Notes under the pieces: generated by a model
Databases searched by the model: none
Told to the model about the DNA's origin: nothing
The model's input: the letters and a program-made list of their open reading frames with translations, nothing else
Program-made: the position numbers and the translations under genes
Assembly: GCA_030613505.1 (NCBI GenBank)
Contig: JAUWLW010000020.1
Coordinates: 1-51,318 of the forward strand
Direction of reading: 5' to 3'
DNA length: 51,318 bases
DNA from: Candidatus Zixiibacteriota bacterium
Lineage (GTDB): Bacteria; RBG-13-66-14; B26-G2; WVWN01
In this document: positions 1-51,318 of the stretch, in pieces
Layout of the letters: each line of letters starts with the position of its first letter
How positions within the stretch are numbered: position 1 is the stretch's first letter

Positions 1-1
1 C

Positions 2-562
2 GCGGCGTTGATGTTCGAGTTCGACGGTCCGGGCGCTGCCGTCGCCGACGAGTTGGCGGCGACGGCGGCGATAGCGGGCAAGGCAGCCGTGCGGAAAGTG
101 GAGACCGCTAAGGACGCTTTAGCGGCGGAACGCCTTTGGCGCGCGCGCCGGGGCATTTCGCCGGCGTTGGGTATGCTCGCTCCCCACAAGACGAACGAGG
201 ACGTCTGCGTGCCCCTTTCCCAGATCCCGGCGCTGTTGGAATTCATCGGGCAACTGGAGGAAGCGTACAACGTACCGGTACCTACGTTCGGCCACATCGG
301 CGACGGCAACCTTCACGTCAACTTTATGTACGACCGGCGGGTAGACGGACAGCGCCGGCGCGTCGACGAGGCCGTGGCGCGACTTATGGCCCGGGTTGTG
401 GAGTTGGGCGGGACGATAACGGGCGAGCACGGCGTCGGTACGGCCAAAGCTCCTTTTTTAGGCCTCGAGCAAAGCACGGCGGAATTCGCCTACGCGCGGC
501 GCGTGAAGTCGTACTTCGACGCGCCGGGTCTATTGAACCCGGGAAAAATCTTCGCCGATTGA
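2..562 (+). CDS. FAD-linked oxidase, C-terminal part (GlcD/lactate dehydrogenase type), 5' end outside window
   Basis: The frame is open from the window edge and ends in LLNPGKIFAD, the usual C-terminus of FAD-binding oxidoreductases of the GlcD / D-lactate dehydrogenase / alkyl-DHAP synthase group. Two family motifs are visible: FGHIGDGNLHVN (substrate and metal-binding histidines) and GEHGVG. Only the C-terminal substrate-binding domain (about 187 residues) is here; the FAD-binding domain lies upstream of the window. The enzyme would oxidise a 2-hydroxyacid such as glycolate or lactate in the cytoplasm or at the inner membrane. The exact substrate cannot be read from this part. The ATG at position 11 is internal, since the frame continues without a stop to the edge. 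Confidence 0.9.
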   Translation, partial: AALMFEFDGPGAAVADELAATAAIAGKAAVRKVETAKDALAAERLWRARRGISPALGMLAPHKTNEDVCVPLSQIPALLEFIGQLEEAYNVPVPTFGHIGDGNLHVNFMYDRRVDGQRRRVDEAVARLMARVVELGGTITGEHGVGTAKAPFLGLEQSTAEFAYARRVKSYFDAPGLLNPGKIFAD

Positions 563-572
563 TACCCGCGTT

Positions 573-869
573 GTGGAAAAAGCCGGACGTAAAGGAGGGG
601 TTGCCCGCCGAGCGCCTCGACAACTACGTGGCGGCGCTGTGGAGTGGGTCTACTGCGACGGGCGATACCAGGTAACGGCGCTGGTCTACGGCAAAGACGA
701 ACCTGCCCCGGATAGGCTGGCATTTATCCGGGGAGCGCTTGAGGATAAGTTGGGAAGGAAGACGACGTTCAACGTCCGCTACGTCGCGTACGACGAACTG
801 GGGGGAAAATATGAGTGTCGCCGTTATCACGAGTGGAAGGCGCGGCCTGGCCGCGCCTTTTACTTATGA
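573..869 (+). pseudogene. Frameshifted fragment, perhaps an adenylate-forming ligase C-terminus
   Basis: Directly after the oxidase stop one frame reads PALWKKPDVKEGLPAERL and continues to about position 640. A second frame then takes over with EWVYCDGRYQVTALVYG and RGALEDKLGRKTTFNVRYV. The second piece resembles the small C-terminal domain of phenylacetate-CoA ligase or AMP-binding enzymes (E-D-K-L-G-R-K, F-N-V-R-Y-V, G-G-K-Y), but the match is by eye and weak. Neither frame alone makes a convincing protein. The apparent 3' end runs into a terminator hairpin and overlaps the convergent gene's last codons. The best reading is a decayed or frameshifted gene; a sequencing indel near 640 is the alternative. 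Confidence 0.3.
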
Positions 870-2139
870 TCTCTCCCGCGGCGGCCGTCGCTAGTAATAC
901 GAACATACCGCCGGTTTTCAGGGAAGGGAGGAAATTAGCGGCGAAGCGGCCATACGGCTGGTAATCGAAGCGCCACGCGATTAGGAGGTACGCGGCGGCG
1001 AGCGAGGCGAAGAAAAGACGTCCGCCGGGCCACTTTTCGTGGCGGCATGCCGCGGCCCGCAGAAACGGCAGCAACAGCAATATAAGGGAATGGAACAACG
1101 TCCAATTGTTGAATAGCAATGCCAACGTCGTTAGCGCGGCCCCGGCGGCCGCGGCGCTGAAACGGCTACGTGAGAGCCATATCGTACCGGCGATTAAAAA
1201 CGCGAGCGACGAACTTTTTACTATTACGGGGAAGCACCAGGGGTCTGGTCCGGCGTAAAAACCGTCGAGGAGGCGCGCGAGGAGACCGGCCCAAGAGACG
1301 TTCATATTGTAAGGTAAGATACAGACGAAAAAGGGTGCCACGGCTTCGGTAACGTAAGTTTGCCATAAGCTATAACCCCAAACGCATGCACATACCGCGA
1401 CGAATGTGACGACGGTGACGCCGAATGCGGCCGCCGCCCGCCATCTACGGTTAAATAGGAAATAGAGTAGGAATATAAAGGGGAAAAGTTTAACGAGTGC
1501 GGCCGCGGCTAGGAGTGCACCGGCGGCGGTTTCCTTTCCCCTTTGCCAGGCCAGCACCCCTCCGAATAAAAGGCAGGCTACGAAAAGGTTGGCTTGGCCG
1601 ACGGCGACGTTTGAAATTACCGGGTGGGCAACCAAAGTGAGACCAGCGGCCGCGGCCCAAGGCCAAAAACTTCTTAGGCCGGCGGCGCGAGCGGCGAGTA
1701 CGAACGCGCCGCCTAACATCACGACGTTCGCGAAGACCCAAACCGTCCAAGCCGTTTCGTACGGGAGTTGCGCCACCGGTAAAAACGATAGGTAGAATAA
1801 AGGCGGGTACGCGGCACGCGGTATGGCCGGTACGCCGAGGTCGCCGAGCATCGCAGGGTAGGGACCCCGGCCGGCGAGGTAATCGGAATAGTGGGCGTAG
1901 GGATTGCCGCCCGAGGCGAGGTCGCGGGAAGCGACGTAGTACGAGCCAAAGTCTAGCCCCGGTTCTTTTAACGGTTGAAGTACGCCGTCGGCGACGTAGT
2001 AGAGCGAGGCGACGGCGAGCATGACGACCGTCAACGTTTTGAGAACGCGGCCTTTATGCCAAAAAACAAAAGCCGCGCCGAGGTACGCGACTACGAGGAG
2101 GTTAACGTAATAGTAGAAGGTAATTCCCCAGATTTCCAT
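769..2139 (-). CDS. Polytopic GT87-like (DUF2029) glycosyltransferase
   Basis: This 456-residue integral membrane protein has about ten hydrophobic segments. It resembles the GT87/DUF2029 family of polyprenyl-phosphate-dependent GT-C mannosyl- or arabinosyltransferases. Supporting features are an early periplasmic loop (SYYVASRDLASGGNPY, then YPPLFY), the helix near ANLFVACLLFGGVLAW, and the conserved stretch with ALVKLFPFIFLLYFL. It would transfer a sugar from a lipid-linked donor on the outer face of the inner membrane. It starts 7 nt after the purB stop, so it is probably co-transcribed with purB. The hydrophilic C-terminal tail of about 35 residues overlaps the convergent terminator. Acceptor and sugar are unknown. 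Confidence 0.8.
   Translation of the reverse strand: MEIWGITFYYYVNLLVVAYLGAAFVFWHKGRVLKTLTVVMLAVASLYYVADGVLQPLKEPGLDFGSYYVASRDLASGGNPYAHYSDYLAGRGPYPAMLGDLGVPAIPRAAYPPLFYLSFLPVAQLPYETAWTVWVFANVVMLGGAFVLAARAAGLRSFWPWAAAAGLTLVAHPVISNVAVGQANLFVACLLFGGVLAWQRGKETAAGALLAAAALVKLFPFIFLLYFLFNRRWRAAAAFGVTVVTFVAVCACVWGYSLWQTYVTEAVAPFFVCILPYNMNVSWAGLLARLLDGFYAGPDPWCFPVIVKSSSLAFLIAGTIWLSRSRFSAAAAGAALTTLALLFNNWTLFHSLILLLLPFLRAAACRHEKWPGGRLFFASLAAAYLLIAWRFDYQPYGRFAANFLPSLKTGGMFVLLATAAAGEIISKRRGQAAPSTRDNGDTHIFPPVRRTRRSGR
837..865 (+). terminator. Rho-independent terminator
   Basis: A perfect 11-bp stem (AAGGCGCGGCC / GGCCGCGCCTT) with a one-base loop is followed by TTTT on the plus strand. It would end transcription from the oxidase side. 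It lies inside the last codons of the convergent glycosyltransferase gene. Confidence 0.65.
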
Positions 2140-2146
2140 ATTTCGT

Positions 2147-3445
2147 TTATTTCATGTCCGCCCGGGCGAAGATATCGTCGACGTGCCTTAGGAAATATTC
2201 GACGCGGAAACATTCGCTCAGTTTTTTTCCCGGGAGGTACTTTTTGACGAGCGGCTCGCGGGCAAGCGCCGTTCGCAAATCCTTCACCCGGCCGGCCGCC
2301 ACCCTCGTGGCCTGCCGTTGGACGACGTCGTACGCCTCCTCCCTCGACGCGCCCGCGGCGGCGAGCTCGACCAATACCCTCCCCGAGAAGATTAGACCCC
2401 GGGTGGTCTCCAGGTTCTCTTTCATGCGGCGCGGATAGACGGCGAGGCCTTCCAATACGTAATTCATTACGTCCAGCATATAGTAGATCGTCGTCGTCGC
2501 GTCGGGGAAAATTATGCGCTCGGCGGAGGAGTGGCTTATGTCCCGTTCGTGCCACAGCGCTACGTTTTCGAGGGCCGCGACGAGCCATCCCCGCAGCAAG
2601 CGCGCCAGGCCGCAGATACGTTCGCATAACTCCGGATTGCGTTTGTGAGGCATGGAGCTCGAGCCCTTTTGGCCGCGGCGGAACGGTTCCGCGGCTTCGC
2701 CGACCTCGGTCCGCTGCAGCGCCCGGATCTCGAGGGCGATCTTCTCGAGCGTGGCGCCGCATATGGCCAGCGCGGCGACGTACTCCGCGTGGCGGTCGCG
2801 CTGGATTACCTGCGTGACGGCGGCCGCGGGTTTTAAACCGAGTTGCCGCAACGCGTCCGCCTCGACGGCGGGCGGTACCTGCGCTAACGTCCCGACCGGC
2901 CCCGCGATCTTGCCCACCGAGACGGCGCGGCGGGCACGGCGGATCCGTTCGCGGGTTCGTAAGAGCTCCTGGTGGTATACGAGGAACTTAAGGCCGAAGG
3001 TGGTCGGTTCGGCGTGGATGCCGTGCGTGCGCCCTATCATAGGCGTATTCTTGTACTTCAACGCTATCTTAGCGGCGGCGTCTATCGTGCCCTCGAGTTT
3101 CCGGAGTATTAACGTGGCCGCTTGCTTTAGCGCCAGGATGAGCGAGGTGTCGACGACGTCTTCGGAAGTAAGGCCCAGGTGGATAAAGCGGCTCGGCGGG
3201 CCGACGTTTTCGTTGACGTTGGTGAGGAAGGCGATTACGTGGTGGCCTACGGTTTTCTCTATCTCGAGGATGCGGTCGACGTCGAAGCGGGCGCGACTTT
3301 CGATCTCGCGTAGGGCTTTGGCCGGTATGCGGCCTGTGCGGCGCCACGCCCGGCAGACCGCGAGTTCTACGTCGAGCCACCGGCCGTACTTGGCCTCTTC
3401 GGACCAGAGCTTCGCCATCGGCGGGAGAGTGTATCGGGGGATCAT
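2147..3445 (-). CDS. purB: Adenylosuccinate lyase
   Basis: This 432-residue enzyme of the fumarase/aspartase superfamily starts MIPRYTLPPM, typical of bacterial PurB. It contains the superfamily signature SSSMPHKRNPELCERI (about residues 263-278), the catalytic Ser loop. GRTHGIHAEPTTFG and TSEDVVDTS supply other active-site segments. It cleaves SAICAR to AICAR and adenylosuccinate to AMP, so it acts twice in purine synthesis. The length is normal. The GT87-like gene follows after 7 nt and the HtrA gene lies downstream of nothing shared, being separated by 64 nt upstream of purB's end of the cluster. No other purine gene is nearby. Confidence 0.96.
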   Translation of the reverse strand: MIPRYTLPPMAKLWSEEAKYGRWLDVELAVCRAWRRTGRIPAKALREIESRARFDVDRILEIEKTVGHHVIAFLTNVNENVGPPSRFIHLGLTSEDVVDTSLILALKQAATLILRKLEGTIDAAAKIALKYKNTPMIGRTHGIHAEPTTFGLKFLVYHQELLRTRERIRRARRAVSVGKIAGPVGTLAQVPPAVEADALRQLGLKPAAAVTQVIQRDRHAEYVAALAICGATLEKIALEIRALQRTEVGEAAEPFRRGQKGSSSMPHKRNPELCERICGLARLLRGWLVAALENVALWHERDISHSSAERIIFPDATTTIYYMLDVMNYVLEGLAVYPRRMKENLETTRGLIFSGRVLVELAAAGASREEAYDVVQRQATRVAAGRVKDLRTALAREPLVKKYLPGKKLSECFRVEYFLRHVDDIFARADMK

Positions 3446-3509
3446 CGCAAAATCGCCCTTCGTTGCAAGTTGGTCGTGCCGGTGCCGGCGTTACGCGGCG
3501 TGTTTTGAA

Positions 3510-4688
3510 TTACGGGCCGGGACAAGCTTCGGTCGGGATTTTCCCGTCCATCATCTGGCCGTCCCGGCGTACTTTCAAGTTTACCGCGGCCCCGGGTTTA
3601 ATCCCTGAAAATACGGAGCAATAGGTGTCCACGTCGTTAACCGGTTTGCCGTTCACCGCCAAGATGACGTCGCCGCGGCGCAAGTTGACTTGGAACGCGG
3701 GCGCGTTTTCGTCGATGTCGCTTATAAGTAAGCCGTCTTCGTCGGGCAGTCCTATGTACTTGGCGACGGCCGGCGTTACCTCGACGAGGTAGGCGCCGAT
3801 CCAAGCGCGGCCGGGGTAGCTTTCGGCGATGACTTTCCGCGCGGCGTCCCGGGCGACGTTGATAGGCACGGCGAAGCCGATGCCGAGGGAGCCGCCGCTG
3901 GTGGTTATTATCGTAACGTTAATGCCTACGGCCTGGCCCAGCGCGTTCACCAGCGGGCCGCCGGAATTGCCCGGGTTGATGGAGGCGTCGGTTTGGACCA
4001 GGTCGTCGTAGAAGCGAAAGCCTCCCTGGCCGGTGCTCTTCATCTGGCGGTGAAGGGCTGAGATGACTCCCACCGAGACGGTGGGTGAAGTGCTCTCGAC
4101 GACGTGGCCGAAGGGATTGCCGATGGCGATGGCCCACTCGCCGATCATAAGGTCCGAAGAATCGCCCAGCTCGACGTACGGGAAGTTAGACCCTTCAATT
4201 TTGAGTACGGCGACGTCGTGTTCGTAATCGGAACCTATCCACTTGGCCTCGAGGGTCCGGTCGTCCGGTAGCGTCACCTCGATCTTGTCGGCGCCGTGGA
4301 TGACGTGTTCCGCGGTGAGGATATAGCCGTCGGGGTCGAATATAAACCCGGACCCCATGGAAGGTACCTCTTCCTCGTATTCCTGGAAGGGCGGGCCCAT
4401 GAAATCGCGGTAGAAGTCTTGCCACAACGGGCTGAAGAACGGGTTGAAGACGCGGCGCCGGACCGTCTGCACCGTGTTTATGGTAACCACGGCCTTGCTG
4501 CATTTCGCGGAGGCGGTGACGATGGCGTTATTGCGGCTGGCGGTGACGGCGGCATCGGCCGCCGCCAGGGAAGGTTCCTTCAGGCCCGCGGGGGTTCCCT
4601 TTCCGGGCGGCTGCGCGCAGCCGGGAATAGGTACCAGCGCGGCAACGGCGAGCGCCGCGCCCGCCGCCGTTATAATTCTACGTCTCAA
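3510..4688 (-). CDS. HtrA/DegP-type periplasmic serine protease with one PDZ domain
   Basis: This 392-residue trypsin-like protease has the catalytic triad His128 (LTAEHVIHG), Asp158 (YEHDVAVLKI) and Ser242 (NPGNSGGPL). A single PDZ domain follows (about residues 300-385; DVILAVNGKPVNDVDTY). The N-terminus has a hydrophobic segment ending in PIPGC, a non-canonical lipobox, so it may be a lipoprotein facing the periplasm. It would degrade or hold misfolded envelope proteins. The start is TTG, with AGAGGT about 8 nt upstream. It lies 32 nt downstream of the M28 peptidase gene and is probably co-transcribed with it. Two-PDZ members (DegP) are longer; one PDZ fits DegS/HtrA. Confidence 0.93.
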   Translation of the reverse strand: MRRRIITAAGAALAVAALVPIPGCAQPPGKGTPAGLKEPSLAAADAAVTASRNNAIVTASAKCSKAVVTINTVQTVRRRVFNPFFSPLWQDFYRDFMGPPFQEYEEEVPSMGSGFIFDPDGYILTAEHVIHGADKIEVTLPDDRTLEAKWIGSDYEHDVAVLKIEGSNFPYVELGDSSDLMIGEWAIAIGNPFGHVVESTSPTVSVGVISALHRQMKSTGQGGFRFYDDLVQTDASINPGNSGGPLVNALGQAVGINVTIITTSGGSLGIGFAVPINVARDAARKVIAESYPGRAWIGAYLVEVTPAVAKYIGLPDEDGLLISDIDENAPAFQVNLRRGDVILAVNGKPVNDVDTYCSVFSGIKPGAAVNLKVRRDGQMMDGKIPTEACPGP

Positions 4689-4720
4689 TTGCGTTACCTC
4701 TTAAGTACTGGCGCGGTCGC

Positions 4721-7156
4721 TTAGCGAATAACCGCGAGTTTACCTATTTTCCGTTCGCCCGAGGGGGCTTCGATTACGTACAGATAGACGCCGCTCGATT
4801 TTATCGTTTCGGTCTTTAGCTCGAGCTCGAGCGCCCAGAGCGGTTCGGCGCCGTTGGCGCCTTCGTAAACGAGCTCGCCGGCGACGTTATAAAAATTTAT
4901 CTTCGAGTAAGGAGGAAGGTCGGCGAAATATACACGTCCTTTGTGTTTACCGGGTTTATAGGGATTCGGATATACTTTGACGGCGTCGAGCGAGCTTGTG
5001 GCCGGCGTAGAGGTTGGGGAGGCGAGGGAGGCCGCGGCGGCGACGACTCCCCGGGTCATCGTCGTCGCGACGTCGAAGTTTACTTTTTCGATCGTGTCTT
5101 TGCTGGTGTTAGCGTATTTATAGATTAGGGGCCAATCCTCGATGACCAGGTTGGCGGTGTAGCCGAACGCCCAGAACGGCGCGTGGTCGCTATACCACAT
5201 CTTCTCGTCGACTATTACGTCCACGTAGAGGTCGGCGACGTACGTCGCGACCGCGGCGCGGGCGTACTCCGCGAGCCACACGCTGTTGCGGTCCGTAACG
5301 ACGTCCGCATCTTCGGGGAATTTGCCCTTGTACCCCAGCATATCCATATTCAGGACGCCCAGTAGGGGTTCGCCGGCGGTGGCCATCTTCGAGGCGAAGT
5401 GCGACGAGCCGAGGAGGCCTTCCTCCTCGCCCGAGTAGCAGATATATATCACGTCGCGGCGGTAAGCGTGGTTCCGGCTCGCGCGGGCGAACTCGAGGAC
5501 CGCGGCCGTCCCGGTGGCGTTGTCGTCCGCGCCCGGCGCCGGCGCGTCGGGTCGCTCGAGAGAGGATAACTCCGATACGGAGTCGTAGTGGGCGCATACC
5601 AGGACGGTCCCGGGTACGTCGCCGCTGCCGCGCTGTTCGGCCCAGACGTTGTCCCACACGAACTCGGACGCCGGATCCGCGTTCCCGGCCTGGTCTTCCC
5701 ACGAATCGCCGCCGTCGGGGCTATAGAGTAGCGCGCCGCCCCCCGCGCCGCACCACACGACCTCCGGCGGTGCCGCGGCGACGGTGTATAACACGTACTT
5801 TGGCGCGGCCTTCTTTTGCCAGCTCGAGCCGTCGCGCGTGCGCCAGAAACCTCCTATGCCTCCCACGATGTATCCGTAATCCCCGGAGAAGCTTACGTCG
5901 CGTAAGAGCGTACCCGTCCTAATCTCGAGCGGCGTCCAGGTCGCGCCGCCGTCCGCCGAGCGCAGTACCGTTCCGTCTTCGCCGACGACGTACGCTTCGG
6001 CGGCGTTTCGATGAGCCACGGCGTCGAGTTTTAATTTGGGCGGAGCGCCGACCCGTTTCCAGCTCACGCCGCCGTCCGTCGTCCGGGCGAGGTAACCGCT
6101 TGCGCCGCATATCAGGCCGTTGTTGCCGTCGCTGAACGAGACCCCCCACAACCACTCGTCGACGACGCTCAGCCGTTGCCAATTGTCGCCGCCGTCCAGC
6201 GTTCGAAAGACCGCGCCGTACGACGTGACGGCCCAACCGCGGCTACCGTTGAGGAAATATAGGTCGGTGATGTTATCTTGCGTTATGGTTTGCTTATCCC
6301 ACGTTAGGCCGCCGTCTTGAGTGCGCCAGATCACGCCGTCCGCCCCGCCTAGCCACGCCACGTCCGCCGAGGCGCAGGCTACGGCGCTCAACTCGTCGCC
6401 GCCTGCCCGGGTCATAACTCGCCAACGCTTACCGCCGTTGGTCGTCTTGGCGACGACGCCGAGCTCGCCCGCCGCCCAGGCGACGTCGCCGTTGGCCGCG
6501 GCTACTCTTTTTAACTCCGGCCCGAAGTAACGGTCCCGCTTGACGTCGAGGTTAACGGCGGATAGGGCGTCTTCTATGTAGTCGGCGACTTGCTTGCACT
6601 TATAGCTATAGGAGTATCGTGTGCCGAAGGCGACTAAGTCGCGGACGGTTCTTTCGTAGCGGCCGCGGTTGACGGCGGCTACGATTTCCGCTACTTCGTT
6701 TCGCGCCTCGAACGTGACGGGCCGCGGCTTTTTAGCAAAAGCCTCGAAGTCGACGGCTATGGGCCGGAGTCGCCTGGCGCGGTCGCGGGCGACGACGTCG
6801 ACGTCGCGAGGGGTCGCGACGATGTAACGCGACGGGCCGATGGTAAGTAGGACGTCGGCGGCGGCCGGTAGCGCGGCTACCGGCAGCCGGACCTCCCAAA
6901 TATTCTTTTGGGACGGGTCTTCGGCGATAACGTCGAAGCGGAAACCTCGGGCTTTCAGTCGCTCGCCGTAGCCGATGCTCACCTCGCCCACGGCGTAATC
7001 TTCGTAAGCCGCGTACGGCACGAACGACGTGTTCGCCAGGCGCGACGGCGCGCCGTCGTAGTAGACGCGGATTAAATGGTCGTACGCGCCCGGCGCCGGT
7101 ACCGCCCCGACGGCGAAAACCGAACAGGCTATAAAAATTATTTTACCGATGCGCAT
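4721..7156 (-). CDS. Secreted M28 zinc aminopeptidase with YCF48/BNR-like propeller and C-terminal sorting-type domain
   Basis: This 811-residue protein starts with a signal peptide (cleavage near VPAPGA). An N-terminal domain is followed by propeller repeats (about residues 215-500) with recurring units such as TTNGGKRWRV, TQDGGLTWDK and SADGGATWTP, typical of YCF48/BNR folds. The M28 peptidase domain follows; likely zinc ligands are His in CAHYDS (~520), Asp in GADDNATG (~545), Glu in YSGEEEGLLG (~577), Asp in LNMDMLG (~604) and His in YSDHAPF (~655). The last ~85 residues (VYPNPY, NVAGELVYEG, GVYLYVI) form a FlgD-Ig/type A-like C-terminal domain. Inserting the propeller before the catalytic motifs is unusual. 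It is probably a cell-surface or secreted peptidase. Confidence 0.88.
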   Translation of the reverse strand: MRIGKIIFIACSVFAVGAVPAPGAYDHLIRVYYDGAPSRLANTSFVPYAAYEDYAVGEVSIGYGERLKARGFRFDVIAEDPSQKNIWEVRLPVAALPAAADVLLTIGPSRYIVATPRDVDVVARDRARRLRPIAVDFEAFAKKPRPVTFEARNEVAEIVAAVNRGRYERTVRDLVAFGTRYSYSYKCKQVADYIEDALSAVNLDVKRDRYFGPELKRVAAANGDVAWAAGELGVVAKTTNGGKRWRVMTRAGGDELSAVACASADVAWLGGADGVIWRTQDGGLTWDKQTITQDNITDLYFLNGSRGWAVTSYGAVFRTLDGGDNWQRLSVVDEWLWGVSFSDGNNGLICGASGYLARTTDGGVSWKRVGAPPKLKLDAVAHRNAAEAYVVGEDGTVLRSADGGATWTPLEIRTGTLLRDVSFSGDYGYIVGGIGGFWRTRDGSSWQKKAAPKYVLYTVAAAPPEVVWCGAGGGALLYSPDGGDSWEDQAGNADPASEFVWDNVWAEQRGSGDVPGTVLVCAHYDSVSELSSLERPDAPAPGADDNATGTAAVLEFARASRNHAYRRDVIYICYSGEEEGLLGSSHFASKMATAGEPLLGVLNMDMLGYKGKFPEDADVVTDRNSVWLAEYARAAVATYVADLYVDVIVDEKMWYSDHAPFWAFGYTANLVIEDWPLIYKYANTSKDTIEKVNFDVATTMTRGVVAAAASLASPTSTPATSSLDAVKVYPNPYKPGKHKGRVYFADLPPYSKINFYNVAGELVYEGANGAEPLWALELELKTETIKSSGVYLYVIEAPSGERKIGKLAVIR

Positions 7157-7312
7157 AAGCGTACCACCCTATATTAGTGCGATTGGGACCCTCATCGTTA
7201 GGTATATATTAGCATAGGCCGGTTTCGGGTGGGAGTATAACTTGGTCGCCGGCGCGTTTACGTCGACTCGGGAATGAGGTTCCGCGGTAATCGGGAGTTA
7301 AGGCCGGAGTTT

Positions 7313-9151
7313 TTACTTGACGTAGCCCATCGTCTTCATGGCGTCGCGGATAGCGCCGTCCTCGCTTGCGGCGCGATAACGCTGCCGCAGCCTGGCGTTG
7401 GCGGCGCGCCAGTCGGTCAAAAGCTTCCAAAGTTCGACGGCTTCGTAGTCTGAAGGGGGCTTGGGCCAAAGCTCTCCCGGGTCGTCGGCCAGGTCGTACC
7501 ACGCGGCGGCATCCCGGTATTTGTAGTTGTATATTAACTTATTGCCTTTATAGTACACCGCTTCTTTGCTACTTCCCTTCAGCTGCGTCGGCCCGGCGAA
7601 AGAGGGGCGTTCGCATCCGAAGTCGGATATCGCCGGAAGCAGCGAACGACCTTGGATGGAAATGGGTATCCCGACGCCCAGGTAGTCGAGCACGGTGGGG
7701 GCTATGTCGATGAGGTCGACGGGCATGTTTATATGCCCCGAGCCGTAGCCGGGCAATTTTACGATTAAAGGTACGCGTAGCAATTCCTCGTATACGGTGT
7801 GGCCGTGGTCGACGCCGCCGTGCTCGAAAAACTCCTCGCCGTGGTCGCTCGAGATGATGACGACCGTATTCGGCCGGCCCTCGAGCACCCGCAGTATCCG
7901 GCCCAACTCGTGGTCGACGTACCGGACTTCGCCGTTGTAGTTTTCGCGGCGGAGGCCGCCGTCCCCGGGCATTTTCCGGCTACGTCTTTTCGCCGATTCG
8001 ATAACGGCGGCGTCCACGTATTCCGGGGGCGGCCAATACGGCGCGTGGGGGTCGAGGTAATGAAGCCAGAGGAAAAAGGGGCGGCCGCCGCGACGCTCGA
8101 GCCGTTTTAACGTAGCGTCCGTCAGGACGGTCGTAATCCTCGAGTCGCGCTTCTCCTCGCGGCCTTTGCGGAAAGCGGGAAAGAAGAGGTTGGTGTCGTA
8201 GTAACCGATGGTTTTGAGCCAGCCGACCATATTCCAGTAGTGGAAATCTCGGAAGCCGCGGGTAACGCCGGTGAAGGGTAGACATAGCTCGTTGGCTACG
8301 ACGGCTCGCGTGTCGTAACCGCGGGAGGCGAGGATTTCGGCCAGCGTGGGTTGGCTCGTCCCGAGCGGGCGATTGGCCGCGGCCTCGTGCACCGCCGGAT
8401 ACTGGGAGGTGAATATCGTCGCGAAGGACGGCAGCGTCCAGGAAGCCTGCGAACGGGCATAGCGGAAGACGTAGGTGTTTTCAGCGAATCGGTCGATATT
8501 GGGCGTCAGCGATTTGGTGCCGTCGTCCGGGCCGAAGGCGTCGGCGCGCCAGGCGTCGAGCGTTATGAGGAAAACGTCGGGGTAGCCAGCCGGCGGTTCC
8601 GGCCTGGCCGTGGCCTGGGCTACGTTCCATATTAAAAGGATACCCCAACCGGCTAGCGCGGCCGCGGCGGCGGCCGCCGCGACGCGCCGCGGCGTTTTTA
8701 TTTTACCCGACAGTTTGTAGAGGATTAAAGCCGTGGCGACAATCAATACGACCATCGGCCCGAATAAAAAGGCGAAGAACCCGGCCGGTTCCCAGACGTT
8801 GAACTCCCGCCCCCAAAGCTCGAACCTTTTTAATTTCGAGATCGCGATTGCGGCCCAAAAAAGGTTGGTCGCCAACGCGCACCCGAGCATCGCCGCCGCG
8901 GCCGCGCGCGCCGGCGACGGCCCTCTACGCCTGCGAGCGCGGGCGACCACCGCGGCGGTTAAAAAGGTTGAAGCGCCTACTACCGCGGAGAGTATCGCGT
9001 AAAAAAGACAGCGGTGGACAAGTGAGAGGGGGAAGTTTTCGACGGGCGTAACCCCGCCCGGCCTAAAGCCTAGGGCGAGTAACCCCTCGAGAAGGCCATA
9101 CGCAAACCCGGTCGCCAGAACGGTGGCCGGGTATAAAATTGCTCTCTTCAT
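7313..9151 (-). CDS. Membrane-anchored sulfatase-fold (alkaline phosphatase superfamily) protein, Thr nucleophile
   Basis: This 612-residue protein has about five N-terminal transmembrane segments (residues 1-180), then a sulfatase-fold domain. Metal-site motifs are LITLDAWRADAFG and IISSDHGEEFFEHG. The nucleophile region reads SWTLPSFATIFTSQYP, so Thr (~236) replaces the Cys/Ser of the C-x-P-S-R motif that is converted to formylglycine. This points to a phosphotransferase or phosphodiesterase (LtaS/EptA-like chemistry) acting in the periplasm rather than a true sulfatase. It ends TMGYVK, like its two paralogues here. The interrupted DUF6884-like gene lies 19 nt upstream. The substrate is unknown; envelope lipid or glycan modification is likely. 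Confidence 0.85.
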   Translation of the reverse strand: MKRAILYPATVLATGFAYGLLEGLLALGFRPGGVTPVENFPLSLVHRCLFYAILSAVVGASTFLTAAVVARARRRRGPSPARAAAAAMLGCALATNLFWAAIAISKLKRFELWGREFNVWEPAGFFAFLFGPMVVLIVATALILYKLSGKIKTPRRVAAAAAAAALAGWGILLIWNVAQATARPEPPAGYPDVFLITLDAWRADAFGPDDGTKSLTPNIDRFAENTYVFRYARSQASWTLPSFATIFTSQYPAVHEAAANRPLGTSQPTLAEILASRGYDTRAVVANELCLPFTGVTRGFRDFHYWNMVGWLKTIGYYDTNLFFPAFRKGREEKRDSRITTVLTDATLKRLERRGGRPFFLWLHYLDPHAPYWPPPEYVDAAVIESAKRRSRKMPGDGGLRRENYNGEVRYVDHELGRILRVLEGRPNTVVIISSDHGEEFFEHGGVDHGHTVYEELLRVPLIVKLPGYGSGHINMPVDLIDIAPTVLDYLGVGIPISIQGRSLLPAISDFGCERPSFAGPTQLKGSSKEAVYYKGNKLIYNYKYRDAAAWYDLADDPGELWPKPPSDYEAVELWKLLTDWRAANARLRQRYRAASEDGAIRDAMKTMGYVK

Positions 9152-9170
9152 GCGTGCGGTTTAGGAATCG

Positions 9171-9452
9171 TCAGCCGGCGCGCCGGAGCCGGGCCGACAG
9201 CTGGTCGGTCGCATCCGCGGCAAGGCCGGCGGTCATTGTGCGGCGGTACGGCTTTAACGGTTGGTCCGCCGGTACCATGCCGAACTGGGAGGTAACGGCA
9301 TATAAGGCGACGTCTTCGGGCTAATCTTCCCGGACCCTCAAATCTTGCGCCGAAGAGAATAAAAGCCCGTCGAAAAGCTCGACGGCGGGCGTCTCGCCTT
9401 CGGCCCGGTCGCGTACGTCGCCCTCGGCTATTATCAATACCCTCCGCGCCAC
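9171..9452 (-). pseudogene. DUF6884-like protein interrupted by an in-frame TAG
   Basis: A GTG start (9450-9452), preceded by AAAGGA, opens a frame reading MARRVLIIAEGD, then PAVELFDGLLFSSAQDLR. It meets TAG at 9321-9323 and resumes in the same frame with PEDVALYAVTSQFGMV and PLKPYRRTMT, ending at TGA (9171-9173). The order of segments (P-A-x-x-L-F-D-G-x-L-F, a short loop, then L-Y-A-V-T-S-Q-F-G-M-V and P-Y-x-x-T) resembles DUF6884 proteins, whose function is not known to me. Total length is 93 codons including the TAG. The gene precedes the sulfatase-fold gene by 19 nt. It is either a nonsense pseudogene or a sequence error; the tRNA-Sec in this window has anticodon UCA and would not read UAG. 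Confidence 0.6.
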
Positions 9453-9541
9453 GCGTCCTTTATACCATAAGGAGCGCGGCCGGCGCCATAAAAAACCGGA
9501 CGCTGACTTCGTCGGAAACATCTTTGTACGGCTGAAGGTTT

Positions 9542-9973
9542 TTAGTCGTGGCCTTTGAACTCCCGCGGCGGGTACGTTTCCTCGTCGTCGTGCTCGACGT
9601 AGGAGGGGGCTTTCGGCTCTTCGCCCCGGCCCGAGGCGGCGTACTTCCGCCCTTCGCCGAACTTCACTTTCAGCTCGTAACCCTCCGCCTCGGAGATGGC
9701 ACGGCGTTCGCGGGGCGTCGTGCCGGTAGGCGTATAACCTTCGCCGCTTACGGCGTGACGCGGCGGCTTATAGCCCGCTCGTAGCATTCGGTAATACTCT
9801 TCCTTGGTGGGCGGGTGGAAGGGCTCTTTTTCGGGGGTTTCGGCGGTCGGGGCCGCGGCGACGGTATCCCCGGGCGCGGACGGTTCGCTTTCGGCTCGGC
9901 CCCAAAGTTTCTCGCAGCCGCAGAATGAAAAGGCGATACCTAAGGCGAAGGCGAGGGGAACGTATTTACGCAT
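9542..9973 (-). CDS. Small lipoprotein of unknown function
   Basis: The start was placed at the ATG at 9971-9973 because AGGAGGTACG directly precedes it; an upstream in-frame ATG lacks a site. The product has 143 residues, beginning MRKYVPLAFALGIAFSFCGC, a signal peptide with a lipobox-like end at Cys20. The mature part is low-complexity, charged and Pro/Glu-rich (HPPTKEEYYRMLRAGYKPP, DDEETYPPREFKGHD) with no fold I recognise. It should be anchored in the inner or outer membrane on the periplasmic side. No partner is evident from its neighbours. Confidence 0.75.
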   Translation of the reverse strand: MRKYVPLAFALGIAFSFCGCEKLWGRAESEPSAPGDTVAAAPTAETPEKEPFHPPTKEEYYRMLRAGYKPPRHAVSGEGYTPTGTTPRERRAISEAEGYELKVKFGEGRKYAASGRGEEPKAPSYVEHDDEETYPPREFKGHD

Positions 9974-10103
9974 CGTACCTCCTGAAGACATTGTTTCCAA
10001 AAGTATTACGCCCGAAATGGCGAATTCGGGGAAGGTATTACTATCTTATTTGAGTAGTAAAGAGGAAGTTTGGTTTAAGCGATAGGCCGCGCTCGCGTAC
10101 AAA

Positions 10104-10127
10104 GAAAAAGGGCCCGAAGGCCTTTTT
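10104..10127 (-). terminator. Terminator behind the relic tail ORF
   Basis: A hairpin GGCC-TTCG-GGCC is followed by CTTTTTC on the minus strand (and by TTTTTT on the plus strand). It sits about 25 nt past the stop of the 20-codon relic, as if it once served a full gene. Confidence 0.6.
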
Positions 10128-10149
10128 TCGCTCTTGTTTGCCGCCGTCC

Positions 10150-10212
10150 TTACTTGAACAGCGCTTTGACTTTGCCGAGGGACTCGACCGCGACCGCGAC
10201 AAACAACTTCAT
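10150..10212 (-). pseudogene. Relic 3' end of a secreted-protein gene carrying the SLGKVKALF tail
   Basis: The minus-strand frame reads MKLFVAVAVESLGKVKALFK, then TAA. It has no ribosome site and is only 20 codons long. Aligned to the end of the beta-helix gene at 23238 (KKYSVAVSPTSLGRVKALFN) it matches along the whole length. I read it as the surviving 3' end of a deleted paralogue, still followed by its terminator. It could in principle be a genuine micro-ORF, but the lack of a ribosome site argues against that. Confidence 0.55.
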
Positions 10213-10229
10213 TTTATGTAGTCGGCAAT

Positions 10230-10922
10230 TTAAGACCCCCACCTATAGCCGAACGTGACCAGGAACGAGTTCGGCAGCTCGGCCTCCACTTTCTTGGTTT
10301 GTCTGAGGTTGTTTTCGTATTCGTAGACGGCCTTGCCAGCGGGCGCTACGGGGCCAAAGCGCCAGAATATAGTACTCGACGGCGTGAGCGTTATCTCGAC
10401 GCCGAACGGTACCGCGTACACGGGCTTGAAAGCCGTGACCGAATCCTCGAAAATGCCTTCTTTGGCGGAGCCGGGGAAACCTTCAATTTTATCTATGGAA
10501 GTGGGGACGATCGCGACGCCGCCGCCGATGCCGACGTACGGCGTTATAAGGCGGCTGCCGGCGGGTATTTTTAACCTGAGGATGAACGCCTCCACGACCG
10601 TAAATTGGTAAAAAGTCTGCTCCCATCCCTCTAAATCTTTGGTGCGCCACTCCCGGTGGAAGTGGGTGAAGCCGCCGTCCGTATCCAAACTCAGCGTCGG
10701 GATAATCCTTTTTTGGCGGAATTTCGCCACGTCGTACGTCATGCCGCCGCCCAGGTAGAACGTATAACCGTAAGACGCCGGGTAGAGCCTTTCGCCGGTT
10801 TCCTTGATAAAGGTCCAACCCCCCGGGGCTATGTCGGCCAGGCCGCCGTGGACAAAGGGTGCTAGAGCCGCAGCCGAGGCGGCGCATAGCGCAAACGCCA
10901 AGCCGAATACGACTATTTTCAT
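10230..10922 (-). CDS. Predicted outer-membrane beta-barrel protein
   Basis: This 230-residue protein has a clear signal peptide (MKIVVFGLAFALCAASAAALA). The mature part has alternating hydrophobic and polar strands rich in Gly and aromatics (YTFYLGGGMTYDV, LITPYVGIGGGVAIV). It ends in a strand, FLVTFGYRWGS, as in small barrels of the OmpA/OMP_b-brl type, though without a strict terminal Phe. AGAGGTGATT precedes the ATG. It is the only gene between two terminators and has its own promoter. The function is unknown; the protein at 17485 has a similar layout. Confidence 0.7.
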   Translation of the reverse strand: MKIVVFGLAFALCAASAAALAPFVHGGLADIAPGGWTFIKETGERLYPASYGYTFYLGGGMTYDVAKFRQKRIIPTLSLDTDGGFTHFHREWRTKDLEGWEQTFYQFTVVEAFILRLKIPAGSRLITPYVGIGGGVAIVPTSIDKIEGFPGSAKEGIFEDSVTAFKPVYAVPFGVEITLTPSSTIFWRFGPVAPAGKAVYEYENNLRQTKKVEAELPNSFLVTFGYRWGS

Positions 10923-10941
10923 AAGGGAATCACCTCTCGCT

Positions 10942-10970
10942 ATCTTAACTCGCTCTTAATCATTCCGCAA
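10942..10970 (-). promoter_or_regulatory. Sigma-70 type promoter of the beta-barrel gene
   Basis: TTGCGG (10965-10970) and TAAGAT (10942-10947) are spaced 17 nt apart on the minus strand, about 20 nt before the start codon. Confidence 0.5.
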
Positions 10971-10989
10971 TTACTTTTTACGGCATATA

Positions 10990-11018
10990 AAGAAAAGCCC
11001 GCCCTGGAAGGGGCGGGC
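10990..11018 (-). terminator. Terminator of the propeller gene at 11038
   Basis: GCCCGCCC-TTCCA-GGGCGGGC is followed by TTTTCTTT on the minus strand, about 20 nt after the stop. The other strand also has a T-run, so it may work both ways. Confidence 0.8.
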
Positions 11019-11037
11019 GATTTTTTCTCACTATCTT

Positions 11038-12609
11038 TTATTTTACCACTACCATCTTCCGCGCGGCCGACCTAGAGCCCGCATCTAAGCGGTAAACGTA
11101 GACTCCCGGGGCAAGATGAACGTGGAACGCCAGGTCGTGGCGGCCGGCGGCGAAATAACCCTCGGCGACGGCGGCGACCTTTCGGCCCGCGGCGTCAAAT
11201 AAGCCGAGCGTTATGTTGGCTCCCTCCGGTAGCTCGAAAGAGAACGTCGTAGCGCCCGCAACCGGGTTGGGAACGTTGGCGTAAAGCGCGAAAACCCGGC
11301 TTTTTACGGCAGGCGGGACCGTCGCGGGGCCGAAGGTTTGCCCCTTCCCCGTGGCGGCCACGGCCTCGAGCCAATAGCGACATTCCGTTGCCGGCGCGCG
11401 GCCGTCGGCGTAAATGAAAGGCGACCGCCCTTCGATAAGGACGTCGTTGATTTTACCGCGTCCGGCGCCGGCCGCCTCGCGGTAGAGGTTATAACCGGCG
11501 ACGGCCTCGGCGCGGCCGACGGCCCAGCGGATGTCTACGCCTGCGCGCGAACGCGTTGCCGTGAATGACGTGAGCTCTACGTCGGTGAAGTAGTGGTGGG
11601 CGAGCATTAAATCCCGTTTATTGCCGTGGTAGTAAGCGATTAAAGGATAGCCGTCAGAGCCGAGGGCGGTGGAGTGGGGGCCGATATATACGGCCGCGGC
11701 CACCGCTTCGCGGGTCCACGAACCTCCTTTCTTGGTAACTACGCGGAGATTCGATTTGGCGAAGCTGAAGTAAGAGATGAAGACGTCGCCCGCCGTATTA
11801 ACGCATATCTGAGTGAAGCCCGGCGTGCCGAGCGCGGCCTTCACGTTTTCAAATTTCCAACTCCCGCCGGTAGTTGAAACGGCGTAAATTATGCTGGCGT
11901 GGTCGGCCGTGGCGAAGCTGACGTGGAACTTGTTGTCGGGCCCGACGATAGCGTCGCAATCGGTGCCTTCGGCTATGTCGTCAATGACCCATTCTCCGGT
12001 TTTGAGTACGGCGTGCTTAACGCTGTCGCTTTTGTCGTGCCAATATACGATGTTAGGGTTACCGCCGTCGTCGTCGTACAGCGTATTAAAATAGCCGCTG
12101 CTGTATGCCACCGTCTCCGTATGCCAACCTCCTTCGTCGCGGTAGCCGTAGTACAAACGAGGATTCGTACCAGACGCTCTGTCGCACGAGATGTGGGGGT
12201 CGGTCGGCCACACGTTGATGGAAAGGTAGTTACCGTAGTCGGACCCTGATGCCACCCTCTCGGTCCGCCAATTGGAGCCCGAGCGATAGGCGTACGTTAG
12301 TTCTCCCGCTTTCATATCGCAGAAGAGGACGTACGGGTTATCAAACGGGTCCAACGTTAAAGCGGTCGCCCCGTAGACTTCAACGTCCTCCGCGACGTCC
12401 TCGAATTCCCAATACGAACCCGTGTACCGGGCGTACACGACTTTACCCTGCGTTTTATCGACGTAACTGATGTGCGGACGTTTCCACCGGTCTGTGGCGA
12501 GGGAACACCCGTAGCCGACGTCGCCCTCCGATGCTACGGTCTCCGATTTCCAACCGGCCCAAAGTGTGGACGGGGTCGTTAGAACTATTATTAGAAAAAG
12601 GTATCTCAT
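11038..12609 (-). CDS. Secreted beta-propeller protein with type A-like C-terminal domain (paralogue 1)
   Basis: This 523-residue protein has a short signal peptide (MRYLFLIIVLTTPSTLWA). A propeller-like domain (about 20-330) is built from repeats of the form W-x-x-E-x-V-A and P-H-I-S-Y (RPHISYVDKTQGKVVYARY, GSYWEFEDVAEDV). A fibronectin III-like segment follows (about 340-430; GYNLYREA, YWLEAVAATGKG). The C-terminal ~85-residue module has NVPNPVAGATTFSFELP, FDAAGRKVAAVAEG and GVYVYRLDAG and ends RKMVVVK. Such modules direct T9SS-type export in Bacteroidetes; the route here is inferred. AAGGAGGG precedes the ATG. The ligand is unknown. It is the longest of three tandem paralogues because only it has the FN3-like insert. 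Confidence 0.8.
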   Translation of the reverse strand: MRYLFLIIVLTTPSTLWAGWKSETVASEGDVGYGCSLATDRWKRPHISYVDKTQGKVVYARYTGSYWEFEDVAEDVEVYGATALTLDPFDNPYVLFCDMKAGELTYAYRSGSNWRTERVASGSDYGNYLSINVWPTDPHISCDRASGTNPRLYYGYRDEGGWHTETVAYSSGYFNTLYDDDGGNPNIVYWHDKSDSVKHAVLKTGEWVIDDIAEGTDCDAIVGPDNKFHVSFATADHASIIYAVSTTGGSWKFENVKAALGTPGFTQICVNTAGDVFISYFSFAKSNLRVVTKKGGSWTREAVAAAVYIGPHSTALGSDGYPLIAYYHGNKRDLMLAHHYFTDVELTSFTATRSRAGVDIRWAVGRAEAVAGYNLYREAAGAGRGKINDVLIEGRSPFIYADGRAPATECRYWLEAVAATGKGQTFGPATVPPAVKSRVFALYANVPNPVAGATTFSFELPEGANITLGLFDAAGRKVAAVAEGYFAAGRHDLAFHVHLAPGVYVYRLDAGSRSAARKMVVVK

Positions 12610-12789
12610 CTTGAGTCCCTCCTTATTTTTACGAGGATCACTTTAGCTTTCGAATAATAATAGCCCTTTTCGAGGCCGTGGCCAATTATGGCGTCCTAGT
12701 TTCGTCGACCGCCGGCGGCGGTTCTATCCGGGGAGCGCGAATATTCGGACGCCCGCCGATGAGGGGGGCTAAGCGGTAGTAACGTCCGG

Positions 12790-14160
12790 TTATCTAACTA
12801 TTACCATTTTACGTGCGGCCGTCCTCGAGCCGGCGTCGAGGCGGTAGACGTAGACTCCCGGGGCAAGATGAACGTGGAACGCTAGGTCGTGGCGGCCGGC
12901 GGCGAAATAACCCTCGGCGACGGCCGCGACCTTCCGGCCTGCGGCGTCAAATAAGCCGAGCGTTATGTTGGCTCCCTCCGGTAGCTCGAAAGAGAACGTC
13001 GTAGCGCCTGCGACCGGGTTGGGAACGTTCTGGAAGAGGGTAAAGGTCCCCGGCTTAGCGTCGCCCGGGTGGCGGTCGGCGGGCGGCCTCGGGCCGACGC
13101 CCAACGTGGGTTCGTAACGCGCCCACCGCAAGACTTTCCCGCTGGCGGCGTAGAAGACGATCTGCGGGTTGTCGCTGTTGCCGATGGCCATAACGTGCGC
13201 CATGCCGGTGAAGTTGGTATTCGTTATTCGTTTGTGCGTCCATTTCGTTCCGGTTTTCTTCACCACGTGAAGTTTCAGGGTGTCGAAGTTATAGTAGGAG
13301 ATGAACACGTCGCCGGCCGGCGTCACGCAGATCTGCGTGAACGCGGGGGAGCCTTTCGCGTTGGCCACTTCCTCCGTGGTCCACTCTTCGCCGTCGTACA
13401 CGGCGTAAACGAGGGCCGTGTTGTTGGTTTTGGCGAAACTTACGTGGATCTTACCGTCGGGGGTTAGGTAGGCGTCGCAATCCGTCCCTTCGGCTACCTT
13501 TTCGAACTCCCACGCGTCGCCGTTCAGCATGGCGTGCATTATGGCTTGTTCGTCGTAGTCGAGGTATATTGCGTGCGGCACTTGCCCGTAGTCGACGATG
13601 AGCGTGTTGAACCCACCTTTGGAGCCGCCGGTAGTTACGTTTTCCGCGGCCCAGGTAGTGCCTTCTTTGACAGCATATTTTAAATTCACGGCCATTGCGG
13701 ACGGTCGGTCATAAGTAACGCAGGCGTACCCGGTGGGCCATTGGCCGAAGGACATGTGGTTCCCCAAGACGCTGCCGTTATCAATTGTTTCTTTAACCCA
13801 ATTCTGTCCGACATCTTTGTAGACGTAGATTAATTTTCCTTCTTCCTGGTCGTGGTACATCACGTACGGCCTGTCGTAAACGTCTAGCGTTACGGCCGTG
13901 CTGTCGCTGGACGTTACGTCCACCGCTACGGTTTCATAATGCCATTGTTCGTCCTTCCGGGTGGCGTACGTTACCCAGTCTTTGCGTTGAGTTTGGTCGA
14001 GGAACGTGACGTGGGGATTGCCCTTGTTATCGATTTCGATGCAGCAGGCTTTGCCGCATTCTTTAGGGGTGATTTTCTCGATGACCCAGCCGTCTCCCCA
14101 GGCCGTCGCCGCCGTTACGAGCCATACCGTCATAACTACGGGTAAGCATTTCGCCTTCAT
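12790..14160 (-). CDS. Secreted beta-propeller protein with type A-like C-terminal domain (paralogue 2)
   Basis: This 456-residue protein has a signal peptide (MKAKCLPVVMTVWLVTAATAWG) and the same W/E/V propeller pattern as its neighbours (NPHVTFLDQTQRKDWVTYA, VFISYYNFDTLKLHVVKK). A short linker (GPRPPADRHPGDAKPGTF) leads to the C-terminal module with NVPNPVAGATTF, AAGRKVAAV and GVYVYRLDAG. That module is nearly identical in DNA to paralogue 1, whereas the propeller has diverged. AAGGAGGGCGG precedes the ATG. It has its own promoter, so the three paralogues are probably separate transcription units. It is likely exported and surface-bound or released. Confidence 0.8.
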   Translation of the reverse strand: MKAKCLPVVMTVWLVTAATAWGDGWVIEKITPKECGKACCIEIDNKGNPHVTFLDQTQRKDWVTYATRKDEQWHYETVAVDVTSSDSTAVTLDVYDRPYVMYHDQEEGKLIYVYKDVGQNWVKETIDNGSVLGNHMSFGQWPTGYACVTYDRPSAMAVNLKYAVKEGTTWAAENVTTGGSKGGFNTLIVDYGQVPHAIYLDYDEQAIMHAMLNGDAWEFEKVAEGTDCDAYLTPDGKIHVSFAKTNNTALVYAVYDGEEWTTEEVANAKGSPAFTQICVTPAGDVFISYYNFDTLKLHVVKKTGTKWTHKRITNTNFTGMAHVMAIGNSDNPQIVFYAASGKVLRWARYEPTLGVGPRPPADRHPGDAKPGTFTLFQNVPNPVAGATTFSFELPEGANITLGLFDAAGRKVAAVAEGYFAAGRHDLAFHVHLAPGVYVYRLDAGSRTAARKMVIVR

Positions 14161-14203
14161 GGTACCGCCCTCCTTAGCGTTGTGGTTAACTCATTTCCAC
14201 GCA

Positions 14204-14232
14204 ACCCTAATACGTTCACCTGACGATGTCAA
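14204..14232 (-). promoter_or_regulatory. Promoter of paralogue 2
   Basis: TTGACA (14227-14232), a 17-nt spacer and TAGGGT (14204-14209) on the minus strand, about 40 nt before the ATG. Confidence 0.65.
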
Positions 14233-14357
14233 TCCTTTTTTTATGTATTAGTCGGGGTGTAGATTTTTTTAGTATTTGTGACTAAACGCGGATTCCATCA
14301 CCTTCGGACACGCGGAGCTAAAACGCTTGTCGCCGCCGGAGCTAAAACGACGGAGAC

Positions 14358-14407
14358 GAAAACCCCCACGGGCAACCGGCGCGCGGCGAAGAACTTTTCC
14401 GTGGGGG
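14358..14407 (-). terminator. Terminator of paralogue 3
   Basis: A 9-bp stem (CCCCCACGG / CCGTGGGGG) with a long loop is followed by TTTTCG on the minus strand, about 40 nt past the stop of the gene at 14447. The remaining part of the 14161-14446 gap holds a doubled GGAGCTAAAACG sequence and the promoter of paralogue 2. Confidence 0.65.
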
Positions 14408-14446
14408 ATTATTAGAAAGGTACAATCGGTGCTTGTTGTTTCGCGA

Positions 14447-15796
14447 TTATTTCGTGACCACCATCCGTTTCAAAGCCGTGTTAGCGCCGGCCTGTAGGCG
14501 GTAGACGTACACACCCGGCGCTAAGCGGTTTCGGAAAGTAACGTTGTGGCGGCCGGCGGCGAAATAACCCTCGGCGACGGCCGCGACCTTCCGGCCTGCG
14601 GCGTCAAATAAGCCGAGCGTTATGTTGGCTCCCTCCGGTAGCTCGAAGGAGAACGTTGTCGAGGCCGAAGCCGGGTTGGGAACGTTCTGGAAGAGGGCAA
14701 ATGTCCCCGGCTTAGCCTCGCCCGGGTGGCGGTCGGCGGGTATGGGCGGTTCGATACCAGAGGTGGGGTCGTAACGGGCTAACATCAAGTCCTGTTTGTC
14801 GCCGTGGTAGTACGCGATCATCGGGCGGCTGCCGCTGACGCCGGAGGAGTGGGGAAGGCCGACGTACGCGCTGTTCGCGACGACTTCGTGGGTCCAGGTT
14901 CCGCCTTTCTTGATTACGACGCGCAGGTCGTGATTGTCGAAGTTGAAGTACGAGATGAAGACGTTGCCCGCGGCGTTGACGCAAATCTGCGAAAATGCGG
15001 GAGCGCCTTTGTAGGCTTTTACGTTTTCGATACTCCAACTCCCGCCGGACGTAGAGACGGCGTAGTTGAGGCCGTCGTTGTTAGGTTTGGGGAGGCTGAC
15101 GTGGACCTTGTTATTGGGGCCTAAGTAAGTGTCGCAGTCGATACCTTCGGCGATATCGTCTATCGACCACTCTCCGCTCTTACGCACGGCGTGCCTAACG
15201 CTCATGGTTCCGTTGTTCCAGTATACGACGTTGGGGTTGTTGTCGTTGTCTATGAACAAAGAGTTGAACATTCCGCCGCCGCTGGAGACCACCGTTTCAG
15301 TTTGCCAATTCCCACCCTCGCGGTAGGCGTACTTCAAACCGACGTTCATACCTACCGGTCGGGTGTACGCGATATGGGGCCCGGTGGGCCACGCGCTAAT
15401 GGAGACGTACGCCCCGTAGCCCGAGCCGCTGTCGATCGTTTCTGTATTCCATAAGGGGCCGGAAAGGTAGGCGTACGTCAATTCGTCCGTTTTGTTGTCT
15501 TGGAAGACGACGTACGGTTTGTCGAAAGCGTCGAGCGCGAGGGCGGTATTGCCGGCTACTTCAACGTCCTCCGCGATGGTCCAGAAGTCCCAGGTGGACC
15601 CGGTATAAACGGCGTAGTTAACAGATCCGTTGGTCTTATCCACATACGAGATATGGGGCCGACCCCACCGATCTACGGCGAGGGAGCAGCCGTCGCCGAC
15701 GTCGCCGGCGGACCGGACCGTCTCGGATTCCCACCTCGCCCAACCCGTTACGGCCAGCGCTAAAAGAAATGCGCCGATAATCGACACCATTTTCAT
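14447..15796 (-). CDS. Secreted beta-propeller protein with type A-like C-terminal domain (paralogue 3)
   Basis: This 449-residue protein has a signal peptide (MKMVSIIGAFLLALAVTGWA). Its propeller is closer to paralogue 1 than to paralogue 2: both share GCSLA-DRW-RPHISYVDKT and EDVEV. The linker IPADRHPGEAKPGTF and the C-terminal module match paralogue 2. The cassette ends GVYVYRLQAG and KRMVVTK. AAGGAGGAG precedes the ATG. The combination of a paralogue 1-like propeller with a paralogue 2-like linker suggests module exchange between the three genes. It is probably exported; its ligand is unknown. Confidence 0.8.
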   Translation of the reverse strand: MKMVSIIGAFLLALAVTGWARWESETVRSAGDVGDGCSLAVDRWGRPHISYVDKTNGSVNYAVYTGSTWDFWTIAEDVEVAGNTALALDAFDKPYVVFQDNKTDELTYAYLSGPLWNTETIDSGSGYGAYVSISAWPTGPHIAYTRPVGMNVGLKYAYREGGNWQTETVVSSGGGMFNSLFIDNDNNPNVVYWNNGTMSVRHAVRKSGEWSIDDIAEGIDCDTYLGPNNKVHVSLPKPNNDGLNYAVSTSGGSWSIENVKAYKGAPAFSQICVNAAGNVFISYFNFDNHDLRVVIKKGGTWTHEVVANSAYVGLPHSSGVSGSRPMIAYYHGDKQDLMLARYDPTSGIEPPIPADRHPGEAKPGTFALFQNVPNPASASTTFSFELPEGANITLGLFDAAGRKVAAVAEGYFAAGRHNVTFRNRLAPGVYVYRLQAGANTALKRMVVTK

Positions 15797-15833
15797 AGTA
15801 GCTCCTCCTTGAGAAATTCGAATTTACTCGTTG

Positions 15834-15862
15834 AGTCTATCACTTTTCGCGTGCGGTGTCAA
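15834..15862 (-). promoter_or_regulatory. Promoter of paralogue 3
   Basis: TTGACA (15857-15862), 17 nt, TAGACT (15834-15839) on the minus strand, about 40 nt upstream of the ATG. The rest of the 15797-16100 gap contains only AT-rich sequence and the first repeat copy; I see no gene in it. Confidence 0.7.
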
Positions 15863-16010
15863 TTTCCGATTATAGGCCGAGAAGTGCCGGCAGGTGACGT
15901 CGAATCGGCGGGTGAGCCTTGTCAAGGCTAAAAGATATAATTAATTGCCCGGTGTATCCCTACGTTATAAACTGCAGTCGATTCTGATTTGAACTGTTCC
16001 TTTCGGCTTA

Positions 16011-16080
16011 TAAAAAAGCCCCCCCGGCAGTCAAGGAGGGAGGGGGATGTCATTATTTTTTATTTCAGACCGCCGGAGAG
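16011..16080 (-). repeat. Terminator-like intergenic repeat, copy 1
   Basis: This copy shares the core GGCAGTCAAGGAGGGAGGGG and the downstream ATGTCATTATTT-TTATTTCAGACCGCC with copies 2 and 3, with a few changes in the stem arms. On the minus strand it follows the stop of the interrupted gene at 16101 and ends in a T-run, so it acts as or derives from a rho-independent terminator with a long loop. Confidence 0.75.
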
Positions 16081-16100
16081 AACTTATTCGAGCGGTTGTC

Positions 16101-17306
16101 TTATTCGGCGTCGTCGGTTGAGCATTCCGGCGAATGTGAACCGGAGGTTGGGGTACCGGAGGCGTTTGTGGGGCCGGGCGCCGCAGGCACGAGGTATGCG
16201 TCCGTTAGCGGCCCCTTCGAATCCGAACCGCGGCCGGCGGCGTAGAGCGCCTTAACGCGCCCGAGCGACGCCGGCGCTATATTCGGCTTGGTCGTGTAGT
16301 GTAGTATTTTATTGTAGGTGAGGGCCCACGCCTCGACCGGCGAAACGAACTCGATATTACCTAATGCATACCGTACCGGGCACGCGCATTCGTGCCACGT
16401 CCCCTCGCGGCAACGCCATAATCGGCCCCCGTAATCTTTGCCTTTTCGATAGTATCCGACGGCCCACCCGTTGTCACCATCCCACATCGCGACGTCGTGG
16501 ATAGCGTAATGGTACCCCGGCCTGAAAACTTCGCGCCACGACGTGCCGTCGAACCGAAGCACTCTGCTTCCTCGAGAGTCGTTCACCCGCGGATATCCGA
16601 CGGCCCATATTTCCGTCGGCGATTTGAAGTCGCAGGGTTTAAGGGACACTACGTCCGGTACCGAGGTCCAATAACGCCAGCCGTCCGGCGTAAGACGATA
16701 CATATCCGTGCCGTCGAAACCCAACCCCTCCCCCGGGGAAAAGAAATACAATAAGTCCATGCCGTAGCGGCCGGGGTCTTCGTACCAACTCCATTCGCCG
16801 CCTTGGTAATTGAAAATGTAATACGAGTAGGGGTCGAAATCGGGCCGCCCTACGAACCATATGTCGTCGGCCGAAGTCATCGCGAGGGCGCGCATTTCGC
16901 GCATGTGCGGGGCTTCTATCTTTCGCCCGCCCGGATTTATATTCGAGGCCGAATAGATCGTGACGTACGCCGGGTATCTTGGGCCGTCCAGGTATTCCGG
17001 GTAGTAGTGGCCGAAGGCGGCGTCGCCGTTAGCGGCTACGTCCAACCCGCCGAAGCCGGCCCCCCGTACGCTTTTAAATATGCAGGACCAAGTCCCTTGG
17101 CCCCGGAAGATGTAAAACCAGTACTCGGGTCAATCCGGACTGCCGCGATCGTCGAGCCGATTTTCGTAGCCGGCGCAATACCCGGTAGGTCGGGCGTCCA
17201 GGTCGAGGTCTCTCAGCGCTGTATATTCGGGCGCTTCGTAAACGACCTCCCACGCCGCGCCGGCGGCCGAAATAAAAATGGCGGCGCCGAACAAACCGGC
17301 CCGCAT
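16101..17306 (-). CDS. Secreted protein with SLGRVKALY tail motif, interrupted by one in-frame UGA
   Basis: From the ATG at 17304-17306 the frame reads MRAGLFGAAIFISAAGAAWE (signal peptide) and continues to PTGYCAGYENRL. It meets TGA at 17130-17132 (after GSPD) and goes on in the same frame with PEYWFYIFRGQGTW for 340 more codons without another stop. The body has propeller-like repeats (DIWFVGRPDFDP, EIWAVGYPRVND, GWAVGYYRKG). The tail motif APASLGRVKALY is followed here by an extra ~47 low-complexity residues. A CTG at 17325-17327, preceded by GGGGG, is a possible alternative start that lengthens the signal peptide. A 10-bp hairpin follows the UGA (17083-17105). Either a nonsense mutation or Sec/readthrough is possible. 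I found no other defect in the frame. Confidence 0.65.
17083..17105 (-). promoter_or_regulatory. Hairpin downstream of the in-frame UGA (bSECIS-like candidate)
   Basis: In the mRNA a 10-bp stem (CGGGGCCAAG / CTTGGTCCTG, two G-U pairs) closes a GGA triloop. The loop lies 35-37 nt after the UGA at 17130-17132. Bacterial SECIS hairpins are known to sit with the apical loop roughly 16-37 nt after the UGA and to have a G early in the loop. Both conditions are met, the first only at its limit. GC-rich DNA forms hairpins readily, so this is a candidate only. Confidence 0.3.
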
Positions 17307-17348
17307 TATTATACTTTTTCTTATCAGCAGGTACCCCCTTTCGACGCC

Positions 17349-17377
17349 ATTTTACTCCTCGGTTGTACCTTTGTCAA
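17349..17377 (-). promoter_or_regulatory. Promoter of the interrupted gene at 16101
   Basis: TTGACA (17372-17377), 17 nt, TAAAAT (17349-17354) on the minus strand. The predicted transcript starts near 17342, just before the GGGGG ribosome site. Confidence 0.65.
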
Positions 17378-17381
17378 GCAC

Positions 17382-17480
17382 AAAAAAATCCCCCGGCAGT
17401 CAAGGAGGGAGGGGGATGTCATTATTTCTTATTTCAGACCGCCGGGGGAAACTTTATATGAAGGCGTGCGTCACGTCGCT
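17382..17480 (-). repeat. Terminator-like intergenic repeat, copy 2
   Basis: About 99 bp are identical to copy 3. On the minus strand the element is a 9-bp stem (TCCCCCGGC with GCCGGGGGA) enclosing a ~45-nt loop and followed by TTTTTTT. It directly follows the stop of the beta-barrel gene at 17485. The identical block extends beyond the hairpin (AAGGCGTGCGTCACGTCGCT), so more than the terminator was copied. Confidence 0.85.
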
Positions 17481-17484
17481 TCGC

Positions 17485-18210
17485 TTAAAAAGTATCAAAC
17501 GCGGCGTACGTTAAGCCTATGCCCGCAGTCACGTACGGCCCCGGCTTCCAATTGTTGGAGAAGGTATCGAGGGAACCCTGGTACGAATATTCGGCGCCGA
17601 ATAACATGTTGAATTTGACCGGGAAGTTTAAGATTATCTTGTCTGATAAGTATAGCGCGGCCCCGGCGCCGGCGTACCAACCGAACGCCGGACCGGCCGA
17701 GCGGACTTCTACTTGTTTGCCCTCGAGGTCTTTTAACTCGTATTTGCTTCTACCGAATATTATACCGCCGGCGGCGAAGGGCCGAATCTTTCCGCGCGAG
17801 CGGAAGCTAAAGCGGGGGCCGGCGTAGATATCGATAAGCGACCATTTCACGTTATCTTCCGGCTCGAGCCATTCCGAGGGTTGGTCTTCGCCGTTTAGCG
17901 TGTCTGTGGTTTTAATGGTCGCCTTTTTATTTTTATAGCCGGTATGAACTTCGAATCCGGCTTCGATACTCAGTAAAGGCGTGACCGCGGCGAGCGACGT
18001 TAGGGCGAAGTTGGCCAGGCCCATTTTAAACGGCCAACCGTCGGTCATATTAACCGGCGTCGTTTCTCCGTCGACGTGTACCGCCGTGATTTTGGATTCG
18101 CCTACGGGGATTCCTAAAAAGTAAGTACCGCCGAAAGCCAACCCGAGGGCGTAGGATGTCCCTGCGCTGAGTACTACCGCCACCAAAGTTACGAACGTTA
18201 CGCGTATCAT
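17485..18210 (-). CDS. Predicted outer-membrane beta-barrel protein
   Basis: The start was set at the ATG at 18208-18210 (MIRVTFVTLVAVVLSAGTSYA), which has GGAGGG upstream; the longer frame has no site. The 241-residue product has a signal peptide followed by amphipathic strands (LGLAFGGTYFLGIPV, IYAGPRFSFRSRG, FGWYAGAGAALYL, NFPVKFNMLFGAEYSY). It ends in GPYVTAGIGLTYAAFDTF, with the terminal Phe expected of BAM-inserted barrels. It is about 26 kDa, the size of OmpX/OmpW-like barrels. It has its own promoter and is followed by repeat copy 2. The function is unknown. Confidence 0.72.
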   Translation of the reverse strand: MIRVTFVTLVAVVLSAGTSYALGLAFGGTYFLGIPVGESKITAVHVDGETTPVNMTDGWPFKMGLANFALTSLAAVTPLLSIEAGFEVHTGYKNKKATIKTTDTLNGEDQPSEWLEPEDNVKWSLIDIYAGPRFSFRSRGKIRPFAAGGIIFGRSKYELKDLEGKQVEVRSAGPAFGWYAGAGAALYLSDKIILNFPVKFNMLFGAEYSYQGSLDTFSNNWKPGPYVTAGIGLTYAAFDTF

Positions 18211-18247
18211 TCGGCGCCCTCCTCTAATAATGCTTGCATTCATATGG

Positions 18248-18276
18248 ATTATAAGTTCGTTTGCGGGATAAGTTAA
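18248..18276 (-). promoter_or_regulatory. Promoter of the beta-barrel gene at 17485
   Basis: TTAACT (18271-18276), 17 nt, consensus TATAAT (18248-18253) on the minus strand. Confidence 0.65.
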
Positions 18277-18277
18277 T

Positions 18278-18377
18278 AAAAAAAATCCCCCGGCAGTCAA
18301 GGAGGGAGGGGGATGTCATTATTTCTTATTTCAGACCGCCGGGGGAAACTTTATATGAAGGCGTGCGTCACGTCGCT
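18278..18377 (-). repeat. Terminator-like intergenic repeat, copy 3 (behind 16S rRNA)
   Basis: This copy is identical to copy 2 apart from one extra base in the T-run. It lies about 100 nt beyond the 16S 3' end and ends in TTTTTTTT on the minus strand, so it is the likely terminator of the solitary 16S transcript. Confidence 0.85.
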
Positions 18378-18475
18378 CTACCTAAATCGACCTAAAGAGT
18401 GGGGCGCATTTGATGCCGGCTTTTCCCGGTTCGCCCAGAACCGGTTCCGGCCGGCGCGCCCGGTAACTCCCTAGA

Positions 18476-20038
<1,563 letters not shown>

Positions 20039-20198
20039 ACTTTACTCCTCCCCCGAGGGGGAGGGGAATTAGCAAGGTACTACAGGCCGCCGGAAATGGA
20101 AATACTACCCCGACGACCGCTTGGGCCTTTCAGCGGAGCTTGATGAACTGCACGCCTTCAGTTTTCAAAGATCGTAGCGCCCTCTTAGGGCAGCTATA

Positions 20199-20227
20199 TA
20201 TATAACATAGGGGTGGGGGGATGTCAA
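20199..20227 (-). promoter_or_regulatory. 16S rRNA promoter
   Basis: TTGACA (20222-20227), a 17-nt spacer, and TATATA (20199-20204) on the minus strand, about 160 nt before the 16S 5' end. The leader holds a GATCTTTGAAAACTGAAGG segment and an 8-bp hairpin (CCTCCCCC/GGGGGAGG) near 20047-20066, probably for processing. Nothing else is seen in the 20039-20348 interval. Confidence 0.8.
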
Positions 20228-20348
20228 GGGAAATGTGCGCCATTTATGGGGTTTCACCCAATCCGGGCTTTTAATTTCTTTTGCGACTCCCGCCGCGCAA
20301 GCGCCAACCGCGCGCGCTCACCTCTTCACGCCCGCAACTCCGGATAAC

Positions 20349-20393
20349 TTACCCGAGCGGCGCCTTCGCGCTACCCAGCGACGTCGCCGTTTT
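20349..20393 (-). pseudogene. Out-of-frame vestige of the SLG tail behind the lipoprotein gene
   Basis: Just past the lipoprotein stop, in another frame, the minus strand reads KTATSLGSAKAPLG and then TAA. At DNA level a 29-bp stretch matches the tail-coding sequence of the gene at 23238 at 25 positions, including 13 identical bases in a row. The lipoprotein may once have ended with the tail and lost it by a frameshift, or the tail of a neighbour was left behind. Confidence 0.4.
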
Positions 20394-21450
20394 AATTAAC
20401 GCCGGTGAAGTGCAGTATGTACGCGTGGCCTTCTATGCCGCCGGTACCGGCCCAGACGTCGTCTTCGCCGCAGGCGCAGAATTCGATCCAACCGAGGTTG
20501 TCCCAGGGCCACGGGTACGACGTGAACAGGCCGTCGTCGTACAACCAACTCTTCGCGTAACCGGACCCGGAGTCGGTCAGCCAGCCGTACGCGGGGGAGA
20601 CGAAGTCACAATCGCCGCCGCCGAGCAAAGGACAATCGACCTCCCGCCACGAGGAACCGTTGTAGTGGAAAAGGGCTCCCGCGCCGGCGTCCCCCGAGCG
20701 CGAAGCGAGCAGCCATCCGTCGTTGGGGCCGGTGAAGTCCAGCGCTAGGTATTGGGCCACCGGTTCGCCCGGGACGTTCACTTCCAACCAGCTCGAGCCG
20801 TCCCACCGGTACAAACTTTCCGCGCCTTCGTATTGGCCGCACCCCCAACCTTCTTTCTCGCTTACGAAATATAACTCGCGGATGTCGGGGCCGTCGAGTT
20901 GGAGAGTCCAGCTGTTGCCGTCGTAGTACAAAATTTGGCCGTTATCGGGGTTCTGCCAATAATGCGACGTCGCGATCCACCCTTTGTCGGGCGCCAGGAA
21001 GAACGCGTCGTTTACGTAGACGATGCCGCTTACGCCGGTAGATACGACCGTCCAGGTCGAGCCGTCGTAATGGAAGAGGTGAGGGTCGCCGGGGCCGGAT
21101 ATGTCACCGGCCACCCACACGTCGTTGGCGGTAGGAGTGCTTAAGGAAAACAGGGATACGTTACAGGAAGGGAACTCCTCCCCCAAGTTGGTATGTAGCT
21201 GCCACCCCCGGCCGTCGTAACGGAAGACGCGGTTTTTGGCACAGGCCCAACCGTTGTTGGGGCCCGTAAATTCGAGGCCCGCGAAACCAGCCGTGGCACC
21301 CGGTTCGCCGTGGTAGAAATCTAACGCTACCTCCCAGGGGCTTTGAGGGTCGGGCGGCGGACGGCCGGGCGGTTGCCCGTCCTCTTCGGCGCACCCGGCG
21401 AATATTAGCGCTAATGTAACAGTAACGCCGATAACCGTTGCCGTTTTCAT
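20392..21450 (-). CDS. Lipoprotein with WD/BNR-like propeller repeats
   Basis: This 352-residue protein begins MKTATVIGVTVTLALIFAGC, a signal peptide with a good lipobox (FAGC). Its body has recurring units of the type F-x-G-P-N-N/D-G-W and V-F-R-Y-D-G (FTGPNNGWACA, HYDGSTWTVVS, FTGPNDGWLLAS, YGWLTDSGSG). These suggest a propeller with one G-W-motif per blade. It should be membrane-anchored outside the cytoplasm. It resembles the body of the interrupted gene at 16101 (both carry repeats of the WAVGY/DGSSW kind). The normal C-terminus is YILHFTGVN. A decayed SLG tail lies just behind it. Confidence 0.75.
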   Translation of the reverse strand: MKTATVIGVTVTLALIFAGCAEEDGQPPGRPPPDPQSPWEVALDFYHGEPGATAGFAGLEFTGPNNGWACAKNRVFRYDGRGWQLHTNLGEEFPSCNVSLFSLSTPTANDVWVAGDISGPGDPHLFHYDGSTWTVVSTGVSGIVYVNDAFFLAPDKGWIATSHYWQNPDNGQILYYDGNSWTLQLDGPDIRELYFVSEKEGWGCGQYEGAESLYRWDGSSWLEVNVPGEPVAQYLALDFTGPNDGWLLASRSGDAGAGALFHYNGSSWREVDCPLLGGGDCDFVSPAYGWLTDSGSGYAKSWLYDDGLFTSYPWPWDNLGWIEFCACGEDDVWAGTGGIEGHAYILHFTGVN

Positions 21451-21558
21451 CTTCCTCCTCCTCCTGTGAGTGTATTATTTTACTCGTACCGATTACGTTT
21501 TTAATAAGTGTAAATATTGTACTTTAGATGGAACCTTAATTCAATGCATATTAGCGCC

Positions 21559-23103
21559 TTAGGACCCACGCCGCGGGCGCCGCTCCGGCGGCTTCTTGTA
21601 TTTTTTCTTAACCTTGAAGACGCGCAGGCGGCTTTGGGCGTGGACGCGCTTATAGAACCTTCGGAGCTTTTTGGCGACGGGTTTTCTTTTGGGCAGCTCC
21701 CACGTGACGACGTAGTCCACGGCCGGCGCGAAATTTTTAACGCGGTATTTTTCGGGCGGCCGCAGGTCCGACGGCAAAGGTCGGAAGCCGGGGTAGTCGA
21801 AGTTCACCGGGAAATTGGAGACGTCGGCCTCGTAATTGTTGAAGTTTAGGACGTCGCGGCCTATTGCGTAATAGCTGATCACATGCGCGAAGACTGAGAT
21901 CCGGCACTGCCAACCCGAGAAGTACAGGTACGCCACTTTGGAGCCGTCTTCCACGTATTCGATGCCCGAGCAGAAGTCCCGCAGCTCGCGGTTGAACCTC
22001 CTGTAGCGGCATAACGTATCGACCCAAAAAGTGAACGCGAACGCCGTCGCCGCCAGCAATAGGACCCACCGGCCGCCGCGTTTGAAGTCGTCGCCTGCCC
22101 AAACGAAGAAGAGCGGCCAGGGGATTATTAGAAGCCGCGCCGAGAGGACATCGAAGCCGCTGCTGCCGTTAGGCGCCAGGAAGTACAGCGCCAACGTTCC
22201 GAGGGCAAGGACCAGCAGGCCGTTGCGGGGGGCGAGCCAGGATTTCGTCCCCCGCTTACGCGCGATAACGCGGAGCGAGGCCGCGGCCAGGACGACGCCC
22301 AGCGACGCGACCCCCAGGTACAGCTGCTGCTCGCTGAAGAAGCGGAACGACGAGCCCGTAATGAAACGATGGACGACGTCGCGCCAGGGCAGCCATTGGG
22401 GAGCTGACGGCGGGTGTACGACGATAAAATAAGCGGGTAGTATGCAAGCGGGCAACAGCGCCGCGAGAACGGCCAGGCGCTTTTTCAAGTTCTTTTGCCG
22501 CTGTGGCCTCTCGCTTATAGCCAGCCAGCCGTTCAGTACGAAGACGCCGGCCACTAGTACAACGGCCGTAGCGACGTGGGCGAAGTAGGCGAATATGCCG
22601 GCGGCGTTTAATATTATAAGGTCCCGGATTCTCAGGTCGTCGCGACGGTGCCAGAAATAGGCCCAAGCCGCGTAGGTGATTACCAAACCTACGCAGTAAT
22701 TAAAGAAGCCCATATGGAACGGGAACGCGAGCGCGTAGGGGAGAGCGGCGACGGCCGGGATCGCCGTGCGGGCGCCTGCGGCCCGGGCGAAGGCGTACGT
22801 CGCGGCCGCGAAACCTATGACGTAAAGGGAAAGGAAAAGCCGTTCGGCCGCGAACGGAGGGAGGAAGGTGGCGAAGGCAGCGACGGTGGCGTGGCCTAGC
22901 AGGTTGGAGCCCGGGCTCCAGTTCAGGCGGTAATACTGCTCAACGCCGGTACCGCCGGGGAGGCACAGGTCGCGCAACAGCAGCGCGTTCTCAAGATGGC
23001 TGGGGCCGTCTTGGGTCGGCACGTATTGGTTGAACCAAAATAAGCCGAGGTAAAGGGCGATTAGAAGGAGGAACGCTATCCACGCCGTTTTTTTAAGGTT
23101 CAT
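21559..23103 (-). CDS. Polytopic membrane protein, GT-C glycosyltransferase-like
   Basis: This 514-residue protein has about ten transmembrane segments. After the first helix comes YVPTQDGPSHLENALLL, an acidic first loop like the catalytic D-x-D/E loop of GT-C enzymes that use polyprenyl-phosphate sugars. A helix-rich core follows, then a soluble C-terminal domain of about 130 residues (from ~370) ending in many Lys/Arg. It may transfer sugars to cell-surface polymers. No family name is certain. The start ATG lacks a strong ribosome site. It stands between the lipoprotein gene and the interrupted beta-helix gene, with a terminator upstream. Confidence 0.65.
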   Translation of the reverse strand: MNLKKTAWIAFLLLIALYLGLFWFNQYVPTQDGPSHLENALLLRDLCLPGGTGVEQYYRLNWSPGSNLLGHATVAAFATFLPPFAAERLFLSLYVIGFAAATYAFARAAGARTAIPAVAALPYALAFPFHMGFFNYCVGLVITYAAWAYFWHRRDDLRIRDLIILNAAGIFAYFAHVATAVVLVAGVFVLNGWLAISERPQRQKNLKKRLAVLAALLPACILPAYFIVVHPPSAPQWLPWRDVVHRFITGSSFRFFSEQQLYLGVASLGVVLAAASLRVIARKRGTKSWLAPRNGLLVLALGTLALYFLAPNGSSGFDVLSARLLIIPWPLFFVWAGDDFKRGGRWVLLLAATAFAFTFWVDTLCRYRRFNRELRDFCSGIEYVEDGSKVAYLYFSGWQCRISVFAHVISYYAIGRDVLNFNNYEADVSNFPVNFDYPGFRPLPSDLRPPEKYRVKNFAPAVDYVVTWELPKRKPVAKKLRRFYKRVHAQSRLRVFKVKKKYKKPPERRPRRGS

Positions 23104-23176
23104 CGTATAAACCGCGCCGTATAGCCTACTCGATCGTGTTAGGCTCCCTGTTTAGTTTCTTAAACCAAGAACGTTG

Positions 23177-23201
23177 AAAAGGGCGAGCTGCGCGCTCGCC
23201 C
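23177..23201 (-). terminator. Terminator of the beta-helix gene
   Basis: GGGCGAGC-GCGCA-GCTCGCCC is followed by TTTTC on the minus strand, about 35 nt after the stop at 23238. Confidence 0.8.
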
Positions 23202-23237
23202 CGTTACGTACGTACGTAATCTTCGCGTTCGGCCTGG

Positions 23238-23990
23238 TTAGTTAAACAGCGCTTTCACGCGACCCAGCGACGTCGGCGAAACAGCGACGCTGTACTTCTT
23301 GGCGCCGATGTCCTTGCTGCCCTCGCCCGCGCCGCGGCAGGGCGAACTCTCCGACAGGTAGAAGTTATTCTTGTCATAGCCGACGAAGAGGGGGTCGGCA
23401 TGGATCTCGCCGGTCCCCGGTGACGGGTAGAACACACGCCACGAACCGCCACCTCAACCCGGGCACCAGTACATGTAGTTTCCGCCCTTGTTGTTGTCCA
23501 CGTCGTTGTAGAGGATGTTCGTGGTGCCGGTGTATTCGTGCTTGGCGATGCCGTAGGTAGCGTTGCCCCAGATGATGTTGTTCTTGATCGTGGCCGTTGA
23601 ATATTCCCAAACGCGGACGCCGGCGATGCCGTTGCTCTTACAAATAGTGTTGCCGTCGATAGTGCCGCTGGCGCCGTTTGTGATGTTTATGGCGCCGTAG
23701 TAGCCGGCTTCAATGAGGCAGCAACTGGAGATGTCGAGTTGCGTTCCGCTGCCACCGGCTTGGACGTTGCCGCCGTCGAGGTCGACGAGGGCACCGTTCC
23801 CGCGTATGCAGGACTTCTTTCCTATCATGACGCCACAGCCGCCGGTGTACGTCTCCTTCGGGTCGAGAATTAGGAGCTTGTCGTAGCCCTCTCCCGGGCC
23901 GGCCTTGTCGTAGGCGATTTGTAGTTTGACGCCATATGCGGCCGCGGCGGCGATAAGAAAGCAAACCGTAACGATTAGCAGTTTCTTCAA
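23238..23990 (-). CDS. Secreted right-handed beta-helix protein with SLGRVKALFN tail, interrupted by one in-frame UGA
   Basis: The TTG start at 23988-23990 is preceded by GGAGGTG and opens a signal peptide (MKKLLIVTVCFLIAAAAAYG). Repeats of a parallel beta-helix follow (GSGTQLDISSCCLIEAG, TIKNNIIWGNATYGI). After YMYWCPG the frame meets TGA (23454-23456), then continues in the same frame: GGGSWRVFYPSPGTGEIHAD, DPLFVGYDKNNFYLSESSP, ending with the tail PTSLGRVKALFN. The part behind the UGA is the usual ending of such beta-helix proteins (DPLF, SPCxGAG, DIGA), so both halves belong together. The codon gives C-P-G-U if read as Sec, or was TGG/TGC before mutation. An 8-bp stem begins at the next base. 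Total 250 codons including the UGA. Confidence 0.7.
23419..23453 (-). promoter_or_regulatory. Hairpin immediately after the in-frame UGA (bSECIS-like candidate)
   Basis: In the mRNA GGTGGCGG, directly after the UGA, pairs with CCGTCACC over 8 bp (one G-U) with a 19-nt loop. Position is compatible with bacterial SECIS elements, but the large loop is not typical. It may equally be a chance hairpin in Gly-rich coding sequence. Confidence 0.25.
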
Positions 23991-24013
23991 GTTCTCACCT
24001 CCTCCTTTTTCTC

Positions 24014-24041
24014 AGTATAACACTTTAGTTGTGTATGTCAA
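24014..24041 (-). promoter_or_regulatory. Promoter of the beta-helix gene
   Basis: TTGACA (24036-24041), a 16-nt spacer and TATACT (24014-24019) on the minus strand, 24 nt before the TTG start. Confidence 0.7.
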
Positions 24042-24075
24042 CCTTTTTATTTAAACCTGGTATAAGTTCACAGGT

Positions 24076-24180
24076 TTACGCCGGGGCCTCGCGCCGCGGC
24101 CCGAGGCGGTTGACGGCGTCGCACGTGCCTAATATGGTGGCGGTGACCGCGTCGTACCGTAAAAACTTTATAGCTTTCAT
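24076..24180 (-). CDS. Possible 34-residue ORF, maybe a relic
   Basis: ATG at 24178-24180 is preceded by GGGGAG at a normal distance. The peptide starts MKAIKFLRYDAVTATILG and ends RREAPA. The segment DAV...C-D-A-V-N-R-L-G-P resembles the C-terminus of the protein at 26185 (DAVIIWLVCGAVNRLPAKPA), so it may be a leftover of a duplicated gene. It lies 86 nt downstream of the sulfatase-fold gene. I do not recognise a function. Confidence 0.25.
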   Translation of the reverse strand: MKAIKFLRYDAVTATILGTCDAVNRLGPRREAPA

Positions 24181-24266
24181 ACTAATCTCCCCAATAGGTT
24201 TCGCGGGTCGTAAGTTCCCGGTCCGGCGACCGGGTCGCCTCTCGCACCCGGTCCCCGGGATCGCGT

Positions 24267-26165
24267 TCAGTTCGTGTAACCCAATGACCTTAGCGCCTCC
24301 GCCAGATCGCCGCCGGTGTGGCCGGAGGTTTCGACGACCGTCTTTTTAATATGGTCGGCTAATTTGCCGCGGTAAAGCTCATACGCGGGATCGTCCACGC
24401 GCCCCCCAAGGTCGCGCGTTTCGGCGGGGTCCGTCACGAGGTCGTAACATTCGTATCGTTGATCGTCGACGTCGAATATAAGCTTCAACGAGCTTGTCCG
24501 GAGGCAATACTTCCGGCTCACCTCGGCGCCGGGAGACAGCGTCGCTTTAACGTTGGTTTGCGAAAACCCCCAGGGGGGAGGCGCGGCGGCCGGGTCGTCG
24601 CGGACGGTTAGCAGGTCGAGGCGTCGGCCGCGGTACGCCTCCGCGGGCGCGCCGGCGGCCGCGAGTATCGTGTACGCCAGGTTCAACGTTTCGACCTGGG
24701 TCCGGACGTAGCGGGGGCGTAGAGGGGCAGCGGGTTTGATCATCAGGCAGACCCGCGTTTCCGAGTCGTAAACCGTTCCGCCGTGTAATTTGGCGCGATG
24801 CTCGCCGAAAGACTCGCCGTGGTCGCTCGCGACGACGACTAGCGTCCGGTCGTAATCTCCACGGCGCCGTAAGCCGTCGAGCAGATTACCTAAGGCCCGG
24901 TCCATAAAATGGATCTCGTCGTCGTAGAGGGCCTCAATCGCCGCCGTATACGCGGGCCGGGGGTTGCCGCTTTTGTATTTACGCCACCGGTGTCTCAACT
25001 CGACCTGCTCACCTACGAAATCCACCGGGGGGACGCCGTCGTAGAATCGCTCCGCGGCGCCGCGGTATCGGTATGGGGCGTGGGGATCAAAATAATGGGC
25101 GAAGAGAAAGAGAGGTCGATCCCGCCGCCGGCCCAGGAGGCGGAGGGCGGTCGCCGTTACCGCCGGCGCCGGCCGTAACGTACCGAATAATTTTTTATTA
25201 ACCGCCGTGGCGGACCGATAAAGAACGGCGTGGCGGAAATAGGACCACCGATTTATATAGTCGTTGTAATACCGGAATCCACGCCCGAGACCCGAAAGCC
25301 GGCGATCCAGCGGGAAGCCTCCCGTGACGCCGATCGTTTCATAGCCGTAGGCCGCCAATAGTTCGGCGAGCGTGGGCGCGTCGGATCGAAAGGGTATAAA
25401 ATTGGAGACAACGCCGTGCTCGGCGGGGTACAAACCGGTGAACATGCTAACGTGGGAGGGGTTGGTTGTCGGCTGCACGCACAGGGCGTTCTCGTAAAAA
25501 ACCGTCTCCCCCGCGAAGGCGTCGACGTAAGGCGAGGTGTTCCGGGGGTATCCGTAACAACCCAGGTGGTCGGCGCGAAGCGTATCGAGAGATATGAATA
25601 TGACGTCCGGGCCGACGGCCTTGGGAGGAGTGGCTCCTCTAATCTCGGGCAGTACGAAAAACACGGCCGAGGCGGTAACGTAAACGAAGGCGGCCGCGAT
25701 CAGGACCGGTTTCTTCGCGATTTTGCCCCTAAGCACCCGCCACCCGACGGCCGCGGCAAGCGCGCCCAATCCGCACGCGGCGAATACGCCGAGTTTATAC
25801 GGATGCGTGAAACGCAGGCCGTGAAAAAGCTGACTTCTAACGGTAAGCGCGGCGTATGTTGCCCATACGACGGATACGAGACCGATTTCGGCGAGGGCCG
25901 CGGAGCGACGTTTTGCGGCCGGTATTAACTTTCCGACGAATAACGCGGTTCCGTAAAGGGCAATAGTAAGGGCGGCGACTGCGGCTAAATCGCTCGCCAG
26001 CGTCGCGCCGTAAACGAGGGCCCGAGAACCTGCCGGTACTTGCCCGCCGTGCCCGGCGAGAAAAAGTAGCGTCTCGACGGCGCCGAGGGCGAACCCGTAA
26101 GCGACGGCGATTTTTAATACCCCGTAAAACTCGCGCAAGTTCGTACCTGCTGGTTTTAAGGCCAT
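24267..26165 (-). CDS. Membrane-anchored sulfatase-fold protein, Thr nucleophile (paralogue)
   Basis: This 632-residue protein has about five transmembrane helices before residue 180, then a sulfatase-fold domain. Its opening is VIFISLDTLRADHLGCYGYP. The nucleophile region reads CVQPTTNPSHVSMFTGLYP, so Thr (T-N-P-S) takes the place of Cys. The distal metal motif is VVASDHGESFGEH. It ends LRSLGYTN, like its paralogues. GAGGTAAAG precedes the ATG. Without the Cys/Ser for formylglycine it is unlikely to be a sulfatase; phosphoethanolamine or glycerophosphate transfer, or phosphodiester cleavage in the periplasm, are alternatives. It follows the small membrane protein gene at 26185 by 19 nt in the same direction. 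Confidence 0.85.
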   Translation of the reverse strand: MALKPAGTNLREFYGVLKIAVAYGFALGAVETLLFLAGHGGQVPAGSRALVYGATLASDLAAVAALTIALYGTALFVGKLIPAAKRRSAALAEIGLVSVVWATYAALTVRSQLFHGLRFTHPYKLGVFAACGLGALAAAVGWRVLRGKIAKKPVLIAAAFVYVTASAVFFVLPEIRGATPPKAVGPDVIFISLDTLRADHLGCYGYPRNTSPYVDAFAGETVFYENALCVQPTTNPSHVSMFTGLYPAEHGVVSNFIPFRSDAPTLAELLAAYGYETIGVTGGFPLDRRLSGLGRGFRYYNDYINRWSYFRHAVLYRSATAVNKKLFGTLRPAPAVTATALRLLGRRRDRPLFLFAHYFDPHAPYRYRGAAERFYDGVPPVDFVGEQVELRHRWRKYKSGNPRPAYTAAIEALYDDEIHFMDRALGNLLDGLRRRGDYDRTLVVVASDHGESFGEHRAKLHGGTVYDSETRVCLMIKPAAPLRPRYVRTQVETLNLAYTILAAAGAPAEAYRGRRLDLLTVRDDPAAAPPPWGFSQTNVKATLSPGAEVSRKYCLRTSSLKLIFDVDDQRYECYDLVTDPAETRDLGGRVDDPAYELYRGKLADHIKKTVVETSGHTGGDLAEALRSLGYTN

Positions 26166-26184
26166 GAGGCTTTACCTCGCTGCT

Positions 26185-26742
26185 CTACGCGGGTTTCGCC
26201 GGTAGCCGGTTAACGGCCCCGCACACGAGCCAAATTATGACGGCGTCGAATAGGAGTTGCGCCGTCTTAGTCGTCTGCGATAAATATAATAGCACTAACT
26301 CGCGGCCGTAGAAATCTATTTTCAATATATGTCCTGGGTTAACGGCCACCGCGGCGACGGTGAATATACAATAGGCGAGGAAGAGCTTATCGTTGATCGG
26401 CGCGAGGTTCAAACTTTTTTCGCGAGCGTAGCGATTGTACGCTTTGGGCCAGCCCCACACGGCCCGGAAGAACCAGTATAGGTTGTATAACGGTACTAGT
26501 AAGAGAAGGGCCATCTTGGCGGCGTTAAACTTTTGTGCGCCGCCGGCGATAGGCCTCCAGGCGCGATACCACAGGAGGATGAATATCGCGAAGGCGTAGA
26601 ACGAGGCTAACATACTCCACGCGCGGACGGGCGCGGCGTCGAGGCCTAACGCGTCGACGTTTACGACCCACGAAGCGACCATAAAAGCCGCGGGAATCGC
26701 TACAATCGACGCCAGATAGAAAGGTTTCGACATCCGGGTCAC
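26185..26742 (-). CDS. Small polytopic membrane protein, DUF4328-like
   Basis: This 185-residue protein has about five hydrophobic helices. A central segment LLLVPLYNLYWFFRAVWGW is followed by an amphipathic loop (PKAYNRYAREKSLNLAPINDK). That layout resembles DUF4328 and related membrane proteins of unknown role, though the match is by eye. The GTG start overlaps the nfo stop codon (GTGA), so translation is coupled to nfo. It precedes the sulfatase-fold gene, so nfo, this gene and the sulfatase-fold gene may form one operon. I do not know its function. Confidence 0.6.
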   Translation of the reverse strand: MTRMSKPFYLASIVAIPAAFMVASWVVNVDALGLDAAPVRAWSMLASFYAFAIFILLWYRAWRPIAGGAQKFNAAKMALLLLVPLYNLYWFFRAVWGWPKAYNRYAREKSLNLAPINDKLFLAYCIFTVAAVAVNPGHILKIDFYGRELVLLYLSQTTKTAQLLFDAVIIWLVCGAVNRLPAKPA

Positions 26743-27620
26743 GGCTCGCCTCCTCTATCTTTCCTAAGCCGCATTAGGGAACGTAGGTTTTTTCTATCCC
26801 AACCGCTCTCTTGCGGCGTCTCCAACACCATGGGGAGGTCGCGGAGCGTCCGGTGGTTAATGATGCGTTTGAATCCTTCGCGGCCTATGGTCCCGTGCCC
26901 TATGTGCGCGTGGCGGTCAAGGCCGGAACCGGCCGCGGCCTTGGCGTCGTTGAGGTGTAGTAGTTTTATTTTGTCGACGCCGACGAACGCGTCGACTTCA
27001 GCCAGTATGTGTTCGAGGCCGGCGCCGCCGGTGGCCAGGTCGTAACCCATGGCGTGGGCGTGGCAAGTGTCGACGCACAGGCCGACGCGCCGCTGACCTT
27101 TCTTACCGATCATTTTATATAGAGTCGTGAGCTCGGTAAAGGTGGTTCCGACCTGGTTCGATTTACCGGCGGAGTTTTCCATTAAAATCGTGACGTTGGC
27201 TCGGGCCGTCTCTTCCGCGGCGCGGCGAATCGCGGCCGCCGCGCGCTCCCGGCCTATTTTCGCGCCGGCGCCGCGGTGGCTGCCGAGGTGCGTTACGAGG
27301 TATCGGCCCCCCAGGCGCGCCGTCGTCTCGACCGCCGCGGCCAGCGCCGCTACCGACTTTTCGTAGAGCTCGTCGTCGGCGGCGGCGAGGTTGGGGAGAT
27401 ACGGTAGGTGGACGAAGAACGGCTCGAGTTTCGCGCGCGTGACGGCGAGCTTAAATTCCTCGACATCTTCGGATGGGTGGGACTTTTGCCGCCAGCCTCG
27501 CGGGTTGGACGGGAATATCTGGAAAGTGGTACAACCTAACGCCGCGGCGCGTTCGGGGGCGAGGTAAACGCCGCCCGAAATCGATACGTGTACGCCCAGT
27601 AGGAACTTGCGCTTGGACAC
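26739..27620 (-). CDS. nfo: Endonuclease IV (AP endonuclease)
   Basis: This 293-residue TIM-barrel enzyme of AP endonuclease family 2 starts LLGVHVSISGGVYLAPERA. It carries the expected trinuclear zinc-site motifs: HLPYLPNL, VTHLGSH, MENSAGKSNQVG, CVDTCHAHAMGYD and HLNDAKAAAGSGLDRHAHIG. It cleaves DNA 5' to abasic sites in base excision repair. The length is typical. The start is GTG without a strong ribosome site. A terminator of the upstream secG gene separates the two, and the following membrane protein gene overlaps its stop. Confidence 0.95.
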   Translation of the reverse strand: MSKRKFLLGVHVSISGGVYLAPERAAALGCTTFQIFPSNPRGWRQKSHPSEDVEEFKLAVTRAKLEPFFVHLPYLPNLAAADDELYEKSVAALAAAVETTARLGGRYLVTHLGSHRGAGAKIGRERAAAAIRRAAEETARANVTILMENSAGKSNQVGTTFTELTTLYKMIGKKGQRRVGLCVDTCHAHAMGYDLATGGAGLEHILAEVDAFVGVDKIKLLHLNDAKAAAGSGLDRHAHIGHGTIGREGFKRIINHRTLRDLPMVLETPQESGWDRKNLRSLMRLRKDRGGEP

Positions 27621-27637
27621 CGTCGACGCCGCGAAAT

Positions 27638-27660
27638 CAAAAAGCCGCCCCGCGGGCGGC
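27638..27660 (-). terminator. Terminator of secG
   Basis: GCCGCCC-GCG-GGGCGGC is followed by TTTTTG on the minus strand, 18 nt after the secG stop. Confidence 0.75.
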
Positions 27661-27678
27661 TCGAGTGAAATTCTACGG

Positions 27679-28074
27679 TTATTCCGGAGAAGGTGGTGCT
27701 TCTTCCGTAGGTTGTTCTGTTTTCGTAGGTTCGCTCGGTTCGGTCGCTTTCCAAGGGCGCGACGGCTTGCCAGGCGTTTTTTCCGTCGTCTTCGTTTTGC
27801 TATCTTCCATCACGGACTTTCCGCCGCGCGGCATCGCCGATAACTTCGCGAGCACGAGCGACGTTACCATAAACATAATGGCTGCGGCCGTCGTAAGCTT
27901 TGTCAGGAACGTCCCGGGGCCCCGGCCGCCGAAAAAAGACTCCGAGGCGGCGCCGCCGCCGCCGAAGACGCCGGAAAGGCCGGCGCCTTTGCCCTTTTGC
28001 AGGAGGACGATCGCGATCATCGCCACTGCGAAGATTATGTGTGCCGTAATGGCTATCGGGTGAAGTGTATCCAT
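27679..28074 (-). CDS. secG: Preprotein translocase subunit SecG
   Basis: This 131-residue protein has two transmembrane helices. The SecG core is visible: IVLLQKGKGAGLSGVFGGG, then SESFFGGRGPGTFLTK and the second helix (AAAIMFMVTSLVLAKL). The C-terminal ~50 residues are a Lys/Thr/Glu/Pro-rich cytoplasmic tail, common in SecG of many phyla. It assists SecYE during export. AGGAG lies before the ATG. It lies just downstream of tpiA, the tpiA-secG order being widespread in bacteria. Confidence 0.93.
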   Translation of the reverse strand: MDTLHPIAITAHIIFAVAMIAIVLLQKGKGAGLSGVFGGGGAASESFFGGRGPGTFLTKLTTAAAIMFMVTSLVLAKLSAMPRGGKSVMEDSKTKTTEKTPGKPSRPWKATEPSEPTKTEQPTEEAPPSPE

Positions 28075-28128
28075 TTCAAACTCCTACGCGGAATATAACA
28101 TATTTTGGACCGACGGTCAACCGGCTTT

Positions 28129-28890
28129 CTATTCTTGGAACCTTATAATAGGGACGAACGTCTCGGCCTTAAGGCTCGCGCCGCCCACCAACGCGCCGTC
28201 GATGTCGGGTTCGGCCATGAGTTCCCGAACGTTGTCGGGCTTGACGCTGCCGCCGTAGAGGATCCGCGTCTTCTCGGCCGTCGCAGCGCCGAAGGTCTCC
28301 GCCAACGCCTCTCGGATCATGGCGTGAGCGTCCTGGGCGGCCTGGGGCGTGGCGGTTTTCCCGGTTCCGATGGCCCAGATCGGTTCGTACGCGATCGCCA
28401 CCGGCCCCAGGTCCTCCGCGCCCAACCCCTCCAAGCCGGCCCGGACTTGGCCGCGCACGACCTCTTTCCAGCTCGCGCCGGCCTCGCGTTCTTCCAACTT
28501 CTCGCCGACGCACAGGATTGGTTTTAGGTCGTGGGCGAGCGCGGCTTTCACTTTTCGATTAAGCGTTTCGGCCCTCTCGCCGAAGTACTGGCGGCGTTCG
28601 GAGTGGCCTACGAGGACGTAGGAGACGCCGAGCGCGACCAGCATGAGAGGCGAGACCTCGCCGGTGAATGCGCCCTGGTCTTCGTAGTACATGTTTTGGG
28701 CGCCCAGCGCGATAGGGGTGCCGGCGAGTTCCTCGGCCACCGCGGCGAGAGATGTAAACGGCGGACACACCAGGACGTCAACGCCCTCGACGCCGGCGAC
28801 GCCGTCGCGGAGCGCCCGGGCGAGATCCCGGGCCTCCTCCGGCGTCGTATACATTTTCCAATTTCCGGCTAAAAACGGCGTACGCGGCAT
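28129..28890 (-). CDS. tpiA: Triosephosphate isomerase
   Basis: This 253-residue TIM barrel has the active-site residues in place: Asn/Lys in AGNWKMYT, His in VGHSERRQYF and Glu in IAYEPIWAIGTGK, plus the phosphate loop ILYGGSVKPDN. It interconverts dihydroxyacetone phosphate and glyceraldehyde 3-phosphate. GGAGGG precedes the ATG. The cupin gene and a truncated second tpiA lie just upstream, and secG follows 54 nt downstream. Confidence 0.97.
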   Translation of the reverse strand: MPRTPFLAGNWKMYTTPEEARDLARALRDGVAGVEGVDVLVCPPFTSLAAVAEELAGTPIALGAQNMYYEDQGAFTGEVSPLMLVALGVSYVLVGHSERRQYFGERAETLNRKVKAALAHDLKPILCVGEKLEEREAGASWKEVVRGQVRAGLEGLGAEDLGPVAIAYEPIWAIGTGKTATPQAAQDAHAMIREALAETFGAATAEKTRILYGGSVKPDNVRELMAEPDIDGALVGGASLKAETFVPIIRFQE

Positions 28891-28936
28891 TTGTTCCCTC
28901 CGGTTTGTGTTAATCGCAGTCGTGCTATGCGAGGGC

Positions 28937-29272
28937 TTAGTCGCGGATCATAATTAACAGCATTTTGAATCGGCCCCGGGCCTGCAACGCATGCGGTTTG
29001 TGCGCGGGCATAATAATCATATCTCCGGCTTGGAGGTGGTGCGGCTCCCCGGCGATTGTGATTTCAACCTCTCCCTCGGAAACGTAGACTAACGCCTCGA
29101 ACGGCGCCGTATGTTCGCTCAACCCCTGGTCCGCGTCGAAGGCGAAGAGGGTTACGGTCCCGATTTTCTTGTCTACGATGGCCCGGCTGACGACGGCGGC
29201 GTCTTGATACTCCACCAGGGCCGCGAGCTTTTCGACGGTTCCCGGCGTGACGGTTTTCGATCGATTATTCAA
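28937..29272 (-). CDS. Small cupin-domain protein
   Basis: The start was set at a TTG (29270-29272) preceded by CAGGAG; the longer upstream frame is an artefact that runs through the tpiA relic. The 111-residue product is a single cupin barrel: motif 1 around GLSEHTAPFEALVYVSEGE and motif 2 around LQAGDMIIMPAHKPHALQA supply the likely metal ligands (His, Glu, His). Such stand-alone cupins bind a metal and often a small molecule. Its substrate is unknown. It lies 46 nt upstream of tpiA and may be co-transcribed with it. Confidence 0.82.
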   Translation of the reverse strand: MNNRSKTVTPGTVEKLAALVEYQDAAVVSRAIVDKKIGTVTLFAFDADQGLSEHTAPFEALVYVSEGEVEITIAGEPHHLQAGDMIIMPAHKPHALQARGRFKMLLIMIRD

Positions 29273-29289
29273 TTTCGGACTCCTGAACG

Positions 29290-29409
29290 CTATATAAGGG
29301 AGTTGAGGCGCCGCGCGGCGCTTTCGCGGACGGCACGCGCTAGTCGGCGTGCTTCCTCCGCGTTCGTATGCATCTTCCAGTTCGCGGCGACGAGCGGCTT
29401 CCGTAACAT
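29290..29409 (-). pseudogene. Truncated second triosephosphate isomerase (N-terminal fragment)
   Basis: The frame starts at ATG 29407-29409 with GAGGT upstream and reads MLRKPLVAANWKMHTNAEEA, then RRLARAVRESAARRLNSLI and a TAG stop. It matches the first ~30 residues of the intact TpiA (PFLAGNWKMYTTPEEA, LARALRDG) and keeps the catalytic Asn and Lys. The rest of the barrel is absent. It is a relic of a duplicated tpiA, with the cupin gene 17 nt downstream; its expression signals may now serve the cupin gene. Confidence 0.8.
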
Positions 29410-29606
29410 AATGAGCGTTACCTCGTTTCGGGTTTGCCGAAAATCTTAAATGGGATCGCAAAGAACCGCGGGTAATATAATTAAAATCGTATATATTTTC
29501 AAGCTTAAAACACTCGGCCGAAATTTCCTTTTAATTTTAGCTTTCATCGGTTATATTTACGAGTTCGGTCGAGAATGTTCGGAACGAGCCGTTGAAGGAA
29601 TCGTCT

Positions 29607-31931
29607 TTGGAACCCCGGATAGAAATCCCGACGCGCAACGTCGCCGCGGAGTTGACCCTCGCCGAAGAGCTTACCGTAGACCCGGGCCTCGCGCAAGTGC
29701 TGTACGCCCGCGGCATACGGGATGCCGACGCGGCGCGACGTTTTCTTTTACCGGACGCCGCTTCGCTTACGCCGCCGTCCGATTTCCCGGACCTGGGGGA
29801 GGCGGCCGAACTCATCGTAGAACGTTGCCGCGACGGAAAAACTTTCTTCGTCGCCGGCGACTACGACGTCGACGGCCTCGCGGCCACGGCGCTTTTGGTT
29901 ATCGTACTCCGGCGATTAGGGGCGACGGTGCGTTATTACATACCGGACCGTCTGAGCGAGGGTTACGACGTTACCGCGGCGACGGTCGCCAGAGCGGTCG
30001 ACGCCGGGGCGGACGTTTTGATTACCGCGGACTGCGGTAGCCGCGCACACGACGCCTTGGCGGCGGCGCGGCGGGAAGGCCTCGCCGTCGTCGTAACCGA
30101 CCATCACCGTTTGGACGAAACGCTGCCGCCGGCGGACGCCGTTATTACGTCCCAACGACTGGCCGAAGGCCACCCGGCGCGCGGCTTCGCGGGCGTCGGC
30201 GTCGCGTATAAATTGGCCGAAGAAGTTTTGCGCCGAAGCGGCGCATCGCTGGACGCTGCGTCGCTTCTGCCTCTGGTAGCGGTCGGGACCGTTTGCGACG
30301 TCGTGGACCTCAAAGACGAAAATAGGACACTCGTATCCGCCGGCTTGAAGAGATTTCCGGGCGAATTATTCCCCGGCCTTGCGGCCCTTTTGGCCGAGAG
30401 TAGCGTAGAGGCCCCCGTGACGTCGTGGCACCTCGCTTTCATGGTGGGGCCGAGGTTGAATGCCGCCGGCCGGCTGGGCCACGCGACGTACGCGTTGGAA
30501 CTCCTTCTCGCGGAAGAAGATGGGCGTGCCCGCGCGCTCGCCCGGAAGCTTGAGGATTTCAATACGCGGCGGCGGGCTTTGGAGAAGCGGGTCGCGGCCG
30601 ACGCGATGGAGAAAGGCGCGGCGCAAGTAGCTTCCGGGGGGCGTTCGGTAGTACTTTGGGGCAAGGGGTGGCACCCGGGCGTCGTCGGCATCGTGGCGTC
30701 GCGAGTGGTCGAGCGCTTCTTTCGGCCCGCCGTGCTAATAGCCGTAGATGGGGGCGTGGGGCGCGGGTCTTGCCGGAGCGTCCCGGCGTTCGACGTACAC
30801 GACGCACTTGCGGGTTTGGAGCAATATCTGGTACGGTTCGGCGGCCACCGGCTCGCGGCCGGTTTCGAAATCGAAGAGGTGAATATCCCGGCGTTCGCGG
30901 ACGCATTTGAGGTTTACGCCGCGGAACGCCTTGACGACGAGGCGCTGCGCCCGGAGGTACGCGTCGACGGCTATTTACCGCTACAAGCCGTGAATGGGGC
31001 CCTTGTTTACGACCTTGGGTTGCTCGAGCCGGTGGGTCAGGGCAACCCGGCGGCGGCCTTCTACACCAAGACGCTTGTCGCCGAGGAAACGCAGCGCGTT
31101 TTTAAGAACGCGCACCTCGAGGTTATCGCTGTGGCCGGGCCGGCGAAGGTTCGGGCTATAGGCTTCAACCTCGCTCGCGACGGCGAGATGCTTGAACGCG
31201 GCGAATACGGCTTAGTCCACACGCCGACGTTGGACACGTGGCGGGACCGGGAAAGGGTGGAGTTAAGGCTCGAACATATATTACCGGTTCCGCCGGGCGG
31301 CAGCGAAAGGGAACCGGCAAAAATCGTGGACGAGAGGGGTCAACGCCGACCGCGTGGGGAATGGGCGTGCGAGCCGACGGCGGACGTTATTTTCGGCTTT
31401 CCGAGCCAAGAGCTTCCGGCTTGCGGGTGCGAGTTCGTCGAATATGCGGGTATCGTCGAGGCGAAGCGTCGGTATTGCCGGGTATGGGTGGCGGCGCCGC
31501 CTTTCGACGCGCACCGGTTGACGATGTTGTTGGACGCTGCGGAAGAAGCCGTTCTGGCGTACGGCGACGCCGAGGCGCAGGCTGCCCGAGAGTTCCTCGC
31601 GCGGTATTACCCCGACCGTGATATGTTGGCCGTGTTGTATCGCGAGCTGCGGGCGCGCGGGCTTTCGCCGCCGGAGAGTGAAGACGCGGGTGTGCGCCGC
31701 GCGCTCGAGGTATTCCGCGAATTAGATCTGATCGAGGACGTTGACGGCGGCGTGATCGCAATCGACGACGGTTTGTCGCCGTCCGCGGGCCGAAAGGCGC
31801 TCGATGATTCGCCCTTGTTCCGCCGGTGCCAACGTCGGCGGGAGGAGGCCGAAAGGTTCGTCGCGGCTATGTGCGAGTGGCCCGTCGCGGCCTTGGAAGA
31901 TTTCGCGCGGGACCTTTCGTTCGCTGCTTAA
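29607..31931 (+). CDS. recJ: Single-stranded-DNA-specific exonuclease RecJ
   Basis: The protein of about 774 residues has the DHH phosphoesterase motifs FVAGDYDVDGLAA, LITADCGS and VVTDHHRLDE. DHHA1 follows with GKGWHPGVVGIVASRVVER and the nucleic-acid-binding GGHRLAAGF. The OB-fold domain ends around residue 560. A C-terminal extension of ~200 residues (FGFPSQELPACGCEF onward) is present, as in the longer RecJ forms. It degrades single-stranded DNA 5' to 3' in recombination and repair. The TTG at 29607 was chosen because AAGGA lies 7 nt upstream; a TTG 15 nt earlier has no site. It is divergent from the cupin gene. Confidence 0.93.
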   Translation: MEPRIEIPTRNVAAELTLAEELTVDPGLAQVLYARGIRDADAARRFLLPDAASLTPPSDFPDLGEAAELIVERCRDGKTFFVAGDYDVDGLAATALLVIVLRRLGATVRYYIPDRLSEGYDVTAATVARAVDAGADVLITADCGSRAHDALAAARREGLAVVVTDHHRLDETLPPADAVITSQRLAEGHPARGFAGVGVAYKLAEEVLRRSGASLDAASLLPLVAVGTVCDVVDLKDENRTLVSAGLKRFPGELFPGLAALLAESSVEAPVTSWHLAFMVGPRLNAAGRLGHATYALELLLAEEDGRARALARKLEDFNTRRRALEKRVAADAMEKGAAQVASGGRSVVLWGKGWHPGVVGIVASRVVERFFRPAVLIAVDGGVGRGSCRSVPAFDVHDALAGLEQYLVRFGGHRLAAGFEIEEVNIPAFADAFEVYAAERLDDEALRPEVRVDGYLPLQAVNGALVYDLGLLEPVGQGNPAAAFYTKTLVAEETQRVFKNAHLEVIAVAGPAKVRAIGFNLARDGEMLERGEYGLVHTPTLDTWRDRERVELRLEHILPVPPGGSEREPAKIVDERGQRRPRGEWACEPTADVIFGFPSQELPACGCEFVEYAGIVEAKRRYCRVWVAAPPFDAHRLTMLLDAAEEAVLAYGDAEAQAAREFLARYYPDRDMLAVLYRELRARGLSPPESEDAGVRRALEVFRELDLIEDVDGGVIAIDDGLSPSAGRKALDDSPLFRRCQRRREEAERFVAAMCEWPVAALEDFARDLSFAA

Positions 31932-31993
31932 CCGCGATAAGTCGCCGGGTCTCCTTTGGGATATATGGCGTTCTATTTTGAAGGAATAGCTAA

Positions 31994-32449
31994 GTGATAC
32001 GCATCGCCGCCGTTCACCCGGACGTAATCGCCGGCGAACGTTTGAGGTTGGGGACGCCTCGCTTCAACGCCGAATGGCTCGAGCTTTTCAACGCCGGCGG
32101 CGGCCCGGCAGACGTGTACGGGTACTTTGTAGTAAACGGCCGCGGCGAAGGGTTAACCATCGAATTGCCTCGGCGTAAAGCGTTGGTATTGGGGCCGTAC
32201 CAAGCGTTGGTGATATTCTCGGGTTTCCCCGACAACCCCGCCGACCCGGCGGTATGTTACCTTGCGAACCAGGCGACGCGGCTTTTCCTCAAGCGCGATT
32301 CTTATTTCTGGGACGCGGAGGAAGATAACGTATACCTCTACTCGTCGCGCGAGGCTTACGCTGAAAACCCCGAAGGGTACGTCGACTATTACCATTATAA
32401 ACGGCGTTCCGCCAAAATAATCATAAAACAGAAATCTTCGCGAAGGTGA
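31994..32449 (+). CDS. Lamin-tail-domain (LTD) protein without signal peptide
   Basis: This 151-residue protein consists almost entirely of one LTD-like immunoglobulin fold: AEWLELFNAGGGPADVYGY, VVNGRGEGLTIE and LGPYQALVIFSGF are the hallmark strands. LTDs are usually found on secreted or nuclear proteins; here no signal peptide or membrane helix is seen, so it is predicted to be cytoplasmic. It starts with GTG preceded by AAGGA. It lies between recJ and the M24 peptidase gene, which begins 6 nt after its stop, so the three are probably one operon. The function is unknown. Confidence 0.7.
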   Translation: MIRIAAVHPDVIAGERLRLGTPRFNAEWLELFNAGGGPADVYGYFVVNGRGEGLTIELPRRKALVLGPYQALVIFSGFPDNPADPAVCYLANQATRLFLKRDSYFWDAEEDNVYLYSSREAYAENPEGYVDYYHYKRRSAKIIIKQKSSRR

Positions 32450-32455
32450 TAACGT

Positions 32456-33601
32456 ATGGACGGCATCGATTCGGCTTCGTTCCGGCGCCGTTTCTTCAGG
32501 GAGAAACGGGCCCAGCTCGAGCGCTTGCTCGAGCAGCCTTTGCTTTTATATTGGGGCCGGTGGGATGGGCCCAACGTCCGCGCGCTGACGTTGGCCGAGG
32601 GGTTTACGAGGCCGACTTTTCTTTTATGCGAGGCCGGCGGCGCGACGACGGCGTTCGTTCAAAAAATCGAGGTCGACGAGCTGGCGCCGTTGTCCGGTGA
32701 GATGGAGTTGATTACGTACGGCGCGGTCGCCGAACTCGAAGAAAAGCTGGCGTCCTATCTTAAAAAGTTCGACGACGTTGTGGTCGAAGCCTCGGCGAAT
32801 TTTCCCGCGCTCGACCGTCTGCCGCCGCATTACTTCAAATTCGTATCTTCGATCGCGACGGTTCGAGAGTGCGACGACGTGCTCGTACCGTTCCGGGCGT
32901 TGAAGTCGCCGCTCGAGCTCGCGTTGATGAAAAGAGCTTCGGACGCTACGTTGGCGGTTTTCGCCGAACTCGAGGAAAGGGTCCGGCCCGGCGTGGCGGA
33001 GGAGGACGTAGTGGACTTCGTCCTCCACAGGGCGATCGACGCCGGCGGCGCTCCGGCGTACTTCCCGATCGTAGCGTCCGGCGCGCGTTCGCAGTACCCT
33101 CATCCGCAACGGCGTTCGGGGAAGAAAATCGAGGCCGGCGAGCGCGTAGTCATCGACTACGGCGTCGACGTGTGGGGCTACAAAGCGGACGTTACGCGAA
33201 CGTACGTCGCCGGCGGCGACGCGAGCGCGGACCCGTACTACGACATTAGCGTGGAATTGGTTTCGTTCTTGCGCCGGGCCGACCTTAGCGCGATGACGCC
33301 GCTCGAGCTCGGCCGGGAGGTCGCGCGCATGGTCGAGGAAGCGGGGTTGAGCGACCGCGAGCGCCACGGCTACGGCCACGGCCTGGGCGTAGAAACCCAC
33401 GACCCTTATCCGTACGTCGTAGCGAAGGCGATGCCGTGGTTGGACCGCCCGTTCGAGGACACCATGGTCTTTACGTTCGAGCCCGGCTTCTATGACGAGC
33501 GGGGCGGCTTCCGCATCGAGGACGACTACGTCGTGTCGGGGGGGCGGGCCGTTCCGTTCCAGGAGTTCGAGCCGCCGACGACGCTGCCCGAAGGACTATA
33601 A
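32456..33601 (+). CDS. M24 family metallopeptidase (Xaa-Pro aminopeptidase/dipeptidase type)
   Basis: This 381-residue protein has an N-terminal creatinase-like domain (about 1-150) and a pita-bread catalytic domain. The five metal ligands are recognisable: Asp in VIDYGVD (~232), Asp in KADVTRTY (~245), His in GYGHGLGVETHD (~308), Glu in FTFEPGFY (~341) and Glu in FRIEDDYVV (~356). It would remove or cleave N-terminal residues next to proline in the cytoplasm. GAAGGTG precedes the ATG, and the LTD gene ends 6 nt upstream. The exact specificity (PepP or PepQ) is not clear. Confidence 0.9.
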   Translation: MDGIDSASFRRRFFREKRAQLERLLEQPLLLYWGRWDGPNVRALTLAEGFTRPTFLLCEAGGATTAFVQKIEVDELAPLSGEMELITYGAVAELEEKLASYLKKFDDVVVEASANFPALDRLPPHYFKFVSSIATVRECDDVLVPFRALKSPLELALMKRASDATLAVFAELEERVRPGVAEEDVVDFVLHRAIDAGGAPAYFPIVASGARSQYPHPQRRSGKKIEAGERVVIDYGVDVWGYKADVTRTYVAGGDASADPYYDISVELVSFLRRADLSAMTPLELGREVARMVEEAGLSDRERHGYGHGLGVETHDPYPYVVAKAMPWLDRPFEDTMVFTFEPGFYDERGGFRIEDDYVVSGGRAVPFQEFEPPTTLPEGL

Positions 33602-33823
33602 TTTCGGGCGTCGTTTCTTCCACGTGACTTCGGTACGTTTTATTTCGTGGTGCGGGAAACCGTCCGGGCTCGCTAGGTAAAACCGTTGTAATACGTTATT
33701 ATTTAAAAACAGGTCATGGGTGACGAGCAAGTGAAAAGGAACTGCCGGAGAAGTATTCGTGGGCGAGTGACCGAAGGGGAATTCATTACTTTTTTTCTTG
33801 ACATAAAGGTTTCGCTGGGTTAG
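33596..33823 (-). other. Open minus-strand frame of unknown identity (possible gene remnant)
   Basis: Convergent with the M24 gene, the minus strand has a ~75-codon open frame that looks protein-like: FPFGHSPTNTSPAVPFHLL, VTHDLFLNNNVLQRFYLAS, PDGFPHHEIKRTEVTWKKRR. No good start or ribosome site is seen. LLVTHDLFLNNNV is reminiscent of the H-loop of ABC ATPases, but the following residues are not. It may be the 3' end of a lost gene or a chance frame; it overlaps the promoter of the small gene at 33889. Confidence 0.25.
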
Positions 33824-33842
33824 GTTAACCGCGAACCTAACC
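33798..33842 (+). promoter_or_regulatory. Promoter with overlapping palindrome (iron-box-like) upstream of the small basic gene
   Basis: TTGACA (33798-33803), 17 nt and TAGGTT (33821-33826) form a promoter. Overlapping the -10 is a perfect inverted repeat, GGTTAGGTT (33818-33826) and AACCTAACC (33834-33842), 7 nt apart. Its TTAGGTT/AACCTAA arms match the arms of the classical DtxR/IdeR box, though the spacing is 2 nt longer. The AATTA-type remainder of 33602-33797 shows only the minus-strand open frame above. Confidence 0.5.
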
Positions 33843-33888
33843 GCTACCAGCGACTAACCGAAAGTTAACCCGTGCGGGAGGTATAATA

Positions 33889-34122
33889 ATGCCGTTTTAT
33901 GTGCGTACAGGTAGCAAGACGTACCACTCCCAGACGAGTTGTTCCAGAGTACCGAGGAACGTCAAGACCAACGCCGGGTGGGCGGTACGTACCCGCAGAC
34001 CGAAGGCCAAGATGTGCATCGAGTGCGCGGCCAAGGCGAAGCCGAAGGCCAGGCCGAAGAAGAGGGTAACCGGGAAGAAGTCCGTAGTCAGGAAGAGGAC
34101 GCGGAGAACTAGAAGGAAGTAG
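33889..34122 (+). CDS. Small basic protein with Cys/His metal-site pattern
   Basis: This 77-residue protein begins MPFYVRTGSKTYHSQTSCSR and has a C-x2-C pair (KMCIECAAK). The pattern Y-H-x4-C ... C-x2-C resembles the small metal-binding fold of the Ada N-terminal kind (Y-H-x-x-x-C ... C-x-x-C). The C-terminal third is almost pure Lys/Arg (KKRVTGKKSVVRKRTRR), suggesting nucleic acid binding. GGGAGG precedes the ATG and a strong terminator follows, so it is monocistronic and probably well expressed. The function is unknown; a zinc- or iron-linked nucleic-acid-binding protein is a guess. Confidence 0.7.
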   Translation: MPFYVRTGSKTYHSQTSCSRVPRNVKTNAGWAVRTRRPKAKMCIECAAKAKPKARPKKRVTGKKSVVRKRTRRTRRK

Positions 34123-34150
34123 TAGCGTTGACATTACGGTTTGGTTAAGT

Positions 34151-34176
34151 GCCGAGGCCGGTGGCCTCGGCTTTTT
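34151..34176 (+). terminator. Terminator of the small basic gene
   Basis: GCCGAGGCC-GGT-GGCCTCGGC followed by TTTTT. Confidence 0.9.
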
Positions 34177-34221
34177 CTCGAACTTGCTAGCGGTTGCCGG
34201 GATCGCGGTAAGCGTTTTCAC

Positions 34222-34250
34222 TTGATTAAACCGGCGCCGTGTGCTATAAG
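34222..34250 (+). promoter_or_regulatory. Promoter of tRNA-Ile
   Basis: TTGATT (34222-34227), 17 nt, TATAAG (34245-34250), 10 nt before the tRNA 5' end. Confidence 0.75.
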
Positions 34251-34259
34251 TAGAAGGAA

Positions 34260-34335
34260 GGGCCTATAGCTCAGCTGTGGTTAGAGCGCGCGCCTGATAA
34301 GCGCGAGGTCACAGGTTCGACTCCTGTTAGGCCCA
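34260..34335 (+). tRNA. tRNA-Ile (anticodon GAT)
   Basis: A full cloverleaf is present: acceptor GGGCCTA/TAGGCCC, D-arm AGCTCAG, anticodon loop CTGATAA with GAT, and T-arm ACAGG-TTCGACT-CCTGT. CCA is not encoded. It has its own promoter and terminator, and is not in an rRNA operon, where tRNA-Ile is often found. Confidence 0.97.
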
Positions 34336-34339
34336 CAGG

Positions 34340-34362
34340 GCCCGCTGCCGGCGGGCTTTTTT
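34340..34362 (+). terminator. Terminator of tRNA-Ile
   Basis: GCCCGC-TGCCG-GCGGGC followed by TTTTTT. Confidence 0.9.
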
Positions 34363-34382
34363 ACGTGAAGACATGAGTCGCT

Positions 34383-35135
34383 ATGATAGGTAAGCGTTTA
34401 AAATGGGTGGCGGTCGCTGCGGCGTTGGGCGCGCCGTACGCCGCGGCACCCGCCCGGGCGGACGACGGCGCAACCACCGTGATCGTAGCCGCGGCTACCG
34501 CTGGTGCTACCGCGCTCGCCACGATCCTCGTGAAGGATTACTTCGACGGCAAGAAGGAGTCGGAGAAGATTGAGCGCGAAACGGCGGATATTCTCGAGGA
34601 AGTGAAGAGGATCGAAACGCGGGCCGAGGCGCTCGAGAAGGAGAACGAAGCGCTGGCGGCCAAACTTGCGGCGGCGGAAAGCGTAAACGAGTTTTGGTCC
34701 GTATTGATTGGCGAGGACGAGGAGTTTTTCAAGCCGAGCCATATTACCGAGCGCGTGATGGAATACGAAGACGGGTTGGAACTTCTATTGGTGAAGGAAC
34801 CGACCCTGGTCGAGAAGATCCACCGCGCGATATCCCGGCCGGATAGCGATTGGGCGCGCGCCATCCTCATCCGCGCGTACGGCGCGGGCATCCCCGGCGC
34901 GGACTTCTGGGAGTTGAAGAAACGGATCGACCAGGGTTTGGAGGGGGGCGTCGTTTTGGTCGCCGGCGAGCGGCGGGGGCGGTACGTCCGGGGCGCGGAG
35001 AACGTTATGGCCATCCTGGATTACGTTTGGGAAGTGGCCGGCGCCGACGGATACGAGGAGACGCTGCAGAAGTTGTGGGGCTGTACGCCGGAAGAAGTGG
35101 AAGTCGCGCTGGCCGCGTTCCCGCAACGCCGATAG
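34383..35135 (+). CDS. Exported coiled-coil protein of unknown function
   Basis: This 250-residue protein has an N-terminal signal-like region (KRLKWVAVAAALGAPYAAAPARA) and a second hydrophobic stretch (TTVIVAAATAGATALATILV) that may anchor it. A coiled coil follows (about 55-105; ERETADILEEVKRIETRAEA), then a helical C-terminal domain with no fold I recognise (VKEPTLVEKIHRAISRPD, LQKLWGCTPEEVEVALAAF). It precedes the small coiled-coil/TM protein and the FN3 lipoprotein, all in one direction with short gaps, so these may form an envelope-related cluster with the glycosyltransferase at 35783. Confidence 0.65.
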   Translation: MIGKRLKWVAVAAALGAPYAAAPARADDGATTVIVAAATAGATALATILVKDYFDGKKESEKIERETADILEEVKRIETRAEALEKENEALAAKLAAAESVNEFWSVLIGEDEEFFKPSHITERVMEYEDGLELLLVKEPTLVEKIHRAISRPDSDWARAILIRAYGAGIPGADFWELKKRIDQGLEGGVVLVAGERRGRYVRGAENVMAILDYVWEVAGADGYEETLQKLWGCTPEEVEVALAAFPQRR

Positions 35136-35194
35136 CGACGGGACGCGTTTAACGGTAACTTTTCGGCCGGCACCGAGTCGTAAACGGAGGAAAT

Positions 35195-35398
35195 ATGCCG
35201 GACAATAAATTGAGCGAGCTCGAGCAACGGATCGACGTGCTGGAACGGCGCGTCGGGCTGGTGGAGGAGGGTTACGTCGAAGACGAGAAGCGGAACCGCC
35301 GGGCGCGCAAGATGAATATGTGGCTCCGTATTACTATCTACGTGATGTTCCTTTTGTTGATGGTGCTCTTCCTCGTCGTCTTCAAAGTGCGCTTCTGA
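35195..35398 (+). CDS. Small protein with coiled coil and one C-terminal transmembrane helix
   Basis: This 67-residue protein starts with a heptad-like helix (LSELEQRIDVLERRVGLVEE) and ends with a strong transmembrane helix (ITIYVMFLLLMVLFLVVF). It is a tail-anchored type, with the helix N-terminal part in the cytoplasm. GGAGG lies just before the ATG. The FN3 lipoprotein gene starts 6 nt after its stop. The function is unknown. Confidence 0.7.
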   Translation: MPDNKLSELEQRIDVLERRVGLVEEGYVEDEKRNRRARKMNMWLRITIYVMFLLLMVLFLVVFKVRF

Positions 35399-35404
35399 TC
35401 TGCT

Positions 35405-35764
35405 ATGAGACTCGCCGTAGTTTTCATAGTATCGTCGATCGGATTGCTGGGATGCGCCGACGACGGCCGACCTCCGGCGCCGTACAACGTTACGGCGGAG
35501 ACCGGGGGCGGCGCGGCGGAGTTGCGGTGGAGTTACAAGGCCGCGCCGGGGTTGGACTGTTTTTTAATTCAACGTTCCGAAGGTTTCAATTACAACTTCC
35601 TCGACGTAGCGAAGTCGCCCGCGGGTAAACTTTACTATTACGACGGCGACGTAGCCGTCGGCGAGCGGTACTACTATCGCGTGGCCGCTTTTTTCACGAC
35701 TTGGAACGACGAGAAAGACGTGTTGAGTAGATTCTCCCCCGAGGTGGCCGTTAAGATTGAGTGA
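35405..35764 (+). CDS. Lipoprotein with a single fibronectin type III-like domain
   Basis: This 119-residue protein begins MRLAVVFIVSSIGLLGC, with the lipobox LLGC at residues 14-17. The mature part is one FN3-like fold: PPAPYNVTAETGGGAAELRW, FLIQRSE, YYDGDVAVGERYYYRVAA. It would sit at a membrane facing the periplasm or exterior. It is followed after 18 nt by the membrane glycosyltransferase gene. The role is unknown; a binding or adaptor module is plausible. Confidence 0.75.
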   Translation: MRLAVVFIVSSIGLLGCADDGRPPAPYNVTAETGGGAAELRWSYKAAPGLDCFLIQRSEGFNYNFLDVAKSPAGKLYYYDGDVAVGERYYYRVAAFFTTWNDEKDVLSRFSPEVAVKIE

Positions 35765-35782
35765 CCGCTTTAGGAACAGGTT

Positions 35783-37360
35783 ATGACGCGGGCGGACTTA
35801 AAGATCGCGGCCGCCCTTTTTTTGACTTTCGTCGGCCTCTACGCGCTGTGCGCCCCGGGGCACTTCTATCTTCTCGATTCCTCCTTTAAGCTCACGTGGG
35901 CCGAGAACGTCGTCGAGCGCGGCCAGCTCCACTTCGACCGCGACCAGATCGGCAAAGAGTCCCGCATCGGCACGTACTTCTACCCGGGGCGCAACGGCGA
36001 GCTCTACATCCACTTCCCGCTGGGGAGTCTCTTCTGTTTCATACCGGCGGCACTCCTCGGCGCCGCGGCGACGAAGGCGTTCCCCGCGTTGGCCCAATGG
36101 GACGTCGGTTATTCGCTGGCGTCATTCAACAACGTTTTATGGGCGGCGGCCTCGGCGGCGCTGCTGTACTGGTTAGCGCGTCGACTCGAGCGGCCGCCGC
36201 GGCGTGCCGCGGCCGCGGCCGTCATCTTCGGCGTCGCAACGCCGCTGCTGCCGTACGCGACGTACGACTTCAACGAGCCGGCGGCCGGCTTCTTCGTCCT
36301 GCTCGCGGCGGCGTTGATAATAGCGGGTTGGGAGAAACGCTCCGTTAAGTATCCGGTCGGCGCCGGCCTGGCTCTCGGCTTCGCCTTTACGATACGCTAC
36401 GAGCTGCTCGCGTTCGCGGCAGCGGCCGCGGCGTTGTGGTTCGTCTTTACATTGGCCCGCAAGTCGCGGTGGCGGGATTTCTTTGCGTTCGCGGTCGGCT
36501 TCGCCGCGGTGGCGGCGGTCGTGCCGTTATACAATTGGTACGCCCGCGGCAGCGCCGACAACTTCGCGTACAACACGCTGCCGTTCTTCACCAACCTCAT
36601 TAAAGCGCGGTTCGAGCCGCTGGGGGGCGGCGGGCCGCTGCTCTCCGTCGGGCGGTTCCTGTGGGTCTATTTCTTGTCGCCCAACATGCACAACGTTATA
36701 TTATACTGCCCGCTCGCGGCGTTCGGCGTGGGCGCGACGGTGGCTCTCGTTAAGTCGTACGGCCGCCGGGTTTTATTCATCATAGTGCCGGCGTTGGGCC
36801 TAGCTGCGGCGGTACTCTTCACGACGTACTCGAGCTGGGCGTGGGGGCTGCGGTACGCGTACGTGTTCTGGGTTATTCTGGCCGCGGCCGGCGTTCTCGC
36901 GCCGCGGCGGCGCCGATGGGTTAAAATAGTCTTCGCCGCCTGCGTGGCGTGGGGGATAGCGCTCGGCGTCGTCGCCGTCGCCGCCGACTACCAGCTGACG
37001 CAGAACGACATAGCGGTCGACGTAATCGGTGACTCGAAGAGGGTTAATTTCCGCGGTTGGTTGCCGGCGGGGCGGGCCGACCCGCGGTACTCGCAAATAC
37101 TGTGGCATTTTAAGTACGCCGGCCTGGCCGTCGCGCGGACCGTCGACTACTACGTCCACCGCGGCGAGCTGCGCTGGCTCGACAGGCCGCCGCCTGGCCT
37201 TAAGGGCGACGACCGCGCGCTGCTGGATATTTGGCCGGTATACGCGCAGGTGCGCTGCGAGGCGCCGGCCGCGGCCGTCTGGCCGCCGTACCTATTATTA
37301 TTAGTAGGCACCGTCGCCGCGGCGCGGTGGCTCAAACGCGTAGTCGATGCTTCTGCTTGA
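35783..37360 (+). CDS. Polytopic GT-C (PMT/ArnT-like) glycosyltransferase
   Basis: This 525-residue protein has about eleven transmembrane segments. The first periplasmic loop carries LLDSSFKLTWAENVVERG, a position where PMT/GT39-like enzymes have acidic catalytic residues, and HFPLGSLFCFIPAAL follows. A soluble stretch with ADYQLTQNDIAVDVIGD lies near residue 400. It would use a polyprenyl-phosphate sugar to modify a surface glycan or lipid. AGGAACAGG precedes the ATG. It closes the small envelope cluster that begins at 34383. The substrate is unknown. Confidence 0.72.
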   Translation: MTRADLKIAAALFLTFVGLYALCAPGHFYLLDSSFKLTWAENVVERGQLHFDRDQIGKESRIGTYFYPGRNGELYIHFPLGSLFCFIPAALLGAAATKAFPALAQWDVGYSLASFNNVLWAAASAALLYWLARRLERPPRRAAAAAVIFGVATPLLPYATYDFNEPAAGFFVLLAAALIIAGWEKRSVKYPVGAGLALGFAFTIRYELLAFAAAAAALWFVFTLARKSRWRDFFAFAVGFAAVAAVVPLYNWYARGSADNFAYNTLPFFTNLIKARFEPLGGGGPLLSVGRFLWVYFLSPNMHNVILYCPLAAFGVGATVALVKSYGRRVLFIIVPALGLAAAVLFTTYSSWAWGLRYAYVFWVILAAAGVLAPRRRRWVKIVFAACVAWGIALGVVAVAADYQLTQNDIAVDVIGDSKRVNFRGWLPAGRADPRYSQILWHFKYAGLAVARTVDYYVHRGELRWLDRPPPGLKGDDRALLDIWPVYAQVRCEAPAAAVWPPYLLLLVGTVAAARWLKRVVDASA

Positions 37361-37385
37361 CCGCGTCTCGGCATGATATTAAAAT
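37357..37385 (+). promoter_or_regulatory. Promoter of tRNA-Ala
   Basis: TTGACC (37357-37362), overlapping the preceding stop codon, 17 nt, TAAAAT (37380-37385), 10 nt before the tRNA. Confidence 0.7.
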
Positions 37386-37395
37386 ATATCTGAAA

Positions 37396-37468
37396 GGGGG
37401 CGTAGCTCAGTTGGCGGAGCGGCGGCTTTGCAAGCCGCAGGTCGGCGGTTCGAATCCGCTCGCCTCCA
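37396..37468 (+). tRNA. tRNA-Ala (anticodon TGC)
   Basis: Acceptor GGGGGCG/CGCCTCC, D-arm AGCTCAG, anticodon loop TTTGCAA with TGC, and T-arm GGCGG-TTCGAAT-CCGCT. CCA is not encoded. It stands alone with its own promoter, again outside any rRNA operon. Confidence 0.97.
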
Positions 37469-37485
37469 CATCGACGATACGATAA

Positions 37486-37508
37486 CGGCGGCCTTCGGGC
37501 CGCCGGTT
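37486..37508 (+). terminator. Hairpin terminator behind tRNA-Ala
   Basis: An 8-bp stem CGGCGGCC-TTCG-GGCCGCCG is followed by a weak TTTA run. It lies between the convergent tRNA-Ala and radical SAM genes and may serve both. Confidence 0.6.
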
Positions 37509-37512
37509 TAAT

Positions 37513-38382
37513 TTAGAATCCCCGGTGCAAACCCAGCGCTCGCGCCGCGTCTTTCACTTTTTCGATCTCTTCCCACGTCGGCGGCCTCATGAGCGCGGGT
37601 ACCTCGTCGGCGCGGTAGCAAGGCCGGTACTGCGCCATGATATTCACGTACGAGTCTGGCGACAGCTCCTCGGCGATAAATTTTAAGACCGGCTCGCTGT
37701 CGGCGAGGCCGTTCGGCAGGACGAGGTGGCGGATGAGAAGGCCGCGCGTCGCGACGCCGCGGCCGTTTACCTCCAGATCGCCCACCTGGCGGTGCATCTC
37801 GCGTAGCACCTCTGTCATCCTCTCGAAGTAGTCGGGCGCGGCCGAAAGGTCCGCCGCCGGCGCCGCGGGGCCGTACTTCGCGTCCGGCATATATATATCT
37901 ACGTGACCCTCGACCAGCTTGAGTGCCTCGACGCCGTCGTACCCGCCGGAGTTGTAGACGACGGGGACCGTCAGGCCCCGCGCCCGGGCGAGCTCGATCG
38001 CTTCCGCCACCGCCGGCGTGACGTGCGTGGGCGTCACGACGTTAACGTTCTCGCAGCCCTGGCGCTCGAGCGCGAGCATCATTTCGGCTACCTTCGCCGG
38101 CGTTACCTCCCGGCCCGTGCGTAGGTGGCTGATGTCGTAGTTCTGGCAGAAGATGCAGCCCAGGTTGCAGCCGGCGAAGAAAATCGTGCCGGAGCCGCCG
38201 CGTCCCACGAGCTCCCGCTCCTCGCCGAAGTGGGGGCCGGCGGATGCGACGAGCGGCAGTACGCCGACGTCGCAGGTGCCGCGTTCGCCTTCGGCCCGCA
38301 ACGCGCCGCACTCTCTTGGGCAAAGGCGGCACGGCGACGCGAGCGCGTAGAGCGCGTTGACCAATTCGCTTCGCGGCGGCAT
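37513..38382 (-). CDS. Radical SAM protein, pyruvate-formate-lyase-activase-like (COG1313/PflX type)
   Basis: This 289-residue protein has the radical SAM cluster in AGCNLGCIFCQN (C-x3-C-x2-C). An N-terminal Cys-rich region (CRLCPRECGAL, GTCDVG) may hold a second metal site. NVVTPTHVTPAV and VYNSGGYDG are typical of the COG1313 group. It cleaves S-adenosylmethionine to a 5'-deoxyadenosyl radical; its target protein is not established for this group. No glycyl-radical enzyme gene is nearby. The start ATG has no strong ribosome site. Confidence 0.88.
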   Translation of the reverse strand: MPPRSELVNALYALASPCRLCPRECGALRAEGERGTCDVGVLPLVASAGPHFGEERELVGRGGSGTIFFAGCNLGCIFCQNYDISHLRTGREVTPAKVAEMMLALERQGCENVNVVTPTHVTPAVAEAIELARARGLTVPVVYNSGGYDGVEALKLVEGHVDIYMPDAKYGPAAPAADLSAAPDYFERMTEVLREMHRQVGDLEVNGRGVATRGLLIRHLVLPNGLADSEPVLKFIAEELSPDSYVNIMAQYRPCYRADEVPALMRPPTWEEIEKVKDAARALGLHRGF

Positions 38383-38443
38383 TTCGGTACGAATTTACCA
38401 TAAGAAAGCGGGAGCGGCGAGAGCTTATCGGAAATGAAGCCGA

Positions 38444-38472
38444 TTGTGAAAGGGCGAGAGGTGTGTTATTTT
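38444..38472 (+). promoter_or_regulatory. Promoter of the secreted propeller gene at 38519
   Basis: TTGTGA (38444-38449), 17 nt, TATTTT (38467-38472). Confidence 0.5.
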
Positions 38473-38518
38473 AGGTTGAATGTCGCTTACGCGACGGCGA
38501 TAGCGAGGAGGTTCAGTC

Positions 38519-39469
38519 ATGCGCGGCGCAGTGATATTTGTAATAATGTGTATCGCCGCGGCGGCGTACGCCACGGGCGGCGGCGCCTGGGTCGGCGATA
38601 CCTGGGGCGGCAGGATGGTCAAGCTCTCGCCGAGCGGTTCTATCGTGCGGACAGTGGGGCCTTTCGTTTACCCGTACGGCGTCGCCGTTGACCCCAACGA
38701 CGGTAGCGTTTGGTTCACCGTGAACGCGCAGACCGTCGTGAAGATGACGGCCGAGGGTCAAGAGTTCTTCCGCCGGAGCTACAATACCGAGCAGATATCG
38801 GTGAACCCGGGCGACGGGGCGTGCTGGATCCGCCTTCATAACCCCCGCGGCGTCGCCCGGCTGGATAAAAACGGGACCGAGACGGCCAACGTGCCGTTGG
38901 GGCGGGCGAACTGGGTGTCTTCCGCCGCCGCCGACGGAACGTGCTGGGTGACGGACGGGACGGCAGGGGTATTGCTAAGGGTCACGACCGCCGGTTCGGT
39001 TATCTCGTCGTTCGGCGGCTTCAGCTCGCCCGGCGGGTGCGCCGCCCACGCCAAGGATAACTCCGTGTCCGTCGTCGAGAGCGGCAACGTCGTCCGGGTG
39101 AGCACCGCGGGGAGCGTCGTCTTCCGGACGCCGCTGGCGAGCGGCTTCTGCGTCGACGTAAACCATTCCGACGACTCGAGCTGGGTCGGCGCCGGGAACG
39201 CTCTTTACAAACTGAACGGCGGCGGCTCGATCGTGAATACGATCGGCGCGGGCGGCATGGTAAACGTCGTCACGGTCAACAGTGGCGACGGTTCCGCGTG
39301 GGTCGCCATTTACGACCTGAACTCGATCGCGAAGTACACGTCGACGGGATCGATGGTCTTTCTCCTTCCCGGTTTCAACAAGGTTAAAGGGATGGCCGCC
39401 GAGCAGGAGCCCGCTTACCCCGGCGTAGCGCCCGCGAGTATGGGAAAAGTTAAAGCGCTATTCCGCTAA
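38519..39469 (+). CDS. Secreted NHL-like propeller protein with SMGKVKALFR tail
   Basis: This 316-residue protein has a short signal peptide (MRGAVIFVIMCIAAAAYA). The body has repeats of the NHL/streptogramin-lyase kind: GVAVDPNDGSVWFTVN, VNPGDGACWIRLHN, AADGTCWVTDGTAG, VNSGDGSAWVAIYD. After VAPASMGKVKALFR it ends directly. The tail matches those of the genes at 16101 and 23238. GAGGAGG precedes the ATG. This is the one intact full-length gene of the tail group in the window. The next gene starts 17 nt later and may be co-transcribed. The ligand is unknown. Confidence 0.82.
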   Translation: MRGAVIFVIMCIAAAAYATGGGAWVGDTWGGRMVKLSPSGSIVRTVGPFVYPYGVAVDPNDGSVWFTVNAQTVVKMTAEGQEFFRRSYNTEQISVNPGDGACWIRLHNPRGVARLDKNGTETANVPLGRANWVSSAAADGTCWVTDGTAGVLLRVTTAGSVISSFGGFSSPGGCAAHAKDNSVSVVESGNVVRVSTAGSVVFRTPLASGFCVDVNHSDDSSWVGAGNALYKLNGGGSIVNTIGAGGMVNVVTVNSGDGSAWVAIYDLNSIAKYTSTGSMVFLLPGFNKVKGMAAEQEPAYPGVAPASMGKVKALFR

Positions 39470-39486
39470 ATGGGCGTCGTTTTGAT

Positions 39487-41526
39487 TTGCGTTTACGCTA
39501 CCGGCTAATATTCACGTCAATATTTATCGCGGCCTGCGCTTTGGCTCGAGCCGAAGTGGTAATATGGGCCGAGGGCAGTACCGCCAAGATTAAACCGGAC
39601 GCGCCGCGGCCCGCCGAGACGTACGTCTGGGATGGGGGGCGTATTGCCTTGAAGGCCGCTCGCGGCGAGTGGGCGCCTTTCCAATTAATTATAAACTCGG
39701 ATCAGGCGCGCGTCGTTTCTTTCGAGATATATGATCTCGACGGGCCCAGGGGCAAGGTCGCCGCGGCGAACATTTCCGTCTACCGCGAATTATACCTCCC
39801 CGTTACATGGCCCTCGGTCGATTTGGCTACGAATTTCACGGTGGGGGAGGGGCGCGGCCGATGGCCCGACCCGCTGGTCCCGGTTATAGGGCACGCGGAC
39901 GTCGCCGCCGGCGAGAATACCGTTTTCTGGTTTGACCTCTTCGTCCCGTCGGATACGCTGTCCGGTAAGTACGTTGGTAAAATTACGCTCAGGTGGTCCG
40001 GCGGCGAATACTCCCTCCCGCTCGAGCTCGCGGTGTGGGATTTCGAACTGAGCCGCGACGGCGCGTCGCCGTTCGTTGCCGCGGTAAACGCCGGCGAAGT
40101 ATGCCGCCTTTACGGCGTTAAGGCCGAGGCCGAAGACGGCCGGGCCATATTAAGCAAGTACGACGCTATCGTTAAAGAGCACGGCCTGCGGCCCTTTCGA
40201 CCGGCGGACGATGCTATTGGGGCCGAAGCAGCTTTGCCCGCAGAATTCCCGCCCGGCTACGCGTTTCGGGATTACCGCCTCGAGACTTTCGCCGACGGCG
40301 AGGCGTACCGGGAATTATTCGCCCGATTACGGCGCGAGGGCGTCGGCGTGACGTTTAAGGCCGGCGGCCTTGCCGGCTACGTCGACCGGCCGGCCGGCGA
40401 CCATCGCCTCGTCGGCTGGGCGTTGTGGCGTTTCCGCGGCGACGTCGTAACGTTGGGCGACGTGTCGTATTTCCCCAGGAAAGATGCGAAGCCGCTATCC
40501 GACGACCCGCGCAACAAGTGGGGCAACGGCGCGTACGCGTTGACGTACCCGGGGACCGGGTTGGGTTTGAACAAACCGCTGCCGAGCGTGCGGCTCAAGC
40601 TTTTGCGCGAAGCGGCCGAGGATTACGCGTATTTATCGATGCTCAGTAGCGCCGGCTTGGCGGCGTACGCGGACGAACTTGCGGCCGGCGTCGTACCGAC
40701 GTTGCCGCCCGCCGGGGGGAGCGGCGTTGAGGCGGATGGTTTATACGGGGCTCGCGAAGCTGCGGCGGTGGCGTTGGTCAAGAGCGAGTGGCGCCAGGAA
40801 ATAGCGGAGAAAGTGGTGCGGGGCCGCGCGGTGAGCGACGACGGTACGGCGGTTGCGCGCGCGGTGGTACGCGCCGGGCCGTTGGCGTCGGTGACGGATC
40901 GAAACGGCGACTATGAGTTACGTTACGTATCCCGGGGGCGGACGCTGGCCGCGACGGCGCCCGGTTACGAGAGGGCGGCCTCTTCCGGCGCGGGCGGCCG
41001 CGGCGACTTCGTCTTGAAGCAACTTCTAAGGCGTTATGTCTTGAACGGCGACGAGGAGCCGGGAGATTTTTCGGATAAAGGTTTCGACCAGGCCGACGTT
41101 TTAGCGGATGCGAACGTTGCGGGCGGGCCGGCGTTCGTTGCTCGGCTTAAGGCGAAGCGCACGGGCGAGCTCGAGTTCAGGCCGCCGCTCCGGGATTGGA
41201 GCACTTTCGGTTCGCTCGTTCTCGAGTTGTACAACGGCTCGGGAGGCCGAGTTAGCGCGAAGGTACGCGTGACCGGCGGAGGGGGCGCCTTTTACGAGGA
41301 GGTTTTCCTATTATCCCCGGCGTGGCGGGCGCAGGCTCGAGTCGATTTGGACCTGGCTCGCCGGCGTTTTTATCTCAAAGCGAAAGGACGCGAGGGCGAC
41401 CTCAAGTTCGCCGACCGGCCTCGGGTCGATTTCGGCGACGTTCGTGACGTGGAGATAGCTTTCGAGGGTCCGGGCGGTGCCGAGGTCCGCGTGGGCCGGG
41501 TGTGGCTCGAGGCCCGCGCCGACTGA
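39487..41526 (+). CDS. Secreted GH123-like protein with carboxypeptidase-regulatory-like and carbohydrate-binding-like C-terminal domains
   Basis: This 679-residue protein starts MRLRYRLIFTSIFIAACALA (TTG start, no clear ribosome site). Residues ~20-200 are a beta-sandwich like that of GH123/DUF4091 proteins (GEWAPFQLIINSDQ, LYLPVTWPSVDL). Residues ~305-385 match the DUF4091 ending (HRLVGWALWRFRGDVVTLGD, GNGAYALTYPGTGLG, LLREAAEDYAYLSML). The region between is only about 100 residues, too short for a full catalytic TIM barrel. A carboxypeptidase-regulatory-like domain follows (~435-510; GRAVSDDGTAVARAVV), then a jelly-roll-like domain. It probably binds or once cleaved glycans outside the cell. 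Confidence 0.65.
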   Translation: MRLRYRLIFTSIFIAACALARAEVVIWAEGSTAKIKPDAPRPAETYVWDGGRIALKAARGEWAPFQLIINSDQARVVSFEIYDLDGPRGKVAAANISVYRELYLPVTWPSVDLATNFTVGEGRGRWPDPLVPVIGHADVAAGENTVFWFDLFVPSDTLSGKYVGKITLRWSGGEYSLPLELAVWDFELSRDGASPFVAAVNAGEVCRLYGVKAEAEDGRAILSKYDAIVKEHGLRPFRPADDAIGAEAALPAEFPPGYAFRDYRLETFADGEAYRELFARLRREGVGVTFKAGGLAGYVDRPAGDHRLVGWALWRFRGDVVTLGDVSYFPRKDAKPLSDDPRNKWGNGAYALTYPGTGLGLNKPLPSVRLKLLREAAEDYAYLSMLSSAGLAAYADELAAGVVPTLPPAGGSGVEADGLYGAREAAAVALVKSEWRQEIAEKVVRGRAVSDDGTAVARAVVRAGPLASVTDRNGDYELRYVSRGRTLAATAPGYERAASSGAGGRGDFVLKQLLRRYVLNGDEEPGDFSDKGFDQADVLADANVAGGPAFVARLKAKRTGELEFRPPLRDWSTFGSLVLELYNGSGGRVSAKVRVTGGGGAFYEEVFLLSPAWRAQARVDLDLARRRFYLKAKGREGDLKFADRPRVDFGDVRDVEIAFEGPGGAEVRVGRVWLEARAD

Positions 41527-41639
41527 GTACGATAAACCGGAATAATGTAGCGGGTCGAAAGTACCGAAAGTTCTATCAGGGCCGGGCCGCGGCCCGTTGG
41601 CGGTTGCGCAACGGTATGATATAGGAGTCTTGCGTTAAT

Positions 41640-43574
41640 ATGAGCGATTTAAAGACAGTATTAATTATAATTTGCGCCGTCGGTATAACGTGGGGCGGCG
41701 CGGCGGCCGTCGTCCCGTTGGCGGGCGAGCCGGCGTGGGAGTCCGAGGACGAGGACTACGCCACCGGCGGCATGTTGTGGGACCTCGACGGCGACGGCTA
41801 CCTCGACCTCATCGTGGGGAACGGCAACGACATGGATATGGAGAAAGACGCGGTATTCTACAATCGACGGGGCGAGCTCGAGCGTTCGGCGGGTTGGCGC
41901 AGCGCCGACCTCGGCTACGACGGCCACCTCGACATGGGCGACGTCGACGCCGACGGCGACCTCGACGTCGTCATTACCGGTTTCCTCACCCCCCACCTGG
42001 AGCAGTTATACCGCAACGACGGCGGTCGCTTGACGTCGTACCCGGTGTGGATGAACGGCGACGCCGACGATAGCTTCTCGTGCGCGCTGGGGGACGTGGA
42101 TGGCGACGGCGACCTCGAGCTCGCGACGATATCGGGGTACTTCGATCCGGCGCCGGTACGGCTTTATATGAATGACGGCGGCGTGTGGGAGAAGTACGCG
42201 AGTTGGTATACGCCCAAGGCGTACAACGCCAACGACGTCGGCTGGTGCGACGTGGACGACGACGGCGACCTCGACCTCGCTATCGCCGGTCACGGAGAGC
42301 CGTGCTACTTGTTTAATAACGAGCGGGGCGTACTCCGGAAAACGCCGTCGTGGCGCACGGACCTGGTCACCGAGTTTAACCAGTTGACCTTCGGCGACGT
42401 CAACGGCGACGGCTGGCGCGACATGGTAGTTTCGGACAACTCCGGCGGCCGCGTCCTGTTATATATGAATAAGGCGGGTGTGCTCGCGTCGGCCTACGAG
42501 TGGTCGGCGCCGCTGCGCTACGCGTCGTGCGTGAAGCTGGCGGACGTGGACGGCGACGGCGACGTAGACCTGGCCGCTGGCGGTTGGTGGGCGCCGATTC
42601 AGGTTTACGAAAACGTAAACGGCGCGTTCGGCGCGTCGCCGGCGTGGTCCTACTACCCGCGGAGCGGCGCGTTGGTGTGCGAACAGGCGGTTTGGGGCGA
42701 CGTCGATAACGACGGCCTTCGCTTCGTAGCCGCGGAGCGCTACGACGGCGACGGGACCCGCAAGCTCTGGTACCTGGAGCACCGGCCGCTACACGCGTTC
42801 ACGTACGCGCGGGTGGAAGGAAAGACGCTCGCGCCGACGGAGTTTTGTTTCCATCCCGAGGAGGGCTGGGTCTCGTTCGCGCGGGCGCCGCGTCCCGGGC
42901 GCGGCAACGTCGAGTTCGGATACGTTTATTCCGCGGACCTGGACCTAGCCGTTACGAATTGGGACGAGGGTACCGGCAGTTACCTTTTCTTGAACCAACG
43001 AGGAGGCGTCGTCGCGATATCCGGATTCGGCGTCTTTCCGGCCGCCGTCGGCCTTGTAGTTAATTGGAAGGTAACGGCCGGCGGTTCGCGCTTGTCGGGC
43101 TTCAACCTCTACCGGCGGCGCGTGGACGTCGGCGGTTACCGCCCGCTGCTGGTTAAGGTAAACGAGGGGTTAATAACGAGCAAGACGTCGTCTTTTTCGT
43201 ACGACGACGACGGCGTCGTCGGCGGGGCGGCGTACGACTACTGGTTAGAGGCCGCGCTTACGGGAGGCGGTACCGAAACGTTCGGCCCGAAGCGCGGTTG
43301 GGTCCGGAAGACGCTTTTCGCGCTCGGCCAGAATTACCCCAACCCGGCGCGTACTTCTACGACGATACCGTTCTCGCTCGAAATCGGAGCCGACGTTTCG
43401 CTCGCGCTCTACGACCTCGCCGGCCGGCGGGTGGGTACGTTGTTTCGCGGCTTCGCGCGTGCCGGAACGCACGAGGTCCGTGCGGACGTGTCGTCGCTGC
43501 CGCCGGGTGTTTACGTATACCGGCTTGAGGCCGCGGCCGACGGCGCAGCGAAGAAGATGGTTGTCACGCGCTAA
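41640..43574 (+). CDS. Secreted FG-GAP/VCBS repeat protein with type A-like C-terminal domain
   Basis: This 644-residue protein has a signal peptide (KTVLIIICAVGITWGGAAAV). The body is a beta-propeller of FG-GAP/VCBS repeats with calcium-binding loops of the D-x-D-x-D-G-x-x-D form: DLDGDGYLDLIVGN, DVDADGDLDVVITG, DVDGDGDLELATI, DVDDDGDLDLAIAG, DVDGDGDVDLAAGG. An FN3-like segment follows (SGFNLYRRR, YWLEAALTGG). The C-terminal module has QNYPNPARTSTTIPFSLE, DLAGRRVGTLF and GVYVYRLEAA and ends KKMVVTR, like the proteins at 11038-15796 but clearly diverged from them. It is probably exported and calcium-stabilised. Confidence 0.85.
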   Translation: MSDLKTVLIIICAVGITWGGAAAVVPLAGEPAWESEDEDYATGGMLWDLDGDGYLDLIVGNGNDMDMEKDAVFYNRRGELERSAGWRSADLGYDGHLDMGDVDADGDLDVVITGFLTPHLEQLYRNDGGRLTSYPVWMNGDADDSFSCALGDVDGDGDLELATISGYFDPAPVRLYMNDGGVWEKYASWYTPKAYNANDVGWCDVDDDGDLDLAIAGHGEPCYLFNNERGVLRKTPSWRTDLVTEFNQLTFGDVNGDGWRDMVVSDNSGGRVLLYMNKAGVLASAYEWSAPLRYASCVKLADVDGDGDVDLAAGGWWAPIQVYENVNGAFGASPAWSYYPRSGALVCEQAVWGDVDNDGLRFVAAERYDGDGTRKLWYLEHRPLHAFTYARVEGKTLAPTEFCFHPEEGWVSFARAPRPGRGNVEFGYVYSADLDLAVTNWDEGTGSYLFLNQRGGVVAISGFGVFPAAVGLVVNWKVTAGGSRLSGFNLYRRRVDVGGYRPLLVKVNEGLITSKTSSFSYDDDGVVGGAAYDYWLEAALTGGGTETFGPKRGWVRKTLFALGQNYPNPARTSTTIPFSLEIGADVSLALYDLAGRRVGTLFRGFARAGTHEVRADVSSLPPGVYVYRLEAAADGAAKKMVVTR

Positions 43575-43582
43575 AGGCCAGC

Positions 43583-43611
43583 TTGACTTTGCGCCGAGGC
43601 CGTCTTATATT
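43583..43611 (+). promoter_or_regulatory. Promoter of the PLP lyase gene
   Basis: TTGACT (43583-43588), 17 nt, TATATT (43606-43611), 47 nt before the GTG start. Confidence 0.65.
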
Positions 43612-43658
43612 GGCGCGTACCGGTTCCCACAACGTTCTTTTAAAACAAGGGAGTCTCC

Positions 43659-44834
43659 GTGAAAGAATTAGATTTCCATACGCTGGCCGTGCAGGGCACG
43701 GCGCCCTGCGACGAGAAGACCGGCGCCGTGGCGACGCCAATATATCAGACTTCAACATTTTCGTACTTCACCGCGGATCGGGGTGCGGCTCTCTTCGCGA
43801 AAGAGGAAGAGGGATACATCTATACGCGTCTCTCGAACCCGACGAACGAGAAGCTCGAAAAAAACCTGGCACTTTTAGAAGGGGCGGAGGCCGGCCTGAC
43901 GCTCGCGTCGGGGTTAGCGGCTATAAACGCGCTCGCGCTCTACCACTGCTCCGCGGGCGACCACTTCCTGGTCCAGAAAGAACTCTACGGCGGTACCTAC
44001 GAGCTCTTTACGAAGCACTTTCCCCGGTTGGGGATCGAGATAACTTATTTGACGGAGATGACGGCCGACGCGGTCCGTAGTAACCTCCGCGACAATACGA
44101 AATTGATATTCATGGAGACGCCGTCGAACCCCCTCCTTCATATCGTCGACATCGCCGCGGTCGCCGAGATAGGCGACGGAGCGGGCGTCCCCGTCGCGAT
44201 CGATAACACGTTTGCCTCGCCCTACCTTACGCAGCCGATTAAGCTCGGCGCGACGTACGCGGTCCACTCCGCGACGAAGTACATCGGCGGCCACGGTGAT
44301 GCCATCGGTGGCATGTTGGCGGGGCCGGCGGAGGCGATGGATGCCATTCGCGCGAGCACCTATAAAGACCTCGGCGCCACCACGGCGCCCTTCAACGCTT
44401 TCCTATTCCTGCGCGGCTTAAAGACGTTGCCGCTGCGTATGGACCGCCATTGTGCTAACGCGCAGAAGGTCGCGGAATTCCTGGCGGGTCACGAGAAGGC
44501 GTTGAAGGTCTATTATCCCGGCCTCCCAACTCATCCGGGGCACGAGCTGGCCGAACGCCAGATGCGCCTCTTCGGCGGGATGGTGGGTTTCGAGGTAGCG
44601 GGTTTCGACGACGCCAAAAAACTCCTCGACGGCCTTAAGTTATGCGTTCAGGCCGTGAGCCTGGGCGACGTCATGACGCTGATCGAACACCCGGCGTCGA
44701 CGACGCATCACGGCTACCCCGAAGAGGAGTTGGCCGAAGTCGGCTTGACCGAGGGTTATATCCGGATATCGGTGGGCTTGGAGGACCCGGGCGACTTAAT
44801 AAACGATTTAGCGGCGGGCCTGGATAGGATATAG
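43659..44834 (+). CDS. PLP-dependent methionine gamma-lyase / cystathionine gamma-lyase family enzyme
   Basis: This 391-residue enzyme of the Cys/Met metabolism PLP family has the PLP lysine in HSATKYIGGHGD (~205), the cofactor Asp in VAIDNTFASPYL and the phosphate-binding YTRLSNPTNEKLE and ASGLAAIN. FMETPSNPLLHIVD is also typical. GDVMTLIEHPASTTHHGYPEEE lies in the substrate region. Methionine gamma-lyase (methionine to methanethiol, ammonia and 2-oxobutyrate) is the best fit, but cystathionine lyase or O-acetylhomoserine sulfhydrylase cannot be excluded. The start is GTG with GGGAG upstream. It is monocistronic, with its own promoter and terminator. Confidence 0.88.
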   Translation: MKELDFHTLAVQGTAPCDEKTGAVATPIYQTSTFSYFTADRGAALFAKEEEGYIYTRLSNPTNEKLEKNLALLEGAEAGLTLASGLAAINALALYHCSAGDHFLVQKELYGGTYELFTKHFPRLGIEITYLTEMTADAVRSNLRDNTKLIFMETPSNPLLHIVDIAAVAEIGDGAGVPVAIDNTFASPYLTQPIKLGATYAVHSATKYIGGHGDAIGGMLAGPAEAMDAIRASTYKDLGATTAPFNAFLFLRGLKTLPLRMDRHCANAQKVAEFLAGHEKALKVYYPGLPTHPGHELAERQMRLFGGMVGFEVAGFDDAKKLLDGLKLCVQAVSLGDVMTLIEHPASTTHHGYPEEELAEVGLTEGYIRISVGLEDPGDLINDLAAGLDRI

Positions 44835-44852
44835 ACGTAGTTTATATCGAAG

Positions 44853-44877
44853 ACCGCCCCCGAGGGGCGGTTTTTTA
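44853..44877 (+). terminator. Terminator of the PLP lyase gene
   Basis: ACCGCCCC-CGA-GGGGCGGT followed by TTTTT, 18 nt after the stop. Confidence 0.9.
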
Positions 44878-45066
44878 TTTTGGCTTTTCGCATCCATTTG
44901 GTGCGTCGGGCGCGTCGGCCGGCGGCGCGCAGTCCGAGGGGTTCGAGCCGTAGGGGCAAGCGCTACACGCCCCGGCCGCCCCTCTCTTAACTTGGCGCTT
45001 AATAATAAGGAGTAGGGCGACGCTGCCGATAACGACCGCCGCCAATATAGTTATAGTTTCCCACAT
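44875..45066 (-). CDS. FeoB-associated Cys-rich membrane protein
   Basis: This 63-residue protein has one N-terminal transmembrane helix (TITILAAVVIGSVALLLIIK) followed by a basic turn and a Cys-rich tail (CSACPYGSNPSDCAPP). This is the layout of the small FeoB-associated proteins seen behind feoB in many anaerobes. It starts 13 nt after the feoB stop and is the last gene of the iron cluster. Its role, perhaps in Fe(II) handling or FeoB assembly, is not settled. Confidence 0.85.
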   Translation of the reverse strand: MWETITILAAVVIGSVALLLIIKRQVKRGAAGACSACPYGSNPSDCAPPADAPDAPNGCEKPK

Positions 45067-45079
45067 CTCGTCTTCGCAC

Positions 45080-47104
45080 CTAACCCAGGCCCAAGAGGCG
45101 GCCGCCCTGGTAGACTAGCGTTGCCACCAGCCAACCTAATATAATAGTATAAGCTGCGGCGAACAGCGCCCACCACCACGAGCCGGTTTCGCGGCGAATG
45201 ACCGCTACCGTCGCGACGCACGGTATATAGAGGAGCGTCATTACTAAAAAGGCGTAGGCCGAAAGCGGCGTAAAGGTACCGTGGAGCGCGCTCGCCAAAC
45301 CTTCCTCGCCCGCGCCGTATAGGACGCCCAACGTCGATACCACGGCCTCCTTTGCCATTACACCCGCCACTAGCGCGACGGCCGGTTCCCAGTCGCCGAA
45401 ACCGGCGGGCCGGAACGCCGGCGCGATAACCGCGCCCGCTCTCCCGAGGAGGCTGTCGCGACTCGCGTACGCTATGCCCGGGGGGAGGTTGGCCAAGCCC
45501 CAAAGCAGGACGGAGGCCGCGAGAATGATGCCGCCGGCTCGCGTCACGAATTCGCGGCTTCGCTCCCAGGCGTGCAGCAGCGCGCCGCGAAGCGTCGGTA
45601 CGCGGTACGGCGGAAGCTCCATCACGAAATGAGCCGACTCGCCGGGGAACAATATCTTGCTGAATACCTTCGCCGCGGCTACGGCGAGGACGATTCCCAG
45701 AACGTACAACGACCAAACGACCAAACCCCTGCGGCCCGCGAAGAACGCGCCGACGAAGAGGACGTATATCGGCAGGCGCGCGGAGCACGACATAAGCGGT
45801 ATGACCATGATGGTTATCATACGCTCGCGTCGCGTCTCGAGGGTCCTCGTGGCCATCACCGCCGGCACGTTGCAACCGAAACCGAGTATGAGCGGGATAA
45901 AGCTGCGGCCGTGGAGGCTCAACTTGTGCATGAATCCGTCCAGTATGAACGCTACCCGCGCCATATAGCCCGAATCCTCCAGGACGGCGATGGCCATGAA
46001 GAGGAAGAATATGTTGGGGACGAAGACTAAGACGCTGCCGACGCCGCCCAGTACGCCGTCGACGACGAAACTGATGAGGAGCGGGGGAGCAGTCGCGGCC
46101 CACGAGGTGGCCTGAGCACCGAGCCAACCGAGAGCCGACTCAAGGGCGTTCGCTACGGGCTCAGCGAGTTTGAACGTAAGCTCGAAGAGGGCGAACGCCG
46201 CGGCGAGGAATATCGGGATGCCGAGGAAACGGTCCGTTACGACCTTGTCTATTTTATCGGAAGCGGTGAGCCGTACCGGCGACGGTTCCTGTGGCCGTAC
46301 GGCGTTTCTTGTCAGCCCCGCGATGAAGCCGTAACGGTAGTCGGCTACGGCTACCGCGGCGTCGTCTCCCACGACGCCCTTTAAGTGCTCGGCGACGGCC
46401 TCGGCCTTGCGGACGACCGCGGCACCGTTCGAGGTTTCGTTTACCAGCGCTCGTATCTTTTCGTCGCCCTCGAGGAGTTTAAGCGCGAGCCAACGGCGGC
46501 CCAACCCCGACGGTAGAGTGCCCAGGGCCGCTAACTCCGCGGCAAGTTTTTCGACGTGAGGTTCGATTTCGTGGCCGTAGTTGATGCGCAGCGGGGATAC
46601 CGGTCGGCCGTGGGCGGCGGCTGTGGCGACGGCGGCCTTGAGCTCAGCGATGCCCCGGCCGGTGGTTCCGACGGTGGGGACCACCGGCGCGCCCAAGAGG
46701 TTTGAAATTTCCGTGACGTCGAGGCGGAGGCTCTTCTCGGCCACGTCGTACATATTGAGGGCGACGACGACGTTGGCGCCCATCTCGAGGAGCTGCGTCG
46801 TGAGGTATAGGTTGCGCTCGAGGTTGGAGGCGTCCACCACGTCGACGACGACGTCCGGGCGGCCCGTCATTACGTAGTCGCGGGCGACGACCTCGTCCAG
46901 CGAATACGCGCCCATGGAATACGTCCCAGGGAGGTCGACGACCCGGACCGTCGTCCCGTCGTATTCGTAAAGGCCTTCTTTTATTTCGACGGTTACGCCG
47001 GGCCAGTTGCCGACGTGCTGGCGGCCGCCGGTGAGCTTGTTGAACACCGACGTCTTGCCGACGTTCGGATTGCCCGCTAGCGCTATGGTTATTTCCTTAG
47101 GCAA
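45080..47104 (-). CDS. feoB: Ferrous iron transport protein B
   Basis: This 674-residue protein begins with the FeoB G-domain: G1 GNPNVGKTSVFNKLTG, G2/G3 DLPGTYSMGAYSLDE, and G4 ALNMYDV with Asn/Asp of the N-x-x-D type. The helical GDI-like part reaches about residue 260. Ten or so transmembrane helices follow, with the gate motifs FIPLILGFGCNVPAVMATRT and PYRVPTLRGALLHAWERS and a Cys in VIPLMSCSARLPIYV. It imports Fe(II) in a GTP-dependent manner. The start is TTG. A palindromic iron box lies 13 nt before the start. feoA is upstream and the FeoB-associated gene downstream. Confidence 0.96.
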   Translation of the reverse strand: MPKEITIALAGNPNVGKTSVFNKLTGGRQHVGNWPGVTVEIKEGLYEYDGTTVRVVDLPGTYSMGAYSLDEVVARDYVMTGRPDVVVDVVDASNLERNLYLTTQLLEMGANVVVALNMYDVAEKSLRLDVTEISNLLGAPVVPTVGTTGRGIAELKAAVATAAAHGRPVSPLRINYGHEIEPHVEKLAAELAALGTLPSGLGRRWLALKLLEGDEKIRALVNETSNGAAVVRKAEAVAEHLKGVVGDDAAVAVADYRYGFIAGLTRNAVRPQEPSPVRLTASDKIDKVVTDRFLGIPIFLAAAFALFELTFKLAEPVANALESALGWLGAQATSWAATAPPLLISFVVDGVLGGVGSVLVFVPNIFFLFMAIAVLEDSGYMARVAFILDGFMHKLSLHGRSFIPLILGFGCNVPAVMATRTLETRRERMITIMVIPLMSCSARLPIYVLFVGAFFAGRRGLVVWSLYVLGIVLAVAAAKVFSKILFPGESAHFVMELPPYRVPTLRGALLHAWERSREFVTRAGGIILAASVLLWGLANLPPGIAYASRDSLLGRAGAVIAPAFRPAGFGDWEPAVALVAGVMAKEAVVSTLGVLYGAGEEGLASALHGTFTPLSAYAFLVMTLLYIPCVATVAVIRRETGSWWWALFAAAYTIILGWLVATLVYQGGRLLGLG

Positions 47105-47116
47105 AACAAGACCTGT

Positions 47117-47136
47117 TTGTTAGGTATGCCTAACAA
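47117..47136 (-). promoter_or_regulatory. DtxR-type operator between feoA and feoB
   Basis: TTGTTAGG-TATG-CCTAACAA is a perfect 8-bp inverted repeat with a 4-nt centre. Its TTAGG...CCTAA core matches DtxR/IdeR iron boxes and the box at the dtxR gene. It suggests that feoB has its own iron-controlled promoter besides read-through from feoA. Confidence 0.7.
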
Positions 47137-47149
47137 TAAACTAAAAAAT

Positions 47150-47431
47150 TTAACCCTCGGGGCAAGATTCGTCGGGTTCGCATTCCGGGCATACGGTGTC
47201 GGGAGCGGCCGTCGCCAGGATCTTCGCCGCGACGCCGCGGCCCACGGCGATGCGCGAGTTATTGAAGCAAAGCTTAACGGGGCCGTGTCTGTTGTCGAGT
47301 ACGTATATGTCGGCGCCGGGGACGAGGCCGAGCGACAGGAGGCGCTGCTTCAGGCCCCGGCCGGCGTTGATCCTGACGACGCGGACCGTCGCGCCGCGGT
47401 CGAATTCCAACAACGATTTGACTTCCGACAA
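47150..47431 (-). CDS. feoA: Ferrous iron transport protein A
   Basis: This 93-residue protein has the SH3-like FeoA fold: LLEFDRGATVRVVRINAG, LKQRLLSLGLVPGADIYV, and NNSRIAVGRGVAAKI. The last 20 residues are acidic and Cys-rich (VCPECEPDESCPEG), an extension not needed for the fold and perhaps able to bind metal. FeoA interacts with FeoB and modulates transport. The TTG start is preceded by GGAGG. feoB follows after 45 nt with its own operator. Confidence 0.93.
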   Translation of the reverse strand: MSEVKSLLEFDRGATVRVVRINAGRGLKQRLLSLGLVPGADIYVLDNRHGPVKLCFNNSRIAVGRGVAAKILATAAPDTVCPECEPDESCPEG

Positions 47432-47496
47432 GTTAAAACGCCTCCGTTATTTTGGGACGGGGCCGCGTTGCCGAACCGTATTTAAATATTTAATGC

Positions 47497-47940
47497 CTAA
47501 TCTTTAGGCGTCGGTTTGCGGCGGGTTTTGCGTCGGCTTTTCCCGGCCCGAGTCAACGCCAACGTATAATCGGCGAGTCGTTCGGCCGTTTCGTCGCTTA
47601 AGCCGTGCTCGAGGGCGCAGGCGTCGCGTTCGGCGACGGCGCCGGGGACCCCCAGAACGCTCTCAAGAAACGTTAAAAGCGTATCGTGTCGGTTGCGGAC
47701 CTTGCGAGCTAACCTAAGACCCTTGGCGGTAAGGTTTACGCGGCCGTAGCGCGCGCATTCGACGAACCCTTTTTCGATCAGGCGTTGGACCGCTTGCGTG
47801 ACGGAGGCTTTGGCCACGCCTAAATGCTCCGCGATGGAGGAAACGCGCGCCGGCGGCCCGAGGTCGAATACGGCCTCCAGGTAATCTTCGAGAGACGGAC
47901 TCAACTTTTTACGGGAAGACGCTACGGAATCCGTTGCCAT
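47497..47940 (-). CDS. DtxR/MntR family metal-dependent repressor
   Basis: This 147-residue protein has an N-terminal winged helix (about 14-75; VSSIAEHLGVAKASVTQAVQ, LIEKGFVECARYG) and a dimerisation domain, but no SH3 domain, so it is of MntR length. The metal cluster C108-x2-E111-H112 (ACALEHG) has the Cys of iron-sensing DtxR/IdeR, while the N-terminal SLEDYLEAV has the Asp seen in MntR. His85 is the likely further ligand. The basic tail (RKTRRKPTPKD) is unusual. It should repress the feo genes with Fe(II) as corepressor. It is autoregulated, judging from the operator at its promoter. Confidence 0.9.
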   Translation of the reverse strand: MATDSVASSRKKLSPSLEDYLEAVFDLGPPARVSSIAEHLGVAKASVTQAVQRLIEKGFVECARYGRVNLTAKGLRLARKVRNRHDTLLTFLESVLGVPGAVAERDACALEHGLSDETAERLADYTLALTRAGKSRRKTRRKPTPKD

Positions 47941-47978
47941 TGTTAGGTAAGCCTAACATATTCCTGCGCGGTTGTCAA
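47941..47978 (-). promoter_or_regulatory. dtxR promoter with overlapping operator
   Basis: TTGACA (47973-47978), 17 nt, TAGGCT (47950-47955), with the upstream TGT of an extended -10. The palindrome TGTTAGG-TAAG-CCTAACA (47941-47958) covers the -10 and reaches the base before the ATG (47938-47940). The predicted transcription start is only 3-5 nt before the ATG, so the mRNA would be nearly leaderless. Confidence 0.7.
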
Positions 47979-48072
47979 GGTTTTACGGTTATTTTGACGG
48001 AAGGCGAGCTGCCGAACTGATCGCAAACGTAACCCTTTTCACTAATATCGCGCGGGAGGTGGCAAAAAAGCC

Positions 48073-48101
48073 TTGCCCCGGGCGCGAGTTGGACGTATAC
48101 T
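48073..48101 (+). promoter_or_regulatory. Promoter upstream of the decayed selC copy
   Basis: TTGCCC (48073-48078), 17 nt, TATACT (48096-48101). It is a good promoter about 18 nt before the pseudo-tRNA. Within the 437-bp gene-free interval 47941-48377 I see this promoter, the two relics below and the dtxR promoter, and no intact gene. Confidence 0.55.
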
Positions 48102-48119
48102 AAAAAAGGTCCGAAGAGC

Positions 48120-48190
48120 GGGCGCAGAGCTGCTACTGGTGGGCAGGTCGGACTTCAAATTCGTACGGCGGCACTAAACCTGTCGCCGGT
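48120..48190 (+). pseudogene. Decayed tRNA-Sec (selC) copy lacking T-arm and 3' acceptor strand
   Basis: From AGCTGCTACTGG to GCCGGT, 59 of 63 bases match the intact tRNA-Sec at 50539, including the anticodon TCA and the variable arm. The acceptor strand differs (7 of 10). The copy stops at the end of the variable arm and is joined to a sulfatase 3' end. It cannot fold into a functional tRNA. Confidence 0.85.
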
Positions 48191-48230
48191 ACTCGAGAGA
48201 CAGCTGAGAAAGTTGGGTTACGTAAAATAA
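48180..48230 (+). pseudogene. 3' end of a lost sulfatase-fold gene
   Basis: The frame LERQLRKLGYVK followed by TAA matches the C-terminus of the gene at 48378 (LERRLRALGYVQ), also at DNA level (ACTCGAGAGAC-G-CTGAGA, GTTGGGTTACGT). It begins at the selC relic through the shared sequence CTGYCGCCGGY. Confidence 0.75.
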
Positions 48231-48377
48231 GGAATCTATACCCCGGGGATATAAAGGGCACGGCCGAAATTTAAAATTACTTTGACCTTCACTTCTTCAT
48301 GGAGAAACCTTATATTATTGCAACGTAGGCGGGAGCCTTTGCTTTTTACGCTACCAAACGTTTAATGGTTCGGTGGA

Positions 48378-50387
48378 ATGAGCGCAAAGACGTTAAAGGG
48401 GTACGGTCGCTTTACCGCGCAGGTCTTCGGCGCTGGTTGTTTGGGCGGCGTCCTCGCCGCGGCCGGCGAGTATATCCTCGGCGCGGGGTTAGGTCGGGGG
48501 GCTTTTTGGGGGCCGCCGAGGTTGTTTTTCCAGATTTTGTTTGGCGCCGAAGCGTTATGGGCGGCCGCGGTAAGCGGCCTCGTTTTTGCGGGCGGTTGCT
48601 CGATATATTACTTCTGGGCGATTAGGAGAGGACGAGTCCATTTAGCCTCGCCGCCTTTACTAATCGCCGTAATCGCGTTATTCGGCGCTCCGTTTTTTTA
48701 TTTTTTAGCGACAGTCGATTTTGTACCGTTTTATGGTAAACCGAACGTAGTCATTTCAGCCGTATTCTTGCTTACGGTAACCGTGTGGTTTTGCGCGGCC
48801 TGGGGGATTTACGGGTTGGTAAATAAAATACGGCGCCGGTTGCCGGCCGGGGGACCTTTGCCTGTTAACTTCTTGCGGTTATTAACTCTTGGCTTATTGG
48901 CCCCCTTTATCTTCGTCGAGGCGTGGGCCATCTGGCAGGCGCGTAAGCCGCCGCCGAGGCGGCCCGATATATACCTCGTCGTCATGGACGCGTTTCGCGC
49001 GGACCGGCTTAGTTATTACGGCGCGGAACGCTATTTGGCTCCTACTTTGGAGATCTTCGGCGTGGAGGCCGTGGTTTTTAAGGAAGCTTTTACCGTTTCG
49101 ACGTGGACTAAGCCGGCGGTAGCTTCCATTTTTACCGCTACCTACCCCAGCACCCACGGCGTCAACGCCCGTTTTCTTCCGCTTCCGGACGACGCGGTCA
49201 CGTTGGCCGAAGTCTTGCGCGAAGGAGGCTATAGGACGATATGCGCGTCGGCGAACCCGAACGTAACTCGGCTGGCGCGGATGGCCGACGGTTTTGATAT
49301 AATGGATGACGTAAGCCAAGGGCCGGTATTCAACGGCGCCGGCCCGCCCATCTCGTGTGCGCGCCCTTTTATGGCTTTCCTTTGGATGAGGCCGTTTTTA
49401 GGGTCGCTTTTGAATACGACGAACGACGGCATTAATATTAACGCAAGGCTAAAATTTTGGACCCGTTTCGCTCGGGGGCGGCCCACCTTTTTTTACATCC
49501 ATTATATGGAGCCCCATACGCCGAATCTACCGAACCCCGAGTATCTATACGTGTTTGAGCCGTATCTGGCAAAAGTCGACAAGGAGCGCCGGCTTAAGGT
49601 AGCGGCAGGGCCTTTTTTCTGGTACGAAGTATTGAATGACCCCTCGTTCGTACCGGACTTCAACGCGGACGAGTTGGCTCTAGCCCGGGCGTTGTACGAC
49701 GCCGACATTCGCCGGATGGACGTCGTCATAGAGGACCTGCTGGAGAATATCGTTAATGGTTCCGGGGGCGAATCGGAGGCGATAATAATGATAACGGCCG
49801 ACCACGGCGAAGAGTTTTTAGAACACGGCCGTTGGCTTCACGGCGCCGGCCTTCATCACGAGGTAGCGCGGGTACCGTTTATAGTTAAAGTGCCGGGCTG
49901 CAAGCCCGCCGTCGTCGAAGGACCGGTCAATTTGGTTGACATTGCCCCGACATTGGTCTCGTTCGCGGGCCTCGAAACCCCGCGCGGCTGGGAAGGCTTA
50001 GATTTGGGGCCTTATATTAAGTCCGGTTCCGAGCTGCCGCGGCGGGAGCTAATTTTGGAAGGTATCCACACGATACTCATGCCGTCCGACGAGGAGGGGG
50101 TTGAATCCAGTGTAGAGTTAAACGGTCTAGTGGCGGGAGATTATTATTACCTTAAGGACGAAAACGCCGACGTCGAGTATTTGTACGACCGGGGCCGCGA
50201 CCGATGGCAGAAAGATAACCTCGCGTCCAACGGCGCCTTTGCGGAGGCAGGCGGCGTACTCGTGGAAAGCCGCGACGCGCTGGCTCGCTCGATAAACCGG
50301 GTTGAGGAGAGGGCCTTCACCCAGGGCGAAATTTACCTGCCGCCGGCACTCGAGAGACGGCTGAGAGCGTTGGGTTACGTGCAATAG
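48378..50387 (+). CDS. Membrane-anchored sulfatase-fold protein, Thr nucleophile (paralogue)
   Basis: This 669-residue protein has five transmembrane helices up to about residue 190, then a sulfatase-fold domain. It opens with IYLVVMDAFRADRLSYYG. The nucleophile region VSTWTKPAVASIFTATYP has Thr (T-K-P-A, ~243). The distal metal motif is MITADHGEEFLEHGRWLHG. It ends LRALGYVQ. As with its two paralogues, formylglycine cannot form, so a phosphotransferase or phosphodiesterase role in the periplasm is more likely than sulfatase activity. A relic of a fourth paralogue lies upstream and tRNA-Sec lies 151 nt downstream. The start ATG has only a weak ribosome site (GGTGGA). Confidence 0.85.
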   Translation: MSAKTLKGYGRFTAQVFGAGCLGGVLAAAGEYILGAGLGRGAFWGPPRLFFQILFGAEALWAAAVSGLVFAGGCSIYYFWAIRRGRVHLASPPLLIAVIALFGAPFFYFLATVDFVPFYGKPNVVISAVFLLTVTVWFCAAWGIYGLVNKIRRRLPAGGPLPVNFLRLLTLGLLAPFIFVEAWAIWQARKPPPRRPDIYLVVMDAFRADRLSYYGAERYLAPTLEIFGVEAVVFKEAFTVSTWTKPAVASIFTATYPSTHGVNARFLPLPDDAVTLAEVLREGGYRTICASANPNVTRLARMADGFDIMDDVSQGPVFNGAGPPISCARPFMAFLWMRPFLGSLLNTTNDGININARLKFWTRFARGRPTFFYIHYMEPHTPNLPNPEYLYVFEPYLAKVDKERRLKVAAGPFFWYEVLNDPSFVPDFNADELALARALYDADIRRMDVVIEDLLENIVNGSGGESEAIIMITADHGEEFLEHGRWLHGAGLHHEVARVPFIVKVPGCKPAVVEGPVNLVDIAPTLVSFAGLETPRGWEGLDLGPYIKSGSELPRRELILEGIHTILMPSDEEGVESSVELNGLVAGDYYYLKDENADVEYLYDRGRDRWQKDNLASNGAFAEAGGVLVESRDALARSINRVEERAFTQGEIYLPPALERRLRALGYVQ

Positions 50388-50538
50388 GGGGACGGCGTCG
50401 GCGGGTAATTCTTAAAGTACGGCCGTAACCCATCTGAGCAATAGCCATTTAAAAGAAGCGATTCAGAAATTGGCGCATAAACGGCACAGTGACGAATCCG
50501 AAGACTATGACGGTAACGGAACTTCCTGAAAATATTAC

Positions 50539-50636
50539 GGGGGCGGAGCTGCTACTGGTGGGCAGGCCGGACTTCAAATCCGTGCGGCGGCACTAACCCT
50601 GTCGCCGGTGGGTTCGATTCCCACCCGCTCCCCCCA
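50539..50636 (+). tRNA. selC: tRNA-Sec (anticodon TCA)
   Basis: This ~98-nt RNA has the marks of bacterial tRNA-Sec: an 8-bp acceptor stem (GGGGGCGG with CCGCTCCC, one G-U), a 5-bp T-stem (GTGGG-TTCGATT-CCCAC), so an 8+5 design, a long variable arm (GGCGGCA/TGTCGCC), and anticodon loop CTTCAAA. The discriminator would be C, which is unusual, with CCA possibly encoded. An 8-bp hairpin without a T-run follows (50644-50664). No good promoter is seen directly upstream, so it may be expressed from the sulfatase-fold gene's transcript. No selA, selB or selD is in the window. Confidence 0.93.
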
Positions 50637-50750
50637 AAATTACCGCCCGGCCGAGCGCCGGGCGTAAAAATAACTGTGGTGCGTCGGTACCATGCGGCGA
50701 GTGCCACGGGTGTTGGAGGGTTTGGACCGTAACGGCTGGGCTGGGAGCCC

Positions 50751-50779
50751 TTGACCTACGGGGCCTTATGCCTTATATT
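50751..50779 (+). promoter_or_regulatory. Promoter of the MscS-like gene
   Basis: TTGACC (50751-50756), 17 nt, TATATT (50774-50779), 60 nt before the ATG. Confidence 0.65.
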
Positions 50780-50839
50780 TAACCGACGTTAACGATGAGG
50801 TTGCCGGAGCCTCAACATGATTACGGCGGTGAAGCGTTT

Positions 50840-51318
50840 ATGATAGAGGACATTCTATACTACACGTTGTGGGAAAACCACGTCGCGGATTATTTAAGGG
50901 TTTTGGGCGCGGTGGTAGGCGGCGTTATCGTCCTCCGGATCATAAAATACGTCGTCGTTAGGCGCGTAGCGGCGTGGGCGAAGAAGGCGGACGTCCCGAT
51001 CGACGACGTCTTTGTAAAAAATATTTCAAAGCCGCTCCTGCCTTTACTCTACTTGGGTACGGTTTATTTGGCGCTGGGGTGGTTGACCATAGAACCCGGC
51101 GCAGCTCGCGTAATCGAAGTCGTTGCGAAAATTTTACTGACCTTCCTGGGCGGCCGGTTCGTTATCGCGGTACTGGTAAATACCGTAAAATATTATTGGG
51201 TAACCAAGAGGGATGACGAGACGCGGGAGCGGACGTTTAGGGCGCTGATGCCCATTATCAAGATAACGGTATGGATAGTGGCCCTAATCTTCCTGCTCGA
51301 CAATCTCGGCTTCAAGGT
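50840..51318 (+). CDS. Mechanosensitive channel of the MscS family, N-terminal part (runs off the window)
   Basis: From ATG 50840-50842 the frame reads MIEDILYYTLWENHVADYLR and stays open to the window end (159 codons). It has several transmembrane helices: VLGAVVGGVIVLRIIKYVVV, LLPLLYLGTVYLALGWL, and the start of a third (MPIIKITVWIVALIFLLDNL). The last, ending in DNLGF, is typical of the helix before the pore helix of MscS-type channels. The pore and cytoplasmic domains lie beyond the window. It would release solutes on hypo-osmotic shock. Confidence 0.78.
   Translation, partial: MIEDILYYTLWENHVADYLRVLGAVVGGVIVLRIIKYVVVRRVAAWAKKADVPIDDVFVKNISKPLLPLLYLGTVYLALGWLTIEPGAARVIEVVAKILLTFLGGRFVIAVLVNTVKYYWVTKRDDETRERTFRALMPIIKITVWIVALIFLLDNLGFK

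What the first reader, a model, noticed from the sequence alone, without database searches (positions are those of the whole stretch)
10150..39469. Shared short C-terminal tail S-[LM]-G-[RK]-V-K-A-L-[FY] on unrelated secreted proteins
Seen: a beta-helix protein (23238), an NHL-type propeller (38519) and another propeller (16101) share this motif near their C-termini (PTSLGRVKALFN, PASMGKVKALFR, PASLGRVKALY), preceded by a V-A/S-P or I-A-P segment. Two relics carry it too (10150 and 20349). The folds in front are unrelated, so the tail looks like a separable signal for sorting, cleavage or anchoring, parallel to the type A-like domain on five other secreted proteins here. No protein in the window carries both. 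I know of no named signal with this sequence.
Basis: partly seen in the sequence, partly recalled or inferred. Interest (0 to 1): 0.78.

Follow-up and report, generated by a model that had tools for sequence, protein, structure and literature searches.

The report
Short shared C-terminal protein sorting tail
About a hundred or more unrelated exported proteins of this uncultured bacterium, and similar sets in several other little-known bacterial phyla, end in the same 10-13 amino-acid tail that no family library searched lists, so the tail looks like an unnamed address label telling the cell where to put them.

Summary
The genome (Candidatus Coatesbacteria) has 86 exact S-[LMIF]-G-[RK]-V-K-A-L-[FY] sites and none for the reversed pattern. 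In 99 of 102 recovered tails exactly one residue follows before the stop. Nearly all complete carriers have Sec signal peptides. Bodies are unrelated (65 clusters: propellers, beta-helices, FG-GAP, jelly-roll-like folds). Identical tails use different codons, so selection acts on the peptide.

The general form, [VA]-x-P-x-[ST]-[WLF]-G-x-[IV]-K-[AS]-[LM]-[FY]-[RK]-COOH, also ends secreted proteins of Eisenbacteria, Latescibacterota, Krumholzibacteriota, Fermentibacterales and Delongbacteria. It was absent, with a true stop, from 200 sampled Pseudomonadota. Pfam, NCBIfam and the papers searched have nothing for it.

Best reading: a transmembrane-free C-terminal sorting/docking tag on exported proteins, receptor unknown. 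The type IX translocon SprA is present in almost all tail genomes, so T9SS is the leading candidate machine, but SprA varies too little to test this, and the tail lacks the length, fold and motifs of known T9SS signals.

Corrections: 16101 runs 46 residues past the motif; 10150 and 20349 are relics; the beta-helix protein is probably a selenoprotein (in-frame UGA).

The parts
38519..39469 (+). Vgb-lyase-like/NHL-type beta-propeller with Sec signal peptide and intact tail
   Evidence: Pfam PF24684 E 1.5e-11, below the curated cut-off
39425..39469 (+). C-terminal tail VAPASMGKVKALFR + stop
23238..23990 (-). Secreted beta-helix protein with tail, 250 residues when the in-frame TGA is read as Sec (TTG start)
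   Evidence: two paralogs in L031 have TGA at the same site
23238..23270 (-). Tail SLGRVKALFN + stop
23454..23456 (-). In-frame TGA in context CPG-U-GGG, candidate selenocysteine codon
16101..17306 (-). Propeller gene with signal peptide start at 17306, in-frame TGA at 17132-17130, tail motif at 16268-16242 and a 46-residue run-on; probably damaged
10150..10212 (-). Relic: MKLFVAVAVE (signal-peptide start) fused to SLGKVKALFK + stop, body missing
20349..20381 (-). Decayed, out-of-frame tail relic SLGSAKAPLG + stop behind propeller 20392-21450
20392..21450 (-). Propeller-like secreted protein that appears to have lost its tail by frameshift
   Evidence: and inference
11038..12609 (-). Secreted protein with T9SS type A-like C-terminal domain (comparison set)
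12790..14160 (-). Secreted protein with type A-like domain (comparison set)
14447..15796 (-). Secreted protein with type A-like domain (comparison set)
41640..43574 (+). Secreted protein (FG-GAP-like by eye) with type A-like domain (comparison set)
4721..7156 (-). Secreted peptidase-like protein (by eye) with a divergent type A-like domain (comparison set)
50539..50632 (+). tRNA-Sec
   Evidence: RF01852, 66.7 bits (gathering 47)

Best explanation
The tail is an autonomous C-terminal sorting/docking tag of Sec-exported proteins. Shown or strongly supported: the carriers have N-terminal signal peptides; their bodies are unrelated folds; the tail sits at the extreme C-terminus at fixed spacing, outside the folded body, after a Pro-containing linker; selection acts on its amino acids. 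Inferred: once the protein is in the periplasm, the tail, free and probably turning helical on contact (Ser/Thr cap, then W/L-G-x-I/V-K-A-L/M-F/Y-R), is bound by one dedicated receptor through the aromatic/aliphatic face, the invariant Gly and Lys and the C-terminal end, and the protein is delivered to or held at the cell envelope, most likely the outer surface. Most likely machine (about 0.4, inferred): the type IX system these genomes encode, with the tail as a third, minimal kind of cargo signal beside type A and type B domains, handled by its own shuttle protein. That it is a real sorting/docking tag of some kind I hold at about 0.85.
For: 86 exact sites against 0 for the reversed pattern in the own genome. 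99 of 102 tails end exactly one residue after the motif. 93% of complete tail ORFs score as having a signal peptide by my heuristic, against 27% of other ORFs; six of the 15 exceptions are cut by an in-frame TGA and have the signal peptide upstream. 65 body clusters; at 20-30% body identity the last ten residues are still 67% identical. Synonymous-codon diversity. Tail in five other lineages with the same architecture. AlphaFold model of an FG-GAP carrier: body pLDDT mostly 70-90, residues 294-310 below 50, with a low-confidence helix 303-309. Tail and type A domain never on one protein. SprA (TIGR04189) in 14/14 Coatesbacteria, 45/46 tail lineages and 46/47 Eisenbacteria, 0/14 control genomes; C25 peptidase in 14/14 Coatesbacteria. 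Known type A domains also have a nearly invariant, functionally important Lys close to the C-terminus (PMC10994853).
Against: No receptor was identified and nothing experimental exists. SprA is nearly universal in the genomes compared, so co-occurrence has little power: 14 of 47 Eisenbacteria lack the strict tail pattern yet nearly all keep SprA, though a profile finds variant tails in several of these. One tail-bearing draft genome (G046) has no SprA hit and a few have only weak ones. Profile comparison of the tail with the window's type A domains finds nothing. Known T9SS signals are folded domains, the shortest reported being about 40-55 residues (PMC11969387). Signal peptides were called with a home-made heuristic. 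The helix is predicted at very low confidence.
Confidence: 0.62

Rival explanations
1. The tail is an anchor to a fixed envelope receptor or scaffold that has nothing to do with T9SS, in the way dockerins or encapsidation peptides bring many different proteins to one scaffold.
For: The tail is short, unfolded in the model and at the very end, as in docking peptides. Carriers are mostly small single-domain proteins (median ORF 275 aa against about 605 for type A carriers, n=26), often in paralogous sets. Type A numbers stay within about threefold while tails vary from a few to 150 or more per genome, so the two are not simply interchangeable.
Against: No scaffold is known in these genomes, and none was looked for beyond T9SS and C25 families. 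Cytosolic docking systems such as encapsulins do not fit because carriers have signal peptides.
Confidence: 0.3
2. The tail is a processing signal: a protease or transpeptidase cuts before or inside it and joins the protein to a surface sugar or lipid, as PorU does with T9SS cargo.
For: C25 (PorU/gingipain-fold) peptidases in 14/14 Coatesbacteria. Invariant Gly and Lys.
Against: No cleavage motif is recognisable; no covariation of a processing enzyme was shown; no transmembrane segment or basic anchor as in PEP-CTERM-type signals.
Confidence: 0.15
3. The tail is a degradation or quality-control tag read by a periplasmic protease.
For: It is at the extreme C-terminus and ends in hydrophobic residues plus a basic residue, broadly like C-terminal degrons (general knowledge).
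Against: It is genetically fixed on about a hundred intact genes per genome and under purifying selection across phyla.
Confidence: 0.05
4. No signal: the tail is merely inherited by gene duplication from one ancestral protein.
For: Several carriers do lie in tandem paralog arrays, and the NHL cluster is large.
Against: Unrelated folds, 65 body clusters, tail more conserved than body, different phyla.
Confidence: 0.03

Closest known systems
T9SS type A C-terminal domain (TIGR04183 Por_Secre_tail)
   Same: Sec signal peptide at the front, recognition element at the very C-terminus, many unrelated cargo bodies, a near-invariant Lys close to the end, both kinds found in the same genomes (PMC10994853)
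   Different: The type A domain is a folded beta-sandwich of about 70-80 residues; the tail is about 13 residues, unfolded in the model, without detectable profile similarity to type A
Short T9SS signals of Prevotella intermedia (PMC11969387)
   Same: A shortened T9SS signal at the C-terminus of secreted proteins
   Different: Those are still 40-55 residues with motifs B, D and E and three predicted beta-strands; the tail is too short to hold them
PEP-CTERM/exosortase, GlyGly-CTERM/rhombosortase, MYXO-CTERM/myxosortase
   Same: Short homologous C-terminal signal on many diverse secreted proteins, multi-copy in a genome (PMC1569441, PMC3237569, PMC11980579)
   Different: Those have a motif, a transmembrane helix and a basic cluster; the tail has no transmembrane helix. 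NHL proteins that match ScyF, a PEP-CTERM protein, carry this tail here instead
Encapsulin or microcompartment cargo peptides
   Same: Short C-terminal docking peptide on unrelated proteins (general knowledge)
   Different: Cytosolic cargo; tail proteins are exported

Membership tests
T9SS cargo, type A CTD | N-terminal Sec signal peptide | tested here: met
   93% of complete tail ORFs by heuristic
T9SS cargo, type A CTD | C-terminal domain matching TIGR04183 | tested here: not met
   TIGR04183 is not among the families listed in the NCBIfam scan of 67 carriers (top 25 of 38 shown) or in 8 further proteins and tails; regex check of 269 tail ORFs; hhalign probability 0.2%
T9SS cargo, type A CTD | Folded beta-sandwich CTD | tested here: not met
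   Last 17 residues of an FG-GAP carrier below pLDDT 50, no strand
T9SS cargo of any type | Genome encodes the SprA/Sov translocon | tested here: met
   14/14 Coatesbacteria, 45/46 tail lineages, 46/47 Eisenbacteria at E<=0.001, some only weakly
T9SS cargo of any type | Secretion depends on T9SS | not testable with these tools
   Needs genetics in a tail-bearing or T9SS model organism
PEP-CTERM-type signals | Transmembrane helix plus basic cluster after the motif | tested here: not met
   Tail ends one residue after the motif, no hydrophobic helix
Encapsulin cargo | Cytosolic protein, no signal peptide | tested here: not met
Any catalogued Pfam/NCBIfam tail domain | Profile match over the tail | tested here: not met
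   Tail-only and whole-protein scans

The most novel reading that the evidence does not exclude
The tail is the signal of an undescribed protein-sorting route shared by at least five candidate phyla, with its own receptor: either a third class of T9SS signal reduced to about 13 residues, or a separate surface-display system.
Probability: 0.6. Interest if true: 0.88.

Novelty: new variant of a known kind. Interest (0 to 1): 0.78.

Why it matters
A large set of exported proteins (150 or more by profile in this genome, 68 in a complete Latescibacterota genome) can be assigned to one sorting class from sequence alone, in phyla whose cell surfaces are almost unknown. If T9SS reads it, it would be the smallest T9SS signal I know of and would widen the use of that system beyond Bacteroidota; if not, there is an undescribed receptor to find. 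A profile of the tail would let annotators recognise these proteins.

Tried and rejected
(1) DNA repeat or terminator overlapping stop codons: rejected, codon usage in the tail varies freely. (2) Inheritance by duplication: rejected. (3) Known family: none in Pfam or NCBIfam. (4) T9SS dependence by phylogenetic profile: SprA is present nearly everywhere the tail is and also in Eisenbacteria without the strict pattern; the apparent tail-less clade turned out to hold a few variant tails (e.g. TTWGKIKARFR, STWGAIKRLYR), so the test has no power. (5) Similarity of the tail to the type A end: none by hhalign. (6) AlphaFold of the window propeller with 31 sequences gave a poor model (mean pLDDT 62) and was not used for the fold; the FG-GAP carrier was better. 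(8) Literature: a four-term search for Eisenbacteria with C-terminal, secretion and sorting found no paper; searches on Coatesbacteria and on T9SS in these phyla listed none whose title or abstract describes this tail. (9) Rfam gave no SECIS hit at the beta-helix TGA.

Full report
What was checked. Two are intact tails at a stop codon (39437-39469 and 23270-23238). The propeller at 16101 runs on for 46 residues after the motif and has a TGA between signal peptide and body, so it is probably damaged. The site at 10150 is a 20-codon relic in which a signal-peptide start is joined directly to the tail. The site at 20349 is a decayed, out-of-frame tail behind a propeller.

Scale in the own genome. 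The window is contig C62 of a 2.86 Mb draft (93% complete). It lies in the phylum Candidatus Coatesbacteria: genome G005 of the same genus has nearly the size of CP070633 (Coatesbacteria bin961), and both give identical SprA matches as G005 and G023. A degenerate DNA pattern for S-[LMIF]-G-[RK]-V-K-A-L-[FY] finds 86 sites, the reversed pattern none. Around the 86 sites 102 tails were read; in 99 exactly one residue follows the motif before the stop. A 20-residue profile finds 150 in G000 (the scoring ceiling), 132 to 150 in the three sister species, 87, 37 and 20 in the other members of the class, and 3 to 23 in the other family of the phylum.

What carries it. Carriers have ordinary Sec signal peptides; 93% of complete tail ORFs score positive by a simple heuristic, against 27% of other ORFs. 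Bodies include NHL and other beta-propellers, beta-helices, FG-GAP repeats, jelly-roll-like and unassigned folds, in 65 sequence clusters. Carriers are small (median ORF 275 aa; type A carriers about 605 aa, 26 cases). Tail and type A domain were never found on one protein. A few related bodies carry one or the other.

Selection on the peptide. 46 copies of SLGRVKALF use 38 DNA spellings; between homologs with 20-30% body identity, the last ten residues are 67% identical. In an AlphaFold model of an FG-GAP carrier the body is folded and residues 294-310 are below pLDDT 50, with a weak helix at 303-309.

Distribution. Their ORFs show the same architecture. In 50 of these genomes the broader pattern occurs 1 to 100 times, the reversed control never; the four stray lineages (Pantoea, a Syntrophobacterales, a Bacillota and a Legionellaceae genome) have one each. 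In 200 Pseudomonadota three hits occurred, each with TGG at the stop position. In Eisenbacteria 33 of 47 genomes have the strict pattern, and a profile recovers variants in several of the rest. A complete Latescibacterota genome has 68 profile hits.

Machinery. SprA, the T9SS translocon, is found in 14/14 Coatesbacteria, in 45/46 tail lineages and none of the four stray ones, and in 46/47 Eisenbacteria, although several hits are weak fragments; C25 peptidases are in 14/14 Coatesbacteria. Type A domains number 23-67 per Coatesbacteria genome. So these organisms have a T9SS and two kinds of C-terminal label. Because SprA hardly varies, this shows compatibility, not dependence. Known T9SS signals are folded and at least about 40 residues long (PMC11969387, PMC10994853); the tail is about 13 residues and shows no profile similarity to type A. 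A near-invariant Lys close to the C-terminus is common to both, which is suggestive only.

Judgement. That the tail is a sorting or docking tag rests on comparative evidence and I hold it at about 0.85. That T9SS reads it is inference, about 0.4. Its biochemical fate (cleaved, bound or retained) is unknown.

By-product. Reading the beta-helix protein of the finding exposed a TGA in frame, in CPG-TGA context, shared by two paralogs, and a second tail-bearing family with six members in which TGA follows C, CGS or CGT. With a tRNA-Sec in the window, both are candidate secreted selenoprotein families.

Noticed in passing
window 23238-23990(-), TGA at 23456-23454; L031 (two paralogs): Beta-helix proteins with a conserved in-frame TGA in C-x-G-U context (CPGU, CPGU, CVGU), between signal peptide and tail: candidate selenoproteins that ORF callers split in two. 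tRNA-Sec lies at window 50539-50632. SelA/SelB not searched.
   Followed up: partly
L035 (four genes), L001, L029: Second tail-bearing secreted family with TGA directly after C or in CGS/CGT context (PYCGSU, PWCGTU, FYGCU, SACU, SGCU, RGCU); in most a hairpin can be drawn 15-35 nt downstream. Related genes in L053 and at L035:1393 lack the TGA.
   Followed up: partly
window 17132-17130(-): In-frame TGA in the propeller gene of the 16101 site, without a neighbouring Cys; nonsense mutation more likely than selenocysteine.
   Followed up: partly
G000:C76:33400-40130; G004:C80:500-9420: The sprA gene lies next to oppositely oriented tail-bearing genes (NHL propellers in G000) in two sister species.
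   Followed up: no
G000 contigs C11, C12, C30, C71, C100: Tail genes often stand in tandem arrays, and many lie near contig ends, as if arrays break the assembly.
   Followed up: no
L240, L241, L242 (Eisenbacteria with few tails): Genomes poor in tails keep one or a few; these three carry it on what looks like the same secreted family (similar C-terminal region).
   Followed up: partly
window 7313-9151, 24267-26165, 48378-50387: Three sulfatase-like membrane proteins (by eye) end in -MGYVK, -LGYTN, -LGYVQ, a different shared ending.
   Followed up: no

Follow-up and report, generated by a model that had tools for sequence, protein, structure and literature searches.

A UGA codon that interrupts a gene in the 51,318-nucleotide stretch of DNA analysed here, referred to below as the window, is very likely read as selenocysteine (Sec). 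Sec insertion is inferred, no selenium having been detected, and the identity of the residue rests on conservation of the UGA, coding selection, the Sel genes and established knowledge of the Sel pathway. The gene belongs to a family of 13 genes in six genomes. Five of these genomes, with 12 of the genes, are from the window's phylum, which we take to be Coatesbacteria from a matching public record, and the remaining gene is from another phylum (genome G021). We consider it likely that these genes make up a new Sec-only family of exported beta-helix selenoproteins, with the reservation that export, like Sec insertion, is inferred. In the mechanism that we propose, the UGA at codon 179 would be decoded as Sec by SelB and tRNA-Sec, with a hairpin just downstream of the UGA directing the insertion. 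The product would be an exported right-handed parallel beta-helix protein from a multi-copy family, in which a loop at the helix's C-terminal end would carry Sec as part of a C-x-G-U pair, inferred to serve most likely as an extracytoplasmic selenenylsulfide/thiol redox or soft-metal site.

The gene and its predicted product

The proposed coding sequence occupies 23241..23990 on the minus strand (250 codons). It is opened by a TTG at 23990, which lies behind a Shine-Dalgarno sequence, AAGGAGGAGG (23998..24007, minus strand; sequence read), and is closed in the same frame by a TAA at 23238-23240. Other family genes checked by reading the sequence have AAGGAGG in the corresponding upstream region. 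The recoded UGA (23454..23456, minus strand), the proposed Sec codon, stands in the context YMYWCPG-UGA-GGGSW and is followed by 71 in-frame residues, the last of which form a C-terminal tail, SLGRVKALFN (23241..23270, minus strand), that is also found in unrelated proteins of the genome with predicted secretion. An earlier note on the window, made from the sequence alone, had described a signal peptide, a helix, a TGA at 23454-23456 and an ending in the same frame, all of which held when the sequence was read. Eight main open reading frames of the window terminate in TGA, and the frame continues past it for 71 codons here and for 0-32 codons in the other seven. Since TGA is an ordinary stop for those seven, a genome-wide code with UGA as Trp was ruled out. 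When the window was scanned for motifs of the Cys/Sec type, the selenoprotein candidate was the sole convincing match.

The protein is predicted to begin with a signal peptide of about residues 1-20 (23931..23990, minus strand; KKLLIVTVCFLIAAAAAYG), modelled as a helix at residues 3-17, and the N-termini of the homologues are hydrophobic; export is inferred. A right-handed parallel beta-helix domain is predicted for about residues 21-180 (23451..23930, minus strand) by Pfam, an AlphaFold model and VIA-align. Pfam Beta_helix (PF13229) matches the window protein with an E-value of 2e-6 and 28 bits against a cut-off of 25.9, and the model, a right-handed parallel beta-helix with a mean pLDDT of 74, is mostly above 85 for residues 21-190 and low after residue 192. 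VIA-align gave Z of about 12-16 to beta-helix chains over about 150-175 residues at 7-18% identity. Foldseek alone returned no E-value under 0.001, and the fold assignment, a model prediction, rests on VIA-align and Pfam. In the model, Cys176 ends a strand and Sec179 lies in the following loop, at the C-terminal end of the helix. The window protein scores 22.8 bits against NosD (PF05048), under the cut-off of 23.6, and TIGR04247 matches seven of the 13 members weakly (best E 6e-4); the weak NosD match arises because beta-helix repeats are shared. The neighbours of family genes that we read were a gene without a Pfam match, a sulfatase, ATP synthase-like genes or selB, with no nos context.

By eye, family genes at loci L074, L075, L077 and L079 (four genomes) occur singly or in tandem runs of up to three, with ATP synthase-like genes and conserved membrane-protein or uvrC-like genes next to them. 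Around the relative in G021 (L089, 6776-10895), several proteins have C-terminal sorting tails like its own, and a sulfatase-like gene lies next to it; the window gene likewise neighbours a sulfatase.

Conservation of the UGA across the family

When the window's own genome was searched, another contig yielded three further relatives of full length; one in-frame TGA is present in each, giving four paralogues with this codon in a single genome. Across the 14 genomes of the window's phylum that were searched, 12 family genes were found in five genomes, and exactly one TGA is present in each of the 12. A DNA pattern that allows UGA or a Cys codon was run over 132 genomes from the phylum to which a Zixibacteriota record belongs and was matched once, in G021 and with UGA; this member reads NYMKYCEGUGGGS within a longer protein with a T9SS sorting domain at its end. 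The G021 contig carrying it is just 11 kb, and misbinning is conceivable given this size, though its neighbours have the same sorting tail. Exactly one in-frame TGA, aligned at C-x-G-U, is thus shown for 13/13 family genes: it occupies the same column in all 12 codon-aligned genes and is also present in the G021 member (L088). The motif of the window protein is C-P-G-U, from Cys176 to Sec179 (23454..23465, minus strand), and Cys176, Gly178 and UGA179 are invariant in the 13 members, as are Cys61 and Cys218. CPGU is found in nine of the 12 phylum genes and CVGU, CEGU or CSGU in the rest, and identity to the window protein across the family is 43-82%. None of the 13 genes has TGG, TGC, TAA or TAG at the Sec codon position. 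The selenoprotein candidacy put forward in the earlier note is therefore supported, the homologues showing a conserved UGA and not Trp or random residues.

A scan of genome contigs yielded one close relative (L008, in Candidatus Coatesbacteria bin961, a public record that one of the five genomes matches), which is the same protein as L018, and otherwise generic beta-helix proteins; viral contigs and phage records that were searched gave no homologue. No Cys-form member was present among the profile hits, in what was a narrow survey, and a pattern search with TGC/TGT allowed in 132 + 4 + 8 = 144 genomes of three other groups had a sole match, which has UGA. Distant UGA-free relatives keep the framework YNDVxxNxxGxY...PGTGEIxxDPLF...SPCxDAG and lack the C-x-G-U loop entirely, and the Cys-Sec pair therefore seems to have been added to a surface scaffold, not derived from a Cys site by conversion to Sec.

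Coding selection was analysed in a codon alignment of the 12 phylum genes, which did not include L088. Averaged over all pairs, pN was 0.30 and pS 0.68 before the UGA (ratio 0.44), and pN was 0.24 and pS 0.65 after it (ratio 0.37), showing that purifying selection downstream of the UGA is as strong as upstream. None of the 12 aligned genes contains a second in-frame stop, and length differences near the UGA are single whole codons only. With synonymous divergence near saturation, some copies would be expected to show TGG, TAA or TAG by now if the UGA were free of constraint.

Selenocysteine machinery

The genes for Sec decoding are shown to be present in the window's genome. The earlier note had pointed to a tRNA-Sec gene in the same window, and this was confirmed by ARAGORN and Rfam at 50539..50636 on the plus strand, with the anticodon TCA needed for decoding UGA. 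The genome also has all three of the genes that the note had proposed to look for: selA (TIGR00474, 403 bits) and selB (319 bits), both above cut-off, and selD, which itself contains one in-frame TGA. One in-frame TGA is present in selD (TIGR00476) in 13/13 genomes of the phylum with a hit over the cut-off, and selD served as a positive control for Sec decoding.

In G003, selB, an ornithine aminotransferase gene and then two family genes follow one another on one strand. This genome (89% complete) has selA, selB and a UGA-containing selD, and no tRNA-Sec reaching the Rfam cut-off was found in it, the best match being a tRNA-Leu. A tRNA-Sec called by ARAGORN beside selA in G003 was rejected; it lies within an apparent protein-coding region and is without an Rfam match. 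No SelB over the cut-off was found in the small genome G021. The succession of selB and an ornithine aminotransferase gene occurs both in the window's genome (G000, contig C63, L007) and in G003 (L076), a pairing that is conserved and unexplained.

A hairpin downstream of the UGA

Most members of the family can form a 4-7 bp stem that opens on the GG of the Trp184 codon, or right next to it, and closes on the CC of Pro189, about 14-29 nt past the UGA (about 18 nt), with a loop that begins mostly with AG or G. Examples are GGTAC-AGTTTC-GTACC, GGAAC-AGTTTT-GTTCC, GGGAG-AGTTT-CTCCC and GGAAG-GTTTT-CTTCC, and the residues encoded inside the hairpin vary in step with the pairing. Pairing was kept in 86.7% of cells compared to 72.1% after shuffling, with a covariation score of 0.315 versus 0.119 (0/500 shuffles). 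The summed stem length was 70 versus 53 +/- 4.6 under synonymous recoding (P 3e-4; half-swaps 18/2000), a test that was devised after the sequences were seen and has to be discounted accordingly. The free energy of the whole hairpin gave no signal relative to synonymous recodings (mean z -0.16), and a scan that applied the published bSECIS rules did not reach significance (P 0.26). The RNAalifold consensus of the 45-nt region was weak (-2.3 kcal/mol), because registers differ among members. Published bSECIS constraints are a loop of 3-9 nt with a G within its first two positions, an upper stem of 4-16 bp, a spacing of 16-37 nt and an MFE <= -7.5 (PMC13188914), and many family members fit this geometry. 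The selD of the window's genome has a hairpin of similar layout, with the loop AGGCGC about 19 nt past its UGA.

The candidate bSECIS of the window copy (23419..23453, minus strand) deviates from the family. Its outer stem, GGTGGCGG/CCGTCACC, consists of 8 bp with one G-U, encloses a 19-nt loop and is present when the first 42 nt are folded to minimum energy, and four further pairs (GTGG/CTAC) can form within that loop. The inner loop, CGTGTGTT, has 8 nt and starts with CG, and the spacing of 15 nt is one below the published range. The window copy has Arg-Val-Phe-Tyr where others have Tyr-Ser-Phe-Val, and it lacks the canonical upper stem of the family, having an off-register version only. This canonical stem is present in L020 (genome G006), which is syntenic with the window gene, 82% identical to it and flanked by similar neighbours. 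The 8-bp pairing with its 19-nt loop, claimed in the earlier note, held as a structure of the window copy. What the family conserves, though, is not this outer stem: it is a smaller covarying hairpin inside it, and no member departs further from the canonical form of that hairpin than the window copy. The bSECIS part of the claim was thus borne out only in part, as a family hairpin of bSECIS geometry covaries, the window copy deviates and the energy tests are negative. It is possible, as an inference from the atypical hairpin, that the UGA of the window copy is decoded less efficiently.

Alternative explanations

The alternative that survives best accepts Sec and assigns it a structural or metal-binding role, the C-x-G-U forming a soft-metal site and not taking part in thiol redox chemistry. 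No known oxidoreductase relative of the beta-helix scaffold emerged in the searches made, the signal peptides suggest export, Cys61 and Cys218 are invariant as well, and there is the weak NosD match. Against it, redox patterns of the C-x-x-U type are common among selenoproteins (PMC13188914), and the NosD match reflects shared repeats and stays under the Pfam cut-off for the window protein. We lean against this alternative, which does not exclude our preferred explanation, as the latter covers both roles.

A second alternative has UGA read as Trp or suppressed by a leaky near-cognate tRNA, giving a minor extended product. In its favour, the codon analysis shows only translation and selection downstream of the UGA and not which residue is inserted, and the bSECIS of the window copy is atypical. 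TGG, however, never substitutes despite near-saturated synonymous sites, TAA and TAG are never seen, the partner Cys at C-x-G-U is invariant, and Sec genes are present and in G003 adjoin family genes. We regard such readthrough as very unlikely.

The same holds for a true stop, with a short secreted beta-helix ending at the UGA and the remainder separately initiated or decaying. Most of the helix does precede the UGA and the pLDDT is low after residue 192, but the frame is intact in 13/13 genes with indels of whole codons only, and purifying selection persists. Reading the sequences revealed no conserved start codon or ribosome site downstream of the UGA, and UGA-free distant homologues continue through the same framework (YNDVxxNxxGxY...PGTGEIxxDPLF).

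A sequencing error or point nonsense mutation from TGG to TGA in a single gene, the objection raised in the earlier note, can account by one base change for the window copy alone and is excluded by the same TGA in 13 genes from six independently assembled genomes, including four paralogues in the window's genome, with TGG in none.

Relation to known proteins

The reading of UGA as Sec has points against it: there is no experiment, no Cys homologue was found, the hairpin of the window copy is atypical, the energy tests are negative, tRNA-Sec was not recovered in G003 and SelB was under the cut-off in G021. Cys homologues exist for almost all selenoproteins (PMC12013277). Catalogued CxxU selenoproteins (e.g. 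SelW-like, AhpD-like and the FCYXU TonB-dependent receptor) share the Cys-adjacent UGA, the Sel genes and a hairpin after the UGA with the present family, which differs from them (119 families/subfamilies, PMC13188914) in its beta-helix domain, not named there, and in the absence of a detected Cys homologue. A thioredoxin-like fold is shared by the majority of characterised selenoproteins (PMC13188914). No beta-helix is named among the 119 families catalogued in 2026 (PMC13188914), and the selenoprotein models of NCBIfam release 20 match none of the 13 family proteins. The open-licence literature that we searched contained no beta-helix selenoprotein and nothing joining Coatesbacteria with selenocysteine, and earlier notice elsewhere is not excluded.

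Beta-helix surface proteins of Zixibacteria and other lineages (PF13229, PF05048, TIGR03804) have the same fold, framework, SPC motif and export, including the YNDV...PGTGEI..DPLF...SPC.DAG ending, but the ordinary members seen are without a C-x-G-U loop or in-frame UGA. SelD of the same genomes (TIGR00476) also has one in-frame TGA, followed in G000 by a hairpin whose loop starts with AG about 19 nt after it, but is a cytoplasmic selenophosphate synthetase and unrelated. Pectate and alginate lyases, epimerases and phage tailspikes are alike in fold alone, and the sequence relationship is too weak to transfer function.

For the family as a Sec-containing protein, the likeliest role, inferred solely from the C-x-G-U pattern, is that of an extracytoplasmic redox or soft-metal site, and the redox role on its own could as well be wrong as right. 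A bolder reading, on which we are evenly divided, is that this is an undescribed Sec-only family of exported beta-helix proteins, present in at least two phyla, in which the C-x-G-U loop and its own bSECIS would have arisen on an ordinary surface scaffold with no Cys intermediate, placing a selenium redox or metal site outside the cytoplasm in several tandem copies. If true, a multi-copy exported beta-helix selenoprotein would bring selenium biology another fold and perhaps another compartment. The family also illustrates what present finders may overlook: homology-based methods lean on Cys homologues (PMC12013277) and none were found here, and consequently every one of these genes looks truncated, with a product of about 178 residues. 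Sec is costly, and why a surface protein keeps it is a question that can be tested directly at this site.

Other features of the window and related loci

Members of the selenoprotein family and unrelated proteins with predicted secretion have in common the C-terminal motif P[TAS]S[LFMIV]Gx[VIL]K, directly before the stop. This tail occurs in the window at 39431-39469 (plus strand) and 23241-23276 (minus strand), in L074 at 12711-12749 and 13476-13514, and in L076 at about 12706, and possibly represents a sorting or anchoring signal of the window's phylum. The 16S rRNA gene of the window (18475-20037, minus strand) is solitary, with tRNA-Ile/tRNA-Ala at 34260 and 37396 (plus strand), some 14-17 kb off.
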